A stretch of DNA of 64,000 bases from Leadbettera azotonutricia ZAS-9. Its GTDB lineage: Bacteria > Spirochaetota > Spirochaetia > Treponematales > Breznakiellaceae. A program made the position numbers and the translations under genes. This document shows, one piece after another, positions 1-64,000 of the stretch. Where the stretch lies: assembly GCF_000214355.1 (NCBI RefSeq), contig NC_015577.1, positions 1,287,121 to 1,351,120 on the forward strand, given 5' to 3'. Positions within the stretch are counted from its first letter, which is position 1. Each line of letters begins with the position of its first letter. The notes under the pieces were generated by a model that saw only the letters and a list, made by a program, of their open reading frames with translations, did not search any database and was not told the origin of the DNA.

Positions 1-25
1 CAAGTGAATGATCAAGGAACCAGGT

Positions 26-1294
26 ATGGCCAATAAAAGAGGAATAATTTTTCTGCTTTCAATTTTGATATTCCCGGTCCTTCTTTTTTCCCAGGAAGAT
101 CCTGATTTTGATCCTGAGCCCGAGCTGCCTCCGGCCATGGATCAGGCGCCGGCTGTGCCCGAAACAAATCCCGATTCTACTGCTTTCCGCATTCAGGGGG
201 CGGAGGGCGCCCTGAATTTTATCCAGCGTCTGTCATGGGAGAAGGCAGTGTACGCTTCCCGCTACGAGATAGTCGTGCAGGTGAAGCGGGTAAACACTTT
301 TGTCGAAGTAATGCGGTACATAGTGGAAGAAAATTTTGTGGAAATTTCAGTGCCCGCAGGCGAATACCGCTATAAAATTTCCAGCTTCAATGTTTTGGGC
401 CGCCTTGACAGGGAATTCCCCTGGGTTTCTTTCACTGTAATCCAGGCCCAGCAGCCAAGCGTCTTTAGCTATCTTCCCGAAAATTTTTACTTTGACCGTC
501 TCTCCCTCAGGATGATACGCATTGAAGGGGTCAACCTCCTCATGAATTCTGAAATTTACCTCCTCCGCCGCAATGAAGATCCCGCTGAGGAAGAAGCAAA
601 GATCATCCCCCGCGAAATAAGGCGCAACGACCTTGGGGAATTTGCGGACCTTTTTTTCTTTGAAGAAGACCTGGTCGCGGGCCTCTATGACATCATCGTG
701 AAGAACCCCGGAGGCCTTGAAACTGCCGCAGGGCCTTTCGGCATTTCGGTGGCCAAGCCTTACGATATCAATGTATCGGGAGCTTATGCCCCTATGGTAA
801 AGCTCTACGGGAATACCGCCTATGTTATCGAGTCTGCGGCTATCCCCCTGGGTTTTGGGGCAAGGGGCAGCTTTGTCCCTTTTAAGTGGGACATAGGTTT
901 TTTGGGGGTAGAGGCGAACCTTAACTGGGCATATTTTTCCATGGATTCTGAAGATCCCAACGGCCGCCCTGTCAGCACCAGGGCAAGCATGCTCAGCTTC
1001 CATGTGGGCCCCCTCTACCAGTACTGGTTCAAAAAGAACGTTCTGGCCCTTAACGCCCGCGCCGGCCTGGGCATAAGCAGCCTCCTCAATTATCATTTCG
1101 AATACGCCGATACCGGCGCGGCGTCAGAGTCTCTAAACTCTGCGTTTTTTTCCGTTGCCGTAGGCGCATCGGTTCAATATTTATTTTACAACCAGATCTT
1201 TGCCGAAGTAGGCATTGATTTCATGCACGCTGCCGCTTCGGACCTTCCCATGGGTTTCCTCCGATTTGCTTTAACCGCTGGATGGCAGTTCTAA
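26..1294 (+). CDS. Outer-membrane beta-barrel protein with N-terminal FN3/IPT-like domains
   Basis: First gene of the exopolysaccharide operon. The ATG at 26 is chosen over the in-frame ATG at 8 because AAGGA (14-18) lies 7 bases before it and the protein then begins with a clean signal peptide (MANKRG, hydrophobic stretch, LLFSQ). After an acidic Pro-rich linker come a fibronectin-III-like segment (about residues 45-140, with a GEYRYKISSFN strand) and an IPT/TIG-like segment (about 150-245, with GLYDIIVKNPGG). The last 170 residues alternate polar and aromatic residues and end in WQF; a terminal aromatic is typical of outer-membrane barrels. It abuts the CotH-like gene with no gap. Possible role: outer-membrane port or anchor for the polymer, in place of BcsC/AlgE; this is inference. 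No known family was recognised with certainty. Confidence 0.75.
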   Translation: MANKRGIIFLLSILIFPVLLFSQEDPDFDPEPELPPAMDQAPAVPETNPDSTAFRIQGAEGALNFIQRLSWEKAVYASRYEIVVQVKRVNTFVEVMRYIVEENFVEISVPAGEYRYKISSFNVLGRLDREFPWVSFTVIQAQQPSVFSYLPENFYFDRLSLRMIRIEGVNLLMNSEIYLLRRNEDPAEEEAKIIPREIRRNDLGEFADLFFFEEDLVAGLYDIIVKNPGGLETAAGPFGISVAKPYDINVSGAYAPMVKLYGNTAYVIESAAIPLGFGARGSFVPFKWDIGFLGVEANLNWAYFSMDSEDPNGRPVSTRASMLSFHVGPLYQYWFKKNVLALNARAGLGISSLLNYHFEYADTGAASESLNSAFFSVAVGASVQYLFYNQIFAEVGIDFMHAAASDLPMGFLRFALTAGWQF

Positions 1295-2839
1295 ATGGAA
1301 AAGATATTGCCGTTTTTACTGTTGCTGGGAGCAGCGTTCTCGGGATGCAGCAATGGCATCTACGTTCCCCCGGAAGAGCCGCCGTCAGGGGCCGAAGTTT
1401 CCGGGCGGTTTCGGGAACACCTGAATGACGATTTCACTGTCGATTTAGGATTTGAAAGCCATCTCCCCATTGTTGTGGTTGATACCCAGGGGGAATCCTT
1501 TGAACTGACCCGGTATTGGAATAGTGAAAGTGGGTATGCCGTGCCAATTCCCGGGGCGAAACTTTACATGGCAAGCGTTATCTCCGTCTATGACGCCGGC
1601 GCCGCGCTTAATAAGATCACCGATACCCCCGCATACCAAACCGATGCCCATATAAGGCTTTCTCTTGAACCTTTGGCGCCTTTTGACCCGGTGGAAAAAG
1701 TGGACTACCAGATAAATCTGCGGGATCAGGGCGGAAACGACAAAAAACTTGCCCTGCTGGGCATGAAAAGCCGCAGCGAATGGATACTGCGAGGCAACTC
1801 AAGCGACGGATCACTGATCCGGAATTATCTTGCCAGGGAGGTTTCTAAACAGGTAATGCATAATACTCCGGATTTGCGTTTTTGTGAGCTTTTAATTAAG
1901 TCTACCGGAGGCTACGAATACAGGGGAGTGTATACCTTATGCGAGACTGTGGGCGAGGGGGAAGGTCTGCTTGATTTGGACGGCAATTTGCCGCCCTTCA
2001 GGAAAAAGCTTGAGAGAGTTTTCGCCGGGAGTCAAGGATCAGTAAGTTATATCACCTGGCGCAGCCCCTACAATTCAGAATCGATATTTTTAAACACCTA
2101 CGCCATGAATGAAGGTTTTGCCGATAACGGATTTGAATTGATATATCCGTTCAAAGAGCTTTCCAGAAACGATCTTGAAAAAATAGAAGAAAATATCAGT
2201 CAAGCCGAGCAGGTTTTGTATTCCGACATTCCTGTTGTTTATGTGAATTACCCGAAATATATTGATGTGGATTTTTTTGTTGATTACTTTATAATAAATG
2301 AATATTTTATGAACTACCGTATCGGCTATTCAGGTGTGTATATTTATAAAAGTCCTTACGGGAAAATCCGAGTCGGCGTTCTGAACGATAACCTTTCCAG
2401 TTTTGATAATGACAAAAATCTGTCCGCTGATCCTGGCAGGACAATGTTTGCCGAAACTCCTTGGTTTATCCGGTTCATCAGAGATAAGGCGTTTCTGCAA
2501 AAATTGGAAAGCCGCTATTCCCTGCTCAAGAGGGGTGTTTTGTCCGACGTGAATATGATTTCACTGGTTGACGGTATCGCCGAATTTCTTGAACCTGCGG
2601 CGGAACGGGATTGGTATCGCTGGGGCGAAAATTATTCGTCGGGCAGTTTCAGCGCCGAACTTATCAAAATCAAATATATGATGGTCCGGCATAACGCGGT
2701 TATCGGCGACGCCATTCGGCGCATGGGCTGGGAAGAAAACCTGATGGATAGTTCCTACAGTAATCTCCGTTCGTCGTTGTATTTTTTTGGTTTTGTGGCC
2801 TTGTTTGTACTGTGCGTCCGCATCGGAAGGTATCATTAA
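1295..2839 (+). CDS. CotH-family lipoprotein with C-terminal membrane anchor
   Basis: Resembles the CotH (spore-coat H protein kinase-like) family: a strand with W-I-L-R-G-N followed by a helix SLIRNYLAREVSKQV, then a hairpin with EYRGVYTLCET. The N-terminus is a lipoprotein signal with lipobox FSGC. Where active CotH kinases carry a W-D-F-(N/D) metal-binding motif this protein reads L-N-D-N (N364-N366), so it may be non-catalytic. Unusually it ends in a hydrophobic helix (about residues 490-510, SSLYFFGFVALFVLC) followed by a basic tail, giving a periplasmic domain tethered at the C-terminus, the same topology as BcsB of cellulose synthase. It directly precedes the synthase gene with a 15-base gap containing a GGGGGGAG ribosome site. 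Role as a BcsB substitute is inference. Confidence 0.75.
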   Translation: MEKILPFLLLLGAAFSGCSNGIYVPPEEPPSGAEVSGRFREHLNDDFTVDLGFESHLPIVVVDTQGESFELTRYWNSESGYAVPIPGAKLYMASVISVYDAGAALNKITDTPAYQTDAHIRLSLEPLAPFDPVEKVDYQINLRDQGGNDKKLALLGMKSRSEWILRGNSSDGSLIRNYLAREVSKQVMHNTPDLRFCELLIKSTGGYEYRGVYTLCETVGEGEGLLDLDGNLPPFRKKLERVFAGSQGSVSYITWRSPYNSESIFLNTYAMNEGFADNGFELIYPFKELSRNDLEKIEENISQAEQVLYSDIPVVYVNYPKYIDVDFFVDYFIINEYFMNYRIGYSGVYIYKSPYGKIRVGVLNDNLSSFDNDKNLSADPGRTMFAETPWFIRFIRDKAFLQKLESRYSLLKRGVLSDVNMISLVDGIAEFLEPAAERDWYRWGENYSSGSFSAELIKIKYMMVRHNAVIGDAIRRMGWEENLMDSSYSNLRSSLYFFGFVALFVLCVRIGRYH

Positions 2840-2854
2840 AGGGGGGAGCGGTAT

Positions 2855-5314
2855 ATGGTTAAGATTGGCGCCTATATTCTATCCAGGTTTGATGTGCTTC
2901 TTAAGTCGGTAAACAAAAGCAGGTCTTCTCTAAAAAACCTGGTGTTTGTCGCGACTATTATCTCCACAGCTGTTTACCTTATATGGCGGATGTTTTTTAC
3001 CCTTCCCTGGCAATACGGAGCCGCGTCTATTATCGCCGGCCTCCTTATGCTCGTATCTGAAATTTTGTCTACCCTGCAGGCATTGGACAAATTCAGCAGT
3101 GTAAAAAAAGGTTTTGAACCTCCGCTTCCCACAATTCCTGATGAATGGTTCTGCGATGTGGACATATTCATTGCGACCCATAATGAATCGGCGGAGATCC
3201 TTTTCAAGACTGTCAACGGCTGTACTCATATGGAGTATCCCGATAAAAACAAGGTTCACGTTTACCTCTGTGACGATGGCAATCGGTCTGAAATAGCCGC
3301 CCTCGCCAAAGAATTGGGAATCGGTTATTTCGGCCTCGCAAGGAATAAGCTGCTCAAAGCAGGCAACCTGAATAACGCTATGCGTCAAACCCATGCGCCC
3401 CTCTGCGTTACCTTCGACGCCGACATGATCCCTACCCGGTATATGCTCACAAAAACTGTCCCGTATTTTTATCTGCCCTTTATGAAGCAGCTTCCTGACG
3501 ACAGATGGATACTGCGCGAACTGGGCGAGATTGATCCCGATTACCGGATCGGTTTTATCCAGACGCCCCAGAGTTTTTATAACCCTGATCTGTTTCAGTA
3601 CAATCTCTATTCTGAAGGCCGCATCCCCAATGAGCAGGATTATTTCTTTAGGGAAATTAATGTCATTAGGAACGCTTCCAATGCGCCTATCTACGCTGGT
3701 TCGAATACGGTCATTTCTCGTATCGCTTTGGAGCAGGTTGGTTACATAGCCACAGGTACCATTACCGAAGACTTTGCCACGGGGCTCAAGATACAGCGCA
3801 AAGGCTGGATCACTTATGGTACCTCCACGCCGCTGGCTCACGGCCTCGCTCCCGATGATATCGAAAGTCTCGTCAAACAGCGGGAACGCTGGGGACGGGG
3901 GTGTATCCAGAGTTTGCAGAACATGAATATCGTCGGCATGAAAGACCTGCCCTTCCTGTCCAAGATAAGTTATATAAACTGTTATTTTTACTGGTGGTCC
4001 TTTTTGGCACGGTTCATATTTATAGCTGCCCCCATTTTGTTCGCGGTTTTTCATTTACGGATTCTGGTTTGTTCGGTACAGCAGTTTTTCATTTTTTGGC
4101 TGCCCTATTTTATCCTTTCCAGTATCACGTCAAAACTAACTGCCGGGGCAACCCGCAACCAGCACTGGAACGGTGTTATTGATACCATCATGTTCCCATA
4201 CCTGATGGTGCCTATCGTTAAGGAGGCCCTGGGGTTTAAGCTGGAGAAATTTGCCGTAACCAGAAAAGACAAGGCAACCGGCGAACAAAAATCTACGTTC
4301 TATTGGGCGCTGCCTCATTTGATGCTGCTGATATCATGCTTGGCCGCGCTCGGTATCTGCGTCAAGCTGACCCTTCAGTCGGCGACAATGTACAACATTG
4401 TCATGATGTACTGGCTTGTCATCAACAGCAAGAACCTGGTTCTGGCGATCTTTTTCATGATGGGGAGGAAAAATACCCGCAGTACAGAGCGTTTCTATGT
4501 TACTCTGCCCATAACAATTCACGGCGAATTCGGCGATATCCACGCCATGACAACAGATATTTCCGAGGAGGGGCTCGCCTTCACTATAGACAGGCCGGAA
4601 TTTATTTCCCCCGATACTGATTTGAGCCTGATTCTGGAAGCTCCCCCCTATACGGCTAAAATGGTAGTCCGGGTACTCCATATAGATAACAGAAACAACA
4701 ATGCCTGGAAATACTGCGTCCGCATCCTCACCCTTGACCGATATAATATCCGGCAGTATTTTCAGATTATTTATGATCGCCACCATTCCCTGCCGGATAA
4801 AATCGCCGAAAACTGGAGCCTCTATGACGATTATCAAATACAGCTTAACAAGCGATCTTCACTCCAGATTAACGCTCAAAGGAAACTGCCTCGTGTCGAG
4901 TTGAGTGCCATCGCCGCCCGTTCCGACGGGAGTGTGTGTATGGTGACAAGTTTTAATTACTATTACTTAAGCTTCAGGTTTTTCTCTCCCTGGCCGGAAG
5001 GCGATGACGAGGATGAGGTGAGGGCGCGGAGGAACAGGCCCGCCTGTGAGATTTTTGACGAAGCATATATGGAATTTGAGGGATATAATAATCTTCCGTT
5101 TCATATTGCCATAGAAAACAAGCTGCCTGGCGGGGATATACTGTTTTCAGTCATTAATTGGAGGACCCTTCTCAACAACAAGGATTACCCGTCCCTGATA
5201 GACAAGTGGGTGGCAGGAGTCAAAATGGAAGCCCTTATCCGGGGTGAGCGTAGTCTTCCCGAACTTCCGCCTGCCGACGAATATGCGGAGATATTGGAAG
5301 AGGCTTTTGTATGA
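2855..5314 (+). CDS. bcsA: Cellulose synthase-like GT2 with PilZ domain (BcsA type)
   Basis: Processive family-2 glycosyltransferase that would polymerise a UDP-sugar and pass the chain through its own membrane channel. All signature residues are visible: DD at 140-141, DxD at 188-190, TED ending at D306, and QRERW at 342-346. Membrane helices flank the GT domain (two near residues 28-75, several between 370 and 535). The C-terminal part carries a PilZ c-di-GMP-binding domain with RSTER (542-546) and DISEEG (568-573), so the enzyme should be switched on by c-di-GMP. About 150 extra residues follow the PilZ domain. Family knowledge: this GT2-plus-PilZ layout is that of BcsA. The exact product (cellulose or another beta-glucan) cannot be told from sequence. 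No bcsB, bcsC or bcsZ homologue is adjacent. Confidence 0.9.
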   Translation: MVKIGAYILSRFDVLLKSVNKSRSSLKNLVFVATIISTAVYLIWRMFFTLPWQYGAASIIAGLLMLVSEILSTLQALDKFSSVKKGFEPPLPTIPDEWFCDVDIFIATHNESAEILFKTVNGCTHMEYPDKNKVHVYLCDDGNRSEIAALAKELGIGYFGLARNKLLKAGNLNNAMRQTHAPLCVTFDADMIPTRYMLTKTVPYFYLPFMKQLPDDRWILRELGEIDPDYRIGFIQTPQSFYNPDLFQYNLYSEGRIPNEQDYFFREINVIRNASNAPIYAGSNTVISRIALEQVGYIATGTITEDFATGLKIQRKGWITYGTSTPLAHGLAPDDIESLVKQRERWGRGCIQSLQNMNIVGMKDLPFLSKISYINCYFYWWSFLARFIFIAAPILFAVFHLRILVCSVQQFFIFWLPYFILSSITSKLTAGATRNQHWNGVIDTIMFPYLMVPIVKEALGFKLEKFAVTRKDKATGEQKSTFYWALPHLMLLISCLAALGICVKLTLQSATMYNIVMMYWLVINSKNLVLAIFFMMGRKNTRSTERFYVTLPITIHGEFGDIHAMTTDISEEGLAFTIDRPEFISPDTDLSLILEAPPYTAKMVVRVLHIDNRNNNAWKYCVRILTLDRYNIRQYFQIIYDRHHSLPDKIAENWSLYDDYQIQLNKRSSLQINAQRKLPRVELSAIAARSDGSVCMVTSFNYYYLSFRFFSPWPEGDDEDEVRARRNRPACEIFDEAYMEFEGYNNLPFHIAIENKLPGGDILFSVINWRTLLNNKDYPSLIDKWVAGVKMEALIRGERSLPELPPADEYAEILEEAFV

Positions 5315-5508
5315 ACGACGTTTTGCCTCAAACTCTTGAACCTGTACGGTATTTTCTCGAAACCCTGAATTCGGATCGTTGGTTTTGGGTTTTCCGTATC
5401 GCTTTCGCCGTCTGTATGGTTTTTTCGGCGGTGATTTTTATTTTTTTCAGGAAACGGCTTCCCAATGATGAGGAACTAGCTAGAAAGAAAAAAAAGAAAA
5501 AGATATAA
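5311..5508 (+). CDS. Small single-pass membrane protein with lysine-rich tail
   Basis: A 65-residue protein whose ATGA overlaps the stop of the synthase gene, indicating translational coupling. It has one hydrophobic helix (about residues 24-46) followed by a charged segment and a run of six lysines near the C-terminus, which predicts N-out/C-in topology by the positive-inside rule. No family was recognised. The coupling suggests a small subunit of the synthase complex, comparable in size to BcsF of enterobacteria, but no sequence similarity is claimed. Confidence 0.7.
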   Translation: MNDVLPQTLEPVRYFLETLNSDRWFWVFRIAFAVCMVFSAVIFIFFRKRLPNDEELARKKKKKKI

Positions 5509-5537
5509 TAAGGCAGAGCTACAAAAAGGGGTAATGA

Positions 5538-6980
5538 TTGCTATTTTCCAGCCTACTGTTTTTATTTTATTTTCTTCCCATTACACTGGCAGTAAACTAT
5601 TTTTTGTCCTTTAACCGGCTTTTGCAAAATATATGGCTGTTAGCTATGAGCCTTTTTTTCTACGCCTGGGGCGAGCCGCTCTATGTATTGCTGATGATTT
5701 TTTCGATAATGGTGAACTGGGCTTTTGGTCTCGTCGTTGATAAAGTGAAGGATAATAAAAAGCAGGTCAGGATTACTGTAATCACGACCTGCGTCGTCAA
5801 CCTTGCGATCCTGTTTGTTTTTAAATACCTTGGCTTTGTGGTGAGTAATATCAATATGGTCGCAGGCCGCAATCTGATAAATTTTACCAGTATGGCCCTG
5901 CCTCTGGGTATTTCGTTTTATACTTTTCAGTCCATGTCCTATGTCATTGATATCAGCCGCAATGACGCCAAGGTGGAAAAGAACCCTTTTTACGTAGGCC
6001 TTTATGTCGCGTTTTTTCCTCAGCTCGTCGCCGGACCCATCGTCCGCTATACGGATGTCGCCGATCAGATCCTTAACCGCCGTTTTAACGGGGCTATTTT
6101 TTTTGAAGGATGCTGCCAGTTTATTTCAGGCATGGGGAAGAAAGTGCTTATCTCCAACGCTATGGCCATGATCGCGGATAATATTTTCAACCTTTCCGCT
6201 ATGGGCCACCATGTTTACAATGTCCCTGTAACTCTCGCCTGGCTGGGTCTCGTCGCTTATACCCTGCAGATCTTTTTTGATTTTTCTGGTTATTCCGAAA
6301 TGGCCATAGGTTTGGGCAGGATGTTTGGTTTTGAATTTTTGATGAACTTTAATTACCCCTATATCGCCAAATCAATTGTTGATTTCTGGCGCCGCTGGCA
6401 TATTTCTCTTTCCACGTGGTTCAAAGAATATGTATATATCCCTCTTGGCGGTTCGCGGATGGCTAATAATGATTTGATGGTCCGCAACACCTTCGTGGTG
6501 TGGCTTTTGACCGGCGTTTGGCACGGCGCCGACTGGACCTATATTCTTTGGGGTCTGTGGCATTTCGTGTTCATTATTTTTGAACGCCTCATCAAGTGGG
6601 ACAACTTGAAGATCCCCAATTTCCTGAGGCATGTTTATACCCTGCTGGTGGTAATGATAGGCTGGCTTTTCTTTCGGGCTATTGATTTCTATCAGTTCGC
6701 GCAGTATTTCTTGAACCTGGTGGGGATGAATAACAATGGGTTTTACAGCGACACTGCCTTCATGCTTCTGCGTGAATATTGGGTCTTTTTTCTTTTTGCA
6801 ATTATATCATCAACGCCGGTTATCAAGAACTTTGGCCGTTTAATGAGACTGGAGGTGATGGGTGTTTGGAATTATTTGTATACTTTTTTTATGCCCATTG
6901 GTTATATAACGGTGTTTATTATTAGTATAACCTTCCTGGCCAAGGGGAATTACAACCCCTTTATTTACTTTAATTTTTAG
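5538..6980 (+). CDS. MBOAT family O-acyltransferase (AlgI/WssH-like)
   Basis: Polytopic membrane protein of 480 residues, the usual length for AlgI/DltB-type MBOAT proteins, expected to move acetyl groups from the cytoplasm across the inner membrane for polysaccharide O-acetylation. The family hallmark LTGVWHGADWTYILWG is present with the invariant histidine at H329; the conserved LPLGISFYTFQSMSYVID and FPQLVAGPIVRY segments also match. The start is a TTG at 5538 placed 7 bases after AGGGG; no in-frame ATG gives the conserved N-terminal SSLLFLFYFLP. It sits between the small membrane protein and the DHHW acetyltransferase, the same pairing found in alginate and acetylated-cellulose (wss) operons. 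Confidence 0.93.
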   Translation: MLFSSLLFLFYFLPITLAVNYFLSFNRLLQNIWLLAMSLFFYAWGEPLYVLLMIFSIMVNWAFGLVVDKVKDNKKQVRITVITTCVVNLAILFVFKYLGFVVSNINMVAGRNLINFTSMALPLGISFYTFQSMSYVIDISRNDAKVEKNPFYVGLYVAFFPQLVAGPIVRYTDVADQILNRRFNGAIFFEGCCQFISGMGKKVLISNAMAMIADNIFNLSAMGHHVYNVPVTLAWLGLVAYTLQIFFDFSGYSEMAIGLGRMFGFEFLMNFNYPYIAKSIVDFWRRWHISLSTWFKEYVYIPLGGSRMANNDLMVRNTFVVWLLTGVWHGADWTYILWGLWHFVFIIFERLIKWDNLKIPNFLRHVYTLLVVMIGWLFFRAIDFYQFAQYFLNLVGMNNNGFYSDTAFMLLREYWVFFLFAIISSTPVIKNFGRLMRLEVMGVWNYLYTFFMPIGYITVFIISITFLAKGNYNPFIYFNF

Positions 6981-6990
6981 GTATTATGAA

Positions 6991-8307
6991 ATGATAGAAA
7001 TTGACAGCAAGGCAAAAGAAGCAAAACAGATTCTTCTCTATGAGATGGCCCGTCGGCAGACAGGTATTCTGCTTGTTGTTATGATGAGCATATTCAGCCT
7101 GGTAAACGGGGTATGGCAATTCGTCCCTACGCTCTGGACAGGCATTGTATGGTCCCTGCAAAACGCAACAGGCCCGACCGAATTGAAAGGATTTTTATCC
7201 GCCGTAGAAAGCAACCTTGGCGGCGATCTTTTGGGTAAAAACCAGTTTATTGAATTTTATGCATTCATGGAAAAGCTTCAGGGCAAGGAAGAATCGGACA
7301 ATTTCTGGGCGGTCAAGAATAAAGCCGGAGATATCATGTATTCCAATTTTTATCCCGATAATGTGGACAGCCTTGGTGAATGTGTCCGCCGGATTTGGCG
7401 CTTGAAACAAACCGTGGCCCAAACCGGCACCAAAGTATTTTTCGTCATGCCCCCAACCCTGTACATCCGGGGAAAAGAAGACTTCTCCCCCGGCCTCCCT
7501 TACGGCGACTATAACTACCGGGAGGACACATTCCTGTACTGGCTCGATCAATTCGGCATAGACAATCTCGATCTGCGGGAGAGTCTTAAAGATAACAACA
7601 TTGCGCCGGAAGACTATTTTTTCCATACCGATCATCATTGGCGCCTAGAAACCTCCTTTGCCGCATTTGGAGATATTGTTGCGTGGCTGGATGAAACTTT
7701 CGGCGTAGACCTCGATCCGGATCGCTTTTATACTGATATATCGAACTACTATCAACGAACCTATGAAAACGCTTCCTTGGGTTCCTTTGGCAGGAAGACG
7801 GGTATTATTTTTTCCGGTTTGGATGATTTCACCGTGCTATGGCCCAAATTCGACGACCAGACGGATTTTACCTATTATCCCCGTTTTCTCCTGCCCTATT
7901 CCCAGCCCATAAGCGGCCCATTTACGGAATCCCTGTTGTATCCGCGCCTTATTTCCACTGAAAACCCGTATATAAACGATTTTTACGGTGTGTACCAAAG
8001 CGGTATAAAGAGCCATGAAAAAATCATCAACAATAAAAACCCCGATCTCCCCAAAATGCTGCTTATCCGCGATTCTTTCAGTCTTCCTCTGGGCGTTTTC
8101 ATGGCGCCTTTGTTCAGTCAGATAGACTGTATTTGGCCTGCCAACAGCGATAATTTCTTTTTTGACATCGACGCTTACTTGCAAGAGAATCATTTCGATT
8201 TTATAATGATCGAAATGTACCAGGAAAATCTGATAACGAAAAATTTTTACTATAACCCAAATTCCCTGCCGAACGAGCCGTTTTCGGGAGGTATGGAGCA
8301 AGAATGA
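6991..8307 (+). CDS. AlgJ/AlgX-like DHHW-motif SGNH O-acetyltransferase
   Basis: Periplasmic acetyltransferase of the AlgJ/AlgX/WssI group, which takes acetyl from the MBOAT partner and places it on the polymer. An N-terminal membrane helix (about residues 22-44) is followed by the SGNH-like domain. The DHHW motif is D214-H215-H216-W217 in the context FFHTDHHW, and the nucleophile block is D361-S362-F363 in LLIRDSFS. The C-terminal DFIMIEMYQENL strand is also typical. The start codon follows the MBOAT stop by 10 bases with only a weak AGG ribosome site, so translation is probably coupled. The stop overlaps the next ATG in ATGA. Confidence 0.9.
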   Translation: MIEIDSKAKEAKQILLYEMARRQTGILLVVMMSIFSLVNGVWQFVPTLWTGIVWSLQNATGPTELKGFLSAVESNLGGDLLGKNQFIEFYAFMEKLQGKEESDNFWAVKNKAGDIMYSNFYPDNVDSLGECVRRIWRLKQTVAQTGTKVFFVMPPTLYIRGKEDFSPGLPYGDYNYREDTFLYWLDQFGIDNLDLRESLKDNNIAPEDYFFHTDHHWRLETSFAAFGDIVAWLDETFGVDLDPDRFYTDISNYYQRTYENASLGSFGRKTGIIFSGLDDFTVLWPKFDDQTDFTYYPRFLLPYSQPISGPFTESLLYPRLISTENPYINDFYGVYQSGIKSHEKIINNKNPDLPKMLLIRDSFSLPLGVFMAPLFSQIDCIWPANSDNFFFDIDAYLQENHFDFIMIEMYQENLITKNFYYNPNSLPNEPFSGGMEQE

Positions 8308-9650
8308 AAAGATTCAGCGTAATTCCGCTTTTGTTGGTTTTTATTGTATTTTCGGTTTCCGCCCAGGAAGAGGAGGAGGCGCCGGCGCACTCCTCTGTTT
8401 CCGGCGTGATGGATTATATTTCCATAAACAGCTATGGTTATGCGGCCTTTGACCTTGTTAAAATCATCAAACCATCCGATGGCGATCTTAACGTGTCTTC
8501 CGGCATTGATTCCGAGAACGACAATCCCAATGTCGGTCTTACGTTCACAATGAATACCCCGGATAACCGGCTGGGGGCTGTTTTGTCCATCGTGAGCTCC
8601 GGCGAATCTTTCGCCTCGGTAGATTCCGCTGAATTGTGGGTAATGCCGTTCAGCTGGGTACGGCTTGATTTCGGCAAATTTTATAACGATGATCTTCGCG
8701 GGTCCATGATAGCCGGTGGTTTCAATCTTGGTACAGGTTCAGGGTATTTCAACGAGGATTCGGTATTCCAAAGGTTCGACGGCAGTTCGGGAACCAACGT
8801 TCTGTTAAAGTTGACCCCAGCCATTGAGGGGCTTTCGTTTTATGCCTTTTTTAACCCTCTTAATGCGGCGGGCCCCGGAAGCCTCGGTATCGAAGATGTT
8901 ACTGATTCAAAAACCCTATTGCTAAGCGGTCAATACGCAGCTGCTTATGATTTTTGGAATGTCGGCCTGTTCAGGCTTCAATACATTGGAGGCGAGAAGG
9001 AGCGGATTGATTCCCGGGTGTATTCATTGTTTAACCGTCTTGGCGCCGTCAACTCTCTGAACCCTTCAGTTTCGTATCCAATGTCTGTACAGGCGGCGGC
9101 GGCAATTTCGCTGATTCAAAATCTATCTATGGAATTTGGCGTAACGTACCCCCTGTATATATCAGATGAAAGTGGCAGCCTGCAAAGACCGCTAGTCGTT
9201 TCGGCGGGAGGTAAATATACCCTGGATTCTTTTAGTTTCAGCGGAGTGTTTACCGGGAGTTTCCTGGGTTCTTCCCAGGAAAACGATTATACCCAAAAAA
9301 TAAAAAACGCCTTCGGCAACGTGTACGGAATTTCTCTGGGCGCCGCTTACAATGCAGGACTTTTTTCTCTGGGTATGAACTTTAAGGCCCAGTATAAAGA
9401 TAAAGACAAGAGCAATATTTATAAAAAAGACGATCCCCAGTCAGATAACGCCGCCTTTTCCAGTGGAGTGTCGTTATGGATATCAAAAACTTTTTTAAGC
9501 GGTTATGTACAGCTTGGAGTTAATCTTACGTTCCCTGCTCTCAACGCTTTTAGCACGGGTTACAGCGTTTATGATCCGTATTCCTGGGCAAAGCCTTCGC
9601 GCTCTCCCTGGATAATCACGGTTCCCATTAGTTTCAGTTATTATATCTAA
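8304..9650 (+). CDS. Outer-membrane beta-barrel (porin-like) protein
   Basis: Begins with a signal peptide (MKRFSVIPLLLVFIVFSVSAQ, cleavage after SA-Q) followed by an acidic EEEE stretch. The rest alternates short amphipathic strands with Gly/Ser/Asp-rich turns, for example FYAFFNPLN and YGISLGAAYNAG, and ends PISFSYYI with an aromatic-hydrophobic terminus, as expected of a barrel. No specific porin family is recognised. The ATGA overlap with the acetyltransferase places it firmly in the operon. Likely role: export channel or matrix receptor in the outer membrane (inference). Confidence 0.7.
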   Translation: MKRFSVIPLLLVFIVFSVSAQEEEEAPAHSSVSGVMDYISINSYGYAAFDLVKIIKPSDGDLNVSSGIDSENDNPNVGLTFTMNTPDNRLGAVLSIVSSGESFASVDSAELWVMPFSWVRLDFGKFYNDDLRGSMIAGGFNLGTGSGYFNEDSVFQRFDGSSGTNVLLKLTPAIEGLSFYAFFNPLNAAGPGSLGIEDVTDSKTLLLSGQYAAAYDFWNVGLFRLQYIGGEKERIDSRVYSLFNRLGAVNSLNPSVSYPMSVQAAAAISLIQNLSMEFGVTYPLYISDESGSLQRPLVVSAGGKYTLDSFSFSGVFTGSFLGSSQENDYTQKIKNAFGNVYGISLGAAYNAGLFSLGMNFKAQYKDKDKSNIYKKDDPQSDNAAFSSGVSLWISKTFLSGYVQLGVNLTFPALNAFSTGYSVYDPYSWAKPSRSPWIITVPISFSYYI

Positions 9651-9667
9651 GTCAGGGAGTTGAAAAT

Positions 9668-11173
9668 ATGCTGCAAAAACTGAAAGAAGATATCTGGATT
9701 ATTCTTGCATCCCTTTTTGTGTTCAGCGCGCTCATGGTTTTTTTTACGGTTGTTCATCCTATTATCCCTTATGACAATGATGACTGGGGTCTGTTGTGCA
9801 ATTTCAGACATGCTTTCCCCGATGCCTCGACATCAAGTCCCTCAAGAATTTTCCAGGAAATTTTTATGCCTTTTATAGGGCTTATATCGGCTTTTGTAGT
9901 CAATATTTTTGTAAAAGACTATTTGTTTTCCTTTGCGGTAACATTGGCCATTGTTCTGGCTGTGATCTCGACAGTGCTTTTTAACGTAGTTTACCGCCTC
10001 TTTTGTTCTCTTACGAATAAAAAGGGGCTCTCCATTCTAATCTGTCTTCTCATGTCGTTGTTTTACTTTGGATTTTTTAAAACCAGATATGACAGCACTT
10101 ATATGCTTTATAGTATCAATTATACCTGCGCGTTTTATTATATAATTCCTAATTTACTGAATTCGATTTTGGTTTGCCTATTAATGAAGTATGAATGTCA
10201 GGGTACAAAAATTTCTCCTGATGGACTGGGATATGTAAAATTCGGCATTATAGTTGCCGCTGCCTATTTCGCAATCTTTTCCATGTTGTTCTCCATGGCA
10301 ATTTTGGCTGTTTACTGCGGGCTTAATTTAATTTTATCCATTGTTGTATATAAAAAGCAATTCGCCAAAAAAATCCTTTTTCAAATTGCTATTATAGTTG
10401 GATTTCTTGTTTATTGCTATTTTGAAATTACAAGCCAGCGGGCGGCAACTGATACTATCGGTACTTTTGAATTGAATGAAAATACAGGTTTCTTGGAGCG
10501 GGTTGTTATTGCTTTTTATACCTCTTTGGGCCTTCTGGAGCAGATAAACAAGGCTTTTTTGATTTTTGCGATGGTCATAATATTTGTTGCGCTGATAATT
10601 TTTTCAGTAAATATAAAAAAAGACAGCTCCAATAAAATCATCAAACCTGCCGCTATGTGCATAATTCTCTGTCCGGCTATTTTTTTGGCCTATATGCTTA
10701 TAAGCGCTATGGCCGGAGCTCAATTTTATCCAAGTTACACACAGGTAATGTACGGGGCATTTTTTTACTTTTTTATGGCCGCCGGTCTTTGTTTGGCTTA
10801 TATTCTGGAAAAATTTCCCAGACTGACAATTCTTGTACCTGTTGTCATACTTATTTTTACCAATGAGGCTGCCAATCCCTATCTACGCTTTCAGGATCAA
10901 ATGAGCTATCACTGGAATAATATTCAATTGTCCACAAAGAAAAAAATGGAACTTACCAACCATTGGATAGAACAGATGAAAGAAGCCGATAGCCAGGGGA
11001 TTACCGAGATTACATTACAGGTTCCGTATTATCCTGACCATGAAGATGATATGCCGACCGGTTCCAATTATTGGCCTCTTGGTTTTACAAATTCATTATT
11101 CCTGCATCATGTTACATTTTATTATATAAATGTTAAACTTGACTATGTTGAAGGCATGCTGCCCGGAGAATAA
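9668..11173 (+). CDS. Polytopic membrane protein, possible GT-C glycosyltransferase
   Basis: 501 residues with about eleven hydrophobic helices. After the first helix a loop carries PYDNDDWGLL, and a second loop reads FRHAF...RIFQEIFMP. An acidic pair at this place followed by a loop approaching the second helix resembles GT-C-fold enzymes such as GtrII-like or DUF6056 proteins, which use lipid-linked sugars on the outer face of the membrane. A soluble C-terminal tail of about 90 residues follows the last helix. AGGGAG lies upstream of the ATG. Function is a guess from topology and the acidic motif; it could also be a polymer-handling permease. Confidence 0.5.
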   Translation: MLQKLKEDIWIILASLFVFSALMVFFTVVHPIIPYDNDDWGLLCNFRHAFPDASTSSPSRIFQEIFMPFIGLISAFVVNIFVKDYLFSFAVTLAIVLAVISTVLFNVVYRLFCSLTNKKGLSILICLLMSLFYFGFFKTRYDSTYMLYSINYTCAFYYIIPNLLNSILVCLLMKYECQGTKISPDGLGYVKFGIIVAAAYFAIFSMLFSMAILAVYCGLNLILSIVVYKKQFAKKILFQIAIIVGFLVYCYFEITSQRAATDTIGTFELNENTGFLERVVIAFYTSLGLLEQINKAFLIFAMVIIFVALIIFSVNIKKDSSNKIIKPAAMCIILCPAIFLAYMLISAMAGAQFYPSYTQVMYGAFFYFFMAAGLCLAYILEKFPRLTILVPVVILIFTNEAANPYLRFQDQMSYHWNNIQLSTKKKMELTNHWIEQMKEADSQGITEITLQVPYYPDHEDDMPTGSNYWPLGFTNSLFLHHVTFYYINVKLDYVEGMLPGE

Positions 11174-11188
11174 TCATGAGGGGGAAAT

Positions 11189-12136
11189 ATGATAATAGAA
11201 AAAACAACTAAAATAGGTATGGCGTTCTTTATGCTCCTGATAACTCTGTTAATGGACTGTTCATGTATTAAGCATGTCGAGTCATTCCCCGAAAACGAAG
11301 GCACTGGCGCTTCAGAAGATTACCAACTTATTTGGGAGGATAACTTCGACGGGTCGAGCATTGATACCAGCAATTGGATAGTGGTGCGGTGGGGCGCAGA
11401 TACTGTTCCTGCAGGGGAGCTGGAAATTTATCAGCCCTCCAATGTAACAATGGAAGAAGAACCTGTTTCCGGGAATTCCTGCATGGTCTTGACTGCAAAA
11501 ATTGATACCAATAAAAGCGGAAAGGGGCAGATCACCTCCGGACGGGTTGACTCCTACGGAAAAAGGCAGTTTCAATACGGAAAGATAGAGGCAAGCATTA
11601 AACTGCCCAAAACAGCGAACGGTTTATGGCCTGCTTTCTGGATGCTCGGTACAGATGAAATGGAAATTGGCTGGCCCATGTGCGGCGAAATAGATATTAT
11701 GGAAATGGGAAGTTCCTATGCTTATAAAAATAATACCCAGGAAACCCTAAATTTTGGCACGATACATTATGGCCCTAGAGAAGAGAACTGGGAGCATCCC
11801 ATGATATACCAATGGTACAATAATGAGTACAGCCTTCAGGATGGTTCCTTCCACCTCTATACGCTAATATGGGATGAAAACAGGATTAATATGTTTCTGG
11901 ATATGGACAGATTTCCGGACCGGGCGCCGTATTTTTCGCAGGCCATAAATTTTGTTGACAAAGAAGGCTACAATTTGGCTGATTTTTTCAGGAAACCGTT
12001 TCGCATAATATTTAATCTTGCTGTTGGCGGAGAGTATCCTGATATTTATGAAATTGATGGTATTAAAGCTTTGAATGCGACGAATAATTTCGAAGCTAAA
12101 ATGTATATCGACTTTGTCCGGGTATTGCAGAAATGA
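11189..12136 (+). CDS. GH16 family beta-glucanase lipoprotein
   Basis: Glycoside hydrolase family 16 (laminarinase/lichenase group), which cuts beta-1,3 or beta-1,3-1,4 glucans with retention. The catalytic motif is E167-I-D169-I-M-E172, with nucleophile E167 and acid/base E172, preceded by the conserved GLWPAFWMLG. The C-terminal strand KMYIDFVRVLQ is also family-typical. The N-terminus is a lipoprotein-like signal ending near MDCSC, so it should face the periplasm or surface. Being inside the operon it probably edits or releases the polymer, the task BcsZ (GH8) has in cellulose operons, and it hints that the polymer may contain beta-1,3 linkages. GAGGGGG precedes the ATG; the stop overlaps the next ATG. 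Confidence 0.92.
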   Translation: MIIEKTTKIGMAFFMLLITLLMDCSCIKHVESFPENEGTGASEDYQLIWEDNFDGSSIDTSNWIVVRWGADTVPAGELEIYQPSNVTMEEEPVSGNSCMVLTAKIDTNKSGKGQITSGRVDSYGKRQFQYGKIEASIKLPKTANGLWPAFWMLGTDEMEIGWPMCGEIDIMEMGSSYAYKNNTQETLNFGTIHYGPREENWEHPMIYQWYNNEYSLQDGSFHLYTLIWDENRINMFLDMDRFPDRAPYFSQAINFVDKEGYNLADFFRKPFRIIFNLAVGGEYPDIYEIDGIKALNATNNFEAKMYIDFVRVLQK

Positions 12137-14439
12137 ATACTGTAATTGAAAACGAAAACAAAGGCCCCGGATGGATAGACTTTGCCAAAGTATTCTCTGT
12201 TTGGTTTTTAATTACGGGCAGTTTTGCCATATCGCAGAAGTATTTCCTTTTTGTCACTGTATTTGTCGTTCCGGTTTTTTTCTTTCTTTTCGGTTTTAGT
12301 GAAACAGATGGAAAGTCAATAAAGCAAACGATTATAGAAGGTCTTAAATTTTTTTTATTGCCTTATGTATTATTATATCTGACGAATTATATAATAAATA
12401 TCATTGTATATTTTTTAAGCCGTGCAACAAACCCTGCCGTAAGTCCGGATAGTTTTGATATTTTTATTAAACCCCTTATTGGGATGCTGTTGGCGAGCAC
12501 TGTAAAATCACCCTTTTCAACGTTTGCTGTTCATTCCCTTTGGTTTTTGCCGGCCGTGTTTATTGTAAGGGTTTTTCATGCAATAATATACAAATTTATA
12601 AAATTAAAAATTTATCTGTACTTATTGTTTATTCTTGTCTTCTATGGTATTACTTCCTTGTCGTATTATTTATTCAATATACAGGGACAGCGAATTGCTT
12701 TTTCCATTGACTGCGCCTGCGCAGCCATGCCGTTTTTCACCGCTGGGTATATAATAAGGAAGTATGGAATTTTAATTCCTTTTATTAGGCATGATTTGCA
12801 GGGAAAATCTTTTAATTTTCTTATTTCGATAGTTTGTTTCGGTTTTATTGTCATTTTTCTGCAATTTATGGGCGAATTCAATTTCGGAGACTTTATTTTT
12901 GGAAGCAGCATCCCTCTTTATTATTTAGCCGGATTTATGGGAATAGCGGCAGTAGTTTCGTTTTCTTTAACTTGCAGCGGAGATTTTGGAATTTCGTATT
13001 TTCTTTCGCAGGGGCTCCTGATAGCTGCTGCTTTTTATATAAAGGTTATCGGGTTACTCAATACCGTTGTAGGACAGGATTATGAATTATTCTTGATGTC
13101 AAAATTTATATTGTCATTTCTAATACTGCTTTACTCTTCCATGGCGGTTTTATTTTGGAAATATTTGAAAGGGGAGAGGGAACTAATACTGTATTTAAAA
13201 ATTCTAATACGAAATAAAATTTTTTATAACGCAAAAATGGTTGTTTTCGCTGTTTCGAAATTATTCACTGCGTTGTTTGTAATTATCCGCGAAAAATTGG
13301 TAAAACCGTCAGGGGAAGATCACGGCGAAGAGACCCTTCCGGAAGACAGGTTCCTCTGGGTTGATTTCGCACGGGCTGCAGGTTTATTGATCTTTATTCT
13401 TGGGAATATGCAGGGCATTAATTTGTTAAAGAACTTCATTTTTGCCTTTGTATTACCGCTTTACTTTTTTTTAAATGGTTTTCTTGAGAATAACCGGCGT
13501 TCATTTAAGGAAATGGTACTGAACAGCATAAGAACCCTGCTGATCCCGTATGTGATTATATATGGATGCTTAATAGTATATTATTTTGTTTTTAATGTTA
13601 TTGCAAATATTGGAAATCTGAATCCTGATAGAGTTTTGTTTGAATTTATTTTACAGCCTGTTTTAAATATGATCTTGGTTACAAATCAAGTTGGTGGTTT
13701 TTTCGGCTCCCAAGCTATACCACTGTGGTTCCTTATAGCGTTATTCGAAATCCGTATTGTGCACCATGGTTGTATTGCGTTAATTAAACGAAAATTGTCA
13801 TTTTATCCATTAAGTATAATTATCGCCGTTGGGGTTTTTTGGGGGCTGTTTAGGTTAAGCATTGTGTTGATTCGTCTGCCTTTTGCCCTGGACTGCGCCT
13901 TTTTGACGTATCCTTTTTTCGCGCTGGGCTTTATAGTCAGACAAAAGAAAGTAATCGAGCTGATAAATTATTATGATAGCAAAAGCGCTGCATTAAGAAT
14001 TATTTTGCCGATTGTTGGTTTTGCCCTGACAGCTGTTGTCAGTGCAATAAACGGATTAAATGATATTTCCTGGGGTGTTTTTGGATTAAATCTTCCGATG
14101 TTTTATTTTTCCGCATTTTTCGGTATTGCCTCTGTTGTTTTTATTTCATTGTTATACAAAAAAGAAATGCCGGAGATTACCCTTGTTTCGATGGGTTCTT
14201 TGTTAATTATGTCTTATTATTTTCCTGCATTGTATTATACGATTCATGTTTTTGACTCCCTTAATATTTACTTTGGTCTTTTTGCGCAAATATGCATTTC
14301 TGTGTTGATGCTATTTTTATCACCTGCGCTTTTATTGTTCTTTTTCCGGTATTTTCCGGTATTGACAGGTGGTAAAAATAGATTACTTAAGCAAAGGGAA
14401 CAGATAAACAGAATGATGGAGGTACTACCGCGTGAATAA
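12133..14439 (+). CDS. Tandemly duplicated acyltransferase-3-like membrane protein
   Basis: 768 residues made of two homologous halves of about 380. Each half starts with the acyltransferase-3 opening (GWIDFAKVFSVWFLI near residue 10; LWVDFARAAGLLIFI near residue 408), then a phenylalanine-rich second helix (FFFLFGF / LYFFLNGF), an LLPYVLLYL / LIPYVIIYG helix and a HSLWFLPAVF / IPLWFLIALF helix. In the fucose-4-O-acetylase-like branch the first helix ends in Gly-His; here the positions are G29-S30 and G424-N425, so both halves lack the usual histidine. It may be a carrier or scaffold rather than an enzyme. ATGA overlap with the GH16 gene. Domain family likely; function unknown. Confidence 0.75.
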   Translation: MNTVIENENKGPGWIDFAKVFSVWFLITGSFAISQKYFLFVTVFVVPVFFFLFGFSETDGKSIKQTIIEGLKFFLLPYVLLYLTNYIINIIVYFLSRATNPAVSPDSFDIFIKPLIGMLLASTVKSPFSTFAVHSLWFLPAVFIVRVFHAIIYKFIKLKIYLYLLFILVFYGITSLSYYLFNIQGQRIAFSIDCACAAMPFFTAGYIIRKYGILIPFIRHDLQGKSFNFLISIVCFGFIVIFLQFMGEFNFGDFIFGSSIPLYYLAGFMGIAAVVSFSLTCSGDFGISYFLSQGLLIAAAFYIKVIGLLNTVVGQDYELFLMSKFILSFLILLYSSMAVLFWKYLKGERELILYLKILIRNKIFYNAKMVVFAVSKLFTALFVIIREKLVKPSGEDHGEETLPEDRFLWVDFARAAGLLIFILGNMQGINLLKNFIFAFVLPLYFFLNGFLENNRRSFKEMVLNSIRTLLIPYVIIYGCLIVYYFVFNVIANIGNLNPDRVLFEFILQPVLNMILVTNQVGGFFGSQAIPLWFLIALFEIRIVHHGCIALIKRKLSFYPLSIIIAVGVFWGLFRLSIVLIRLPFALDCAFLTYPFFALGFIVRQKKVIELINYYDSKSAALRIILPIVGFALTAVVSAINGLNDISWGVFGLNLPMFYFSAFFGIASVVFISLLYKKEMPEITLVSMGSLLIMSYYFPALYYTIHVFDSLNIYFGLFAQICISVLMLFLSPALLLFFFRYFPVLTGGKNRLLKQREQINRMMEVLPRE

Positions 14440-15172
14440 ATATTTTTGCATAAAACTGTCAATTTTTATAACAATCTTTGTACTATTGGCCGCATGTTGC
14501 AGCATGGCGAAAAATGTTGGCTATAAGTATATCCCCATCCCGGAAAATTCACAAAAAAAGGTCCTTACGAGGCCTATTGTTTGTCTTGGAGACAGTCTTA
14601 CGGAAGGATATGTCTCTTCAATGGTTGGTATTGTGGATCGGGAACATTCATATCCGGCATTTTTACAGGAAAAGGTCAATGTTCAGGTTGTTAATTCCGG
14701 GATAAGCGGCAATACAACCAAGGAAACGTTGGATAGGATTGAAAAAGATGTTCTTGCGTACAACCCCGATATGGTTATTGTGTTTCTTGGAACAAACGAC
14801 TTTTTTTTAAGGGATCTTCCTTTGGAAGAAACTCAGGAAAACTTACAGAAGATCCTGGATAAAATCAATGACGGCGACAGGCTGATATTCCTTGTAAAAT
14901 TTTATTCAAACCAAATACTGGAAAGGTTTATGAGCTGGAAGGAATGGTCTGTAAGGAGGTGGCAAAGCACAATTAATAAATATGATAGTATGTTTGAAGA
15001 ATTGGCGCATAAAAATAACGCAGTATTGATTAGCGGAGTCTGGGAGGGAATTGATATTGAGGCGGATATGCCCGATTCGGTTCATCCAGATACGCATGGT
15101 TATTGGCTTATTGAAGAAAATATCTTTTTAGCTGTAAAATCATACATCTCTGAAGAAAATCTGATAGAATAG
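14432..15172 (+). CDS. SGNH/GDSL esterase lipoprotein (TesA-like)
   Basis: Single-domain SGNH hydrolase with all blocks: block I CLGDSLTEG with nucleophile S55, block II NSGISGNTT, block III FLGTNDFF, and block V DSVHPDTHGY with D215 and H218. The N-terminus is a lipoprotein signal (ILLAACCS region). The GTG start at 14432 overlaps the previous gene by eight bases and is placed 9 bases after GGAGG. In this operon a polysaccharide deacetylase role, removing acetyl groups placed by the MBOAT/DHHW pair, is the natural guess, as proposed for WssF-like proteins; lysophospholipase or arylesterase activity is possible. Confidence 0.88.
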   Translation: MNKYFCIKLSIFITIFVLLAACCSMAKNVGYKYIPIPENSQKKVLTRPIVCLGDSLTEGYVSSMVGIVDREHSYPAFLQEKVNVQVVNSGISGNTTKETLDRIEKDVLAYNPDMVIVFLGTNDFFLRDLPLEETQENLQKILDKINDGDRLIFLVKFYSNQILERFMSWKEWSVRRWQSTINKYDSMFEELAHKNNAVLISGVWEGIDIEADMPDSVHPDTHGYWLIEENIFLAVKSYISEENLIE

Positions 15173-15181
15173 GAGGATAGA

Positions 15182-15976
15182 ATGAAGTTGTATAAGATTG
15201 TCTTTGCCGGACTCTGCGTTTTAACCTTATTCACTGTAAGCACATGCGAGTTTGAGTATCAGGACGAATCCGTTTTTCCCATTCCTGTTGTTTCAAAAAA
15301 TGACCCTGCAGTCTCGGAAAGTGCAGGTAAATATTCTGATAACGATTCAAGGAAAGATATACACGACTCGTTTAAAAATATGGCGGGTGATTTTCAGTTC
15401 ATTTTATTGGGGGATGATATCATAGCATATTGGGACTGGGACGATATGCCAAACAGTTCCAGTTATTATAATTTTGGAATTTCCGGAGATGATACGGCAA
15501 ATTTAATCTGGCGGCTGAAAGATGGTGAATTATCAGAAAGCATAACGGCCGATTATGTTGTACTGCATATCGGGGTTAATAATGTGAAAAATTGGCAATC
15601 TGCCGCATCAGTCGCGGCGGGAATCGGCGAAATAATCAAATTAATCAATAAAAAATTGCCCTATACGCAAATTTTGCTGTTCTCTGTCCTGCCGTATTAC
15701 GATACAGCATGGGATGACGAAGAAGAATGGGAATGGGATATAGCGTCATTTATGCTGTCAAATATTCAATCCGTGAATAATATTATTTCAAAATACGATG
15801 GGTTCTACAATACCTCTTATATTGATGTGGCTTCGTCTTTCTTTGCAGACGGAGTTTTTTATGATGAATTATTTGAACCTGATGATGGCTACTATTCAAC
15901 GCCGACAGCGGAAGGATACGGTTATTTATATGATGAGATCTTGGCTGTTTTATCGAACAGTGGTGATGATGACTAA
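15182..15976 (+). CDS. SGNH-fold lipoprotein lacking catalytic Ser and His (pseudoesterase)
   Basis: Clear paralogue of the next gene (shared NLIWRLKDGELSES / HVIWRLKNGEFPRD and AAGIGEI segments), but the active site is gone. Block I reads LLGDDIIAY, with D79 where the serine should be; block III reads IGVNN; block V reads DDGYYSTPTAEGYGY, without the D-x-x-H-P motif. The fold core is otherwise intact and the reading frame is open, so this is a conserved inactive homologue rather than a decayed gene. The N-terminus is a lipoprotein-like signal ending VSTC. GGAGG precedes the ATG. Likely role: carbohydrate-binding or regulatory partner of the active paralogue (inference). Confidence 0.8.
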   Translation: MKLYKIVFAGLCVLTLFTVSTCEFEYQDESVFPIPVVSKNDPAVSESAGKYSDNDSRKDIHDSFKNMAGDFQFILLGDDIIAYWDWDDMPNSSSYYNFGISGDDTANLIWRLKDGELSESITADYVVLHIGVNNVKNWQSAASVAAGIGEIIKLINKKLPYTQILLFSVLPYYDTAWDDEEEWEWDIASFMLSNIQSVNNIISKYDGFYNTSYIDVASSFFADGVFYDELFEPDDGYYSTPTAEGYGYLYDEILAVLSNSGDDD

Positions 15977-16835
15977 AACAATCAGGCGCATTACCAGAAG
16001 TATTTTTTTTCCTTCTCTGTTATTGTTCTCCCTGTCATGCGGCAGTACGGTCAAGTATATGGATTTAAAGCCCGACTCTGCTGAGTATATCGCCGATAAA
16101 GACAGTCCTTTTATAGTAACTTGGGAAGGAGATTCTGCCATTACGCCCGAGTCTCGTCTCGACGAAGATGAGAACTGGTGGATGGTTAAACACCATGCTA
16201 TTGTAGACAGTTTTAAAATATACAAAGAGTATGATATAATATTTATTGGCGACAGCATCACGAGCTATTGGGAAAATGATAAGTATTATGACCGGGAATG
16301 GGGCCTTTGGACCTTCGGAAAAAAATACTGGGATCTTCTTAAAAAAGCCGGATACAGGATTAAGGATATGGGGTTTCATGGAGATCAGACTCAACATGTC
16401 ATTTGGCGCCTGAAAAATGGAGAATTCCCAAGGGATATTATATGTAAAACCGTTGTTTTGCTTATCGGAACAAATAACGCCAGTACTGAGAAATCAATTG
16501 CGGCCGGTATAGGAGAAATCGCGTCCATTATCCACGAAACCAGTCCAATGACAAAAATCCTGATATTGTCGATTCTTCCCAGAAAGGATTCAAATCCCTA
16601 TTCAGACCAGGATATAAAAGTACAGGAGGTCAATAAAATTCTAAAGACTTACGATGGATATAACAATATCCAGTTCGGCGATATATACGATGCGTTTCTC
16701 GACCCGGATACTCATGAGATAAACACTGGTCTGTACAATTATGATAATTTTGGCTGGATTCACCCAAACGAAAAGGGGTACGGTATCGAACTTAAAGAGC
16801 TGAGTAGGCTTTTAAATTTGGGGCTTGATCTTTAA
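15966..16835 (+). CDS. SGNH hydrolase lipoprotein (PAF-acetylhydrolase-like)
   Basis: Intact member of the SGNH family closest in layout to PAF-acetylhydrolase-like esterases. Block I is FIGDSITSYW with S97, block II GFHGDQTQ, block III LIGTNNAS, block V WIHPNEKGY with H266. The start is placed at the ATGATG at 15966/15969, overlapping the previous stop by eleven bases, because this gives a lipoprotein signal (RSIFFPSLLLFSLSC); an open frame extends further upstream but has no signal peptide. Expected acetyl-esterase in the periplasm or on the surface, with the preceding inactive paralogue as possible partner. Confidence 0.85.
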   Translation: MMTKTIRRITRSIFFPSLLLFSLSCGSTVKYMDLKPDSAEYIADKDSPFIVTWEGDSAITPESRLDEDENWWMVKHHAIVDSFKIYKEYDIIFIGDSITSYWENDKYYDREWGLWTFGKKYWDLLKKAGYRIKDMGFHGDQTQHVIWRLKNGEFPRDIICKTVVLLIGTNNASTEKSIAAGIGEIASIIHETSPMTKILILSILPRKDSNPYSDQDIKVQEVNKILKTYDGYNNIQFGDIYDAFLDPDTHEINTGLYNYDNFGWIHPNEKGYGIELKELSRLLNLGLDL

Positions 16836-16862
16836 TCCACAGACCGGCCTAATGGAGGAAAT

Positions 16863-17468
16863 ATGAAAACTGGTTATAATTTATTTTTACCATTAGTTTT
16901 GGCTCCGGCGCTGCTTTTACAGGCGGCCTGCACCGGATCGCCCACGCCTAAATCGACTGACCAAAACCCTGTTTTGATTGATATTATCGGTTTGAACATA
17001 AAACAGGATTTGGCCGGTTCAACACTCGTTTTTAGTGAGGCGCTGGTTTATAATTATACGGCAGACAGCCTTATAGCGTTGAAATTTAAACACGAGACTA
17101 TAACGTTTGTGCAATATTGGGATAGAGAGGCACGAATCGCCTTTGTAAATGCGGTAAACTCCTATGCCGGCGATTATGGGCAGAAACGTTTTCCTGTAGG
17201 GCTTGGAGCTTCCGGGGTTTATGGAAGCTTCAGGAGTTTTATCCAATGGCAGACCTTTTCGAGGGCGGGTATATATGAAGCTTATCCCGGTATAACTATG
17301 GGATGCCGGTTTATAAATGAGCGGGATCCCTATTTTACGCTGACTCAGTTTTCAGAGAGGGAAGTGACCCATCGGAATTGGAACATAGAATCTCCACAAA
17401 TATCCTTTTGGTTCACTCTCTCCCAGGCCAGGGCGCTGTCGAATATTTTCAATAAATATATTGAATAA
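16863..17468 (+). CDS. Lipoprotein of unknown function
   Basis: 201 residues with a textbook lipoprotein signal (LLLQAAC, then TGSPTPKS linker). The mature part is a compact beta-rich domain with no recognised family; notable segments are FVQYWDREARIAFVNAVNSY, GASGVYGSFRSFIQW and ESPQISFWFTLSQA. GGAGG lies before the ATG. It follows the esterases by 27 bases and precedes the repeat lipoprotein by 12, so it belongs to the same transcription unit. Confidence 0.75.
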   Translation: MKTGYNLFLPLVLAPALLLQAACTGSPTPKSTDQNPVLIDIIGLNIKQDLAGSTLVFSEALVYNYTADSLIALKFKHETITFVQYWDREARIAFVNAVNSYAGDYGQKRFPVGLGASGVYGSFRSFIQWQTFSRAGIYEAYPGITMGCRFINERDPYFTLTQFSEREVTHRNWNIESPQISFWFTLSQARALSNIFNKYIE

Positions 17469-17480
17469 AGGGGTATTATT

Positions 17481-19685
17481 ATGAAGCTGGTTTTAATAAT
17501 GTTTCTTTCGATTGCATTTTTTATTTCCTGCGGTTCAGCCTCTAATTATGTAGCGCATCCTGAAACCCCTCCTGAGGAGGAATCCGTTGTTGTTTCCGGG
17601 ATACTCATTGTCAATCCTCAGCCAGTAAAAGATCTTTATCCGGCTGCGGATTCCGACGCAGTAATGCGGAACAATACGTTAAGTTATAAGTGTTATTATT
17701 TCTCCATGAACGATTTTGATTATGAATATCCGGGAAATAACCGCATTAATTACCAGCTAATAACAGACAGTGATATTGCGGGGCATGCGAGACTGGAAGC
17801 CTATCCGGGCAAATATTTGATTTATATAGAAGCTTATAACCGTATTGAACAGAATCCGGTGGCCTGGGGATTAGCCCTTACGGAAGCGATTACAGGTGAG
17901 GTTGCTGTAGTTACTGTCGAAATGTTGAACGCCGCTGCGCTGACACCGGAGGAAGATGTTTTAGCCGAATATGTGTACGATCCGTCGCTCTTTGTCGGCA
18001 AGGGCTTGTCCGGCGCCGTTTTAAGTTTTCTTTATTATGGTGACGCCTGGACTATGGGCTGGGGGCCGATGGTCTCGGGGGTAGACCTTCTGGCGGCCGA
18101 AGAAGATGGAAATACGGGGAAGGTTTCCCTGGAGCCCGGTATTTATATGATAAGCTATGTTCTGTCCCAGTCTGTAAGCAGTTACTATGAAGGCCGCTTG
18201 AACAATATTATTTATGTCTACCCGGAACAGAAAATCGAGTCCGTTATTAATACCGAAAATATCTACAGTCTGGTTTATGATGATTTAAAACTGATATGGG
18301 GAAATCTTGATATTATCATCCCCAATTTCGGCTATACCATAAATGAAGCCTATGTAAGCGCAGATCCGGAAACTGTTAACGCAAGTGTAGTTATTAAAAA
18401 CCCGCCGACAAAAAATTTTCCCTGGCAGATGCTGGTTCCTGTTGACACAGAAATCATAGATTTTTCCATATATTTGTCGCTGTTTGACAGCAAGGGAACG
18501 GAAAAATTATTAAGTAAAAACTATCCCGCTCTGGACGTAAACACCCCTCCTAATATGGACATTCGGGTTATAACCGGATTTCTCACTGTGATACCGCCTT
18601 CTTACGGGTATGCATTAAGTAATATCTATATAAATACCGATCCGGAAGGCATGAACAGTACAGCAGAAGTTATAAACCCCGCCCGGGGCTTAAATGTGTG
18701 GGAAGCAGTTGTTCCGGCGGATGCCCAAACAATTGATTTGACCGTTACGGCGATTTTAAAGGACAGCGCCGAAGTTGAAAAATGGCTTGTTAAACCCTAT
18801 CCCCAGTTGTCCCTTAACAGCCCGTTAAGCCTGAGTATAAAAATAATAAGCGGTACGCTGGATCTTTCCGTACCCGCCGGATATGCCGTTACCGAAGTGT
18901 TCGTTGGTGCTGATCCGGAGGGTTCCAATTCCGCCACTCAGGTGATGGAGCCAAAACTGGGACGGAATGAATGGGAAATGGTAGTTCCCGCGGATTTTAC
19001 GCGGGGGGATTTCACGTTATCTCTTGTCCTTACAGATCTCGATGGTGTGGAAAAATGGGTCAATAGATCCTGGGAGAATATTAATGCTCTGTATTCCGTT
19101 CCCCTGGATATAAAAGTGATAAGCGGTATGTTGGATTTCGCGGTTACTTCGTCCGGGGGTTATACGGTTGACTATGTCGTGATAGGCGCCGATCCTGACG
19201 GGATCAATGTGTCAACAGGGTTTGAAAGTCCTTCCCCGGGGAAATACCGGTGGGAGCTGACACTGCCTATGAATATGAACGAAACGGATATTTCTGTCTT
19301 TGTCCAGGTACACAACCGATCCGGTGAAGAAACATGGCTCAGCAGAAGTTTTGGCAAACCGGACATCAGCAAGCCATTTGATCTGCAGGTTTCCGTCATT
19401 ATGGTTTCAGGTTACGACGATCTCAAAGGACGCGTCGTTGTATGGGGCGATTCGGGCCTGGCAACCGGTATTGCCGGCGAAACATTTTCAGGACAGATTG
19501 TGAGCAATCCCTCGTCTTCTTTTATTTTTAAGCCGGGCAGCCTCAAACTTGTAAAATCCTCCGATGGTTCTACCATAGTTGTAATTCCTGACGCTGACAT
19601 AGGCGAGAATGGGGAATTTAAGTTTGTGCTGCCTAACAGCGATACAAAGGTGGTCTGTGAATTTATTGACGAAAAAACCCGGTGA
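17481..19685 (+). CDS. Lipoprotein with four tandem repeats of about 93 residues
   Basis: Lipoprotein signal (LSIAFFISC). Residues about 30-265 form an N-terminal module with GIYMISYVLSQ and IIYVYPEQ, resembling the IYPGM module of the downstream surface lipoproteins. Four tandem beta-rich repeats follow (from about 268 to 650), each with a core of the type V-x-x-DPE/DG-x-N: VSADPETVN, INTDPEGMN, VGADPEGSN, IGADPDGIN, spaced 270-285 bases apart, each ending with a W-x-x-x-(V/L)P strand. No known domain name could be assigned. It is the last gene of the operon-like run and converges on the FAD oxidoreductase with a 15-base gap. Confidence 0.75.
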   Translation: MKLVLIMFLSIAFFISCGSASNYVAHPETPPEEESVVVSGILIVNPQPVKDLYPAADSDAVMRNNTLSYKCYYFSMNDFDYEYPGNNRINYQLITDSDIAGHARLEAYPGKYLIYIEAYNRIEQNPVAWGLALTEAITGEVAVVTVEMLNAAALTPEEDVLAEYVYDPSLFVGKGLSGAVLSFLYYGDAWTMGWGPMVSGVDLLAAEEDGNTGKVSLEPGIYMISYVLSQSVSSYYEGRLNNIIYVYPEQKIESVINTENIYSLVYDDLKLIWGNLDIIIPNFGYTINEAYVSADPETVNASVVIKNPPTKNFPWQMLVPVDTEIIDFSIYLSLFDSKGTEKLLSKNYPALDVNTPPNMDIRVITGFLTVIPPSYGYALSNIYINTDPEGMNSTAEVINPARGLNVWEAVVPADAQTIDLTVTAILKDSAEVEKWLVKPYPQLSLNSPLSLSIKIISGTLDLSVPAGYAVTEVFVGADPEGSNSATQVMEPKLGRNEWEMVVPADFTRGDFTLSLVLTDLDGVEKWVNRSWENINALYSVPLDIKVISGMLDFAVTSSGGYTVDYVVIGADPDGINVSTGFESPSPGKYRWELTLPMNMNETDISVFVQVHNRSGEETWLSRSFGKPDISKPFDLQVSVIMVSGYDDLKGRVVVWGDSGLATGIAGETFSGQIVSNPSSSFIFKPGSLKLVKSSDGSTIVVIPDADIGENGEFKFVLPNSDTKVVCEFIDEKTR

Positions 19686-19700
19686 CTGCAGGTCGGCGGA

Positions 19701-20822
19701 TCATTCCTGTAAAACTTCGTCCAGATCGTATACCGTGTTTATCTTGCCCGATAGTACGCTGACAAAGTCCGGGTTTTGCGAATGGCGCCGTATCACCGTT
19801 GGGCGCGAATCGTCCAACTCCGAGGCTTTCAGAATCGGCTTCATCGAGAAAAGCGAAGAGCGGTAAGCAAAGTCGTATTCGGGTTTCAGGTACTTACGGG
19901 AAAGGCTGTTCATATACGGCCACGCGCTTTCCGGTTTTGCCGGACAAGAATCGCAGTTGCCGAATTGGGCGGAACTGCAGTGGCCGCCGCTCGTCTCCTG
20001 GCACGGGAACGTAGGCAGCGCATCGTAGCTTGTTTTGTGCGGCGTGAACGTAACAGAGGTGAGTGAATGGAAACCGGTTTTGCCGAAAGGCATTATCGAG
20101 AAAAAGGGGCCGTCCATGACCGTGATGCCTACGTCATTAAGATGCGCCTTTGCATCGCACAGGATAATTTCGCAAAGCTCGTATTTTATTGCAAAAGGTT
20201 CATACCCGGCCAGGGCGAGGATCTGGTTAACCGACGCGTAGGTCGCATTAAGAACGAAAGACGCCGTAAAAGTCTGCCCCGGAGCCGCTATAACATAGCC
20301 CTCATCGCCTTTTTCGATGCTTTGAAGCCTAGCGTTGTAAAAAAACTCAATTTTTGGGTATTTTTTAAGTTCTTCCAGAAAAAAATCCCGCAGAATACGC
20401 GCGTCGTAGGTGTATTCTTCGGTTAGAAAGGCGCCGTCGCACATTTTCGGATTAAAATAGCGGGAAACGGGTAGTTCTTCGCAGCGTATACCCGCAGATT
20501 TGCAGAATACCGTGAACTGCTCCGCGCTGGACCAGGAAAAATTTTCCGACATGGCGTAAACCTGATCGAATTTTGTGTGTATCGAAAAACCGAATTCTTC
20601 AAAAAAACGGTTGAAATAATGGGCTGATTTAATCGCCGTGGAGTACGACCGGGGATAGTGGTAGCCCATGTGAACCCGGGCCTGGTTTATATAGGTGGCC
20701 CTGGTAAAAGGGGCGTCTTCATATTCCAGAACCACCGCGCTTTCGCCTTTTTTTGCACAGAAAAGAGCAGCGTAGAGGCCGTACAAACCGGCTCCCAGAA
20801 TTATTCTGTCGTATTTTCTCAC
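19701..20822 (-). CDS. FAD-dependent oxidoreductase (DAO family)
   Basis: Flavoprotein of the glycine/D-amino-acid oxidase-like group. The dinucleotide-binding motif IILGAGLYGLYAAL starts at residue 7 (G10-A-G12-L-Y-G15) and is followed by VVLEYE at the end of the second strand. The segment NQARVHMGYHYPRS is typical of a subgroup often found in surface-polysaccharide clusters; substrate unknown. The GTG start at 20822 is forced because the Rossmann motif begins at once. No ribosome-binding site is visible, and a promoter in the right place would start the transcript on the GTG itself. Confidence 0.82.
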   Translation of the reverse strand: MRKYDRIILGAGLYGLYAALFCAKKGESAVVLEYEDAPFTRATYINQARVHMGYHYPRSYSTAIKSAHYFNRFFEEFGFSIHTKFDQVYAMSENFSWSSAEQFTVFCKSAGIRCEELPVSRYFNPKMCDGAFLTEEYTYDARILRDFFLEELKKYPKIEFFYNARLQSIEKGDEGYVIAAPGQTFTASFVLNATYASVNQILALAGYEPFAIKYELCEIILCDAKAHLNDVGITVMDGPFFSIMPFGKTGFHSLTSVTFTPHKTSYDALPTFPCQETSGGHCSSAQFGNCDSCPAKPESAWPYMNSLSRKYLKPEYDFAYRSSLFSMKPILKASELDDSRPTVIRRHSQNPDFVSVLSGKINTVYDLDEVLQE

Positions 20823-20827
20823 AATTT

Positions 20828-20856
20828 TTTATATAATTTTATACCTTTTATGTCAA
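20828..20856 (-). promoter_or_regulatory. Sigma70-type promoter of the FAD oxidoreductase
   Basis: On the minus strand, TTGACA (20856-20851) is separated by exactly 17 bases from TATAAA (20833-20828). Transcription would begin about 7 bases downstream, at or next to the GTG start codon at 20822, which suggests a leaderless mRNA. Confidence 0.65.
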
Positions 20857-20863
20857 GTTTAGA

Positions 20864-20875
20864 AGATGTACATCT
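20864..20875. promoter_or_regulatory. 12-bp perfect palindrome between divergent genes
   Basis: AGATGTACATCT reads the same on both strands. It lies just upstream of the minus-strand -35 box and about 90 bases upstream of the next + strand gene, so it could bind a dimeric regulator controlling either. No factor can be named. Confidence 0.35.
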
Positions 20876-20933
20876 GCATGAATAGTTATTTTTATTATTT
20901 CTATCACTTTTTATAGAAATCTTCATAATGATG

Positions 20934-20942
20934 TGATATATT
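20934..20942 (+). promoter_or_regulatory. Possible extended -10 promoter of the InlB-repeat lipoprotein
   Basis: TGATATATT fits an extended -10 element (TGn plus TATATT). A good -35 box is not visible at 16-18 bases upstream. The ribosome site GGGAG at 20952 is close behind, so the leader would be only about 15 bases. Confidence 0.35.
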
Positions 20943-20962
20943 GTTTATCATTGGGAGTAACC

Positions 20963-23842
20963 ATGAAGAACCGAATTGCGCATATAGGAATTTCTATTGT
21001 TTTGACAGTCTCTTTTGCTGTCTTAGGATGTCAAAGCCCCACTGATAGTGGTGGTGGGAAAATATCCACTACCTATAGCGTTAATATAGAAAACCTTTCC
21101 CATGGTTCTATCATTGCAAATCCTTCCAAAGCGGAAGCGGGGGAAAAAGTATACCTGATTATTAATCCAGATCCAGAGCATCGCCTGACAGCGGGTTCGC
21201 TGGTTGTAATAGATTCAGACAATAATGAGATCAGCTTAACCCCGGAAGGCAGCAGTTACTATTTCAATATGCCTAAATCGTATGTTACCGTAAACGCACT
21301 GTTTGAAGTTATTCAGACGCAAACATACAATATCGAAGTTGCGTCCCTTGCCAACGGCTCTATTTTCTCCAATCCTACAAGTTCCCTTGCAGAAAATACG
21401 GTATCGTTGTATGTAATTCCACAGCTCAATTATAAACTAAAGCCCGGTTCTCTTACAGTTATTTCCGGTGCTGTTTCTATTGATACAAACGAGGATAATG
21501 GTGTTTATACCTTCACTATGCCTTCTTCCAATGTGGCTGTGAGCGCTGAATTTGAATCCGCCATTGTTTATGTGGAAAGGCATACAATCAAATATGGTCA
21601 ATTTAACGGCGGTTCTGTCAGATCCCTTTCCAATGAAGCTGCGGCAGGAGATACTGTATACTTGATAATAAATGCAGAAACTAATTACCGTCTGACAATA
21701 AATTCACTAACAGTAACTGGAAGCAGTGGGAATGTTTCTGTGAATGAGACTAATGGTTTGTACTCTTTTAGTATGCCTGACTCGGATGTAACGGTAAACG
21801 CCAATTTTGAATATTTTCAGGTCCAAACCTATAATGTGAATATTAGTGGAACTCTTACCCATGGACATATTGTTTCAAATCCTTCGACTGCTGCTGAAGG
21901 CAGTGTTGTGTATTTGTTTGTAGAACCCAATACTGGTTATCAGCTTAGCACGGGATCATTGACAGTAAGCGGCGTTACCCATATAGAAGGGAGCGGTAAT
22001 ATCTATTTCTTTACCATGCCGGCTTCCAATGTAACAGCTCAAGCTCAGTTTGAATTAATCTCGGTAGAGACAGTTTATACAGCAGCAATCGCTGACGATC
22101 TTGTTCATGGTACAATTAAGGCCCTGCCTGGTTCAGCTGTAGAGGGAGAAACGGTATACATCTTTATAAATCCTGAAACAGGCTATCAGTTAATAATAGA
22201 TTCACTGACAGTGACCGGAAGCGGCGGAAATGCCCTTGTGGATGTGTCTAATGGTTTGTATTCCTTTACCATGCCCGGTTCAGAAGTAACCATAAGCGCT
22301 CACTTTGAAACAGCTGTAGAAACCATCTATGCAGTGAATATTGGAATCCTTTCGGGCGGCAAGGTTACTGCCACTCCCTCAGTAGCAGCTGGGGGTAGTA
22401 TGGTCTACCTGATGGTGGAACCTGACGCTGGTAAACAATTGCAGGCTGATTCTTTGAAAGTATCCGGGACGCCGCCGCTCAGTGTCAGCGGGGGTGTTTA
22501 TTCCTTTATTATGCCTGCCTCGGATGTGACGGTGAACGCATCCTTTGAACCCATTCCAAATTATTCTATAACATCCGGGGCACTTTCGAATGGCGCTATT
22601 ACTGTGAATCCGGCTTCTGCAGCCGAAAATAGTACTGTGTATCTTTTTGTAACTCCGGACAGTGGTTACAGGCTGAAAGCGGATACCCTGAAAGGAACTC
22701 CTGCCACCGGTCCTGTTATTACCCCAACCTTTAATAATGGCGTTTATTCTTTTACAATGCCTGCTTCCAATGTAGCCATAGCAGCTCAGTTTGAGCTAAT
22801 CCCGATAATTTATTATACGGTAAATCTTGGCAGTATTGCCAATGGCGCCATTACTGCAAATCCTGAATCTGCCAGAGCCAATAGTACTGTATACCTGTTC
22901 GTTAACCCGACGAATGGGTATCAGTTAAAGGCCAATTCCCTGGCTGTCAGCGGAGTAGCACAAATAAACGGCAGCGGCGGTGTATATAGCTTTACCATGC
23001 CGACTTCTAATGTCACAGTGAGCGCCCAGTTTGAAAAGTGTCCCTATGCAGTCACTGTTATGTCTGCTAATACTGCGTATATCACTACAGATAAGAGTAT
23101 TGCTTTAATGGGAGATACAGTAACTTTAACCGTGGTACCGCCTGTTCATAAAAAACTGATTGATAATTCGCTTATTGTTTCAGACAGCAGCGGTTACATC
23201 ACCCCTGTAAAGGTTAATGACAGTAAATATACCTTTACCATGCCAGGCTCAGATGTAATGGTAAATAGCTTTTTTGAACCTGTTTATTACATCATTGCCA
23301 AGGGCGCAACAGACCATGGCAATATAATTCTCAGTCGACTCAGCGCTGCTTTTAACGATACAGTTACTGGTTCAGTGTCTCCTGATGCAGGGTATCACTT
23401 TGAATCCATAAGCGTTACGGCAGGATCTGAAACTGTCACTGTCGAGAGAAACGGCAGCGATTTTAGCTTTATCATGCCGGGATCTGCTGTAACGGTAAGC
23501 GCCGTGTTCTCAAATGAAACTGTTTCCGGTGGAACTGCTACAGTAACCATAACCGGTCCCCGGGATGAGAATATACAATTAGAAGGAATATCAGGTAGTC
23601 TTATCCTGTCCAAGACCGGTTCTTCGGGTAAACCAAGTTCAGTAACAGTGACCGTGGCGGATTCTTCCTATACCGGGATACAGTGGTTTGTCAACAATAA
23701 TGAGATGGAGACTTTGCCAGGTTCGGATAGTCTGCTTCTAAAGGCTGCTGATTACCCGCTTACAGGCTGTTCGCTTACCGTTATGGTATATAAAGGGGAA
23801 GTCCCTTATACCAAAATATTGAACTTTGAAGTAAGGGAATAA
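20963..23842 (+). CDS. Surface lipoprotein with ten divergent InlB B-type repeats
   Basis: The ATG at 20963 is preferred over the in-frame ATG at 20933 because GGGAG precedes it and a lipoprotein signal follows directly (SFAVLGC). The body holds ten repeats of about 75-85 residues; each has a NGxIxANPxxA...VYLxVxPxxGYxL hairpin and closes with a strand of the type YSFTMPxSxVTVxAxFE, for example YTFTMPSSNVAVSAEFE and YSFTMPASNVAIAAQFE. This pattern matches the divergent InlB B-repeat domain, found in bacterial adhesins. A final domain of about 100 residues (from ETVSGG onward) resembles the C-terminal part of the 33168 lipoprotein (both carry a V-x-W substrate-like strand). Probably a surface-exposed stalk or adhesin. 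Confidence 0.85.
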   Translation: MKNRIAHIGISIVLTVSFAVLGCQSPTDSGGGKISTTYSVNIENLSHGSIIANPSKAEAGEKVYLIINPDPEHRLTAGSLVVIDSDNNEISLTPEGSSYYFNMPKSYVTVNALFEVIQTQTYNIEVASLANGSIFSNPTSSLAENTVSLYVIPQLNYKLKPGSLTVISGAVSIDTNEDNGVYTFTMPSSNVAVSAEFESAIVYVERHTIKYGQFNGGSVRSLSNEAAAGDTVYLIINAETNYRLTINSLTVTGSSGNVSVNETNGLYSFSMPDSDVTVNANFEYFQVQTYNVNISGTLTHGHIVSNPSTAAEGSVVYLFVEPNTGYQLSTGSLTVSGVTHIEGSGNIYFFTMPASNVTAQAQFELISVETVYTAAIADDLVHGTIKALPGSAVEGETVYIFINPETGYQLIIDSLTVTGSGGNALVDVSNGLYSFTMPGSEVTISAHFETAVETIYAVNIGILSGGKVTATPSVAAGGSMVYLMVEPDAGKQLQADSLKVSGTPPLSVSGGVYSFIMPASDVTVNASFEPIPNYSITSGALSNGAITVNPASAAENSTVYLFVTPDSGYRLKADTLKGTPATGPVITPTFNNGVYSFTMPASNVAIAAQFELIPIIYYTVNLGSIANGAITANPESARANSTVYLFVNPTNGYQLKANSLAVSGVAQINGSGGVYSFTMPTSNVTVSAQFEKCPYAVTVMSANTAYITTDKSIALMGDTVTLTVVPPVHKKLIDNSLIVSDSSGYITPVKVNDSKYTFTMPGSDVMVNSFFEPVYYIIAKGATDHGNIILSRLSAAFNDTVTGSVSPDAGYHFESISVTAGSETVTVERNGSDFSFIMPGSAVTVSAVFSNETVSGGTATVTITGPRDENIQLEGISGSLILSKTGSSGKPSSVTVTVADSSYTGIQWFVNNNEMETLPGSDSLLLKAADYPLTGCSLTVMVYKGEVPYTKILNFEVRE

Positions 23843-23847
23843 GGAAA

Positions 23848-26800
23848 ATGAATAAAAATAAACTTTTTAAGTTCCTTTCCCTGATATTAGGTTTGGCGGT
23901 ACTTGTGTCTTGTTCAAACTTCTTTGAGCCTTCCTCCAGAGACGATGGGGGTACTTATATTACAGTCGATCTGGAGGGGGATATGCGGACTTTGCTGCCC
24001 GCCGCATCGCAGTTCACCAAATATACCCTCAAGGCTGCCAGGGAGACTCAATCTGAAACTATTAATATTACAAGTATGCCCCAGCGGATTACATTGTCCC
24101 CGGGAACCTGGACTATAGACGCCGAAGCATTTGTTACTGTTAATGGTGAACAGGTATCCGCAGCAGCGGGTAGTATAGTAGTGTCAGATCTGGCTGCAGG
24201 TGAAAACAGGGCAGTTTCAATCAGGCTTGCCATGCCGGACACTCAGGGAACCGGTATATTTGACTATACTGTTGCCTTGCCGGCTATTCCCTTCAATTCT
24301 GCTAAAATGATCCTCACTCCGCTTTTTGGCAGTCCCAGAACTGATATTGAATACGATCTGCTCAATCAGCTTTCGGGTAAGAATTTTCTGCCCTCCGGGT
24401 ATTACCTCCTCAGAACCATTATGGAATACAATAGCCTTAAAGCCGGTAAGGTGGAGGTTGTCCATATTTATCCCAATATGGATACCAGAGCTGTATATGA
24501 ATTCTCTTCCGGTGATTTTATTGAACAGAAGGTTTTGATTTGGCAGATGTATGCTTCCAGTGTTGATTCAACAAGCACCAACGGCGCAGTATCCCATAAC
24601 TTTGTGGAATTATACAATCCTACAGATGCAGAAATCAACCTTGCCGGTTATTCCCTGCAGTATGGTTATGTCGGAAAAGACGCTGAGGAAAACCCGGTCT
24701 ATCCTGATAATTACCATGATGATATTGCCTGGGAAAAACTTGATCTGTCGGGAACTATTCCCGCTCATTCATCTTTCCTTGTTTTAGGAAAACTCTGGAA
24801 TGCTGATTCGAGGCTGGATCTGGGTGAGCTTATACCGGATCAGGCATGGGATATAGCCTTTGAAAATAGGAATTTTAAATTCTGCCTTATCAAGAGTACT
24901 GCTGTCTTGATGGTTCAAAATCCTTTTGATATCAATGGCGATGGTTCGGGGGTTCGTGCCGCAGGTTATGTGGATATGTTTGGCGGTATTAACAGCAATA
25001 AACCCAAAGACAGAGATATAATTAACGGCTATGAAGGCCCCAAGAGCTATTGGGATACAAAAAACTGGCCTGAAATTGTATCCAAGCAAAAAGCAGCCCG
25101 CAGAATAAACCTGGTAGATACTAACGATAATACCCTGGACTTTGAGCCTATTGATTACCGTCCTTCAGGTATCACCGATAAACAGCTCCCCCTGTATCAA
25201 CCCAAGAATTCTGATTACGGCCCCTGGGATCCTGTAGCTGTTCCTGAAATTCTTATTCTTCAGGCTTATGGAACTGGTACCGCAAGTGACGGTTCCGTTT
25301 CGCATAACTTTATAGAGCTTTATAATCCCGGCAAAAAGGATATTTCTCTTGCGGGTTATTCAGTCCAATACAGTACGAGTGGAGCTTCATGGAACAAACT
25401 TAACCTGACAGGGATTATTAAAGCAGGGCATTCCTTCCTTATCCTCGGCGCCAAAAATAACACTGCTGCCCGCCTGCAGATCGCGGAAATCACCGCCGAT
25501 ATGATTTGGCCCGGACAGGTTTTTGATAACAAGAAGTTTAAGATAGCTCTTGTGCGGAGTACCGATACCCTGTTGGCGGCAAATCCCTTTAATACGGGAA
25601 GCGGAAACCCTGTCGCCGGTTATGTTGATATGGTTGGTGCGGTAAACAAGGCTAGTGATGGGGATGTTATTGATGCGTTTGAGGGTTCCGGTTCTAACGG
25701 GCCTGAACTAATATCGAAGAATAAATCCGCTCGGCGAAAAACCGTTATTGATACCAATAGCAACGTTGATGATTTTGAAGGAATTGATTACCGTAAAGCC
25801 GGTATTGCTGATGACGCACTGGCAGCATTCTACGGACCAAAGGGTAGTGTTTATGGGGAATGGGACCCCAAATATACGCCCCCTCCCCCGGTTGCTTCCG
25901 AAACCCCGATCGTTATATTGCAGGCCTATGGATCAGGCGGCAAGATCGATGCGGCTGTTTCGCATAGCTTTGTCGAACTTTATAATACTACGGATTCTGC
26001 CATAAATCTTTCAGGGTATACCCTGCAGTATAGTTCAAAAGGAACCAGCTGGGATGTGCTTCCCTTAACAGGAAGTATCCCTGCCAGGACTTCTTTCCTT
26101 ATTCTGGGTAAACAGAGCAATAACACCGGTGAGGTTCTCCCTCGTGTTGTATTGGCTGATGACGACTTTGATACTGCGGATCAGGCATGGGATATAGATT
26201 TAAGCAATGATGCTTTTAAAATCTGTCTTGTTCATGGTACTAACCCTATAACAACGGTAAATCCCTATGTTGCTGTCATAGCAGGGTATGTTGATATGCT
26301 TGGCGCCGGAACTGCTGATGGGTTTGAAGCAGCCCCGGCAGCCGGAATATCCAAACAGAAGACCGCCAGGCGCAAGACCCTGACCGATACCAATAATAAT
26401 GCGGCGGATTTTGAAATAATTGAATATCGGGCACAGGGCGGCTTGAGCGCTGAAGAGTTGCTTTTCTATCAGCCCAAGAACAGATTTTATGGTTCATGGA
26501 CGCCGGTACGTACTGCACAGTCAGCCCAGGGTTTATTGATTCTGCAGGTCTATGGCCCGGGTAATAGTAAGGATTCTGACGGGGTGGTTACCGATGGTGC
26601 GGTTTCCCGTTCCTTTATTGAACTCTACAATAATACTGATACCGCTATAGATCTGGGTACTTATTCTATTCAGTATAGCGAGGGTGGAAACAACTGGGAT
26701 AAACTCAATCTTTCGGGAATTGTTCCGGCTCATACTTCTTACCTGATTCTGGGGGCGGCTCATAACACTGCTCCCAGGCTGACCCTGAATGATAACGAAG

Positions 26801-27192
26801 GGGATAAAATTTGGCTGGGCAAGGACCTTAGCCGCGAACGGATTAAGATCTGCCTCCTCTCAAATCAAACATTGCTCACTACGGCCAATCCCTATAATGA
26901 CGGCAGTCCGGTTTCAGGCTATGTTGATATGGCAGGTTCCGGTAATAATGATAATGAAACACACATTGATGCTTTTGAAAATAGCGGTGATTCAGATTTA
27001 ACATCCTGTCCTCAGCTGCTTTCAAGGCAGAAGTCAATGAGGAGGAAGTCTTTGATTGACAGTAACAATAATCGTGTTGATTTTACCTCGATAGATTATC
27101 GGGCTGAAAAAACGAACGATGATTTGTTAAAAATCTACCGTCCCAAAAATATTGCATATGGTATATGGGATACAGTAACTGCCATGGACTAA
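23848..27192 (+). CDS. Lipoprotein with four lamin-tail domains
   Basis: Lipoprotein signal (LGLAVLVSC). An N-terminal module (about residues 30-225) includes MRTLLPAASQFTKY, LSPGTWTIDAEA and VVHIYPNMDTRA and is shared with the next gene. Four lamin-tail (LTD) domains follow, recognisable by the strand pair SHNFVELYNPTDAEINLAGY, SHNFIELYNPGKKDISLAGY, SHSFVELYNTTDSAINLSGY and SRSFIELYNNTDTAIDLG, each with a SFLILG strand and each ending in a basic ARRK/ARRI segment with a DTNxN turn. In bacteria LTD domains are found on secreted nucleases and surface proteins, often next to CotH domains, as here with the following gene. No catalytic domain is present in this protein. Confidence 0.85.
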   Translation: MNKNKLFKFLSLILGLAVLVSCSNFFEPSSRDDGGTYITVDLEGDMRTLLPAASQFTKYTLKAARETQSETINITSMPQRITLSPGTWTIDAEAFVTVNGEQVSAAAGSIVVSDLAAGENRAVSIRLAMPDTQGTGIFDYTVALPAIPFNSAKMILTPLFGSPRTDIEYDLLNQLSGKNFLPSGYYLLRTIMEYNSLKAGKVEVVHIYPNMDTRAVYEFSSGDFIEQKVLIWQMYASSVDSTSTNGAVSHNFVELYNPTDAEINLAGYSLQYGYVGKDAEENPVYPDNYHDDIAWEKLDLSGTIPAHSSFLVLGKLWNADSRLDLGELIPDQAWDIAFENRNFKFCLIKSTAVLMVQNPFDINGDGSGVRAAGYVDMFGGINSNKPKDRDIINGYEGPKSYWDTKNWPEIVSKQKAARRINLVDTNDNTLDFEPIDYRPSGITDKQLPLYQPKNSDYGPWDPVAVPEILILQAYGTGTASDGSVSHNFIELYNPGKKDISLAGYSVQYSTSGASWNKLNLTGIIKAGHSFLILGAKNNTAARLQIAEITADMIWPGQVFDNKKFKIALVRSTDTLLAANPFNTGSGNPVAGYVDMVGAVNKASDGDVIDAFEGSGSNGPELISKNKSARRKTVIDTNSNVDDFEGIDYRKAGIADDALAAFYGPKGSVYGEWDPKYTPPPPVASETPIVILQAYGSGGKIDAAVSHSFVELYNTTDSAINLSGYTLQYSSKGTSWDVLPLTGSIPARTSFLILGKQSNNTGEVLPRVVLADDDFDTADQAWDIDLSNDAFKICLVHGTNPITTVNPYVAVIAGYVDMLGAGTADGFEAAPAAGISKQKTARRKTLTDTNNNAADFEIIEYRAQGGLSAEELLFYQPKNRFYGSWTPVRTAQSAQGLLILQVYGPGNSKDSDGVVTDGAVSRSFIELYNNTDTAIDLGTYSIQYSEGGNNWDKLNLSGIVPAHTSYLILGAAHNTAPRLTLNDNEGDKIWLGKDLSRERIKICLLSNQTLLTTANPYNDGSPVSGYVDMAGSGNNDNETHIDAFENSGDSDLTSCPQLLSRQKSMRRKSLIDSNNNRVDFTSIDYRAEKTNDDLLKIYRPKNIAYGIWDTVTAMD

Positions 27193-27229
27193 GGTTTGAG
27201 GAAAGGAATTAAAGAGGATATGGTAAAAT

Positions 27230-30200
27230 ATGCAAAACAGTAATTTAAAGCAGGCTATTATCCTGGCGATCACGTTGATTCTTGCAGGATGTTCCATCCC
27301 CCTGGATCATCCGGCCGCGCCTGTACCATCAGACGGCAAGGCGAGGGTAACGATAAATTTGTTCAGGGATAATGCACGTACTCTTTTGCCCCAGACCCCT
27401 TTTTCTGGTTATTCCCTCAGTTTGACAAATGGTGATAAAGAACCTGTTTCTCATGATAATATTAATACTGATAGCATCAGCATGGATTTGGAATTAGGAA
27501 CCTGGAAGATAAACGCTGCAGGTTATGTTGAAATTGGCGGAATAGTCTATGAGGCGGCTGCAGGAGAAAAAGAAGTCGAGGTTATGTCATCTGATGACCT
27601 TACAATTGATATTGACCTTTATATACCGCCTGCAGGCGGCAAGGGGAAATTTTACTATAATATAGGTCTGCCCCAGGATGTAACATTATCAACTGCTTCT
27701 CTCACGCTAAAGGCTCTTTCTGAAGGGGGATCAGATTATAGTTTTAATCTTCTTAAAGACAGCGGACGGAGTCCAAGGACAATAGACGATCTGTCTTCCG
27801 GTTATTATCTTATGACCATTACAGCCGGTAATGGTATTTTAAGTACCGGAAAAACCGACGTGGTTCATATCTATCCGGGTATGCTGACCGAGGCAAAAGG
27901 GGCAGATTTTAGTTTTACCTCTGCAGATTTTAGCGCTGCAGTTTTACTTCAGGGTGAGGCATCCGTTGATTCAGGCTATACCGTTAAGAGTGTACATGTA
28001 TACCGGGACATGGCCTGTCTATCTGAGATCGGTGCTTCGGACGGTATTGCAAATGGCATGTGGCTTCTTACCATTCCATCAAATCTATACCGGAGTATCG
28101 TGTATCTCAGAGTAGAATTGGAAAATAGCGGGGAAATTTTTTGGAGCAAGCCTTATATACAAACCATAAGCCTTACCGGAAGCGGGAATATTATCCTGAC
28201 GGTTCCGGTCTTTACCGTCAATGCGAGCCTTGAAGGGCCTGCAAGCTATGGGACTATCACTGCATCGCCAACGGGCGCAGCCGAAGGGACCTTGATAACC
28301 ATTACGGTAACACCCACGAATGAAAAATACCGGTTTAAGGATGGTTCTCTGAAAGCTGTTTATGGGTCAACTGAAATAACCCCAACTCAGGATACAGCCA
28401 ATGCCGGTAAGTATACCTTTGCCATGCCTGCAAACAATGCAACGATAAAAGGGCGGTTTGAAGCGAAAGCAGATTTATCGGGAATTACGGTAACGAAAAC
28501 CGGGACCCCCGCAGTATCTGCGCTGGAACCGGTGTTTAAAGCAGATATAGTGAATTATGAGGTATACGTACCGAATGGCGTAACCAATGCAACAATAACA
28601 GGAACCGCAAGCGCAACCGTAGCAAAAATAACAGGAAACGTAAAATATACAGATATAGCGGCAGTAACCTATTGGAGAAATGGGACACAAGTGACGACTG
28701 GAAATTTCGCCCTTTCTGTCGGCCCCAATATAATCACTATCAGGGTAAGTGCAATAGATGCGGCAGACGGAGCTGTCAAAAACTATACATTGACAATAAA
28801 CCGTGAATACCCTGATCCGCAAATCTCTGCCTTTCGTTTTACTGCAGCTGATAACGATCTGACTGCCGATATAATTGGAACTTTCAATCAAAGCGCCGGG
28901 ACAATAAAGCTTGAGGTTCCCTATGCGCCCGATGGAAACCCGGATCGACCCAAGACCACCAAATATATAGACAATATTACCCAGCTCAAGGCCGCCTTTA
29001 TAACCAATGACACTGCAAACATTGTGACGGTAAACGGAGTAACTCAGGCAAGCGGTCTTACGGGGAACGATTTTCGGCGGGATGTGCAATATACGGTGTC
29101 CACCCCGGATGGCAGGAAGAGCAAATCCTATACGGTAACCCTGGTATCACCCCAGTCCACAGGCCTGCCGGTGATTAAGATCGATACACAGAATTATCAG
29201 GAAATAACCGACAAAGAAATATATGTAAAAACAAACATTTCTGTTTTTGATCCAAATAACACCAGCTATAGTTTTGTCCATACCGGCTATGGAGACGAAA
29301 TACGCGGGCGGGGAAATGTCACATGGACTCAACCAAAAAAACCATATAGAATTAAATTTGGCGAAAAACAGTCATTGTTTGGTTTAACGGCGGCAAAAAG
29401 CTGGGTGTTGCTGGCAGGCTATTATGGAGGTGTTTTTACAGATGTCGTTGGTTTTGAATTGGAAAAACGTTTCAATTTGCCTTTTTATAATCATTATACC
29501 ATTGTTGAAGTATTTTTGAATGGGAATTATAATGGTCATTATTTACTAACTGAGCAGGTACAGGTTGCTAAAGGACGGATAAATATAAATGACCAGGAAG
29601 ATTTTTTGGTACAAATAGATGCTTATTATGATGAAGACCCTAGATTTAGAACGTCAAAATACAGCCTGCCTGTAATGATAAAATCACCTGAGCTTGGCAC
29701 TAATGCCAATGCCGCAGAATATAACTTTGTAAGAAATCCCATCAATGAACTAACCAACAAAATGGCTCAGAGTACATTTCCTGAAAACGGTTACAGAGAT
29801 TTAATAGACATGGATAGTTTTGTAAACTGGCTTATGATACAGGAAATAGTAAATAATTCTGAATGCCGCGGGCCAAATAATGCATATATGTATAAAGTTC
29901 AAGGCGGCAAAATTTCTATGGCGCAGCCTTGGGATTTTAACTGGGCTTATGGCGCCCGTGTTGATGATAGTGAAGATGATACTGGTTTTTACTCTATCGT
30001 AGACCGTTGTTTGAAGCATTCATTTTTAAATCGTTTCTTTGATGACCCTGTTTTTTGTGCAAGATACAAAGAACGGTGGAATGAAATGTACCCGTCTATA
30101 AGGACTATTGATGCCTTTGTTGATGTGATGGCTGCACTTGTTGCAAAATCGGATATAGAGAACGCTAGGTGCTGGCACAAGGCGGATTATTGGTTTGCTA

Positions 30201-30277
30201 ATACGGAATTTGCAGAAATGAAAGCTTGGCTGAAAAAGGAAATTGCCTATTTGCATACGGAGATAAACAAGTATTAA
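27230..30277 (+). CDS. CotH kinase-like lipoprotein with adhesin-type repeats
   Basis: Lipoprotein signal (LTLILAGC). Order of domains: shared N-terminal module with ARTLLPQT and VVHIYPGM (about 30-235); one divergent InlB repeat ending YTFAMPANNATIKGRFE (about 325-410); a cadherin-like beta-sandwich domain (about 415-525, ending NYTLTINRE); a DUF5018-like domain (about 530-645); and a C-terminal CotH kinase-like domain (about 650-1010) with IRGRGNVTW, KPYRIKFGEKQSLFG, YNGHYLLTEQV (E775) and the metal motif W-D902-F-N904. The catalytic residues look intact. ATG at 27230 has GAGG 12 bases before it; a seven-codon frame at 27220 overlaps it. CotH proteins phosphorylate secreted partners; the target here is unknown. 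Confidence 0.85.
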   Translation: MQNSNLKQAIILAITLILAGCSIPLDHPAAPVPSDGKARVTINLFRDNARTLLPQTPFSGYSLSLTNGDKEPVSHDNINTDSISMDLELGTWKINAAGYVEIGGIVYEAAAGEKEVEVMSSDDLTIDIDLYIPPAGGKGKFYYNIGLPQDVTLSTASLTLKALSEGGSDYSFNLLKDSGRSPRTIDDLSSGYYLMTITAGNGILSTGKTDVVHIYPGMLTEAKGADFSFTSADFSAAVLLQGEASVDSGYTVKSVHVYRDMACLSEIGASDGIANGMWLLTIPSNLYRSIVYLRVELENSGEIFWSKPYIQTISLTGSGNIILTVPVFTVNASLEGPASYGTITASPTGAAEGTLITITVTPTNEKYRFKDGSLKAVYGSTEITPTQDTANAGKYTFAMPANNATIKGRFEAKADLSGITVTKTGTPAVSALEPVFKADIVNYEVYVPNGVTNATITGTASATVAKITGNVKYTDIAAVTYWRNGTQVTTGNFALSVGPNIITIRVSAIDAADGAVKNYTLTINREYPDPQISAFRFTAADNDLTADIIGTFNQSAGTIKLEVPYAPDGNPDRPKTTKYIDNITQLKAAFITNDTANIVTVNGVTQASGLTGNDFRRDVQYTVSTPDGRKSKSYTVTLVSPQSTGLPVIKIDTQNYQEITDKEIYVKTNISVFDPNNTSYSFVHTGYGDEIRGRGNVTWTQPKKPYRIKFGEKQSLFGLTAAKSWVLLAGYYGGVFTDVVGFELEKRFNLPFYNHYTIVEVFLNGNYNGHYLLTEQVQVAKGRININDQEDFLVQIDAYYDEDPRFRTSKYSLPVMIKSPELGTNANAAEYNFVRNPINELTNKMAQSTFPENGYRDLIDMDSFVNWLMIQEIVNNSECRGPNNAYMYKVQGGKISMAQPWDFNWAYGARVDDSEDDTGFYSIVDRCLKHSFLNRFFDDPVFCARYKERWNEMYPSIRTIDAFVDVMAALVAKSDIENARCWHKADYWFANTEFAEMKAWLKKEIAYLHTEINKY

Positions 30278-30292
30278 CCTGTATCTGTAAAT

Positions 30293-30328
30293 GTTAAGAT
30301 TGACTTAACAAGGCAAAAAGTTTATGAT
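30293..30328 (+). promoter_or_regulatory. Promoter with overlapping inverted repeat before the aminotransferase
   Basis: TTGACT (30300-30305), 17-base spacer, TATGAT (30323-30328). The inverted repeat GTTAAG-ATTGA-CTTAAC (30293-30309) covers the -35 box, so a repressor bound there would block transcription. The start site would fall near 30335, just before the ribosome site. Confidence 0.6.
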
Positions 30329-30349
30329 TTTTGTAAAAGAGGCACAAAA

Positions 30350-31462
30350 TTGGATTATGAAGTTCCTTTCCTGCCAATGAAAGAGATAAACGCCATGTAC
30401 CGTGACGAACTTAAAACCGCCATGGAGCGTGTTTTGGATTCAGGTAAATATGTCCAGGACGCAGAGAACAAAGCCTTTGAAAAAGCCTATGGCTCTTATA
30501 TTGGCGCCAGGCACTGCATAGGCGTGGCTAATTGCCTGGAAGCCCTCATCCTCATTTTTCGCGCGTATATTGAGATGGGTGTCATGAAAGAGGGCGACGA
30601 GGTTATAGTCCCGGCCAATACGTTTATCGCAAGTATCCTGGCTATTACGATAAACCGCCTGAAACCCGTCCTGGTGGAGCCTTCCCTCAAGACCTATGAA
30701 ATCGACGACTCCCTTATCGAAAGGGCGCTCACCGCCAAAACCCGCGCCATACTGATTGTCCATCTCTACGGGCAGTGCGCATATACCGAAAAAATCGCAG
30801 GAATCTGTAAAAAGCATAATCTTAAACTAATCGAAGACAACGCCCAGGCCCACGGATGTGAGTGGAACGGTCGCAAAACCGGCAGTTTGGGCGACGCGGC
30901 GGGGCACAGCTTCTACCCCGGGAAGAATCTCGGCGCCCTGGGCGATGGCGGCGCGGTTACCACCGATGATGACGCCCTTGCCCGGGCAGTTTCCTCCCTT
31001 GGGTGCTACGGCTTTTCCAAAAAGTACGTATGCCAATATAAGGGCATCAACAGCCGCCTCGACGAAATGCAGGCCGCTGTCCTTGCCGCCAAACTCCCCC
31101 ATCTGGATGATGAAACCGGACACCGGCGCCATGTCGCGCAGCTCTATATCGACGGGATAAAAAACCCGGCCATTGTCCTGCCCGCCGTAGAAAACCTGAA
31201 AAGCCACGTCTTCCATGTGTTCCCCATACGCTCTGAAAAACGGGACAAGCTGCAGGCATATCTGCAGGAAAAGGGCATCGAAACAATCATCCATTACCCG
31301 ATACCGCCCCACAAACAGGACGCCTACAAAGAATGGAACCAACTGTCCTATCCCATAACCGAGAAGATCCACGCCGAAGAATTGAGCCTCCCCAGCGGCC
31401 CCATACAAACGGACGCGCAGACTGCCCGCGTTATCGACGCGCTGAACGGGTGGCGCGGCTAA
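30350..31462 (+). CDS. DegT/DnrJ/EryC1 family sugar aminotransferase
   Basis: PLP-dependent aminotransferase acting on nucleotide-linked keto-sugars, cytoplasmic. The conserved segments are [55 protein letters not shown] and [17 protein letters not shown] with the PLP lysine at K192; the C-terminal [14 protein letters not shown] is also typical. The segment pattern is closest to FdtB/QdtB-type 3-ketohexose aminotransferases, which is a tentative call. The start is a TTG at 30350, 7 bases after AAAAGAGG, and the first conserved residues VPFLPMKEI follow at once. It shares an apparent operon with the TPR lipoprotein 6 bases downstream. Probably supplies an amino-sugar for a surface glycan. Confidence 0.92.
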
Positions 31463-31468
31463 CTGCGA

Positions 31469-33082
31469 ATGGCTTCTTCCGAGCGGGTTCCGCCGTTTCT
31501 CATTCTGATATTCTGCTTTCTGGCGTTTTCGGGCTGTATCAGAACGGAGGCGCCCTTGATCGGCGTTGCCAATCCTGACCGTATCCCGGAGGCTGACAGG
31601 GGCAATCCCAGCGCCAAAACCAGGATCGCCTACGAAACTTACAGACGGTCTCCGCTGACCTATGTAATTGGCCCGCCCTTTATCCCTGCGGTACGGACGG
31701 CAATAGAAGCCTCCCGAAGACGCTGGTTTTCGCCCATGGCTAATATCATGGCGTCCTTGAGGGATTCCTGGTCTATGGCCTACGAAACCGATTATACCCT
31801 GGATGAATTAAACGAAATTCTTCAAAGAGATCCGAATAATGCCCAGGCTCTGATGGCCCGGGGAGGCATGTATCTTTTGGATGACGATTTGGACAGCGCG
31901 ATTGCCGATTACACCGCCTATATTGCGCTCAGGCCCGTCGATCCGGAAGGTTATAAAACCCGGGCCTACGCTTATTTTCAGAAAGGCAGCATGGATAATT
32001 TTATCGCTGACGCCAATGCCGCCATCAAATTAGTCCCCGACGATATTGATATGCACAGGCTCCGGGGTTATGCCTATGAGGAAATCGGAAAAATTGATAA
32101 TGCCCTGACTGATTACACAGCTTATCTTGCCTCAAGACCCGGACAGACTGTTGAAACCGCCGATGTTCTGGGGCGGCGCGGGGCAATCTACCAGCAGAAA
32201 GGTTCCAGCAGGCTGGCCCTGGCCGATTTTAACGCAGCTTTGGCCATTGCACCCTTTGGGTATTTGTATTTTGCCCGGGGAAATTTGTACGAAGACCAGG
32301 GTAATGCCGCCGCCGCCATTGCAGATTACAGCGAGACCCTTAAGGAAGGTCCGGGCTGGAACTTTTTGTATATAAATCGAGGCCGCCTGTACGAAGAACT
32401 AGGCCAAACTGATAAAGCTCTTCAGGACTATACCGCAGCCATTGACATAGGTAAATTAGTGTCTGCCTATAGCGACCGGGGGCGTCTATATTATGGGAGA
32501 GAACAATATGCAAAAGCAGCGGCGGATTTTGCCGAATACCTTAAAGAGAACCCCAATGACGCAGATATCCTGTTTATGCAGGGAATGGCCTACAATTCAT
32601 TGGAAAATTTTCCGGCTGTTATTTCGGTTTTTACCCGGTATATTGCGCTGAGACCCCGCGAGGCAGAGGGCTATCAATACAGGGGCTTTGCGTATATAAA
32701 TGAAGAGGAGTGGGAAAAGGCCATTGCCGACTCCGGTATGTGCCTGTCTATCAGTCCGGAAAACTGGTACACCTATTTCCTGAGAGCTTCAGCCTATACG
32801 GGGTTGAACAATCACGGGGCGGCCATCAGGGATTTGACCGCCGCTTTGGCAATGGCCCCTGCCGGAGATCCCTGGATATACGATCTGTATCTTTCCCGGG
32901 CACTGGTGTATGAAAAAATAGACAGTCTTGAATGGGCAGTGGAAGATTACACCGCCGCCATAAATATCAGTCCGTCTCCCGATCTCTATCTGCGGCGGGG
33001 AAGGTTGTACCAGTTGCTTGGGCAGGATGATAAGGCCAAAGCCGACTTAGAGGCGGCCGGGGAGATTTCTGAAGAAAGATGA
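31469..33082 (+). CDS. TPR-repeat lipoprotein
   Basis: Lipoprotein signal (IFCFLAFSGC). From about residue 108 to the end the protein is a chain of roughly eleven tetratricopeptide repeats, visible as 34-residue units with A/G-x-A-Y-x-x-x-G and DxAIADYTxYIALRP-type helices. TPR lipoproteins of this kind act as scaffolds in the periplasm; in alginate secretion AlgK is such a protein, but no specific kinship is claimed. Starts 6 bases after the aminotransferase with a weak ribosome site, so probably coupled to it. A T7 run right after the stop may help end transcription. Confidence 0.85.
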   Translation: MASSERVPPFLILIFCFLAFSGCIRTEAPLIGVANPDRIPEADRGNPSAKTRIAYETYRRSPLTYVIGPPFIPAVRTAIEASRRRWFSPMANIMASLRDSWSMAYETDYTLDELNEILQRDPNNAQALMARGGMYLLDDDLDSAIADYTAYIALRPVDPEGYKTRAYAYFQKGSMDNFIADANAAIKLVPDDIDMHRLRGYAYEEIGKIDNALTDYTAYLASRPGQTVETADVLGRRGAIYQQKGSSRLALADFNAALAIAPFGYLYFARGNLYEDQGNAAAAIADYSETLKEGPGWNFLYINRGRLYEELGQTDKALQDYTAAIDIGKLVSAYSDRGRLYYGREQYAKAAADFAEYLKENPNDADILFMQGMAYNSLENFPAVISVFTRYIALRPREAEGYQYRGFAYINEEEWEKAIADSGMCLSISPENWYTYFLRASAYTGLNNHGAAIRDLTAALAMAPAGDPWIYDLYLSRALVYEKIDSLEWAVEDYTAAINISPSPDLYLRRGRLYQLLGQDDKAKADLEAAGEISEER

Positions 33083-33099
33083 TTTTTTTAGGGAAATAC

Positions 33100-33129
33100 T
33101 TGTTTTTTTTGGAAAAGGGATATTATAGT
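33100..33129 (+). promoter_or_regulatory. Putative promoter of the 33168 lipoprotein
   Basis: TTGTTT (33100-33105), 18-base spacer, TATAGT (33124-33129). A transcript would begin near 33136 and carry AAAGGAG ahead of the ATG at 33168. Confidence 0.45.
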
Positions 33130-33167
33130 AATGAAATCCTTCATTTGATATTCTAAAGGAGATAGAA

Positions 33168-36100
33168 ATGCATAAAAGATGGTTTATACCGATCTTAGTT
33201 GTTGCAGCGCTTGCGGCGCTGATTTTCTCAAGTTGTTCCTCCGATGGCGGTGGATCCACACCTGCTTCGGCCAGCATAGATGAGGTTTACCTTGACGGGA
33301 TAGTAATCCCTGCGCATGGCGGCATTCCCTTTACCAAAACTGATTTGGAGGCTGTTGTAACATCATATACTGTTTCCCGAGTCCAATGGGTCGAAAAAGG
33401 CAGTGATGGCGGATATGCGGCCTTTACAGGTAATTTTGAAGTCCTCCATGAATATAAAGCAACGATAACCCTGAGTACTGCATCGAATTTTCATTTTATA
33501 GATACCCTTACAAATGTCAGCCTGGACAAGGGAACGCCGTCGAACCTGAAGGTTGCGTCAGGCGGCAAAACCCTGACCTTTGATGTGGTCTTTGCCAAGA
33601 TTCCCTATCGCATTGCACTGACCGCAGTTTCTGAAAATAGCAATAGTACGACATCGATCAAAATTGAAACATCCCCTGCCATAACCGACCTGGTTATCAA
33701 CGATGTGATAATTAACCAGGGGGGTAACGATATTATTACCCCCTCCGCAGGTTTTAATGTTACTTCTTCAACTCCGAGCGCAGGTATTTACTTCCTCCCT
33801 GTTACAGTGAAATCGGAATTACCAGCCGGAACCTATAGCATTACTGTAACGATCGAAAGGGCCAACTATATTTTCGTCTATTCCTCCAGCGAGACTGTGG
33901 GAATTGTGAAGGACAACGGGCCGCCAAGGATAAATACTGTGGGAATTTCCGGTCTTGAAGCTCCTGTTGCGGGGCAATCTCCTGTGGCTATGGTGGGTGT
34001 ATCAGATCCTGGCGCGTATCTTGTAAGCAGTTTTGCCTGGAGGCTGAAAAACGGCGGCGCAAACCATACCGGGCCTTTTGTTCTAAACACAGAATACGAA
34101 GCCGTTATTGCTCTTACCGCCGTGTCCCTTTATGAATTCCCCAATAATCCGGCCGATATAACTGTGAATATTGGCGATATTCAGGGAACGAAGGCTGTTA
34201 CCATCCTGGACACTCAACATCTTACGCTTGTCGTTGGTTTTGGCCCGGCGTCGTCCGCTCTGGTTTATGTTAACCTGACCCGGGATGGGGCTGCGGGAAG
34301 TTCGAGCACATCCTATATTGATATACAAACAACGCCGTATATCAGTAATTTGACAACGGCAAAAATCGACATTGATTTTGGCGTCACTGGTGCGCAAAAG
34401 CAGCTATACAGCGATATAGCCAAATCCCCAGCGGGCGAAAACATCTGGCGCCAGTCGATTACATTCCCCACAGCCGCCGGATCAGCGAGCGGGACTATCA
34501 CTGTCCAGCTTGACCTAGGTGAAGGCAGCCAGATCTACTATACCCCCCAAGACGGAGTGATCGGAATCTTCTATAAGGCGGGGGTCAATAGTATTATCCA
34601 GCAAAGTCCTGTTACGATAACCGGTGTAACGGCCCCCTCCGCGGGAGGCAGCCCAACGCTCTCAGGGCTCGCCGGAGTGGAATCCAGTTTCGGTGTCAAG
34701 GGATTAATTTACAGGAAGGTGGGTGAAACCAGTCAGGTTACCGGTGAATTTGCGGGGAATACGGATTACGAGGCCTATATAACCCTTGAAGCAAATACGA
34801 GCTATAAATTTGATGCCGCTAGCAAAGCCAGGCCCGTTATTAAGCTTAAGGGCAGTAATGACACCTTCTATACAGTTACCGCGTGGACTGAGACCAAGCC
34901 GGCAAACACCCTAACCGGAGACGGCAACGAGATCAGCTTTACCGTTCCCTTTGCCAGAACAGGAACTAAACCCCTTAAACATATTACGGCAGTTACGATT
35001 GGCGGTGTTTCCGCCCCGGTTGTAGGGGGCGCTCCTGATACTACCATTATTCCCGGAAGCTCGGAATATACCATCAGCAATATTAACTGGCAGGGAGCCG
35101 GCGGCGCGGCGCTTGCTTCCGGTGGGACTTACGATGGGAAATTTAAAGGCGATTCTTCCTATGTACTTGAAATCACCCTGACTGCGGCGGCCGGCTATTG
35201 CTTCCAGGAAGCATTTACTCCGCAAATTCTTGACGAAGGAACTGCAGCGCCTGTACCTGCTCTAGGGTCAGAAGCCTCAAATATTGTACTAAAAGTTACC
35301 TTCCCAACAAACACAGGCTTCCTTACTAGTGCGCCTGTTACGTTTAGCACGCACTTCCAGATGGGCAGGCACACTACAGGTAATGCCAGTAGTACTCAAA
35401 CCGGAGACGGCGCGTTAACCTGGTCTACAGACACTCCTTCCGCTATCACCATTAACCCTTCTACCGGCGCTATTACGGCTTTGAGCGCTGATGACAATAT
35501 CACGGTTTCTTATTTAAGCCAAAACAAGATTTTCCGCGCCGAAGCGGGGCTTATCGTAAATCCAAATGTGCTGCAGACCCTGAACCTGGATTACGGCGTA
35601 ACTGAATTCCAGGGCTTTGCAGGCGAGCAATCAGCAGAGCCTAGTATTGACGAACCTGTTGGAAGCTATACCAGGGAGTATTCCGTAAGCGACACAACTA
35701 AAGCTACCATTGCAGGCAATGGCAAATTGACCATCGTGGACACCGGAACTGTTACTGTTTCCCTTGCCCTTATCGACTCCGATGATCTGGTAGCTTACCG
35801 GGCAATTCCGGCACAGATTACCGTAACAAAATGGACTCCCCTAGCGGTTCCGGCTTTAAACGGCGTTGGAAGGAACACCAAGGTTTCGCTTTCATGGACA
35901 AAACCCACCGGAAATCCGGCGACAATAGCCCGGATTACCGGTTACGAAATTGCTTACAACAATATTACTACATCGGGTTCTGAACAAACCTTGGCCGTTA
36001 CGGGTGCTGATGTCTTAACCGTGGATGTGAATTCTTTGGCTAATAGTGATGTGTATAGTTTTAAGATCCGGGCGGTATATGGAAAGCCGGCAGGCGAGGA

Positions 36101-36470
36101 GCGGAGCGCGTATACACCCGCAGCTTCAACCTATACCCCCAAAGCCAACGGCAAGGATATACAGGTGAACTTCGACGCCCCCGGTGATAGCGCCCAAAAC
36201 CTTAACTATCAGGATAATGAGGATGGAACCTTTACCGTAGCCATCAGCGATACGACATATGTTACTGATGTTGTATGGCGCAGGAGCATAGTAGGTAACC
36301 CCCCTGAACAGGTTTTGTTTGATAACAGCGGAGCGGTTACCGGCATGACATACAGTATTACGCTTGATGCCGATGAATTTGATGCAGATGTAACGAATTA
36401 TATTATGATCAGCGCTAAAACAAGCGGCGCTGATTGGTCAAGCGCAGTAAGCTTCACTGTAACAAAATAA
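33168..36470 (+). CDS. Large lipoprotein with four beta repeats, Big2-like and FN3 domains
   Basis: Lipoprotein signal (LAALIFSSC). Four repeats of about 100-130 residues can be aligned by the pattern of an opening strand with PVxGxxP (GIVIPAHGGIP, LEAPVAGQSP, VTAPSAGGSP, VSAPVVGGAP), a middle FxxxTxYEAxIxL strand and a xxYxF strand. Then come a Big2-like segment (ALTWSTDTPSAITINPSTG), a second similar unit, an FN3 domain (KVSLSWTKPTG ... VYSFKIRAVYG) and a C-terminal domain like that ending the 20963 protein. Probable surface stalk. AAAGGAG is 7 bases before the ATG. It is followed after 11 bases by the frameshifted gene and is probably co-transcribed with it. Confidence 0.82.
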   Translation: MHKRWFIPILVVAALAALIFSSCSSDGGGSTPASASIDEVYLDGIVIPAHGGIPFTKTDLEAVVTSYTVSRVQWVEKGSDGGYAAFTGNFEVLHEYKATITLSTASNFHFIDTLTNVSLDKGTPSNLKVASGGKTLTFDVVFAKIPYRIALTAVSENSNSTTSIKIETSPAITDLVINDVIINQGGNDIITPSAGFNVTSSTPSAGIYFLPVTVKSELPAGTYSITVTIERANYIFVYSSSETVGIVKDNGPPRINTVGISGLEAPVAGQSPVAMVGVSDPGAYLVSSFAWRLKNGGANHTGPFVLNTEYEAVIALTAVSLYEFPNNPADITVNIGDIQGTKAVTILDTQHLTLVVGFGPASSALVYVNLTRDGAAGSSSTSYIDIQTTPYISNLTTAKIDIDFGVTGAQKQLYSDIAKSPAGENIWRQSITFPTAAGSASGTITVQLDLGEGSQIYYTPQDGVIGIFYKAGVNSIIQQSPVTITGVTAPSAGGSPTLSGLAGVESSFGVKGLIYRKVGETSQVTGEFAGNTDYEAYITLEANTSYKFDAASKARPVIKLKGSNDTFYTVTAWTETKPANTLTGDGNEISFTVPFARTGTKPLKHITAVTIGGVSAPVVGGAPDTTIIPGSSEYTISNINWQGAGGAALASGGTYDGKFKGDSSYVLEITLTAAAGYCFQEAFTPQILDEGTAAPVPALGSEASNIVLKVTFPTNTGFLTSAPVTFSTHFQMGRHTTGNASSTQTGDGALTWSTDTPSAITINPSTGAITALSADDNITVSYLSQNKIFRAEAGLIVNPNVLQTLNLDYGVTEFQGFAGEQSAEPSIDEPVGSYTREYSVSDTTKATIAGNGKLTIVDTGTVTVSLALIDSDDLVAYRAIPAQITVTKWTPLAVPALNGVGRNTKVSLSWTKPTGNPATIARITGYEIAYNNITTSGSEQTLAVTGADVLTVDVNSLANSDVYSFKIRAVYGKPAGEERSAYTPAASTYTPKANGKDIQVNFDAPGDSAQNLNYQDNEDGTFTVAISDTTYVTDVVWRRSIVGNPPEQVLFDNSGAVTGMTYSITLDADEFDADVTNYIMISAKTSGADWSSAVSFTVTK

Positions 36471-36559
36471 GGAGATAAATAATGAAAACTTTGTTCACAA
36501 AAATTTTAATACCTGCGGTTTTGCTTATCGTGTTAAGCGCTTGTACCAATGTTTTTGCG

Positions 36560-36566
36560 CCCCCCC
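36560..36566 (+). repeat. Homopolymer C7 tract at the frameshift
   Basis: Seven consecutive Cs just after the lipobox cysteine codons. Loss of one base restores a full-length lipoprotein; the present length separates the export signal from the remaining 1,600 codons. Such tracts are classical slipped-strand switches but also classical sequencing errors. Confidence 0.8.
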
Positions 36567-39015
36567 ACTCAAACATTTGAAAAAACCACCCCAAAGGGCG
36601 TTTTTTTAAAACTGGCTAATGGGGAAAGAACCGTAATGCCGGTAAAGCCTGATTCTTCCATTTATGATATAGCTCTCTATCAGAGGGCAAAAGATTCCAG
36701 CGAGAGCTGGGTCTTGGTTGATCCGCAGCCGCCTGCCGATACTAACGGCGCTATCGAAGTGGGATACCAGATAGACCTTGTAGATGCAGGCGACAACCTG
36801 GAGTATAAGGCCGACGTAAACGCCTTCCTGAAACTCGGCAATCAAAAGGGAGATCAGTGGGCTGAGGGATCAACCGGAGAAACACCGTTTTATAAAGACG
36901 TGGGTACCGTATCAATAATCCTCAGCCCCATAGCTCTTAGTGCTCCGGATGCCAAGGGTATCTTTAGCTGGGATCTCAGCCTCCCGTCCGGGGTTTCCAT
37001 AAAAAGCCTTGAATTATCGGGCGAGACTCTGGTAAATTTGGGTTCCCTTGCCGCAAGCGGAACAAAAACAGAAGTGCCTGCGGGTATTTACGATCTTGCC
37101 CTTGTCCTTGAAAAGACCGGCGAAGCTTATTATTACGTAGCTACCAGCCTCTATGCCCTGGTGTATATATACCCCGGCATGGAATCAAAAGCCGATAATG
37201 CAAGCCTGCAATTGGGGAACCTTGTATGGCCCGCCAAAGACATAACGGATATTGACATCTCCCTCAGCGCCTATGCCGGTTCCGGTACCACTACTGAATA
37301 TCTGGAGATCATAACAGGTTCTGATGTGGAACTTTTACCCGAAGATATTACCCTCAGGGCTTTCGATACGGGTATAACCAAAACAACCTTCGCCTCCGAA
37401 GACCTTCATAATATGGGCGGCGGTAAGTACCTGCTCAATATAGGCGCTTTTACACAAGGCGGACCCGTAAAGGTACGTATTTCCAAGCCCGGTTATAATA
37501 TTCATATTGATAATCCCGACTCTGTTGTCGAGGTATATAAAAATACTACGGATAAAATAATCGGCGCCGCCGCGCTGTTTGATTTCCTGCCCCCTGTTGC
37601 AGGGCTAATTCCGTTTAAGGATCCGGATAAACCCGGAACAAAACCTCCTGTTCCTGCCAGCGAATCATATACTAGTACAGACGCAACCCAATGGCCATGG
37701 GATCCGTCAAGCGCATTTGCAAGCGGCGAATACAGTGTTACCGTAACATTAAATGCTGCCAGCGGCTATCTTTTTGCTGAAGATATGGATATCGATACAG
37801 ACTCAGGCGGCGATGTCCGGAATATAGCCGTAAACGGGCCACGCACAGTAGTAACCTTCGTTGTGCATTTCAATGAAACCGCAAAGGTTCAAGGTTCCGA
37901 AATTGAAATCACCTATAAAGATGCCCAGGGATCCCCCCTTTCTGGGATTAATAAACTCCAGATAGGGCAGGTTTTGGATGCATCGGCAGAGGTTGTTTAT
38001 GAGTCTCTGAAGGTAGATCCTGATAACAATACACCTATTTGGGGCTCCAGTGATGAAAGCGTAGCCATAATAAATAGGGATACCGGCGTAATAAGGGCCA
38101 TGGGTGCGGGAACGACGTATATAAGTTATGTTACTGCAGGCGGTATGTTCTCCAATAGAACGTTGTTAACCGTAGCGGTTGCCTCCCAGACAGTTCCTCC
38201 TGCGTATTCTCCTACTTCCTTGGCGGATTTTGCCGGAGAAACCCTCAGCCTTAACCAGGTGCGCCTAAACCAGATTAACAGCCTTGCAAGCGGCGTCCCC
38301 GGCGGTAACGGTACTATTAAGTACAGCATAGCCTCGGGCGGCGATTTTGCGTCTATTAATGAAAACACCGGCGTCCTTACCATGGTGGGAACAGGGGTGG
38401 TAACCGTTAAGGTTACCATCAGTGATGCTGTCGGCTTTGTATGGTATTCAGGGGTGTCAGCTTCTATACCTCTAACTGCATGGCCGGTTACTCCGGTGTC
38501 CGGATTTACAGTTCTAAGCAGCAGCTTAAAAGCGCACCTCTCCTGGACAAGGCCTGCCGGTCCCGACGCGGCGTATCTTACGGGTTATGAAATTACCTAT
38601 ACTCCGAATGCTCCGGGTTCGCCAATAGAACTAGGTCCGAATCTTACCGCACATACTATTACGAACCTGACTAACGGTGTTGATTATACCTTTAGTATTC
38701 GGGCAAAATATAAAAGCAAGACCGATCGTATCATTCCTCCAAGCGAAGCAAAAACCGCTGCCGCCCGCTCGGTAAGTATTTTTACAAACAAAAAGATGTA
38801 CTGGATCGGGGACAGCTACAGCGCTAATTCCGTGGACTACAATGTCGGCTTATCCTACCCCGAAATGATAGCCTCAAGTTTGCAGGTTACCGATGCAGAG
38901 AGCGGCTGGAAAAACCAGTACAGCAAGGCCAAGATCGGAGCGTTTATGTCGTCCAGTAACTTCCTTGGAGCCCAGGTTCAGGAAGAACTAGAATGGATAG
39001 ATACCACCGAGGTTG

Positions 39016-40330
39016 ATTACCTCAGGGACAGCGCCGGAAGGATTTACTCACAATTGGGCAATCCTTCCAGGCTTTATTATGAAGCCGACGACGGTACCAT
39101 TAAAGTCAACGGCTCCTGGTCAACTGGGACCTACTATGCCGACACTAATGGTATTAAGTACTTTGTTAAAACTGACCCCGAAAGTGACAACACCTATTAT
39201 TCAACCGACAGTACAAACGGCCCCATCGGAATAATAAAAGTTGATTCTGCCGGTATTGTAGAAAGCTATATAGACGGCGCAAGTATTGTGTACACAAAAA
39301 AGACCGACAGCGATAACAATTATTATTCAACGGTGGAAGGCGTCAGCTCTCCCAATGGGGCCATCAGGCTTAATAATACGGGCCTAACCGAGTATTATAG
39401 ATGGACTTCGGGTACTACAGATTATACCAAGCAAACGGACAGCGATACCAAGTATTATTCAACGGGGGAAGGCAGCGCCTCCGCCGCCGGTACCATCCAA
39501 ATTGATACAACAGGTTTTACAGCCGAGTATTATTCAATAGGGAGTAGCGGCACTACTTATTATCAAAAAATGACCGACGACGATGATACATACTACTCGG
39601 ACAGTACCAATGGCAGTATCGTCAGTACCGGCAATTTAATTTTCTACCCTGATGCGCAAAGTGGTTGGACTAAGGTTAATAATCAACTATGGGCCTATAC
39701 TTCTTCTAACGGTACTAAAAGGTGGTATGAATATTCGTACCCCACCACTGCCGCCAGAACCTATTATTATCAGATAAACGCTACTTCAGGCGCCACTGTT
39801 ACCGCTAGTACCACGTCCTACAAAATTGCCGGAATGACTCTCAGGTATTACGCAAAAGGTACTTATAGCAGTAAATATTATCCGGCTAATTACCCAAGCG
39901 GGAATACCTATTATTTAGGGGGCAATGGAACCGTTAAAGTTTCGAATATGACTCTGCACCATTACTCAGATGGCGGGACGAATTATTATGGCCCCTATAC
40001 GTATCCAACCAGCAGTACGTATTATGAAGCAGGCGACGGAACCATCAAGGTAAACGGTATAACTTCTGTTTATATGTTTAACGGAACCAGGTACTACCCG
40101 TACACATATCCTGTGACAAACAGGTATTACCAGGCCGCTAACGGTGTCATATTGGTAAATACAAGCAATTTGACGTCAGGTGCTTATTATACGATGTCCG
40201 GCAGCCCCAACAAATATTTCTACCAAAAAACGGATACTGATACAACGTATTATATTGCTAATTATGGTACCAATGACGAAAAAATTGTGATGACCGCCGA
40301 TGGTCTGACAATTGTCTATAAGAAAAATCC
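39016..40330 (+). repeat. Tyrosine-rich repeat block inside the SGNH domain
   Basis: About ten degenerate units of roughly 40-45 codons with the pattern YY-x3-5-G-x-I-x-V-x3-G-x4-Y, often followed by K-T-D-x-D-x-x-YYS. Examples: KTDSDNNYYSTVEG, QTDSDTKYYSTGEG, MTDDDDTYYSDSTNG, TYPTSSTYYEAGDGTIKVNG. Tyrosine pairs recur throughout. Reminiscent of choline-binding or glucan-binding repeats in layout but no family assignment is made. Confidence 0.7.
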
Positions 40331-41417
40331 GATCAGCACCGGGAATATTGTCTGGCAGGACGCGACCAATGTAGGCTGGGATGTGGATACCAACCTGTTG
40401 ACGCTGGACGATCCTTCCACGCCGGAGGTTATTGAGGCCGATGACGGAAGGTTGTTCCACAGCATCAGCCAGGCAAGGGCTATTATGGACCGTACATCCG
40501 ATTCGTCCTTTGAGGGCAATATTGTCATACAGCTTGGGGCCAATGACTATGTCTACTACCGTAACTACAACTCCGATACCTTCAAAGACCTGCCTATAGT
40601 GCCGATACGGGAAAATTACTTGTCTGACGCGGCGTACGACGCGGCTAAGGCGGCATTCGACGATGCTATCGCAAATCATCTTTACGCTTATCCGCAGTTG
40701 TTGATGCCGGTAGACGGCTATGTCGATTCGGTTAATTTCACAAGTGTGAACGCCGGTACGCATGATTTTAACGCTATTCTGACGGAACTGAAAACATGGC
40801 TGGTAAACAACAGCGGAGCTTTGAATATACCTGACAATATCGGTGTGAGTGGAAGCGTTGCCAGCCCCAGTATGGCGTCCCCCTACATTTCCCCCTGGCG
40901 TAATCCTGATGAGCAGCCCGGCGTGGATAATGAAGGCGATGTACGGGAAAGCTTCTGGACCGGTTCTGCCAGTTCCCTTTTGGGAATTATTCTTAACCTT
41001 CATAACCGCTTCCCCAATGCAGGTATTGTGGTTCTGGGTATGTACTTTAATGACTCAGTGGGAACCACTTTGGATAACGCCTATTACAACAACTTGTCAG
41101 AAGGAGAGAAAGCCAATCATCCTAACCCGGCTACACACTCCCTTGTGTATTCCGCGAGCCAATACGACAGGGCTTACAAAGAAATGGTAAAGCTGGCCAA
41201 GCAAAATTTCGGCATCGAAAAGGTTACCTTTAGGCGGATCTCTTCGGTACTCTGCGGTGAATATGGGTTCGCATTAAGCGATCTTGATTCGGCTAATACC
41301 TATCATCCGAGTGAAAATGCCAATAGAAACAAAATTTACCCTGCGGTTGAAAAGGTGCTTAACCAGATTGAAAGCTGGGATCTGATAGAAGATGCAGTTG
41401 AGTTTTAATTGAACGTT

Positions 41418-41446
41418 GGCCGCCCCGGATACTCGGGGCGGCTTTA
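41418..41446 (+). terminator. GC-rich hairpin terminator
   Basis: Stem GCCGCCCCG (41419-41427), six-base loop, CGGGGCGGC (41434-41442), then TTTAT. It lies 10 bases after the stop of the giant SGNH gene and before the preferred start of the next gene. The T-run is short, so termination may be partial. Confidence 0.65.
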
Positions 41447-41468
41447 TATGATTAACGAGGCATCCGGC

Positions 41469-42392
41469 ATGGTTCAGAACAAAGAGAATGGTTTTTTGTC
41501 TGTTGTATTGTATATGTATAATAACGAAAAAGGGATTCGTCACTTTTTCAACTCTTTGTACGGCGCCCTGGATGCGAATTTTGAACACTTTGAAATTATC
41601 TGCGTGAACGACGGTTCCGAAGACAAGGCCATGGCTTTTGTTGAGGAATTCGCCAAAAATGTACATGATGGCAAAATCATAACCGTCCTTACCATGAGCG
41701 GGCATCAGGGCATAGAGGCAGCCATGAACGCCGGGGTCGATTTGGCCATCGGCGACTGGATTTTTGAATTTGACATCATCGAGGAAGGTTTTGACGGGAA
41801 GCTTATTATGGAAGTGTATCGCAAGGCTGTGTCCGGTTATGACATTGTAACGGCGGCGCCCAAAAATATCCATTCTTTGTCTTCAAAATTATTTTACCGT
41901 GTTTACAATTTTGTCGGCAATGAAAATTTATCCAGCGAGAGTTTTATACTCATTTCGCGCCGCGCCCTGAACCGTATTAAGACCATAAACCAGTTTGTTC
42001 CGTACCGGAAAGTTTTGTATTCCCGTTCCGGTTTGCCAATTGTAAAGATGTATTACGATAACAGGAGCTGGGAAAAAAGTGAGCGGCCAAAAAACGGATC
42101 AGATTTGGCTCTGGAATCCCTTATCCTTTTTACCAGAGCCATTCAGAGCATTTCGCTGATTATTTCTGTTTTTTTCGCCCTTTTTACCACCGCTTTCGGT
42201 ATTTATATTCTGATAATACGGTTTTTTCATATATTTTCACCCGAAGGCTGGGCCACCCAGATGTTGTTTTTAAGCATCGGCTTTTTCGGTGTTTTCATTT
42301 TATTTTTTTTTGTAATTAAGTATCTGTCTGTTATTTTAAATGTTGTTTTTGTAAAACAGCGTTACCTTGTAGAATCAGTCAGAAAATTGTAG
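41469..42392 (+). CDS. GT2 glycosyltransferase with two C-terminal membrane helices (GtrB-like)
   Basis: Expected to load a sugar from a nucleotide donor onto polyprenyl phosphate. The GT-A domain shows FLSVVLYMYNNEKG, FEIICVNDGSEDK and the DxD-region FEFDIIEEG; two membrane helices (about residues 235-260 and 275-300) end the protein, as in GtrB/ArnC-type enzymes. The open frame extends up to 41409 (TTG), but the ATG at 41469 is chosen because GAGG lies 8 bases before it and a terminator hairpin occupies 41418-41446. It heads a cluster ending with a GtrA flippase, which normally partners such an enzyme. Confidence 0.85.
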   Translation: MVQNKENGFLSVVLYMYNNEKGIRHFFNSLYGALDANFEHFEIICVNDGSEDKAMAFVEEFAKNVHDGKIITVLTMSGHQGIEAAMNAGVDLAIGDWIFEFDIIEEGFDGKLIMEVYRKAVSGYDIVTAAPKNIHSLSSKLFYRVYNFVGNENLSSESFILISRRALNRIKTINQFVPYRKVLYSRSGLPIVKMYYDNRSWEKSERPKNGSDLALESLILFTRAIQSISLIISVFFALFTTAFGIYILIIRFFHIFSPEGWATQMLFLSIGFFGVFILFFFVIKYLSVILNVVFVKQRYLVESVRKL

Positions 42393-42424
42393 AGCCTGGT
42401 TAAACCGGACACAAGGAGTAGTTA

Positions 42425-43408
42425 TTGGAACTTGTCACCTATGACGAAAAATATGAATCCCTTTGGGACGGCTTTATAAAAGAAGAATCCGTCAATGGTG
42501 AATTTATGCATACAAGGAATTTCCTGAATTATCACCACAAGGGAAAATTCACAGATTGTTCTTTCCTGATTTACGACGGGGCAAATTTGGCTGCCGTAAT
42601 TCCGGCTTGCGAACGGCTTGAGGATGGCGAAAAGATTTATTTTTCCCATGGAGGCGCTTCTTTTGGCGGTTTTGTTATCGGCCGGAAATATTATAACGCC
42701 AAGCATGCTATGGATATGGTAAAGGCCCTGGAAGACCGTGTCAGGGAGTCCGGGTTTACAGAGGTGCATTTAAAAATGACCCCCGATTTGTTTTGCCGGG
42801 AAAAGAGTGATTTGCTCCAGTTTGTTTTAATGCACAGCGGTTATGCTGTATACGCTGATATCAGTACATTTATTGATTTTGCGGATTATAAAGAAAATAT
42901 CGAAGATAATTTCGACGGCAGGCAGAAACGGAATTACAAAGCTGCATTAAAATTCGGCCCTGAATTCAGGGAAATAACAGATGATACCGGGATTATCAGT
43001 TTTTATAGGATCCTTGTTAAAAACCATTTAAAATTTGAAGCAGTTCCGGCGCACACCCTGGATGAACTATATGAAATTTGCAAGAGGCTTGGCGATAGTA
43101 TTAAATTTTTTGGTGTTTTCTTGGGAGGCACTTTATGCGCATGCAGTATGGTGCTTGAATACAAATATGCCAATATACTGCATACACAGTATTTGGCGAT
43201 GGACTACGATTACGCATTAAACAGGCCCAGTGCGTTCCTTTACTATAATTTGATTGATTGGGCGCGTAAATGCGGTTTTAGCAAACTTTCCTGGGGTGTT
43301 TCTTCGAACAGCAGGGGAGCCTTTTTGAACGATACGCTTTTGTCATTTAAGGAATCCGTAGGGAGCAGGTACTCCCTTAACCGTGGCTTTACAAAAAAGC
43401 TGCGATAA
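42425..43408 (+). CDS. FemAB/GNAT-like acyltransferase, copy 1
   Basis: 327 residues resembling the FemAB/GNAT-type acetyltransferase family (Acetyltransf_6): FMHTRNFLNYHHKGKF at the N-terminus, SHGGASFGGFVIG in the first lobe, the QKRNYKAALK helix, and the second-lobe acetyl-CoA-fold strands (FFGVFLGGTLCACSMVL, HTQYLAMDYDYA, LSWGVSSNSRG). TTG start at 42425 is 6 bases after AAGGAG. Immediately followed by a paralogue with the same layout. Could acylate an amino-sugar, lipid head group or peptide; substrate unknown. Cytoplasmic, no signal peptide. Confidence 0.75.
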   Translation: MELVTYDEKYESLWDGFIKEESVNGEFMHTRNFLNYHHKGKFTDCSFLIYDGANLAAVIPACERLEDGEKIYFSHGGASFGGFVIGRKYYNAKHAMDMVKALEDRVRESGFTEVHLKMTPDLFCREKSDLLQFVLMHSGYAVYADISTFIDFADYKENIEDNFDGRQKRNYKAALKFGPEFREITDDTGIISFYRILVKNHLKFEAVPAHTLDELYEICKRLGDSIKFFGVFLGGTLCACSMVLEYKYANILHTQYLAMDYDYALNRPSAFLYYNLIDWARKCGFSKLSWGVSSNSRGAFLNDTLLSFKESVGSRYSLNRGFTKKLR

Positions 43409-43430
43409 ATTTTTTTAATGAAGGTTTTTT

Positions 43431-44408
43431 ATGAATATCATTTCATACGAAGATAAATATGAAGCACAGTGGGACGCCTTTGTAAATGATACGGCTGTTA
43501 ACGGCGCCCTGATGCATACGAGGAATTTTTTAGCTTACCATCCAAAGGGAAAATTCGAGGATTGTTCATGCCTGATATTCGACGGGGATGAATTGGCGGG
43601 GATAGTCCCGGCATGCGTGAAAACCGAAGCCGGCAAGAAAGCCTTTTTCTCCCATGCGGGCGCCTCTTACGGCGGGATTGTAGTAAACCATGAGTACTAC
43701 AACGGGAAGAAAGTAATCGAAATGGTTGATACCCTTGAAAATTTTGTAAAAGAAGCGCATTTTGGCCAAATAATTTTAAAAATTACTCCTGATCTGTTTT
43801 GCCGGGAAAAGAGCGATTTGCTTCAGTATGTATTAAGGTACCGGGGTTACAGCGATTATTGCGAATTGGCGGCTTATATCGATTATGCTGATTATAAACA
43901 GGACCTGATTGCGAATATCAGTTCCCACAGGCTGCGGAAGCTTAAAACTGCCTTAAAAAACAACCTGGAATTCAGGATTCTTACAGAGGACGAGGACGTC
44001 CGGAACATCCATGCCGTTATTACAAAAAATTATTTAAAATTTGAAACCAAGCCGATACACTCTGCGGAAGAGATGCTTGATTTTAAAAACAAGAGGCTTC
44101 CGGACAAGGTGGTATTCGTCGCCGCCTATTCGGGCGGTACAATGGCCGCCGGGGGTATGCTGTTCCTGTTTGGAAAAGTTGCCCACGCCCAGTATCTTTC
44201 GCAGGATTATGATTTTGATGATGTTTTCCCCAATGTATATCTATACCACAAGACAATAGAATGGGCCCGTGACCACGGTTTTGAAAAACTGTCCTTCGGC
44301 ATCAACACCACCTACCGGGGGGCTGTATTGAACACGGGCTTATTGGATTTTAAGGAATCTTTTGGCAGCAAACATGCAGTGAACAGGACCTATTACAAGG
44401 AGCTATGA
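43431..44408 (+). CDS. FemAB/GNAT-like acyltransferase, copy 2
   Basis: Paralogue of the preceding gene: the same N-terminal motif (LMHTRNFLAYHPKGKF), ITPDLFCREKSDLLQYVL against MTPDLFCREKSDLLQFVL, and a closing strand FEKLSFGINTTYRG against FSKLSWGVSSNSRG. By eye roughly half the residues are identical. The two genes most likely arose by tandem duplication and may act as a pair on related substrates. ATG start, 22 bases after copy 1; the next gene begins 3 bases after its stop. Confidence 0.75.
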   Translation: MNIISYEDKYEAQWDAFVNDTAVNGALMHTRNFLAYHPKGKFEDCSCLIFDGDELAGIVPACVKTEAGKKAFFSHAGASYGGIVVNHEYYNGKKVIEMVDTLENFVKEAHFGQIILKITPDLFCREKSDLLQYVLRYRGYSDYCELAAYIDYADYKQDLIANISSHRLRKLKTALKNNLEFRILTEDEDVRNIHAVITKNYLKFETKPIHSAEEMLDFKNKRLPDKVVFVAAYSGGTMAAGGMLFLFGKVAHAQYLSQDYDFDDVFPNVYLYHKTIEWARDHGFEKLSFGINTTYRGAVLNTGLLDFKESFGSKHAVNRTYYKEL

Positions 44409-44411
44409 AAT

Positions 44412-45161
44412 ATGGCAGAACAGACGGGAACCGGCAGATGCAAAGCCTCGGTATCGATGCTTATACCTGCTTATAACGAAGAAGATATACTCCTGCCCGC
44501 ATTGGAACGAAGCCTGGAATGTTTTCAAAGGGATTTTGAAGATTACGAGATTGTTTTGATTAATGACGGAAGCAAAGATAACACCGGGGCGATAATAGAT
44601 GAATTTGTCAAAACCCACGATCATGCAGTTGCCCTGCATAATCTGATCAATTTGAATTACGGGGCTTCCATTCAGCGGGGGTTTGTAGCCGCTAGCAAGA
44701 AATACGTATTCGCCAACGCCGCCGATTTGCCCCTGGACCCGGGAAAAGTCCGGGAACTTATCGAAAAATCCGAAAATGAAAATATTGACGTCCTCTGCGT
44801 TGAGAGGATGGAGTACCTGGGTACATCTGCCTGGCGCAGGTTTGCGTCTCTTGTGAACCGGGCTTTAATACTTATGCTGTTCCCGAACGGCAAGAAAGGG
44901 ATACGGGATACGAACTACCTCCAGATATTCAGGCGCAGCATTATAGAAGATATTTTGCCTTTGGCGCGTTCGCCGATATTTACCATGCCGGAAATGATAT
45001 TCAGGGCGCGGTATAAAAAAATCTATAAGGTCGTTCCGGTTGAATTTGAATACAAGGCGATGTCGGTAAGGAAAGGCGCTTTTGGCCATCCCAATGATAT
45101 TTTCTGGGGTATTTACGACATGCTGCGTTTCCGTCTGCGCGTATGGCAGCGAAATTATTGA
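44412..45161 (+). CDS. GT2 glycosyltransferase (dolichol-phosphate-mannose-synthase-like)
   Basis: Soluble GT-A enzyme of 249 residues with VSMLIPAYNEED, YEIVLINDGSKDNTG, LNYGASIQRGF and NAADLPLDPG (the acidic metal-binding region), then a basic C-terminal segment RKGAFGHPNDIFWGIYDMLRFR. It lacks the C-terminal membrane helices of its upstream relative. Expected to transfer a sugar from a nucleotide donor to polyprenyl phosphate for use by GtrA and a membrane transferase. Lies 3 bases after the second FemAB-like gene. Confidence 0.87.
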   Translation: MAEQTGTGRCKASVSMLIPAYNEEDILLPALERSLECFQRDFEDYEIVLINDGSKDNTGAIIDEFVKTHDHAVALHNLINLNYGASIQRGFVAASKKYVFANAADLPLDPGKVRELIEKSENENIDVLCVERMEYLGTSAWRRFASLVNRALILMLFPNGKKGIRDTNYLQIFRRSIIEDILPLARSPIFTMPEMIFRARYKKIYKVVPVEFEYKAMSVRKGAFGHPNDIFWGIYDMLRFRLRVWQRNY

Positions 45162-45176
45162 TCATAAAAGGATTCT

Positions 45177-45617
45177 ATGACAGGTAAAATTATACGTCTT
45201 ATTAAAGAGAACGCGGCTGCGATAAAACAGTTTATCGGGTTTTGTATAGTCGGTGTTTCCAATACCCTGATAAGTCTTGCAATTTATTATGCAATGGTCT
45301 ACCTGGGCGTCCATTATCAGATAGCCAATGTGGTAAGTTATGTCATCAGCATATTTAACGCTTATTTCTGGAACAGGTGGCTGGTGTTTAAAAAACGCAG
45401 CGAACCCCGTACCGGGCAGTTAATAAGAACGTATATCAGTTATGGTTTTACCCTTGGACTGAGCGCTTTGCTTTTGTATATTTTGGTTGATGTTTTTAAT
45501 ATATCCAGCTATATTGCCCCGATCATCATTTTGTTCATCACTACGCCTGTCAATTTTTTGCTGAACAAGTTCTGGACCTTCAGGGAACCGAAAAATTCTC
45601 CCCCTGCAGCAGGGTAA
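45177..45617 (+). CDS. GtrA family flippase
   Basis: 146 residues with four membrane helices, the usual size and topology of GtrA proteins that move polyprenyl-phosphate sugars across the inner membrane. Signature segments: IKQFIGFCIVGVSNTLI in the first helix, FNAYFWNRWLVFK between helices two and three, and NFLLNKFWTFRE at the end. AAAGGA precedes the ATG. Position directly after a DPM-like GT2 supports the call. Confidence 0.9.
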   Translation: MTGKIIRLIKENAAAIKQFIGFCIVGVSNTLISLAIYYAMVYLGVHYQIANVVSYVISIFNAYFWNRWLVFKKRSEPRTGQLIRTYISYGFTLGLSALLLYILVDVFNISSYIAPIIILFITTPVNFLLNKFWTFREPKNSPPAAG

Positions 45618-45626
45618 TAGCGAAAC

Positions 45627-46466
45627 ATGACCCGCAAAAAAAAACGTGTAATAGCGTTCATTGTAATTGCCTTGCTTATTGTATATATGATTATGATATA
45701 TAGAAATTTACAGATCCGTGTCTATAGGCTGGAAACCCCTCTCCTGTCCGAAAATACGGTTATACGTATTGTTCTAATATCTGATTTGCACAGCCAGATT
45801 TACGGGAAAGATCAAAGCCCGTTAATCGAAAAGGTAATAAAACTTGAACCGGATTTGATATTTCTTACCGGCGACATCCTGGACGACAGGGTGCCCGACA
45901 CAGGGACGCTTTTATTCTTATCAGGCGTTAAGGATCTTGCCCCCATGTATTATGTTACCGGCAATCATGAACGCATGAGCCGTCGTTTTGAAGAAAGAAT
46001 GGAACTGCTCCGGTCTTTCGGCGTGGTTATTCTGCCGGATGCCTATATTGAAACTGAAGTAAAAGGAAATGAAATAATAATAGCCGGCCTGGATGACCCT
46101 TATATAAGCTGGCCTGTTGACAAAGATCAGTCTGAAATAATGGAAAAAACATTCAGAGAACTGGATCAAAGAAAAGAGTACAAGATACTCCTGGCTCACC
46201 GCCCGGAACGCGTCGAGCAGTACCTTGAATATTCTTTTAACCTGATTGTTAATGGGCACTCCCACGGCGGGCAAGTGCGAATTCCCCTTATCCTGAACGG
46301 CCTCTATGCCCCCAATCAGGGATTTTTTCCAAAATATACCGGCGGTTTGTATAAACACGGCGGGACTATGCAGATAGTGAGCCGGGGACTTTCTGACATG
46401 GAAAAAATCCCAAGGATATTTAACCCGACGGAACTGGTTTGCATAATCGTAAAATCTGGCAAATGA
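45627..46466 (+). CDS. Membrane-anchored metallophosphoesterase (YkuE-like)
   Basis: One N-terminal membrane helix (about residues 8-25), then a calcineurin-like phosphoesterase domain with all metal motifs: ISDLH (D53, H55), LTGDILDD, TGNHE, ILLAHRP and NGHSHGGQVRIP. The last motif is typical of the YkuE/YaeI group, some of which act on lipid A precursors or phospholipids. Closes the glycan-transfer cluster and converges on the GH5 gene with a 7-base gap. Confidence 0.9.
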   Translation: MTRKKKRVIAFIVIALLIVYMIMIYRNLQIRVYRLETPLLSENTVIRIVLISDLHSQIYGKDQSPLIEKVIKLEPDLIFLTGDILDDRVPDTGTLLFLSGVKDLAPMYYVTGNHERMSRRFEERMELLRSFGVVILPDAYIETEVKGNEIIIAGLDDPYISWPVDKDQSEIMEKTFRELDQRKEYKILLAHRPERVEQYLEYSFNLIVNGHSHGGQVRIPLILNGLYAPNQGFFPKYTGGLYKHGGTMQIVSRGLSDMEKIPRIFNPTELVCIIVKSGK

Positions 46467-46473
46467 GCCTGCC

Positions 46474-48156
46474 TCAGGGCCGCTCCTGGACATTGCTCCT
46501 GAGGTAATCCACCACATACTGGCCATAGTCGCTCAGGGTATTGTAGTTTTCATTCAGCAGCATATTGGGCCCATACCAGGGATCGTAACCCCAGGCCAGG
46601 TTATGTAAATTTTTTGCTTTAAAGAATTGAGAAACCAGTTTATCCGCAAAGTTGGCTGGTGTATCGTATAGATCAGATTTCGGGTTGGTGTAATAACCCC
46701 ATTCGGTGGTTACTATGGGGCGGATTTGGTACAAGCCGTCAAGGTAGTTCTCCCAGATCTCCGGGGTTCCGTTGTGGCCCCCGTACACATGCCAGGCGTA
46801 GGCTGTATTTGCATCGGAGAGCAGGGAATTTTTGATACTCCGCAGATCCAGAGTCCAGTAAAAACCCGAAGCGATAAGAACATTACTTCTGCCATTATTC
46901 CTGATAATGGAGATTAACTGCTCCCAATAGCCTTTCAGGGCAGTCCAGCTGGCTTGATTCTTGTATACATTCTGAGGTTCATTCCAGAGTTCAAACAGGA
47001 TTCTGCCGTCGCTGAATTCCCTGGATATGGTATCCCAGAAATCCTTGGCGGTATTAAAGTCCCCGGTATACCCGATCCAGGAATTGTTTAAGTCCTCAGC
47101 TCCCCCATCTGGAACCGCGACAGTATGGTAATCAATGATGACAAATAATCCCGCGTCCAGGGCTTTTTGGACATTTTCCTTTAAATAAGCGATGGATTGA
47201 GCCCTTTCCTCATGCCAGAGTCTGCCCGGAGGTACTGCGAATCTTACCACATTGGCGTTAAGTTCATTGGCGATACGGGTAAAACTGGGAGCGCTGCGAT
47301 TTGCAGCCCGCTTAAAGTGGTAAAGATCGCCTACATTGACCCCTCGCAAAACCACGGATTTGAAATTGCCGCCCCTGCCGTATTCAATTTGATTTCCATT
47401 TACTCGCAGATATTTTGCACCATTGTCGTCCGGCTCCTGTGTGCCAGGGTCGGTCGTGCCAGGGTCGGTCGTGCCAGGGTCGGTCGTGCCAGGGTCGGTC
47501 GTGCCAGGGTCGGTCGTGCCAGGGTCGGTCGTGCCAGGGTCGGTCGTGCCAGGGTCGGTCGTGCCGGGGTCGGTCGTGCCGGGGTCGGTTGTGCCAGGGT
47601 CGGTTGTGCCAGGGTCGGTTGTGCCAGGGTCGGTTGTGCCAGGGTCGGTTTGCCGGTCGGTCGTACCGGGATCTTGTATGTCTGGCTCATCTGTGGAATT
47701 ACTGAACGCAACGGTGATTTTTTCAACCCCCGTCGAGCCATCCCTGGAGATAATGGATATTTCTATATATCCCATCAGGGCAATATCCTCTTGAGAAAGA
47801 GTAAAAATCGCTTCATGAATCCCTTCGGTATTGGTATCCAGGGTGTCATTATTCCTAAAAGTAAAGATGTCTTTTTTGATTTGCCCTTTCTGTTTATTCA
47901 GTAAACTGATTTTGATTGTGTTATTAGCATCCCCTTCTCCGCCTTTTCCCGTGTAGTGGTAGGAAATGGTCAGTATATCCGTCGTTCCGTCAAAATCTGC
48001 CTCATCAAGCGGGCAGACAATTTTAGCCGTCGATTCTGTGAATACGGATAATTGTTTTAAATCATCAATAGATGCGACAGTATCCTCTTGCAGCATAAAT
48101 TTACAGCCTAAAAGGTTCAGAGAGACAAGTAAAAGCGCTAACTTTTTGATATACAT
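46474..48156 (-). CDS. GH5 family endoglucanase lipoprotein with TDPGT-repeat linker
   Basis: Lipoprotein signal (LLLVSLNLLGC), a beta-rich N-terminal domain (about residues 20-155), a linker of repeated TDPGT pentapeptides (about 168-240) and a C-terminal GH5 domain. The catalytic motif FELWNEPQ holds acid/base E393, and IVTTEWGY holds nucleophile E485; VLRGVNVGDLYH and VVRFAVPPG are also family segments. Expected to cut beta-1,4-glucans such as cellulose outside the cell. Could serve nutrition or, together with the GH16 enzyme, trimming of the self-made glucan; clostridial acetylated-cellulose loci also use a GH5. It has its own promoter upstream. Confidence 0.93.
   Translation of the reverse strand: MYIKKLALLLVSLNLLGCKFMLQEDTVASIDDLKQLSVFTESTAKIVCPLDEADFDGTTDILTISYHYTGKGGEGDANNTIKISLLNKQKGQIKKDIFTFRNNDTLDTNTEGIHEAIFTLSQEDIALMGYIEISIISRDGSTGVEKITVAFSNSTDEPDIQDPGTTDRQTDPGTTDPGTTDPGTTDPGTTDPGTTDPGTTDPGTTDPGTTDPGTTDPGTTDPGTTDPGTTDPGTTDPGTQEPDDNGAKYLRVNGNQIEYGRGGNFKSVVLRGVNVGDLYHFKRAANRSAPSFTRIANELNANVVRFAVPPGRLWHEERAQSIAYLKENVQKALDAGLFVIIDYHTVAVPDGGAEDLNNSWIGYTGDFNTAKDFWDTISREFSDGRILFELWNEPQNVYKNQASWTALKGYWEQLISIIRNNGRSNVLIASGFYWTLDLRSIKNSLLSDANTAYAWHVYGGHNGTPEIWENYLDGLYQIRPIVTTEWGYYTNPKSDLYDTPANFADKLVSQFFKAKNLHNLAWGYDPWYGPNMLLNENYNTLSDYGQYVVDYLRSNVQERP
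47441..47650. repeat. 15-bp tandem repeat, 14 copies
   Basis: Fourteen nearly identical units of GTGCCAGGGTCGGTC (variants carry GGGG or GGTT). Coding on the minus strand it gives the TDPGT linker of the GH5 lipoprotein. Because the unit is a multiple of three, gain or loss of copies changes linker length without breaking the frame. It is also open in other frames, which creates spurious reading frames on both strands. Confidence 0.95.
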
Positions 48157-48186
48157 ACACCCTTCTTTTTTCTAAATATCACTTAT

Positions 48187-48215
48187 ATTATACTTCTTTT
48201 GATAATCTTTGTCAG
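48187..48215 (-). promoter_or_regulatory. Promoter of the GH5 gene
   Basis: On the minus strand CTGACA (48215-48210), 17-base spacer, TATAAT (48192-48187). Start site expected near 48180, giving a leader of about 24 bases with an AAGAAGGG ribosome site. Confidence 0.65.
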
Positions 48216-48226
48216 CCATACTATAC

Positions 48227-48255
48227 TTGACGCCTTTGGAGGCCAAATATAAACT
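48227..48255 (+). promoter_or_regulatory. Promoter of aspS
   Basis: TTGACG (48227-48232), followed by TATAAA (48248-48253, spacer 15) or TAAACT (48250-48255, spacer 17). The transcript would start near 48261, ahead of the TAGGAG ribosome site. Confidence 0.5.
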
Positions 48256-48279
48256 TGAGGAACAAACGTAGGAGCAATG

Positions 48280-49620
48280 ATGCGAGTTTTAGCAAAAGAC
48301 ATGGTCCGCGCAGCCGGAGAAAAATCCGGGGAGGAGCTTGAAGTTTCAGGCTGGGTGCATCGGATACGGGACATGGGGGGCATCACATTCGTGGTACTCA
48401 GGGACAGATCCGGCATAATGCAGCTGGTGTTTGATTCAAAGCCTTTGGACGCGGACGGGAATGAGCTCACCCTGGAATCGGTGATCACTGCCAAGGGCAA
48501 TGCCAGCCTGAACATAAAGGCCCCCGGAGGAGCGGAGCTTAAGGTAAGCTCCGTCCGGGTGCTGAGCCGTGCAGAGCCGGATCTTCCCTATCAGGTTAAT
48601 GGCAATGTTTCCCAATTCAGCCTTGAGACTATTCTGGACAACCGGATGCTTTCTTTGCGCAATCCCAAGATCAGGGCCATTTTTAAAATACAGGCGACCA
48701 TTATCGACGCTTTTTCCGCGTATCTGCGGTCCCGCGATTTTACCGAGATAAAGACCAGCAAGCTTGTGGGGAGCGGCACCGAGGGCGGCACGGAGCTTTT
48801 TGAGGTTGAATACTTTGACCGCAAGGTGTATCTGGCCCAGTCGCCCCAGCTCTACAAGCAGGCCCTGGTGGCTGCTGGTTTCGAGCGGGTTTTTGAAGTA
48901 TGCCCGGTTTATCGGGCCGAAAAGCACGACACCCCCCGGCACTTGAACGAATATGTTTCCATGGATGTGGAGATGGGGTTTATCGAATCAGAAAAAGATT
49001 TAATAGAACTGGAGAAGGCGCTCCTCTCCCATATTTTCGAAGAGGTCGCCAAGCGTAACAGCGCTGAACTTGAAATGTGGAACGCTGCGGTTCCCAGCCC
49101 CGAGGCTGTGGCCAAGGCGCCCACTATTCCCTATGAAGAAACCCTCAAAATCGTAAACGAGGAAGCTGCAAAAGGCAAAAATCCGGGGAGCCGTATTTTT
49201 GATATTAACCCCGAGGCAGAGCGGCTTGTCTGCGAATGGGCTCTCCGCGAAAAAGGCATAGATCTGGTTTTTGTAAACGAATTCCCCAGGCGGCACAGGC
49301 CCTTCTACACATATCCTCTTAACAAAGGGGACGGCGGCGCTGCCGCAACCACCATGAGTTTCGACGCCCTTTTCAGAGGGCTTGAGATCACCTCGGGGTC
49401 GAGGAGACAGCATGACTACAAGACGCTGGCCGAAACCCTCCCCAAATTCGGCTTAAAAGCCGAAGACATGGCGGGGTATCTTTCAGTGTTTAAATACGGC
49501 TGTCCTCCCCATGGCGGCTTTGCTATCGGCTGCGAAAGGCTTACTCAAAAGATCCTGGGCCTTGCCAATGTAAAGGAGGCGAGCCTCTTCCCCCGGGACA
49601 GGAAGCGCGTCGAACCTTGA
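48280..49620 (+). CDS. aspS: Aspartyl-tRNA synthetase, archaeal type
   Basis: Class II synthetase that charges tRNA-Asp, and possibly tRNA-Asn if nondiscriminating. An N-terminal OB-fold (VSGWVHRIRDMGGITFVVLRD) is followed by class II motif 2 (FEVCPVYRAEKHDTPRHLNEY region) and motif 3 (GFAIGCERLTQKILGL, ending FPRDRKRVEP). The segment DALFRGLEITSGSRRQHDY marks AspRS rather than AsnRS. At 446 residues it is the short archaeal form without the bacterial GAD insertion. ATGATG occurs at 48277/48280; AGGAG is 5 bases before the second, which is chosen. The stop overlaps the TTG start of the MATE gene. Confidence 0.93.
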   Translation: MRVLAKDMVRAAGEKSGEELEVSGWVHRIRDMGGITFVVLRDRSGIMQLVFDSKPLDADGNELTLESVITAKGNASLNIKAPGGAELKVSSVRVLSRAEPDLPYQVNGNVSQFSLETILDNRMLSLRNPKIRAIFKIQATIIDAFSAYLRSRDFTEIKTSKLVGSGTEGGTELFEVEYFDRKVYLAQSPQLYKQALVAAGFERVFEVCPVYRAEKHDTPRHLNEYVSMDVEMGFIESEKDLIELEKALLSHIFEEVAKRNSAELEMWNAAVPSPEAVAKAPTIPYEETLKIVNEEAAKGKNPGSRIFDINPEAERLVCEWALREKGIDLVFVNEFPRRHRPFYTYPLNKGDGGAAATTMSFDALFRGLEITSGSRRQHDYKTLAETLPKFGLKAEDMAGYLSVFKYGCPPHGGFAIGCERLTQKILGLANVKEASLFPRDRKRVEP

Positions 49621-51026
49621 CCCTGGAAGTTCCAGCGAAGCCTCCTGCGGAAATTCCAGCGAAGCTCCCCGCGGGAAAGCCCGCTATAATTTGGGATAAT
49701 TCCGCCCTGTGGAGGCTTATCTGGCCCCTGGTGGTGGAGCAGATCCTGAGCATTACCATTGGGCTTGCGGATACAGTGATGGTGTCAGGCGTAGGCGAGC
49801 ACGCCGTGTCAGGTGTGTCCATTGTAGATACCATAAACCAAATGCTCATTATTGCGTTTGCCGCCCTTGCTACAGGTGGGGCAGTGGTGGTGAGCCATTA
49901 TATTGGCGCAAGGATGGTGCAAAAGTCCAGGACAGCCTCGCGGCAGCTCATGTATATCAGTTTTGCAATTTCCGTCCTGATTATGATCTTTACCCTGGCC
50001 CTGAGGCGGCCCATGCTTTTCCTTATCTATGGGAAGATCGATGCCAATGTGATGGCATCGGCTGAAATTTATTTTTTCCTCAGCGCTTTGAGTTATCCCT
50101 TCCTGGCTATCTATAATTCCGCCGCTTCTCTTTTCCGCAGCGCAGGCAATAGCCGCATTACTATGCTTATTGCAGTGGTAGTAAATGTGCTGAACCTTGG
50201 GGGCAATGCCCTGCTTATTTACGGTTTTGGCATGGGGGTTGCAGGTGCGGGGATCGCTACCTTGGTCTCCCGGGCTGTCGCAGCAATAGTGTTAACCCTG
50301 CTCCTTGTCCATGACAGGGTGTCGGGCATTTCCCTGGACGGCCTTTTCAAGGTTAAGCTTGACGGGCCTGTAATACGGAGCATACTCAAAGTCGGCATCC
50401 CCTCGGGAGTGGAGAGTTCCATGTTCCAACTGGGGAAAATACTGACTTCCCGCATCTTTGCAAGTTTTGGCACTGCTGCCATGGCTGCCAATGCTGTGGC
50501 TGCCTCCATTAATTCCCTTTCGTTTATGCCGGCCAATGCTTTTGGCATTGCCATGCTGACCATAGTAGGGCAATGCCTTGGGGCAGGGGATATTGCAAGC
50601 GCAAAACGCAACACCAGGAAGCTTATGATATTTACCCATAGCTCTGTTGCGGTATTCAGCATTTTAACAGTAATACTGATGGATACGGGGATAGGGCTTT
50701 TTAATCTGAGCCCCGAGGCTCATGTGATTGCCAGGCAATTGCTCCTTATCCACTGCGTCATGTCCCCTGTTTCCTGGCCCGGGAGTTTCAGCCTACCCAA
50801 TGCGTTAAGGTCGGCAGGGGATGCCAGGTACTGCATGTTTGTGGCTGCTGTCAGCATGTGGACGGTCAGGGTTACGGGTTCTTATTTCTGTGCCTATACC
50901 CTGGGCCTAGGCGCTGCAGGGGTGTGGTACGCCATGGTTGCGGACTGGTGCGTAAGGGCTGTATTCTATATACGCCGCTGGACAAAAGGCCGATGGCAAA
51001 ACAATCAGGTCCTTGCGGAAACATGA
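49617..51026 (+). CDS. MATE family efflux transporter, copy 1
   Basis: Twelve-helix Na+ or H+ coupled exporter of the MATE family: LIWPLVVEQILSITIGLADTVMVSGVG at the first helix, GGAVVVSHYIGA, and the repeated signature at the start of the second half (IPSGVESSMFQLGKI). No in-frame ATG exists before the first helix; the TTG at 49617, overlapping the aspS stop, is the likely start and gives a 25-residue Pro/Ala/Lys-rich tail made of repeats of PAK/PAG. Substrate unknown. A paralogue follows directly. Confidence 0.9.
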   Translation: MTLEVPAKPPAEIPAKLPAGKPAIIWDNSALWRLIWPLVVEQILSITIGLADTVMVSGVGEHAVSGVSIVDTINQMLIIAFAALATGGAVVVSHYIGARMVQKSRTASRQLMYISFAISVLIMIFTLALRRPMLFLIYGKIDANVMASAEIYFFLSALSYPFLAIYNSAASLFRSAGNSRITMLIAVVVNVLNLGGNALLIYGFGMGVAGAGIATLVSRAVAAIVLTLLLVHDRVSGISLDGLFKVKLDGPVIRSILKVGIPSGVESSMFQLGKILTSRIFASFGTAAMAANAVAASINSLSFMPANAFGIAMLTIVGQCLGAGDIASAKRNTRKLMIFTHSSVAVFSILTVILMDTGIGLFNLSPEAHVIARQLLLIHCVMSPVSWPGSFSLPNALRSAGDARYCMFVAAVSMWTVRVTGSYFCAYTLGLGAAGVWYAMVADWCVRAVFYIRRWTKGRWQNNQVLAET

Positions 51027-51033
51027 GCATATA

Positions 51034-52401
51034 ATGGCAGCCGGCACTGTAAATATTTCAGAAAAATGGGACAGCAAAGCCCTTTTTCGCCTTCTCTGGC
51101 CCCTCATCATCGAGCAGATCCTGGCAGTTACCATGGGGGCAGCCGACACGGTAATGGTGAGTTCCGTGGGGGAATTCGCTGTCTCCGGGATCAATATAGT
51201 TGACAATATCAATAACCTCCTCATTATAACCTTTACTGCCCTGGCCACAGGAGGCGCTGTGGTAGTGAGCCAGTACATAGGCCGCAAAGATAGCCAGAAC
51301 GCCAGCCTTGCTTCCCGCCAGTTGGTCTACATTGTAACCGGGATTTCCCTGGTGATCATGGTTTTCACCGTTTTTCTCAGGCGCCCCATTATCAGCCTCC
51401 TCTATGGGAAAATCGAAAACGATGTCATGGATGCCGCGTCGATCTATTTCATGATCACTGCCCTTTCTTACCCCATGCTGGCCATCTACAATGCCTGTGC
51501 AGCCCTGTTCAGGGCAGTGGGGAACAGCAAGGTCACCATGCGCATTGCCCTGCTTGTGAATGTCATGAATATCGGGGGCAATGCGTTTCTCATTTATGTC
51601 CTTAAAATCGGAGTGGCAGGCGCGGCTATCTCGACTTTGCTGTGCCGCACCGTTGCCGCAGCCATACTCATGGGCATGCTGATCCGGAATCAGCGGGGGA
51701 CCATTACCCTTGCAGGGCTTAGCAAGGTACGGCTCATTCCATCCATGGTGCGCAATATCCTCAATGTAGGAATTCCTTCGGGGATAGAAAGTTCCATGTT
51801 CCAGGTGGGCCGCCTCCTTACCCAGAGGATCTTTACCACCTTTGGGACCATGGCCATGGCAGCCAATGCCATTGCGGGGGTCATCAATTCTTTTTCATTT
51901 ATGCCCGGCACCGCTTATGGCATTGCCCTTCTCACGGTGGTGGGCCAGTGCGTCGGGGCAGGGGATTATGGGGCGGCAAGAAAGCAGACCGCCAAGATTA
52001 TGAAGCTCTGTTATTTTACGATTTTCATCATGAGCGTAGGCATCTATATCTTTATGGAGCCTCTGGTGAATCTCTTCAGCCTGAGCCAGGAGGCCCACGA
52101 TTTGGCAAAGTCCTTCCTCAGGGTGCACTGTATTTCCATGGCCATTGGCTGGTCCATGAGCTTTGCCCTGCCCAATGCCCTGAGGGCCGCAGGGGACGCG
52201 AAGTATGTGATGCTGGCTGCCACAGTTTCCATGTGGACTGTGAGGGTCAGCTTCGCCTATATCCTGACCTTTGCGGTCGGCCTGGGGCCTGTAGGGGTGT
52301 GGCTTGCCATGGGGGCTGACTTCGTTTCCCGGGGAATTGCCTATCTTACCCGCTGGCTGGGCCGCCGCTGGGAGGGGAAAAAGGTCATTGAAGATGGTTA
52401 A
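51034..52401 (+). CDS. MATE family efflux transporter, copy 2
   Basis: Tandem paralogue of the preceding gene, matching over the full length (LLWPLIIEQILAVTMGAADTVM, ALATGGAVVVSQYIG, VGIPSGIESSMFQVGRLL). The frame is open from a TTG at 51013, but the ATG at 51034, eight bases past the upstream stop, is preferred; the ribosome site is weak in both cases. The two copies may differ in substrate or form alternatives; MATE proteins are not known to need a heteromeric partner. A terminator hairpin follows the stop. Confidence 0.9.
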   Translation: MAAGTVNISEKWDSKALFRLLWPLIIEQILAVTMGAADTVMVSSVGEFAVSGINIVDNINNLLIITFTALATGGAVVVSQYIGRKDSQNASLASRQLVYIVTGISLVIMVFTVFLRRPIISLLYGKIENDVMDAASIYFMITALSYPMLAIYNACAALFRAVGNSKVTMRIALLVNVMNIGGNAFLIYVLKIGVAGAAISTLLCRTVAAAILMGMLIRNQRGTITLAGLSKVRLIPSMVRNILNVGIPSGIESSMFQVGRLLTQRIFTTFGTMAMAANAIAGVINSFSFMPGTAYGIALLTVVGQCVGAGDYGAARKQTAKIMKLCYFTIFIMSVGIYIFMEPLVNLFSLSQEAHDLAKSFLRVHCISMAIGWSMSFALPNALRAAGDAKYVMLAATVSMWTVRVSFAYILTFAVGLGPVGVWLAMGADFVSRGIAYLTRWLGRRWEGKKVIEDG

Positions 52402-52403
52402 GG

Positions 52404-52432
52404 CCGATTCCTCTTGCGGGAATCGGATTTTC
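52404..52432 (+). terminator. Rho-independent terminator after the MATE pair
   Basis: Stem CCGATTCC (52404-52411), 7-base loop, GGAATCGG (52419-52426), followed by ATTTTCC. Separates the aspS-MATE unit from the hexokinase gene. Confidence 0.75.
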
Positions 52433-52459
52433 CTATCATAATAAGAATGAGGTGTTAAT

Positions 52460-53812
52460 ATGGGTAAATTCAATCCCCAGGCGCTTTCAGAGTTCGCCAG
52501 GTATTACGGGTTTCATTACGATATTATAGATCCTGTTGCCCTGGCTGAGGATGTGCGCATTGATATGGAAAGGGGGCTCAAGGGTCAGCCTACAAGCCTC
52601 CCCATGATCCCTGCTTTTATAAGCCCTGTGGCCAAAGCCGAAAGCGGCGAAACCGTAGTTGCCCTGGATGCGGGGGGAACCAACCTCCGGGCAAGCCTGG
52701 TGCGCTTTGATGAATATGGCAAGGCCCAGCCCAGCGCCACTGAAAAAGTGCCTATGCCCGGCACTTCGGGCAGGGTGAACGCCGAAGCCTTCTTTGACCA
52801 GATCGCTTCTGTTGCCGCTCCGCTCATCGAAAAATCCCCTGATCCTATTAAAGGCATAGGCTTCTGTTTTTCCTACCCCATGGAGATTACCAAAGATGCT
52901 GACGGCATACTCCTTGCTTTCAGCAAGGAAGTTGACGCCCCCGACGTGGTTGGCAAGGCTATTGGCAAAGGACTCAAAGAAGCCCTTAAGCGCAGAAAGG
53001 TGAAAGTCCCCGAGAGGGTAGTGCTCCTTAACGATACAGTTGCCACTTTGCTCTCCGGCCTGGCGGACCCGAGCCTTTCAACCAGGAAGGGCGCGGATCT
53101 CTACGGCGTCCCCGGCGGCCCTGTGGTGGGCTTTATCCTGGGCACAGGCTTTAACACCGCTTATCCTGAATCGAGCATACCCAAAATCAAATTTGAATCC
53201 AAAACAAACCCTCAGATTGTGGTCTGCGAGAGCGGCACTTTTGCGAGCCGTTATGTGGGCTTTCTTGACAAGGAATATGATTCCACTACCAAAAACCCCG
53301 GAGGCTACACCCTCGAAAAAGCAACTGCCGGCGCTTACCTTGGCCCACTGACTTTCCATATACTCAAGCGCGCTGTCAAAGACGGGCTTGTAAAATTCGC
53401 CAAGTCAAAAGAATTCCTGGATTGGCCCGCTTTGCAGACCAAGGATCTCAACGCCTTTATGCACGCACCCCTGGCCATGGAAGGCCCTATCGGCGCCCTT
53501 TTTGAAAAGGATGAAATTGACGCGCTGAGAAGCTTTGTGTATATCACTTCGATTATTACCGAGCGTGCGGCGCTCCTTTCCGCAGGGGTGGTTGCGGGGG
53601 CTGTCCTTAAATCATCCGAAGGCTTCGATCCTTTTGTGCCTGTCCGCATTGCTGTGGAAGGCACCACCTACATGATCTACAAGGGCATGCGCACCGCCCT
53701 CGAGGCATGGCTTCACATTATGCTCACAAAGGGCAAACCCCGGTCCTATGTCATTGGCCCAGTCGAACAAGCCTCCCTTTTTGGCGCAGCCGTGGCGGCT
53801 TTGACGAAGTAA
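52460..53812 (+). CDS. Hexokinase (eukaryotic-type fold family)
   Basis: ATP-dependent phosphorylation of glucose or related hexoses in the cytoplasm. The phosphate-binding loop is ALDAGGTNLRASL (G72-G73-T74), the sugar-binding segment GIGFCFSYPMEIT, and the catalytic aspartate D192 lies in LLNDTVATLLSG. Length (450 residues) and motif spacing match the hexokinase family of eukaryotes and treponemes rather than the short bacterial glucokinases. GAGG precedes the ATG at a suitable distance. It sits alone between a terminator and a convergent gene. Confidence 0.92.
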   Translation: MGKFNPQALSEFARYYGFHYDIIDPVALAEDVRIDMERGLKGQPTSLPMIPAFISPVAKAESGETVVALDAGGTNLRASLVRFDEYGKAQPSATEKVPMPGTSGRVNAEAFFDQIASVAAPLIEKSPDPIKGIGFCFSYPMEITKDADGILLAFSKEVDAPDVVGKAIGKGLKEALKRRKVKVPERVVLLNDTVATLLSGLADPSLSTRKGADLYGVPGGPVVGFILGTGFNTAYPESSIPKIKFESKTNPQIVVCESGTFASRYVGFLDKEYDSTTKNPGGYTLEKATAGAYLGPLTFHILKRAVKDGLVKFAKSKEFLDWPALQTKDLNAFMHAPLAMEGPIGALFEKDEIDALRSFVYITSIITERAALLSAGVVAGAVLKSSEGFDPFVPVRIAVEGTTYMIYKGMRTALEAWLHIMLTKGKPRSYVIGPVEQASLFGAAVAALTK

Positions 53813-53818
53813 GGCTCG

Positions 53819-55258
53819 TTATTTTTCTATTCTGCAAGTTTCAAGTTCCCTGAGCCGCTCTGCCTCTACCTTAACATGGAGGTTTTTCTCCTGTGTGGGA
53901 AGAACCAGGCCCTTGGGGCCGTCTTTGGCGCGGCGCAGGTATTTTACGTGGGTGTAGAAAAGGTCCCCTTCCCCATTGTTCCTCCCCTTGGAATAGAAGA
54001 TGGCAAGGTTCCCCGCATCCAGGAGTATGTCCAGAGGCACGGTCTTGCCTGCCCTCTGTTTGATGAACACATAAGATCCCGGATAGTCCCTGGCATGGAG
54101 CCAGAGATCGTTGCCCTTCACGTGCCTTCTGAGGAGGGCGTCATTCTCGGCCGCATCCCTGCCCACTATGAGGAGCCAGTCCTTGCGTCTGAACGAAAGC
54201 CCCGGCCGTTTGGCGTCTTCCTTTCGTGCAGCTGGAACCTGCCTGCCCCCGGTCTTGAGGAGTTTGTTGAGGTTTAAGGGATTGGTTTCTTCAAGGAGCC
54301 TTGCGAGGGTTTCTTCCAGTTTGGCAAGCTCGCCTTCGCCCGCGTTGATTTCTATGCGTATGTCCTCAAGTCCGTTTTTGGCTTTACGGTATTGATCATA
54401 ATAATCCTCCGCAATGGCAGCAGGGCTTTTTTTTGGATCCAGCCTGATTCTTGCCATGCCGCCGGCATGGAAATTTTCCGCTTCGAGCCACTCGTCTCCG
54501 GGTTTAATGGAGGCCATGTTTGCGAGCAGTATATCTCCATACTCCTTAAAACGGCCCCCCGAGGCGAAATCCGCTTCTTTGGCTTTTAATTTTTCGAGAG
54601 ACGCCTTTAAACGCCCTATGCTGCCTTCAAAGTTCCGCCTTGCCTGTTCCCTTAACGCATCCAGGGAAAGGGCCCCTCCCTCCTGCCTGTAAAAGGCGTC
54701 GATTTTTTCGTTGAAGCTTTTTGCTTCCCCGTCAGGGTTTTCGCCGCTTAATTCGCGGATTTGGTATTCCTTTTTCGGGGAAGGCGAATTATCCGGGGTT
54801 TCTTCAGGCGCATAATGCCCCCCCGAGACTTCGCCTTTTTTTGGGAGCCGCTTCATGGCATCCAGGATGGTTCCATTCCCGTCAGTGACTATCACATTGG
54901 CAGCGTTGGACCAGAGCCGTATGTAGATGCGGAAATGCTCCTCCCCCTGGCGCACGGTGATCCTTACGATACGGTTGTCCCCAAGCTGGATTGCTTCTTC
55001 TATGCGGCCGTTCACAATGCGGGAATTGAGGAATTCCGCGAATCTGAGGGGCTTGTCATTTTTAGGCACCCCTGCAAAGGTTTCATGGAGCCTGCATGCC
55101 CCGGGGGCAAGGCATATGAGGAGGGTCTGCGCGCCTTTCTTTCCATAGAGCCTGAGGGACAATACGTCATAGGCGCTTTGTATGGCCTTCTGAATCTGGC
55201 TGCCCGGAAGTTCCAGTTCGTCGAGGATAAGGTTGATTTCTTTCCAGTTCAGCGACAT
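53819..55258 (-). CDS. rqcH: RqcH / NFACT family ribosome quality-control factor
   Basis: Bacterial NEMF/Rqc2 homologue that binds split 50S subunits carrying peptidyl-tRNA and adds alanine tails. NFACT-N is at the N-terminus (MSLNWKEINLILDELELPGSQIQ), a coiled-coil middle (about residues 205-335) follows, then the NFACT-R domain with FRRKDWLLIVGRDAAENDALL and HVKGNDLWLHARDYPGSYVFI. The tRNA-binding Asp-Arg pair of the first domain appears as GDNRIV, so the position just before Arg is Asn; alignment is by eye. At 479 residues it is shorter than the usual 550-570, mostly in the middle. Older annotations call this a fibronectin-binding protein. Confidence 0.88.
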   Translation of the reverse strand: MSLNWKEINLILDELELPGSQIQKAIQSAYDVLSLRLYGKKGAQTLLICLAPGACRLHETFAGVPKNDKPLRFAEFLNSRIVNGRIEEAIQLGDNRIVRITVRQGEEHFRIYIRLWSNAANVIVTDGNGTILDAMKRLPKKGEVSGGHYAPEETPDNSPSPKKEYQIRELSGENPDGEAKSFNEKIDAFYRQEGGALSLDALREQARRNFEGSIGRLKASLEKLKAKEADFASGGRFKEYGDILLANMASIKPGDEWLEAENFHAGGMARIRLDPKKSPAAIAEDYYDQYRKAKNGLEDIRIEINAGEGELAKLEETLARLLEETNPLNLNKLLKTGGRQVPAARKEDAKRPGLSFRRKDWLLIVGRDAAENDALLRRHVKGNDLWLHARDYPGSYVFIKQRAGKTVPLDILLDAGNLAIFYSKGRNNGEGDLFYTHVKYLRRAKDGPKGLVLPTQEKNLHVKVEAERLRELETCRIEK

Positions 55259-55300
55259 AGAAAGTTATTTTATCTCATTTCCTTATTTTGAAGAATGGGG

Positions 55301-55306
55301 TATAAT
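55301..55306 (+). promoter_or_regulatory. TATAAT box immediately before the nagZ-like ATG
   Basis: A perfect -10 hexamer ends 5 bases before the ATG at 55312, which would put the transcription start on the start codon. No convincing -35 box is seen at 16-18 bases upstream (TTTCCT region), so the call is tentative. Confidence 0.35.
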
Positions 55307-55311
55307 GGCGC

Positions 55312-56568
55312 ATGGGTCGTTGTATTGCCGGGCATTTTTGGGAGCTTCTCATTTTGATGCTTGTGTTCCTGTCCTGTACGGGGAAGGGCACGGCACCGGT
55401 CGGCGTTTCTCCGGGGCCTGTTGAATCCGGGGCTGTCGGCGGTCCGGGGCAGAAGTATCTCCCAGGGGCGGACGACGCGTCTTACGCACGGTACAGGAAA
55501 GAGGCGGCTGTCATTGCCTCGCTTATGGACGACAGGTTTCTGGCTTCCCAGGTGCTTTTGGCCGGGCTGGACAATAAGAATTTTCTTTCTATGGATATTG
55601 CCGCAATGCTCAGAAAGATCCCCGCTGGGGGTATTATGTTTTTCAAATACAACCTGGATGCTGAAAAGGATATGGTCAGGTCTTTTCTTGAGGACTGCTC
55701 GAATCTTGTCGCGGTATCAGGGTGCGGCATTGTCCCTTTCATGGCAGTGGATCACGAGGGCGGCCTGGTGCACCGTTTTGGGCCGGGCATAGAAAAGCTC
55801 CCGGCTGCGGCTGCCTTTTGGGATCTTGCCGAGGCGGAAAGCCAGGCAGCATCCCTAGAAGCCATTGAGGAGTTGGCCAGCCTTTCCGCCGCGGAGATAC
55901 GGGACCTGGGCATCACCATGAACCTTGCGCCTGTGGCTGAAATTTTGAACGATGACAACAAATATTTTCTCGAAACCCGATCTTATGGGCCGGACCCTGG
56001 TTTTACCGAAGCAGCGGTTTCCGCCTTTATCCGGGGCATGGATGCTGCGGGCATTGCCTGCGTTGCCAAGCACTTCCCCGGCAATTCCGGCGAAGACCCC
56101 CATGGCAGCTTGCCTGTGCTCAGGGCAGGCAAGCCTGTCCTGGATGAGATGGCAAAGCCCTTTGCCTCGGCGATCCAAAACCTCAGGTGCCCAGGGGTGA
56201 TGGTTTCCCATGTGATGGTCCCTGCGGTCGATCCCTTCCGCAACGCCAGCCTTTCGCCCCTGGTGCTGGATGGCTGGCTCAGGGGCGATCTGGGCTTTCA
56301 GGGCATCATCGTGGCTGACGACTTTGCCATGGGCGCTGTGTCAGCCTCGGGCCTCAGCCCTGCTTCCGCAGCGGTGGAAGCCCTTATCGCCGGGGCGGAC
56401 ATGGTGATGGTTTGGCCCCGCACTATTGACGCAGTCTATGGGGCTATCCTTGGGGCTCTTGAAGATGAACAGCTCTCCCGCCGGCGCCTTCGTGAAGCAG
56501 CAGAAAGGGTATTGGCAGAAAAAATACGCTACGGACTTATCATTCCAGTTCCGGAGGGGAATCCATGA
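55312..56568 (+). CDS. nagZ: GH3 beta-N-acetylhexosaminidase lipoprotein (NagZ-like)
   Basis: Glycoside hydrolase family 3, the NagZ branch, which removes GlcNAc from muropeptides. The family hallmark CVAKHFPGNSGEDPHGSLPVL contains the catalytic H264, and the nucleophile region is IIVADDFAMGAV (D336/D337). VDHEGGLVHRFGPGI and MNLAPVAEI are also typical. Unlike E. coli NagZ it starts with a lipoprotein signal (LILMLVFLSC), so it would act outside the cytoplasm; several non-enteric homologues are likewise exported. Other frames before 55312 lack the signal. No normal ribosome site is visible. Ends in an ATGA overlap with the pseudouridine synthase. Confidence 0.85.
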   Translation: MGRCIAGHFWELLILMLVFLSCTGKGTAPVGVSPGPVESGAVGGPGQKYLPGADDASYARYRKEAAVIASLMDDRFLASQVLLAGLDNKNFLSMDIAAMLRKIPAGGIMFFKYNLDAEKDMVRSFLEDCSNLVAVSGCGIVPFMAVDHEGGLVHRFGPGIEKLPAAAAFWDLAEAESQAASLEAIEELASLSAAEIRDLGITMNLAPVAEILNDDNKYFLETRSYGPDPGFTEAAVSAFIRGMDAAGIACVAKHFPGNSGEDPHGSLPVLRAGKPVLDEMAKPFASAIQNLRCPGVMVSHVMVPAVDPFRNASLSPLVLDGWLRGDLGFQGIIVADDFAMGAVSASGLSPASAAVEALIAGADMVMVWPRTIDAVYGAILGALEDEQLSRRRLREAAERVLAEKIRYGLIIPVPEGNP

Positions 56569-57212
56569 TCGAAGAAAGCAGAATACTATGGCAAAACAAG
56601 GCAGCCATGGTTATCAATAAGCAGCCCGGCGAAAAGGCCGAAAATGACAGCCCCTTCCCTTGCCCTGTCCACCGCCTGGACATGCCTGTCTCGGGCTGCC
56701 TCCTCCTGGCTCAGACCCCTGAAGCCCGGGCCTTCCTCTTTGATGCATTCAAAACCAGGAATGTGGAGAAGCGTTATTGGGCTGTAGTGGAAGCCCCGGC
56801 CCCTGACAAGATCCCTCCCGATTCGGGGGAGCTTACCCACTGGCTTATGACCGATACAAAACGGAACAAGTCCCTTGCCTATGGAGTGGAAAAAAAGGGC
56901 AGCAAAAAAGCATCCCTCCGATACCGCATTGCAGGCCGAGGGGATCATTATCTTTTTATGGAAATAGAATTGCTCACAGGCCGCCATCACCAGATACGGG
57001 CGCAGCTTGCTGCACTGGGCCTGCATATTAAAGGTGATGTAAAATACGGCGCCCGCAGGGGCGAGAAGGGCGGGGCTATACGCCTCCATGCTTCATCATT
57101 AAGCTTCCCCAATCCCCTTAAATCTTCCGAAACCATTCGCGTAGAAGCGCCGCCGCCTATGGAGGATAATCTCTGGGATGCTTTCAGATCAAGCTTGACT
57201 CAACCCGAATAA
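56565..57212 (+). CDS. RluA family pseudouridine synthase
   Basis: Catalyses uridine-to-pseudouridine conversion in rRNA or tRNA. The conserved HRLD motif with catalytic D39 lies in CPVHRLDMPVSGCLLLAQ, with RYWAVVE and the C-terminal LLTGRHHQIRAQLAALG region as second and third family motifs. At 215 residues it lacks the N-terminal S4 domain, like RluA and TruC. Translation is coupled to the upstream gene by the ATGA overlap, though the two functions are unrelated. Confidence 0.92.
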   Translation: MIEESRILWQNKAAMVINKQPGEKAENDSPFPCPVHRLDMPVSGCLLLAQTPEARAFLFDAFKTRNVEKRYWAVVEAPAPDKIPPDSGELTHWLMTDTKRNKSLAYGVEKKGSKKASLRYRIAGRGDHYLFMEIELLTGRHHQIRAQLAALGLHIKGDVKYGARRGEKGGAIRLHASSLSFPNPLKSSETIRVEAPPPMEDNLWDAFRSSLTQPE

Positions 57213-57242
57213 CCCAAGCCGCATAACCCTGGACCGCAGAAT

Positions 57243-58496
57243 CTAAACCTTTTTCTCCAGGGTTTTTAGCCCGGTGAAGAGGGGGTCCGCGTTTATGCGC
57301 CAGTATTCGCTCCTGCCTTTGCAGACGAGGGCATTGGCTTCCCCTTCGATGGAGCTCACGCCTTCGTCGAGCACGGTCTTTTCGTAAGGGGTAAAGGCCG
57401 CGCCGTAACGGAGCGTCTTTTCCCCCCCGGCAGGGATGGTAACTGTGGTAGGGGCGCCCAGAATTTGCCCGGCCTGCCGCGAATATTCGAGGCCCTGGGC
57501 AAAGGCAGAAATGGAATTTTCTGTCCCCAGGCAATAGGTCAGGTCCGTGCCGCCCTCGTATGCTGCCCAGGGGGTAAAGGGGCGGCCGCCATACTGCATC
57601 CAAAGGTTGTTGAAGCGGAGGATGATATCGTCGGCGCCTGCTGCGGCAGGGCCGGTGAAGAAGCAGATATAGGACATTTTCAGCCTTGGGTTAACCATCG
57701 AGGACCATCCCAGGGCGGCTTTGTCGTTTATCCTGCCTGCCGCGAAATCGGTGTAGCCAATGGGTCCCGGAACCCGTGATATGTCTGTCTTCCCTCCGGA
57801 TGCCAGCGGCGCATCCTTGAGGGTGGGGAATTCAGCCCCTATGGCAAGGCGGGTAGTGGTATCGAATTCGCTGCCTGTAGGGGCAGTCATCCAGGCATCG
57901 GCAGCCCCGGAAATGCGGCAGCCCTCTGCAAGAAAGGGCGCCCCCAGGGTATTGTGCCAGCCCGCGCAGATTGACAGATCCGCGCTGCCTTTATTGGCAA
58001 TAGTGTGGCTTATGTAATGGATTCCCTGTTCAGGGAAAAGGGCATCCAGCTTCTTGAACGAGAGGGGCATGGTCTTGTCGGGGCTTTCCATGGTGCTCAA
58101 GGCCCAGCCTGCGCCAGTTTCCTCGTCTATGCCGCTCTTTCGGAAAGTCCAGGCAAGGTTGCCTGTCCAGCCGTGGGGGGGCATGTTGACCCCGTCTATA
58201 ATATGGCCGGGGCCAAAGTTGGGGGCGCAGGGGAATGTCCCCGCCAGATTGTAGAGGAGGCTTGCTTTCCAGAAAGCCCCATCTTCAGCGTCCCTAAAGG
58301 GCTTGCCCGAATTGGAACGGAACCAGGGAAGCCAATGGGCATTCAGGCGGCCTTTGCCCTGGGGGGCGGAAAGCTCCGGAACCATGCCCCCGATATCATC
58401 CACCATCACCTTTAAACTGTCATGCTCCAGGACTGTGGCTTCCCTGTTTCCCAATTCAGCCACCCTGATGACTGTTGTTTTTGCAAGATCCGGCAT
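57243..58496 (-). CDS. Galactose-mutarotase-fold protein
   Basis: 417 residues, all-beta, with features of the aldose-1-epimerase/mutarotase superfamily: an opening REATVLEHDSLKVMVDDIGGMVPEL, the PPHGWTGNLAW histidine turn in the position of the mutarotase catalytic His, and NNLWMQYGG plus EGGTDLTYCLGTENS late in the sequence. The C-terminal tail of about 100 residues is typical of DUF4432-like members. No signal peptide. Activity and substrate unknown. It has GGAGG 8 bases before the ATG and follows the 58533 gene by 36 bases on the same strand. Confidence 0.65.
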   Translation of the reverse strand: MPDLAKTTVIRVAELGNREATVLEHDSLKVMVDDIGGMVPELSAPQGKGRLNAHWLPWFRSNSGKPFRDAEDGAFWKASLLYNLAGTFPCAPNFGPGHIIDGVNMPPHGWTGNLAWTFRKSGIDEETGAGWALSTMESPDKTMPLSFKKLDALFPEQGIHYISHTIANKGSADLSICAGWHNTLGAPFLAEGCRISGAADAWMTAPTGSEFDTTTRLAIGAEFPTLKDAPLASGGKTDISRVPGPIGYTDFAAGRINDKAALGWSSMVNPRLKMSYICFFTGPAAAGADDIILRFNNLWMQYGGRPFTPWAAYEGGTDLTYCLGTENSISAFAQGLEYSRQAGQILGAPTTVTIPAGGEKTLRYGAAFTPYEKTVLDEGVSSIEGEANALVCKGRSEYWRINADPLFTGLKTLEKKV

Positions 58497-58532
58497 TTTG
58501 CGCCCTCCATCAATGTATTCAATTATATCACA

Positions 58533-59417
58533 TTATTTTGCTTTTGGCAGGGAAAAAAGAAAATCAAGCAGGGGAGTTTCCCATTTTTCCGATTTTTCAC
58601 CTTCGGCAATAAATCTCTGGTACAGGGAAAGTATGTGGGCCCTGATGGCATCCCCATCGGTCTTGGTTATGGAAGGAGCGTTAAGGAAGAGTTCGGCGCA
58701 GAAGCCCCTGGCTTCTTCAGGGGTAAAGAGAGCGCTGTCGAAACAAGTCATGGCATACATGGCCGCCGGTATGCAGTTGACGCTGTGCTGCTTCACATAG
58801 AGTACCGCTTCGGTGATGTCCAACGCGCCCTTCCGCATCTCTTCAATCTGGGGCGCGAATTGCGCCTCCCCGCCCAGACGCCGGATTAACTCCCTGAAGA
58901 GGGTATAAGTATGTATTACCACCATTACATGAAGGGACGGGATGCACATAAGGTGGGGGTCGGTGGCATGGATTATGACAAAACGCGGCCGGGCCAGATA
59001 GAAGGGCCTGTTGGTAGTGGAAAAACAGACCCCGTATACCCCGGCGGCCTTTTTATACAGCTTGCCTATGGATTCGATCAATTCCTTTGCTGGTTCAAGA
59101 CCCTGGCGGCCGTAATGCCTCAATAGAAAACCTATGACCCTGACCCAAAAGGCCACAAAGTCCAGGTATATGTTCACTTTCCGGGGTGTAAAGGGGATCT
59201 TTTCGTCCAGGGGATGATCGGCTCTCGCTACAGGATAACGGCCCTTGAAAAAAGCCGCCCTGTACTGGAGGAGGAAGAAATTCGTAAAAATGGAAACAAT
59301 GCATTTGATTCCCGGGCCTCTGAGGAAGGGGCTTCCCAAAACCCGAACAAAGCATAAAGCCGGAGACTCCCGGCCTACAGGCTGTGAAGCGATATTGTTG
59401 TGCTCATTCGGCGCCAT
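58533..59417 (-). CDS. Protein of unknown function with a PSLH motif
   Basis: 294 residues without a signal peptide. The middle part contains FYLARPRFVII followed by HLMCIPSLHVMVVIHTY; RP...PSLH resembles the first motifs of PAP2-type phosphatases, but the later SRxxxxxHxxxD motif and the ring of membrane helices are not seen, so that family is not assigned. The C-terminal half is helical and soluble-looking. The start at 59417 has no clear ribosome site. It forms a likely two-gene unit with the mutarotase-fold gene and is divergent from the aldo/keto reductase. Confidence 0.6.
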   Translation of the reverse strand: MAPNEHNNIASQPVGRESPALCFVRVLGSPFLRGPGIKCIVSIFTNFFLLQYRAAFFKGRYPVARADHPLDEKIPFTPRKVNIYLDFVAFWVRVIGFLLRHYGRQGLEPAKELIESIGKLYKKAAGVYGVCFSTTNRPFYLARPRFVIIHATDPHLMCIPSLHVMVVIHTYTLFRELIRRLGGEAQFAPQIEEMRKGALDITEAVLYVKQHSVNCIPAAMYAMTCFDSALFTPEEARGFCAELFLNAPSITKTDGDAIRAHILSLYQRFIAEGEKSEKWETPLLDFLFSLPKAK

Positions 59418-59463
59418 TCATGCATGGTAGCATAGGGGGAGGGGAATTTCCACTGTACTGTAC

Positions 59464-59493
59464 TTGACTTAACCTTAACGTTAACCTTTAAAT
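59464..59493 (+). promoter_or_regulatory. Promoter with palindromic operator for the aldo/keto reductase
   Basis: TTGACT (59464-59469) and TTAAAT (59488-59493) with an 18-base spacer. The spacer contains the perfect 10-bp palindrome TTAACGTTAA (59475-59484), a good place for a repressor. Confidence 0.5.
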
Positions 59494-59514
59494 TGTAATT
59501 TCAGGAGTTAATAC

Positions 59515-60435
59515 ATGAAAACCATCAATTTAGGTTTATCGGGGCTTCAGGTCCCGGTTATTGCAGTGGGCTGCATGAGGATCAATAAACTGGATGCTTC
59601 CGAAGCCTCAGCCTTTGTCAAGACAGCCCTCGATTTGGGGGCTAATTTTTTCGATCATGCTGATATTTATGCAGCCGGGGCCAGCGAGAAGATCTTCGCA
59701 AAAGCCATAGACATGAAGCCCGCAGTGAGGGAAAAGGTCATTATCCAGTCCAAATGCGGCATACGCCCCGGCAAGGCTTTTGACTTTTCCAAAGACCACA
59801 TACTCAAGTCCGTGGAGGGGAGCCTTAAGCGGCTTAAGACAGAATACCTCGACGTGCTTCTCCTTCACAGGCCTGACGCCCTGGTGGAACCTGAGGAAGT
59901 AGCAGAAGCCTTCGGCATACTCCAAAGCTCGGGCAAGGTGAGGCACTTCGGCGTTTCCAACCAGAACCCCATGCAGATCAATCTGCTCAAAAAGTACGTG
60001 AAGCAGCCCCTGGTCGCCAACCAGCTCCAGCTTTCGATTACCAACTGCACCATGATTTCCCAGGGCGTCCACAACAACATGGGCGACGAATTCGCCGTAA
60101 GCCGCGATGGCAGCGTCCTCGACTTCTGCCGCCTCCATGACATCACCATTCAGCCCTGGTCCCCCTTCCAGTACGGCTTCTTCAAAGGCGTCTTCCTGGA
60201 CAATCCCGAATTCCCCGAACTTAACACAAAGATCAATGAGATAGCCAAAAAGTACGGCGTTACCAATACTACTATTGCCCTGGCCTGGCTATTAAGGCAC
60301 CCCGCGAAGATGCAGCCCGTCACCGGCACCATGAACGCGAAGCGCCTCAAGGAATGTGTCAAAGCAACAGAGATTACGATAACCCGTGATGAATGGTACG
60401 AGATCTTCCTGGCTGCCGGAAATATCCTGCCGTAA
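59515..60435 (+). CDS. Aldo/keto reductase
   Basis: NADPH-dependent reductase of the aldo/keto reductase superfamily, YdhF-like branch. The catalytic tetrad is visible: D47, Y52 (FDHADIYAAG), K80 (IIQSKCGI) and H118 (LLLHRPD). The barrel ends with the cofactor-binding stretch VTGTMNAKRLKE. AGGAG is 7 bases before the ATG. Substrate unknown; carbonyl detoxification or sugar reduction are both plausible. Followed after 9 bases by the DUF554 gene. Confidence 0.93.
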   Translation: MKTINLGLSGLQVPVIAVGCMRINKLDASEASAFVKTALDLGANFFDHADIYAAGASEKIFAKAIDMKPAVREKVIIQSKCGIRPGKAFDFSKDHILKSVEGSLKRLKTEYLDVLLLHRPDALVEPEEVAEAFGILQSSGKVRHFGVSNQNPMQINLLKKYVKQPLVANQLQLSITNCTMISQGVHNNMGDEFAVSRDGSVLDFCRLHDITIQPWSPFQYGFFKGVFLDNPEFPELNTKINEIAKKYGVTNTTIALAWLLRHPAKMQPVTGTMNAKRLKECVKATEITITRDEWYEIFLAAGNILP

Positions 60436-60444
60436 GGATGGATC

Positions 60445-61134
60445 ATGTTAGGGCCTATAGTTAATGCAGCAGCCATAGTGGTGTGCGCTCTGGTGGGGGT
60501 CTTCCTCGTCCGGGGCATACCGGAACGCTTCGAGGAAATCACCAAAAAGGCTATTGGCCTTTCGATTATTTACGTGGGCATCAAAGGCGCCCTGGACAAC
60601 CAGAGGGTGCTCCTCCTCATCATGAGCATGGTCGCGGGGGCTGTCATAGGCGAGCTCATCAACATTGATAAATGGATGAACCGCCTTGGCTCCTGGGCCG
60701 AGCGCCGCATGGGCATGAGCGGCGGAACCTTCGCCAAAGGCTTTGTTTCGGCCAGCATTTTATTTTGCACCGGCTCCATGGCCATTGTCGGCTCCATGCA
60801 GAGCGGTCTCTTGGGCAACCACGAAACCCTTTTCGCCAAATCCATACTCGACGGCTCCATCTCCATAGTCTTCGGCGCGAGCATGGGCATAGGCGTGGTA
60901 TTTTCCGCCATCCCGGTCTTTGTTTACCAGGCGGGCATAGCCCTGGCCTCCATGGCAGTGCGGGATCTCCTTACCCCGGACATTGTCCGCGAAATGTCCG
61001 CAGTGGGAAGCCTGCTGGTGGCGGCCATAGGTATCAATTTCCTCGGAGTGAAGGAGATACGGGTGGCTAATCTGATACCGGCTATTTTTATTCCCTGGGC
61101 TTATATCGCCTTTGAGGCGGCGGTTTTGAAGTAG
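60445..61134 (+). CDS. DUF554 family membrane protein (YdfK-like)
   Basis: 229 residues with about seven membrane helices rich in Gly and small residues. The family pattern is clear: GPIVNAAAIVVCALVG at the start, GLSIIYVGIKGAL, AGAVIGELINIDK, SILFCTGSMAIVGSMQSGL and the closing IGINFLGVKEIRVANLIPAI. Members are proposed small-molecule transporters, with no proven substrate. Probably co-transcribed with the aldo/keto reductase. Confidence 0.9.
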   Translation: MLGPIVNAAAIVVCALVGVFLVRGIPERFEEITKKAIGLSIIYVGIKGALDNQRVLLLIMSMVAGAVIGELINIDKWMNRLGSWAERRMGMSGGTFAKGFVSASILFCTGSMAIVGSMQSGLLGNHETLFAKSILDGSISIVFGASMGIGVVFSAIPVFVYQAGIALASMAVRDLLTPDIVREMSAVGSLLVAAIGINFLGVKEIRVANLIPAIFIPWAYIAFEAAVLK

Positions 61135-61344
61135 GTTAACCATGTTTTTAGAGGAATGCATGCGGCCTTTCCAGAGATCAATTTGTGGTATTGGCGCAAA
61201 AGTATAAGCTTATCCTCTTTTTGTCCGCGAACAGGGTGGTGCTGCGAATGAATTATCCAGAATGCGGAACTTATGGATAGATTTCTATTGTCCAACACGT
61301 ATAAGCTGCTTTACAATAAAGATACTGGCCTTTATTCGTGGCGA

Positions 61345-61446
61345 GGGGGTTAATACCCCGCCCCTTGGGGCGGTTAAAAAGGTATTAAGCCCCGAGTCCA
61401 ATTCCTTAAGAGAACAACATACCTCGCGGCTTGCCGCGGGGTTGTT
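61345..61446. repeat. Pair of REP-like hairpins with CTTG loops
   Basis: Hairpin A is CCGCCC-CTTG-GGGCGG (61358-61373), enclosed by an outer stem GGGG-G-TTAATACC (61345-61357) with GGTATTAA-G-CCCC (61381-61393). Hairpin B is CGCGG-CTTG-CCGCG (61425-61438), extended by CCT/GGG pairs and by AACAAC (61413-61418) with GTTGTT (61441-61446) around an ATA bulge. Two GC-rich hairpins with the same tetraloop in one intergenic spot fit REP/BIME elements; no REP transposase gene lies in the window. Confidence 0.65.
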
Positions 61447-61524
61447 GATTGGGATAGCCTTCCAGAAACTCTGGATATGTTTTTGAGTAAATTAGAACCT
61501 TAAACGATTTACATCCTATTTTCG

Positions 61525-61589
61525 TTGCCTCTTTTTAAGATCCGTTTGTTTAAAGCCGTTACCATTTGCCTATTTTTCATGATCCGTTT
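61525..61589. repeat. Degenerate direct repeat around GATCCG
   Basis: TTGCCTCTTTTTAAGATCCG at 61525 and TTGCCTATTTTTCATGATCCG-like sequence at 61566 align with few changes, offset 41 bases. Weaker relatives follow near 61634 (TTTTCAAGATCCGGTT) and 61659 (TTTTATGATCCC). Confidence 0.5.
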
Positions 61590-61765
61590 AGTGGCGGCCA
61601 CTACCTGTTGCCTGGGTTAAGATGCATTATGCTAATTTTCAAGATCCGGTTCATGAATTTTATGATCCCTTGGAATGATTTAAGGACCTGTATAGTGTCT
61701 TTATGCATCTGTTTAGGGATTTTATGGGTTGGTATAAGTTGGCAGGGGTGAATTGAGCTAATAGA

Positions 61766-61818
61766 AAGGGGAGGCTTGGGCAAGTCTTTTTGGGCTTGCA
61801 CAGGTCTCCCCTTGTTTT
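61766..61818 (-). terminator. Hairpin at the end of the 61845 gene, possibly bidirectional
   Basis: Outer stem AAGGGGAG (61766-61773) with CTCCCCTT (61806-61813); inner stem GCAAG (61780-61784) with CTTGC (61795-61799). It lies 27 bases beyond the stop of the minus-strand gene. The T-run is better on the + side (GTTTT), so termination of + strand transcripts is also possible. Confidence 0.5.
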
Positions 61819-61844
61819 ACTTTTCTGTGAGCAGCGGAAGGAGC

Positions 61845-62453
61845 TTATCCTTCGGCGATGTTCCTGAATTCGGCCTGGTTGGGGTTGGCGCTGTTCATCG
61901 CGGCGCGTTTGTTCCGTTTGAAGTAGGGCTTCAGCGCTTTATACTCTGCTTCTGCGCCTGGAACTCTTTGACGGGCTGCTTCTCTGACATAGTTGTAATA
62001 CTCAATTCCATCGTGATAGGCCTCGTCACTGTCGTTAAGCATGCTGTCGGAGATGATTTTGGTGAATTGCTGAATCAGGGTCAGCAATATCCGCTTGCGT
62101 TCGAAATCGTCAACGGCATTTTTAAACTGATCCATATCCAGAAAGGCCGGCACAAATTGAGGGTTTGCCACCGCATGGCTAAAGGCCGTTTGGATAAAGC
62201 CCCAGTTTTTGATCCCCGCCCCAACCAGGCGTATCCTGTCGTGGGGGGTAAAGGTGTTGCTGGACTTTGCCACCAGGCCCATGGCCTCGGTTAAGCTGGC
62301 AGCAATCTTTTCCACCGTTTCGGTGCTGATCGCACCCTTTGACGTTTTTCTGCTGTTGGTTACTTCAAGGTCCGATGTTTTTTCGGTTCCCTTGAGATCC
62401 GTCTTGATCCCGGCGGGGTTGCCCGCCATTTCTGCAACTAATTTTGTTGACAA
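61845..62453 (-). CDS. Small protein of unknown function
   Basis: 202 residues without signal peptide or membrane helix. The TTG start at 62453 is 8 bases after AAAAGGA. The first 45 residues are polar and low in complexity; the rest is helical with conserved-looking segments HDRIRLVGAGIKNWGFIQTA, FLDMDQFKNAVDDFE, HDGIEYYNYVREAARQRVPGA and YKALKPYFKRNKRA. No family was recognised. It is isolated, flanked by non-coding DNA on both sides, with a 12-bp palindrome in its leader, a setting often seen for accessory or multicopy genes. Confidence 0.7.
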   Translation of the reverse strand: MSTKLVAEMAGNPAGIKTDLKGTEKTSDLEVTNSRKTSKGAISTETVEKIAASLTEAMGLVAKSSNTFTPHDRIRLVGAGIKNWGFIQTAFSHAVANPQFVPAFLDMDQFKNAVDDFERKRILLTLIQQFTKIISDSMLNDSDEAYHDGIEYYNYVREAARQRVPGAEAEYKALKPYFKRNKRAAMNSANPNQAEFRNIAEG

Positions 62454-62472
62454 GATGTTTGTCCTTTTGCTT

Positions 62473-62484
62473 TCCGGGCCCGGA
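62473..62484. promoter_or_regulatory. 12-bp perfect palindrome upstream of the small gene
   Basis: TCCGGGCCCGGA, 20 bases upstream of the TTG start of the minus-strand gene and just downstream of an A/T-rich stretch with TATTAT and TATATT hexamers that could act as its -10 box. Could be an operator or a hairpin in the leader. Confidence 0.4.
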
Positions 62485-62585
62485 TAGCATACATATAATA
62501 TAATAATTTTTTATCCCATCGGAAATACTTTTTTGAAAAAAAATACAAAAAAGCAAAAAAATTTACGCTATTGATAATGAATGGG

Positions 62586-62605
62586 AGGCAAAAGTTGCCT
62601 TTTTT
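62586..62605 (+). terminator. Short hairpin with T-run
   Basis: AGGCAA (62586-62591), loop AAG, TTGCCT (62595-62600), followed by five Ts. No + strand gene ends nearby, so it either insulates the next gene from read-through or works as a leader attenuator. Confidence 0.45.
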
Positions 62606-62617
62606 CAAAAGAAAAAT

Positions 62618-62646
62618 TTGCTAGTTTCAAATGAAATGCTTATATT
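62618..62646 (+). promoter_or_regulatory. Putative promoter of the VWKNG-repeat lipoprotein
   Basis: TTGCTA (62618-62623), 17-base spacer, TATATT (62641-62646). The inverted repeat TTTCA-AA-TGAAA lies in the spacer. The leader would be about 28 bases with AGGAG at 62671. Confidence 0.4.
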
Positions 62647-62680
62647 TAATTCATCATGTGTATTTACAATAGGAGCATCT

Positions 62681-64000
62681 ATGAAAAAAAATCTTTTTAG
62701 AACTATCCTGTCGGTAAGCGTTATGGCGCTAGTGTTTCTTATGACCCTCGCAGTATGCGGTGGGAACAGTCCCTCTGATCTGCCATTAACTCCTGATGTA
62801 TATGTGGCAGGGCATGAAACCAGCGGCGACTTTGGAGCTAAAGTATGGAAAAACGGCATGGTAACAAACCTTACCGATGGCACAAACGCTGCCTGGGCTA
62901 ACTCGATTTACGTATCGGATGGCGATGTGTATGCGGCAGGAAGGGAAAACAACGGCAGGAGTATGTCAATAGCCAAAGTATGGAAAAACGGCGTAGCGAC
63001 AAACCTTACCGACGGCGCGAGCTATGCCAATGCCTCTTCGGTTTACGTGTCCGGCAACGATGTATATGCGTCAGGATACGATGACACTATAGCCACAATA
63101 TGGAAAAACGGCGTAGCGACAAGCATTACCGATGGCGCAAGCTATGCCAATGCCGCTTCGATTTACGTGTCCGGCAGCGATGTATATGCGGCAGGATACG
63201 ATGGCAAAATAGCCACAGTATGGAAAAACGGAGTGGCAACAGACCTTACCGATGGCATAAATTCCGCTGAGGCCTCTTCGATTTACGTGTCCGGCGACGA
63301 TGTATATGCGGCAGGATATGATGGCAAAATAGCCACAATATGGAAAAACGGAATAGCGACAAGCCTTACCGACGGCGCAGGCTATGCCAATGCCGCTTCG
63401 ATTTACGTGTCCGGCAGCGATGTATATGCAACAGGAGTTGAATCCAACGGCAACACTCACATAGCCAAAGTATGGAAAAACAACGGAGCAATAAACCTTA
63501 CCACCGGTACAAGCTATGTTGAGGTCTACTCGGTATACGTATCGGGCGAAGATGTATATGTGGCAGGAAGCGAATACAGCGACAGCGGCATGCCAGTAGC
63601 CACAGTATGGAAAAACGGCCTGCCAACAAGCCTTAGCGCAACCCCTGCTGATGCGTATTCGGTATACGTGGAAGGCGGCGATGTATATGTGGCAGGAAAT
63701 TATCGGGGCAGCAATTCTGCGGCCAAGATATGGAAAAACGGCACAGTAATAAACCTTACCGATGGCGCAAATGAGGCTAATGCCAACTCGGTATACGTGT
63801 CCGGCAACGATGTATATGCGGCAGGACATGATAGCAAGGTAGCCAAAGTATGGAAAAACGGCGTAGCGACACGCCTTACCGACGGCACAAAATATGCTAA
63901 TGCCGCTTCAGTTTACGTGTCCGGCAGCGATGTATATGCGGCAGGATACGATGGCAATACAGCCAAAGTATGGAGGAACGGAGTAGCAACAAACCTTACC
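62681..64000 (+). CDS. VWKNG-repeat lipoprotein, 3' end outside the window
   Basis: The ATG at 62681 is 5 bases after AGGAG and encodes a lipoprotein signal (LVFLMTLAVC). The frame stays open to the last base (440 codons). The mature part consists of repeats of 40-45 residues, ten of them started within the window, of the type AKVWKNGVATNLTDG followed by ANASSVYVSGNDVYAAGYD. Two strand-like segments per unit with W, G and D at fixed places suggest a beta-propeller or beta-solenoid, comparable to Kelch/PQQ-like blades; the fold is inferred. Probable surface or periplasmic recognition protein. The strong repeat makes long false frames on the minus strand. Confidence 0.85.
   Translation, partial: MKKNLFRTILSVSVMALVFLMTLAVCGGNSPSDLPLTPDVYVAGHETSGDFGAKVWKNGMVTNLTDGTNAAWANSIYVSDGDVYAAGRENNGRSMSIAKVWKNGVATNLTDGASYANASSVYVSGNDVYASGYDDTIATIWKNGVATSITDGASYANAASIYVSGSDVYAAGYDGKIATVWKNGVATDLTDGINSAEASSIYVSGDDVYAAGYDGKIATIWKNGIATSLTDGAGYANAASIYVSGSDVYATGVESNGNTHIAKVWKNNGAINLTTGTSYVEVYSVYVSGEDVYVAGSEYSDSGMPVATVWKNGLPTSLSATPADAYSVYVEGGDVYVAGNYRGSNSAAKIWKNGTVINLTDGANEANANSVYVSGNDVYAAGHDSKVAKVWKNGVATRLTDGTKYANAASVYVSGSDVYAAGYDGNTAKVWRNGVATNLT

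Follow-up and report, generated by a model that had tools for sequence, protein, structure and literature searches.

Gene content and extent of the operon

The window, a 64,000-nucleotide stretch (1287121-1351120) of the complete 3.86-Mb genome of the gut spirochaete Leadbettera azotonutricia ZAS-9 (G000), begins with a co-directional run of 15 genes on the + strand (window positions 8-19685). Gaps between these genes range from -8 to +29 bases (in order: 0, 15, -4, 29, 10, -4, 17, 15, -4, -8, 9, -8, 27 and 12), and after base 19685 the next gene lies on the opposite strand. Gene calls and Pfam matches recovered, all on the + strand, every gene that a previous sequence-only reading had named in this operon:

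8-1294, +: signal-peptide protein with a weak OMP beta-barrel match at the C-terminus (barrel 1)
1295-2839, +: CotH-fold protein, a predicted lipoprotein with a C-terminal transmembrane helix and a predicted pseudokinase (Pfam CotH, 1.4e-37; AF2 model; residues)
2855-5314, +: BcsA-type GT2 polysaccharide synthase with PilZ (Pfam GT2, 4.4e-19; Cellulose_synt, 2.6e-9; PilZ, 6.8e-9)
5311-5508, +: 65-aa single-helix membrane protein, in ATGA overlap with the synthase
5538-6980, +: MBOAT O-acyltransferase with H329 (Pfam MBOAT, 2.1e-28)
6991-8307, +: AlgX/DHHW-type SGNH acetyltransferase with an N-terminal anchor and a DHHW motif (Pfam ALGX, 3.5e-8)
8304-9650, +: signal-peptide protein taken by inspection for an outer-membrane barrel (barrel 2) and a candidate exit pore
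9668-11173, +: 501-aa polytopic membrane protein with about 10 helices and no family match
11189-12136, +: GH16 glucanase with a laminarinase-type EIDIME site and a lipoprotein-like N-terminus (Pfam GH16, 1.4e-12)
12133-14439, +: Acyltransferase_3 protein with two domain copies (Pfam Acyl_transf_3)
14432-15172, +: SGNH/GDSL hydrolase 1, GDS present (Pfam SGNH/GDSL)
15182-15976, +: SGNH/GDSL protein 2, GDD replacing GDS (Pfam SGNH/GDSL)
15969-16835, +: SGNH/GDSL hydrolase 3, GDS present, likely start 15969 (Pfam SGNH/GDSL)
16863-17468, +: 201-aa lipoprotein-like protein of no family
17481-19685, +: 734-aa repetitive surface protein of no confident family

The fifteen genes and the end at 19685 agree with that reading; its start at base 26 was wrong, the first gene beginning at about base 8 with two more genes upstream. 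Directly upstream lie a class III nucleotide cyclase with a HAMP domain (PF00211, 1.5e-11) and a 975-aa FecR-like protein, the latter recognized by inspection and lacking a Pfam match. Because both join the run through small overlaps, the unit is larger than 15 genes. Two related loci (L008 and L015) have similar upstream genes followed by barrel 1, CotH and synthase genes, in the same order as in the window. A search for known RNA families, including c-di-GMP riboswitches, gave no hit at the gathering score in the window, the upstream stretch or three relatives.

Three SGNH proteins had been described, and all three had matches; one of them (SGNH protein 2) may be inactive, since GDD replaces the catalytic GDS. 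The MBOAT H329 and the DHHW motif of the AlgX-type protein were both confirmed. The two proposed barrels fared less evenly: barrel 1 had its weak OMP match, while barrel 2 had no Pfam match, and a structure model of it built from two sequences (pLDDT 29) left the barrel fold unconfirmed.

BcsB is essential to those cellulose synthases of Gram-negative bacteria that have been studied, whereas many Firmicutes synthases occur without it. BcsB had been reported missing from the operon, and PF03170 had no match across the complete genome, so that no bcsB is detectable elsewhere in it; E. coli and B. subtilis, used as controls, were positive in the same search. The absence of BcsC and BcsZ likewise held, with no Pfam match to the BcsC TPR or to BcsZ GH8 in any operon protein. 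There was also no CBM11 Pfam match among the operon proteins and no match to a CcsB profile in the window.

The synthase and its relatives

The synthase, already recognized as BcsA-type with PilZ, matched the solved BcsA structures 7lby (1.9e-68) and 4hg6 (3.7e-55) and contains the motifs D140, DxD188-190, TED304-306, QRERW342-346, FAVTRK466, RSTER542-546 and DISEEG568. It shares 38-49% identity with Firmicutes synthases (GT2 profile, 1032 bits). The best 80 relatives from a genome scan were mostly from Lachnospiraceae, Clostridium and Paenibacillus, and the closest named relatives were Treponema MAGs. In the spirochaete family, 3 genomes out of 200 had the synthase; beyond these, a GH5-GT2 fusion lacking CotH was seen in two Treponema-like genomes from the same order. 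A phylum sample had the synthase in 3 of 393 genomes, two of these being GH5-GT2 fusions without CotH. The suggestion that this is a spirochaete-specific system was therefore abandoned, as its spirochaete carriers are few and its relatives mostly clostridial. Kinship with the clostridial synthase CcsA had escaped the sequence-only reading.

Profile annotation of 82 related loci revealed three kinds of partner: CotH (28 loci), CcsB with CBM11 (11) and a polytopic protein, c2 (35), the remaining 8 having none, several of them cut by contig ends. These kinds were mutually exclusive (two kinds in 0 of 82 loci), and CotH never occurred together with CcsB. The c2 loci usually also carry a GtrA glycosyltransferase; the 617-aa c2 protein was considered as a third BcsB analogue and ruled out, being polytopic and without a C-terminal anchor in 35 of 35 cases. 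The catalytic, gating and PilZ RxxxR residues were kept in all CotH-type (31/31), CcsB-type (12/12) and c2-type (35/35) synthases aligned, apart from two conservative V/I changes in FxVTxK, and the D/NxSxxG motif was kept in all three types. BcsA E371 was dropped as a marker because it varies freely among relatives. In a synthase tree built by a quick method, the CcsB-type sequences formed one group (98), the c2-type sequences a nested group and the CotH-type sequences the remainder. The window synthase grouped with those of two Treponema MAGs (100), on a long branch that makes the exact place of this group unsure.

Adjacency of CotH and synthase is conserved in these genomes, so that neither of the two outcomes named by the sequence-only reading as refuting it (a bcsB elsewhere in the genome, or no such conservation) was observed: CotH lies directly upstream of the synthase, within about 120 bases, in 23 of the 28 CotH-type loci, and in the other 5 it is in the operon without adjoining the synthase. 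CotH and synthase distances were correlated (Mantel r 0.80, 0 of 2000 permutations), as expected for a co-inherited pair. VTC was found in 24 and DUF4956 in 25 of the 28 loci, the usual clostridial order being VTC, DUF4956, CotH, synthase, often with MBOAT, a DHHW protein and a GH5 cellulase.

A synthase that needs no partner is known. RiGT2 of Romboutsia ilealis, a mixed-linkage beta-glucan synthase missing the first BcsA helix, made glucan in yeast with both BcsB and c-di-GMP dispensable (PMC10374906). The window synthase resembles RiGT2 in its GT2-PilZ architecture, its catalytic and gating motifs and the lack of BcsB; its alignment to RsBcsA begins at window residue 33, equivalent to BcsA 72, so that it too lacks the first BcsA helix. 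These likenesses, together with the c2-class synthases and GH5-GT2 fusions that have no BcsB-like neighbor, raise the possibility that the window synthase works alone and that CotH, the small protein and the barrels only shape secretion or attachment. The yeast result means that a partner may not be needed and counts against a subunit role for CotH. We nevertheless consider independent action unlikely. An inner branch of 3.6 changes per column sets RiGT2 far apart in the tree, and its gene is solitary, accompanied by no CotH, MBOAT or DHHW gene (its locus, L115, has no partner, ruling out a link to CotH), whereas the CotH- and CcsB-type synthases each keep one extracytoplasmic partner anchored by a transmembrane helix.

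Anchor, fold and kinase site of the CotH protein

The CotH gene lies directly before the synthase gene, and its product has hydrophobic segments at residues 4-22 and 490-513, the latter being the C-terminal segment noted earlier; a further CotH is encoded at 27230-30277 of the window. A C-terminal hydrophobic helix was present in 31 of 31 CotHs and a clear N-terminal one in 29 of 31, compared with 12 of 12 and 10 of 12 for CcsB. The description of CotH as occupying the BcsB position is loose, since CotH precedes the synthase and CcsB follows it in related loci.

Sequence searches of the PDB with the window CotH returned chance peroxiredoxin matches only, and an A2 profile returned none; the fold search provided the match. 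An AF2 model from 31 sequences (pLDDT 85.7) superimposed on Bacillus cereus CotH 5jd9 with Z 31.1 over 337 residues (rmsd 3.0), the next family scoring Z 12. The kinase fold fills the model (residues 56-478), leaving no separate carbohydrate-binding jelly roll, unlike BcsB and CcsB, and a continuous helix (452-513) takes in the C-terminal membrane segment. The likeness to the Bacillus spore-coat kinase (5jd9/5jda; PMC7821199) thus lies in the fold, but the window protein is membrane-anchored, predicted to be extracytoplasmic and lacking the catalytic Asp and the Gly-rich loop, a loss that the earlier reading had not remarked on.

The kinase sites of B. subtilis CotH are D228 and D251 (PMC7821199), which map to columns 342 and 365, 23 residues apart both in B. 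subtilis and in the family. The mapping used an own-genome CotH (L094) aligned to 5jd9, in which NND and WDFD fall on NFD and WDYD. In the window CotH, R342 occupies the catalytic-Asp site and SLEPL replaces the RGN(S/T)S Gly-rich loop, while D365, at the D251 site, survives. Column 342 was Asp in all 28 CotHs with DUF4956 in the locus, and both the catalytic Asp and the Gly-rich loop were lost in 5 of 5 CotHs without neighboring VTC/DUF4956, where the column held R (window), E (L014), S (L015), a gap (L017) and F (L118). The RGNSS-type loop followed the same pattern (Fisher p 4e-6, a value that ignores relatedness and draws on two lineages only). These five comprise three treponemes and two loci from one planctomycete, so the losses reflect one or two events. 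VTC and DUF4956 were absent from the whole genomes of L. azotonutricia, G034 (an incomplete MAG) and G479, and both were present at another locus in G024, the genome carrying L015. A planctomycete CotH beside DUF4956 (L125), whose catalytic part is off the contig, keeps the loop (RGLTS), suggesting that loss tracks the missing VTC/DUF4956 neighbors rather than the outer membrane as such. From these residues, the window CotH is predicted to be a pseudokinase, which is the firmer part of our interpretation.

The frequency of VTC and DUF4956 among the CotH-type loci, with kinase residues intact there, could also mean that CotH is an accessory modifier: an active VTC-DUF4956-CotH kinase in clostridia, acting on the polymer or a surface protein, with the treponeme copy a decaying or repurposed polymer-binding remnant. 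Such a cassette also adjoins Gram-positive pel operons, where regulation by phosphorylation has been suggested (PMC7112168), and C. perfringens NELoc-2 has VTC and CotH with another GT2 (PMC2879425). As here, CotH is linked to an exopolysaccharide synthase cluster in both cases, but the synthase is a different one, and here VTC/DUF4956 are missing, as are the kinase residues of the operon's CotH. We regard an accessory modifier as possible, if on the doubtful side. The three treponeme and two planctomycete CotHs adjoin the synthase and keep the helix and fold despite having lost the kinase site and the VTC/DUF4956 neighbors. Nor is the window CotH eroded: it is full length and well modelled, which suggests selection for something besides catalysis. 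Retention of fold, anchor and gene position after loss of catalysis argues for a function of CotH that is linked to the synthase and does not depend on catalysis.

Proposed assembly, polymer and export

Taking together the gene content and order, the conserved pairing, the predicted fold, the lost kinase residues and the kept synthase and PilZ residues, we somewhat favor an O-acetylated beta-glucan synthase in which the CotH pseudokinase serves as a membrane-anchored extracytoplasmic subunit. Being membrane-anchored, extracytoplasmic and never found with CcsB, CotH, as the protein of this type shared by the CotH-type loci, is the strongest contender for the role of BcsB. The system would be a synthase-dependent exopolysaccharide machinery, kin to that of clostridial CcsA and suited to a cell that has an outer membrane. 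Its GT2-PilZ protein would polymerize a glucan (beta-1,4 or mixed 1,3/1,4) and extrude it across the inner membrane. CotH, anchored through an N-terminal lipid or helix together with its C-terminal transmembrane helix, would sit against the synthase on its outer face, where it could do the job of BcsB or CcsB by completing the synthase in the membrane and receiving the chain; its kinase function would have been lost in the window's lineage. Physical contact between CotH and synthase, which we infer, is the weaker part of this proposal. Four observations speak against the proposal: the kinase-fold model has no separate carbohydrate-binding jelly roll, five loci have CotH away from the synthase, the residue loss is confined to two lineages, and D365 survives in the window protein. 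A variant that we find doubtful makes CotH a true synthase subunit, an evolutionary alternative to BcsB/CcsB, that is also an active phosphotransferase on the glucan or the synthase in clostridia with VTC/DUF4956, its role being structural only in some treponemes and planctomycetes.

Binding of c-di-GMP may open the gating loop of the synthase. The conserved PilZ and gating residues are consistent with such control, and the genome has ten GGDEF matches; RiGT2, with similar motifs, gave no c-di-GMP response in vitro (PMC10374906).

Among known systems, ccsZABHI shares with this operon a GT2-PilZ synthase of the same kin, adjacent MBOAT and DHHW genes, the lack of BcsB and BcsC and a membrane-anchored extracellular partner. 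The partner there is the CBM11-like CcsB rather than a CotH-fold protein, and GH5 CcsZ stands in contrast to the GH16 enzyme, outer-membrane candidates and small transmembrane protein found here. CcsB has been proposed as an extracellular BcsB analogue, and BcsB and BcsC homologues are usually missing with CcsA-kin synthases (PMC7710045). The BcsA-BcsB and Pseudomonas wss systems are similar in their BcsA-type synthase, PilZ control motifs and acetylation genes, but here the genome has no BcsB and the operon no BcsC or BcsZ. In the literature searched, most subscription journals lying outside it, we found neither the pairing of CotH with a BcsA-type synthase nor the lineage-specific loss of kinase residues. 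The pairing provides one concrete candidate for BcsB replacement across many clostridia and in a small number of diderms. CotHs with intact or lost active sites, with and without VTC/DUF4956, constitute a natural experiment separating a structural from a catalytic role.

The polymer is likely a cellulose-like or mixed-linkage glucan, although its sugar and linkage are deduced from gene content. The best family match of the synthase was NCBIfam UDP-forming CelA (2.8e-106, below the equivalog cut-off), against 3.9e-14 for PgaC. The top structure match of the GH16 enzyme was 5nbo (4.7e-41, named only as GH16), followed by the beta-1,3-glucanase 4crq (7.6e-34) and, below it, laminarinases. Related clostridial loci carry GH5 cellulases, a pointer to beta-1,4 linkage; the operon has GH16 only, the nearest GH5 in the window lying on the other strand (46474-48156). 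A substrate cannot be read with certainty from a synthase sequence, which leaves room for a polymer of another hexose or a hexosamine made by a BcsA-like enzyme, but the CelA and PgaC scores, the GH5 cellulases and the beta-1,3-glucanase matches make this very unlikely. The MBOAT H329 and the DHHW protein are consistent with O-acetylation; these two would acetylate the chain, and the SGNH and GH16 enzymes might trim it.

The small one-helix protein may replace the missing first helix of the synthase. A Treponema MAG and a planctomycete carry homologues of it in the same place, and one Eubacteriales locus (L090) has a homologue next to CotH. One of the two barrels may let the polymer out, providing a putative route across the outer membrane. 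Homologues of barrel 1 (55-62% identity) precede CotH in two Treponema MAGs, and the gene directly upstream of CotH in planctomycete locus L017 encodes a TPR protein that carries an NfrA C-terminal domain.

Genes flanking the operon

Two genes run straight into the operon:

L001 (directly upstream of the window):3229-8036 (genome contig C1:1282349-1287156), class III nucleotide cyclase with a HAMP domain, and 975-aa FecR-like protein

Similar genes also lie upstream in L008 and L015, relatives' loci sharing the barrel 1, CotH and synthase order, and the operon may receive input via a second messenger other than c-di-GMP. Downstream of the operon are genes for surface proteins of great length that carry InlB-type repeats, and long repetitive proteins resembling them are encoded upstream (window 20933-23842 and L013/L001 for the two groups together). 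Within the operon, the SGNH protein at window 15182-15976 reads GDD at the catalytic site where the SGNH genes flanking it on both sides have GDS.

CotH proteins and VTC/DUF4956 genes

The genome encodes two further CotH proteins, one large and within the window (27230-30277; CotH domain at approximately 29300-30238) and the other at C1:3138281-3139300; reading of both sequences revealed no hydrophobic C-terminal helix. Adjoining VTC and DUF4956 genes without CotH occur in a Treponema MAG (L120:5631-7028), which also encodes a synthase-linked CotH predicted to be a pseudokinase.

Other synthase architectures and GH5 proteins

In Paenibacillus-type loci (L036:8889-14142 and 34 like it), a GtrA-linked glycosyltransferase, a GT2-PilZ synthase and a polytopic c2 protein lacking any match in a Pfam search form a third architecture, for which we found no literature description.

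A cellulase-like gene lies ~27 kb away from the operon:

Window 46474-48156, minus strand, GH5 cellulase-like protein

Two further spirochaete genomes, of the same order, encode GH5 cellulase and BcsA-like GT2 as a single polypeptide (L009:9309-12455 and L012:1-2609). Both loci lack CotH and are surrounded by chemotaxis genes, and the L009 fusion does not retain the RxxxR motif.

Follow-up and report, generated by a model that had tools for sequence, protein, structure and literature searches.

Can a membrane protein of the acyltransferase-3 (AT3) kind that has lost the histidine of its family still transfer acyl groups and, if it cannot, why is it kept in a polysaccharide gene cluster? The question is raised by an open reading frame at 12133..14439 (+ strand, as for all features below) of the window, by which we mean the whole 64,000-nucleotide stretch of Leadbettera azotonutricia ZAS-9 that was analysed. 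The frame starts with ATG, stays open for 768 codons with no internal stop and encodes a double AT3/TmAT-like membrane protein of 768 aa. A sequence-only reading had taken it for two homologous halves in one chain, opening with WIDFAK and WVDFAR, in which the catalytic histidines are replaced by S30 and N425. Parallel loss in both halves was said to argue for a changed function, such as polymer transport or acetyl-carrier binding, and not for decay.

Homology of the halves was borne out by pairwise alignment, which gave 28% identity over about 345 residues (E 2e-33, a single comparison). Both motifs were found at the beginning of TM1, WIDFAK at residues 14-19 of half 1 (residues 1-391 including the linker; 12133..13305) and WVDFAR at residues 409-414 of half 2 (residues 392-768; 13306..14436). 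The whole protein matches Pfam Acyl_transf_3 (PF01757) at 42.2 bits in two stretches (hmmscan; cut-off 31). Scored separately, half 1 (25.2 bits) and half 2 (26.8 bits) both fall below that cut-off. No match was obtained in NCBIfam or in a sequence search of solved structures.

Relatives were gathered from the phylum (392 genomes), the family (195), the order around a Symbiothrix genome (198) and the class around a Clostridiales MAG (196), with plasmid records and contig scans added. Identical ORFs, ORFs shorter than 200 aa and loci repeating sequence of the own genome or of a related MAG, G500 (L010, L011, L012, L030 and L031), were left out. At a profile E-value of 1e-10 or less, 74 ORFs were collected, the window protein among them. 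The A2 contig scan yielded seven loci, and viral contigs three. A contig scan with the whole window protein as query found no relative, and 21 plasmid records gave partial matches, none covering 80%.

S30 (codon AGT, 12220..12222) and N425 (codon AAT, 13405..13407) occupy the DxxRx10H position, at exactly the R-X10-H spacing (K19+11 and R414+11). Among the other AT3-like ORFs (73 ORFs, 79 aligned rows), all 69 rows holding a letter at this column have His, while 10 rows are without the stretch that covers it; a profile made without the two halves again gave 69 His, and neither Ser nor Asn occurs there in any of the 69. One row, L066, had seemed to carry Ser when a halves-only profile was used. 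This was a misalignment; its sequence reads FGHC and it was counted as His. Five columns are conserved at 95% or above, of which each half retains four (G, P, W and G) and has lost only the DxxRx10H His, and 12 of the 18 columns conserved at 80% or above are retained in each half.

Two more family histidines are gone. The His of FHMP in TM2, present in 53 of 71 other rows, is V45 in half 1 and V440 in half 2, and the TM9 His, present in 57 of 69, is Y302 and Y696. These two columns weigh less, since both vary in other relatives too. The histidines of the window protein are at positions 134, 149, 220, 397, 544, 545 and 705; there is none in the loops after TM1 (31-43 and 426-438) or at the three family-histidine columns of either half, so the conserved residue has not moved to one of these places. 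Both halves do have His in a column at the end of TM4, which is not regarded as a replacement because it also occurs in six of 72 other rows having the TM1 His. The R/K-X10-H of TM1 is termed absolutely conserved in AT3 proteins, and its R and H are essential in OafB and others (PMC9833829 and PMC12423673). Lacking that His, the window protein is an AT3 homologue and is not filed as an AT3 acyltransferase. The loss of His first described from the letters is confirmed, and is more extensive than described.

Much of the remaining family signature is in place. DxxR/K at the cytosolic end of TM1 is kept (D16/K19 and D411/R414), as are the TM2 Gly, the TM3 Pro, the W and the TM6 Gly in both halves. 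FxxxxG in TM2 is found as F49-G54 in half 1 and, with a conservative F to Y change, as Y444-G449 in half 2. At one column of RxxR in TM3 the halves have K and R, and His-bearing relatives vary there too. In SxxxY of TM9 the Ser is retained and a nearby column has A or M; relatives have L, M or F at it, so it is not diagnostic in the subfamily. With stand-alone AT3 proteins (PF01757; WecH, IcaC and Oac) the window protein has in common homologous sequence, the TM1 DxxR/K, the TM2 and TM6 Gly and, as modelled for half 2, the TmAT fold; it differs in having two domains per chain, neither with the DxxRx10H His and each below the Pfam cut-off when taken singly. In the TmAT fold the acyl-CoA site is made up of conserved residues at the cytosolic face (PMC12423673). 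By the column survey and the side assignment in that paper, the cytosolic acyl-CoA-site residues known from HGSNAT and OafB are largely kept, whereas those on the outer side are lost. The protein may bind acyl-CoA, the acetyl carrier of the sequence-only reading.

An AlphaFold model of half 2 built from nine sequences had a mean pLDDT of 77.2 and a pTM of 0.80. VIA-align placed the human TmAT HGSNAT first (Z 16.8; 292 residues, rmsd 5.0), followed by GWT1 (Z 11.7), and the next, unrelated fold reached Z 4.0. With Foldseek alone HGSNAT was also the best match, at E 0.25, and no match was obtained at E <= 0.001; the fold claim rests on VIA-align, with half 2 as the only query. As modelled, half 2 has the 10-TM TmAT fold. 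The full-length model was poor, above all in half 1 (pLDDT 60, pTM 0.51), and half 1 would have the TmAT fold by homology to half 2 only. GWT1 is an enzyme though it is without the catalytic His of HGSNAT, an observation that was counted against a pseudoenzyme.

Lys and Arg counts were 20 inside and 3 outside for half 2, and 21 inside (11 of them in the linker) and 5 outside for half 1. These counts favour two halves inserted alike, each with its N-terminus inside, which would give a parallel pseudo-dimer. The linker segment at residues 367-385 (13231..13287) has a hydropathy of 2.09, equal to that of the TM helices, and may be crossing or interfacial; a single crossing would invert half 2. 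Inversion was rejected as unlikely by the K/R counts, a rejection with which the linker as a possible membrane helix is not reconciled. The two topologies left by linker hydropathy and the weak half 1 model were likewise counted against a pseudoenzyme.

The likeness to HGSNAT provides the main rival to a loss of catalysis. In the structural alignment residue 13 of the model is paired with residue 237 of 8tu9, which places N425 on HGSNAT N258 if ungapped, a register taken from end points only. In HGSNAT, Asn replaces the AT3 His and both are important (PMC12423673); N258 holds acetyl-CoA, and catalysis is attributed to the luminal H269 (PMC11357348). N425, and S30 with it, might then hold acyl-CoA as N258 does, and the base would come from another residue or from a partner, so that the protein would still be an acyltransferase. 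Half 2 has the fold and, on this register, the Asn, and could by the same papers be active, which was counted against a pseudoenzyme. HGSNAT, however, also requires H269; the window protein has no His in either post-TM1 loop and has Ser in half 1 where HGSNAT has Asn, and none of the 69 other rows is His-less. HGSNAT-like activity is considered rather unlikely. The window protein further differs from HGSNAT in carrying two TmAT domains per chain.

A relative with the same gene set bears on how the His was lost. The glucan synthase of the window cluster is present in three of the 195 family genomes. In one of them, the MAG G500, the GT2, MBOAT, AlgX and porin genes lie on one contig, and another contig carries the membrane protein, a single-domain AT3 (L015, 4797-5936), an AMP-binding ligase and an SGNH gene; we infer that the two contigs adjoin. 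The G500 AT3 follows the same membrane protein as the window protein does and groups with the two halves (77/91 in the smaller tree). Its TM1 and TM9 His are kept, but the TM2 His is replaced by V, as in both halves. It differs from the window protein in being a single domain, in its AMP-binding ligase neighbour and in having no GH16 gene between the membrane protein and the AT3. In the third genome with the synthase, G414 (completeness 82%), an AT3 of this kind was not found. The idea that His loss accompanies loss of the acyl-CoA ligase was weakened by two ligase homologues (53% and 49%) elsewhere in the own genome.

A phylogenetic tree placed these sequences in a clade of eight rows with 100/99 support, comprising spirochetes, a Clostridiales MAG and two Bacteroidota, several of which we take to be termite-gut organisms. 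The halves are sisters with 88/77 support in this tree and 63/52 in a smaller one, and a clade of half 2 with the G500 protein was not rejected (p-AU 0.258); long branches meet in these trees, and the tool warns of it. Given the weak sister support, and V and Y shared by the halves at the two further lost histidines, one loss before the duplication is as possible as parallel loss. The parallel loss of the sequence-only reading is one of two possible histories.

The gene run around the double AT3 is that of a putative glucan-synthesis cluster. It opens with a CotH-family protein (1295..2839), to which an ORF ahead of the synthase in both G500 and G414 looks similar by inspection, and a cellulose-synthase-like GT2-PilZ synthase (2855..5314; CelA 356 bits, below the cut-off of 699). 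These are followed by an MBOAT O-acyltransferase (5538..6980; TGVWHG motif), an AlgX-like SGNH protein (6991..8307; DHHW and RDSF motifs), a protein that is porin-like by appearance (8304..9650) and a polytopic membrane protein (9668..11173), the last two without a Pfam match; the G500 homologue of the membrane protein directly precedes the AT3. A GH16 glycoside hydrolase (11189..12136; GEIDIME motif) has a stop that overlaps the AT3 start (ATGA at 12133). Downstream, an SGNH/GDSL hydrolase (14432..15172) with GDS, G, ND and DxxH has a GTG start overlapping the AT3 stop by 8 bases. It is followed by an SGNH-like probable pseudo-esterase (15182..15976), in which GDD stands for GDS, so that the Ser is gone, as is the His of the block V DxxH. 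Its paralogue, an SGNH hydrolase with GDS, lies at 15798..16835 and has its true start probably near 15966.

The WHG of the MBOAT, the DHHW and RDSF of the AlgX-like protein, the EIDIME of GH16 and the motifs of the first SGNH protein, all present here, are presumably catalytic. GT2 with PilZ, MBOAT and the AlgX-like protein all matched Pfam over cut-off, which is the gene content of an acetylated-cellulose cluster, and the predicted content points to an acetylated cellulose-like glucan that would be made under c-di-GMP control. The wss/ccs acetylated-cellulose clusters, compared with it in outline, have the GT2 synthase, the MBOAT and the AlgX-like SGNH in common with it; as far as this comparison goes, the window cluster adds the GH16, three SGNH proteins and the His-less double AT3, and its synthase scores too low for the cellulose synthase cut-off.

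The first SGNH gene (14432..15172) suggests a second rival reading of the double AT3, in which the halves would be acyl-CoA-binding delivery domains and the coupled SGNH protein would take the acyl group directly, so that the AT3 His is unneeded. The gene overlap and the SGNH motifs agree with this, as does a homologue near the AT3 in G500, and AT3-SGNH is the commonest AT3 fusion (PMC9558356). The TM1 His is nevertheless still essential in AT3-SGNH proteins (PMC9833829). The SGNH neighbour in G500, moreover, accompanies an AT3 that bears its His, and delivery of this sort is judged distinctly unlikely.

Synthases of the BcsA kind form their own channel. The GT2-PilZ synthase is BcsA-like and by general knowledge extrudes its own product, which leaves the polymer transport of the sequence-only reading not needed on the evidence. 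That the double AT3 is a glucan transporter or channel seems very unlikely: export of PNAG was at one time suggested for the AT3 protein IcaC, but a later proposal makes it a succinyltransferase, a matter still debated (PMC9558356). A gene decaying under relaxed selection, to which the long branches and the sub-threshold Pfam score of each half might point, is hardly credible against 768 open codons, overlaps with both neighbours and the other columns of at least 95% conservation kept in both halves. These last observations support the change of function, as distinct from decay, that had been proposed from the letters, and it is this part of that interpretation which is supported.

The explanation preferred here, to which about an even chance is given, is that of a pseudo-acyltransferase that arose by duplication and fusion and has been retained in the membrane as a non-catalytic component of the glucan machinery. 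A single-domain AT3 gene in the glucan-synthesis cluster would have been duplicated, the two copies fused head to tail and the catalytic histidines lost in both, leaving a protein presumably no longer able to carry out His-dependent acyl transfer. Acetylation of the glucan would fall to the MBOAT-AlgX pair, in which the presumed catalytic motifs are intact. The double AT3 would serve as a scaffold, or as a regulatory component occupied by acyl-CoA, for the PilZ-glucan synthase, for MBOAT-AlgX and for the coupled GH16 and SGNH proteins. What would be retained in the membrane is a non-catalytic parallel pseudo-dimer with its cytosolic-side scaffold, the DxxR/K, TM2 and TM6 positions, of which the acyl-CoA site of HGSNAT and OafB is built (PMC12423673). 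The explanation draws on His in 69 of 69 others at the sole column of at least 95% conservation lost, in both halves; on an R-X10-H absolutely conserved and essential (PMC9833829); on the TmAT fold of half 2, the gene overlaps and the G500 gene set with its His-bearing AT3; and on a second probable pseudoenzyme, the SGNH protein at 15182-15976, in the same gene run.

More tentatively, and with some doubt, the pseudo-acyltransferase may keep acyl-CoA recognition without transfer and sense acyl-CoA or hold the nascent acetylated glucan, coupling synthesis to acyl-CoA supply; together with the SGNH pseudo-esterase, dead acylation enzymes would have been turned into matrix-assembly parts. Symbionts and pathogens alike use AT3 proteins to pass acyl groups through membranes, and what the TM1 His does in them is still debated. 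This natural doubled scaffold without the His is a candidate pseudoenzyme of the TmAT fold and offers a ready-made control for telling acyl-CoA binding and catalysis apart.

The His-less double protein was found in one genome only among those searched in the phylum- and family-wide sets, which was also counted against a pseudoenzyme. In its own genome, the A1 profile matched only the two halves; the Pfam AT3 run over that genome missed even the window protein, 42.2 bits by hmmscan notwithstanding, and is uninformative on other AT3 genes. Narrow searches of open-access papers found no literature on double, tandem or pseudo AT3. The window protein (P0001) is the only one of the 74 ORFs with two full subfamily-profile matches. 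As a check on doubling, four of the matching ORFs that are long were looked at more closely, and uniqueness of the double architecture was ruled out by one of 931 residues from the same order (L107, genome G318), in which Pfam detects two AT3 stretches (175 bits). The special feature of the window protein is doubling without any DxxRx10H His. The G318 ORF likewise has two AT3 domains in one chain, but by inspection it keeps R-X10-H in both; its second domain barely matches the subfamily profile, and it has an extra region at the N-terminus.

The SGNH-like protein encoded at window positions 15182-15976 carries GDD in place of GDS and lacks the block V histidine. It is a second probable pseudoenzyme of the gene run that holds the double acyltransferase-3 (AT3)-like protein. 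The products of 15182-15976 and 15798-16835 are paralogues (29% identity, E = 8e-28), and GDS is present in the latter. The listed start of 15798-16835 falls within the preceding gene; a methionine near 15966, ahead of a lipoprotein-like signal, is more likely to be the true start. Further downstream, 20933-23842 and 23848-27192 encode two large repetitive proteins with several internal repeats apiece, both apparently secreted.

The polytopic membrane protein encoded at 9668-11173 showed no match in Pfam or NCBIfam. Among 195 family genomes, it was matched, apart from its own genome, only in G500, a related MAG. Going by its DNDDW motif, it may be a GT-C type transferase.

Other AT3 arrangements were observed in the compared genomes. 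An ORF of 931 residues in G318 (locus L107, 805-3597) combines an extra N-terminal region with two AT3 domains, which come from different subfamilies and both possess the TM1 motif R-X10-H. Single-domain AT3 genes lie side by side, unfused, in pairs at L051/L054 (G107), L029 and L085 (G723). An AT3 domain is joined to another C-terminal region in L108 (G865, 1051 residues) and in L109 (G238, 834 residues).
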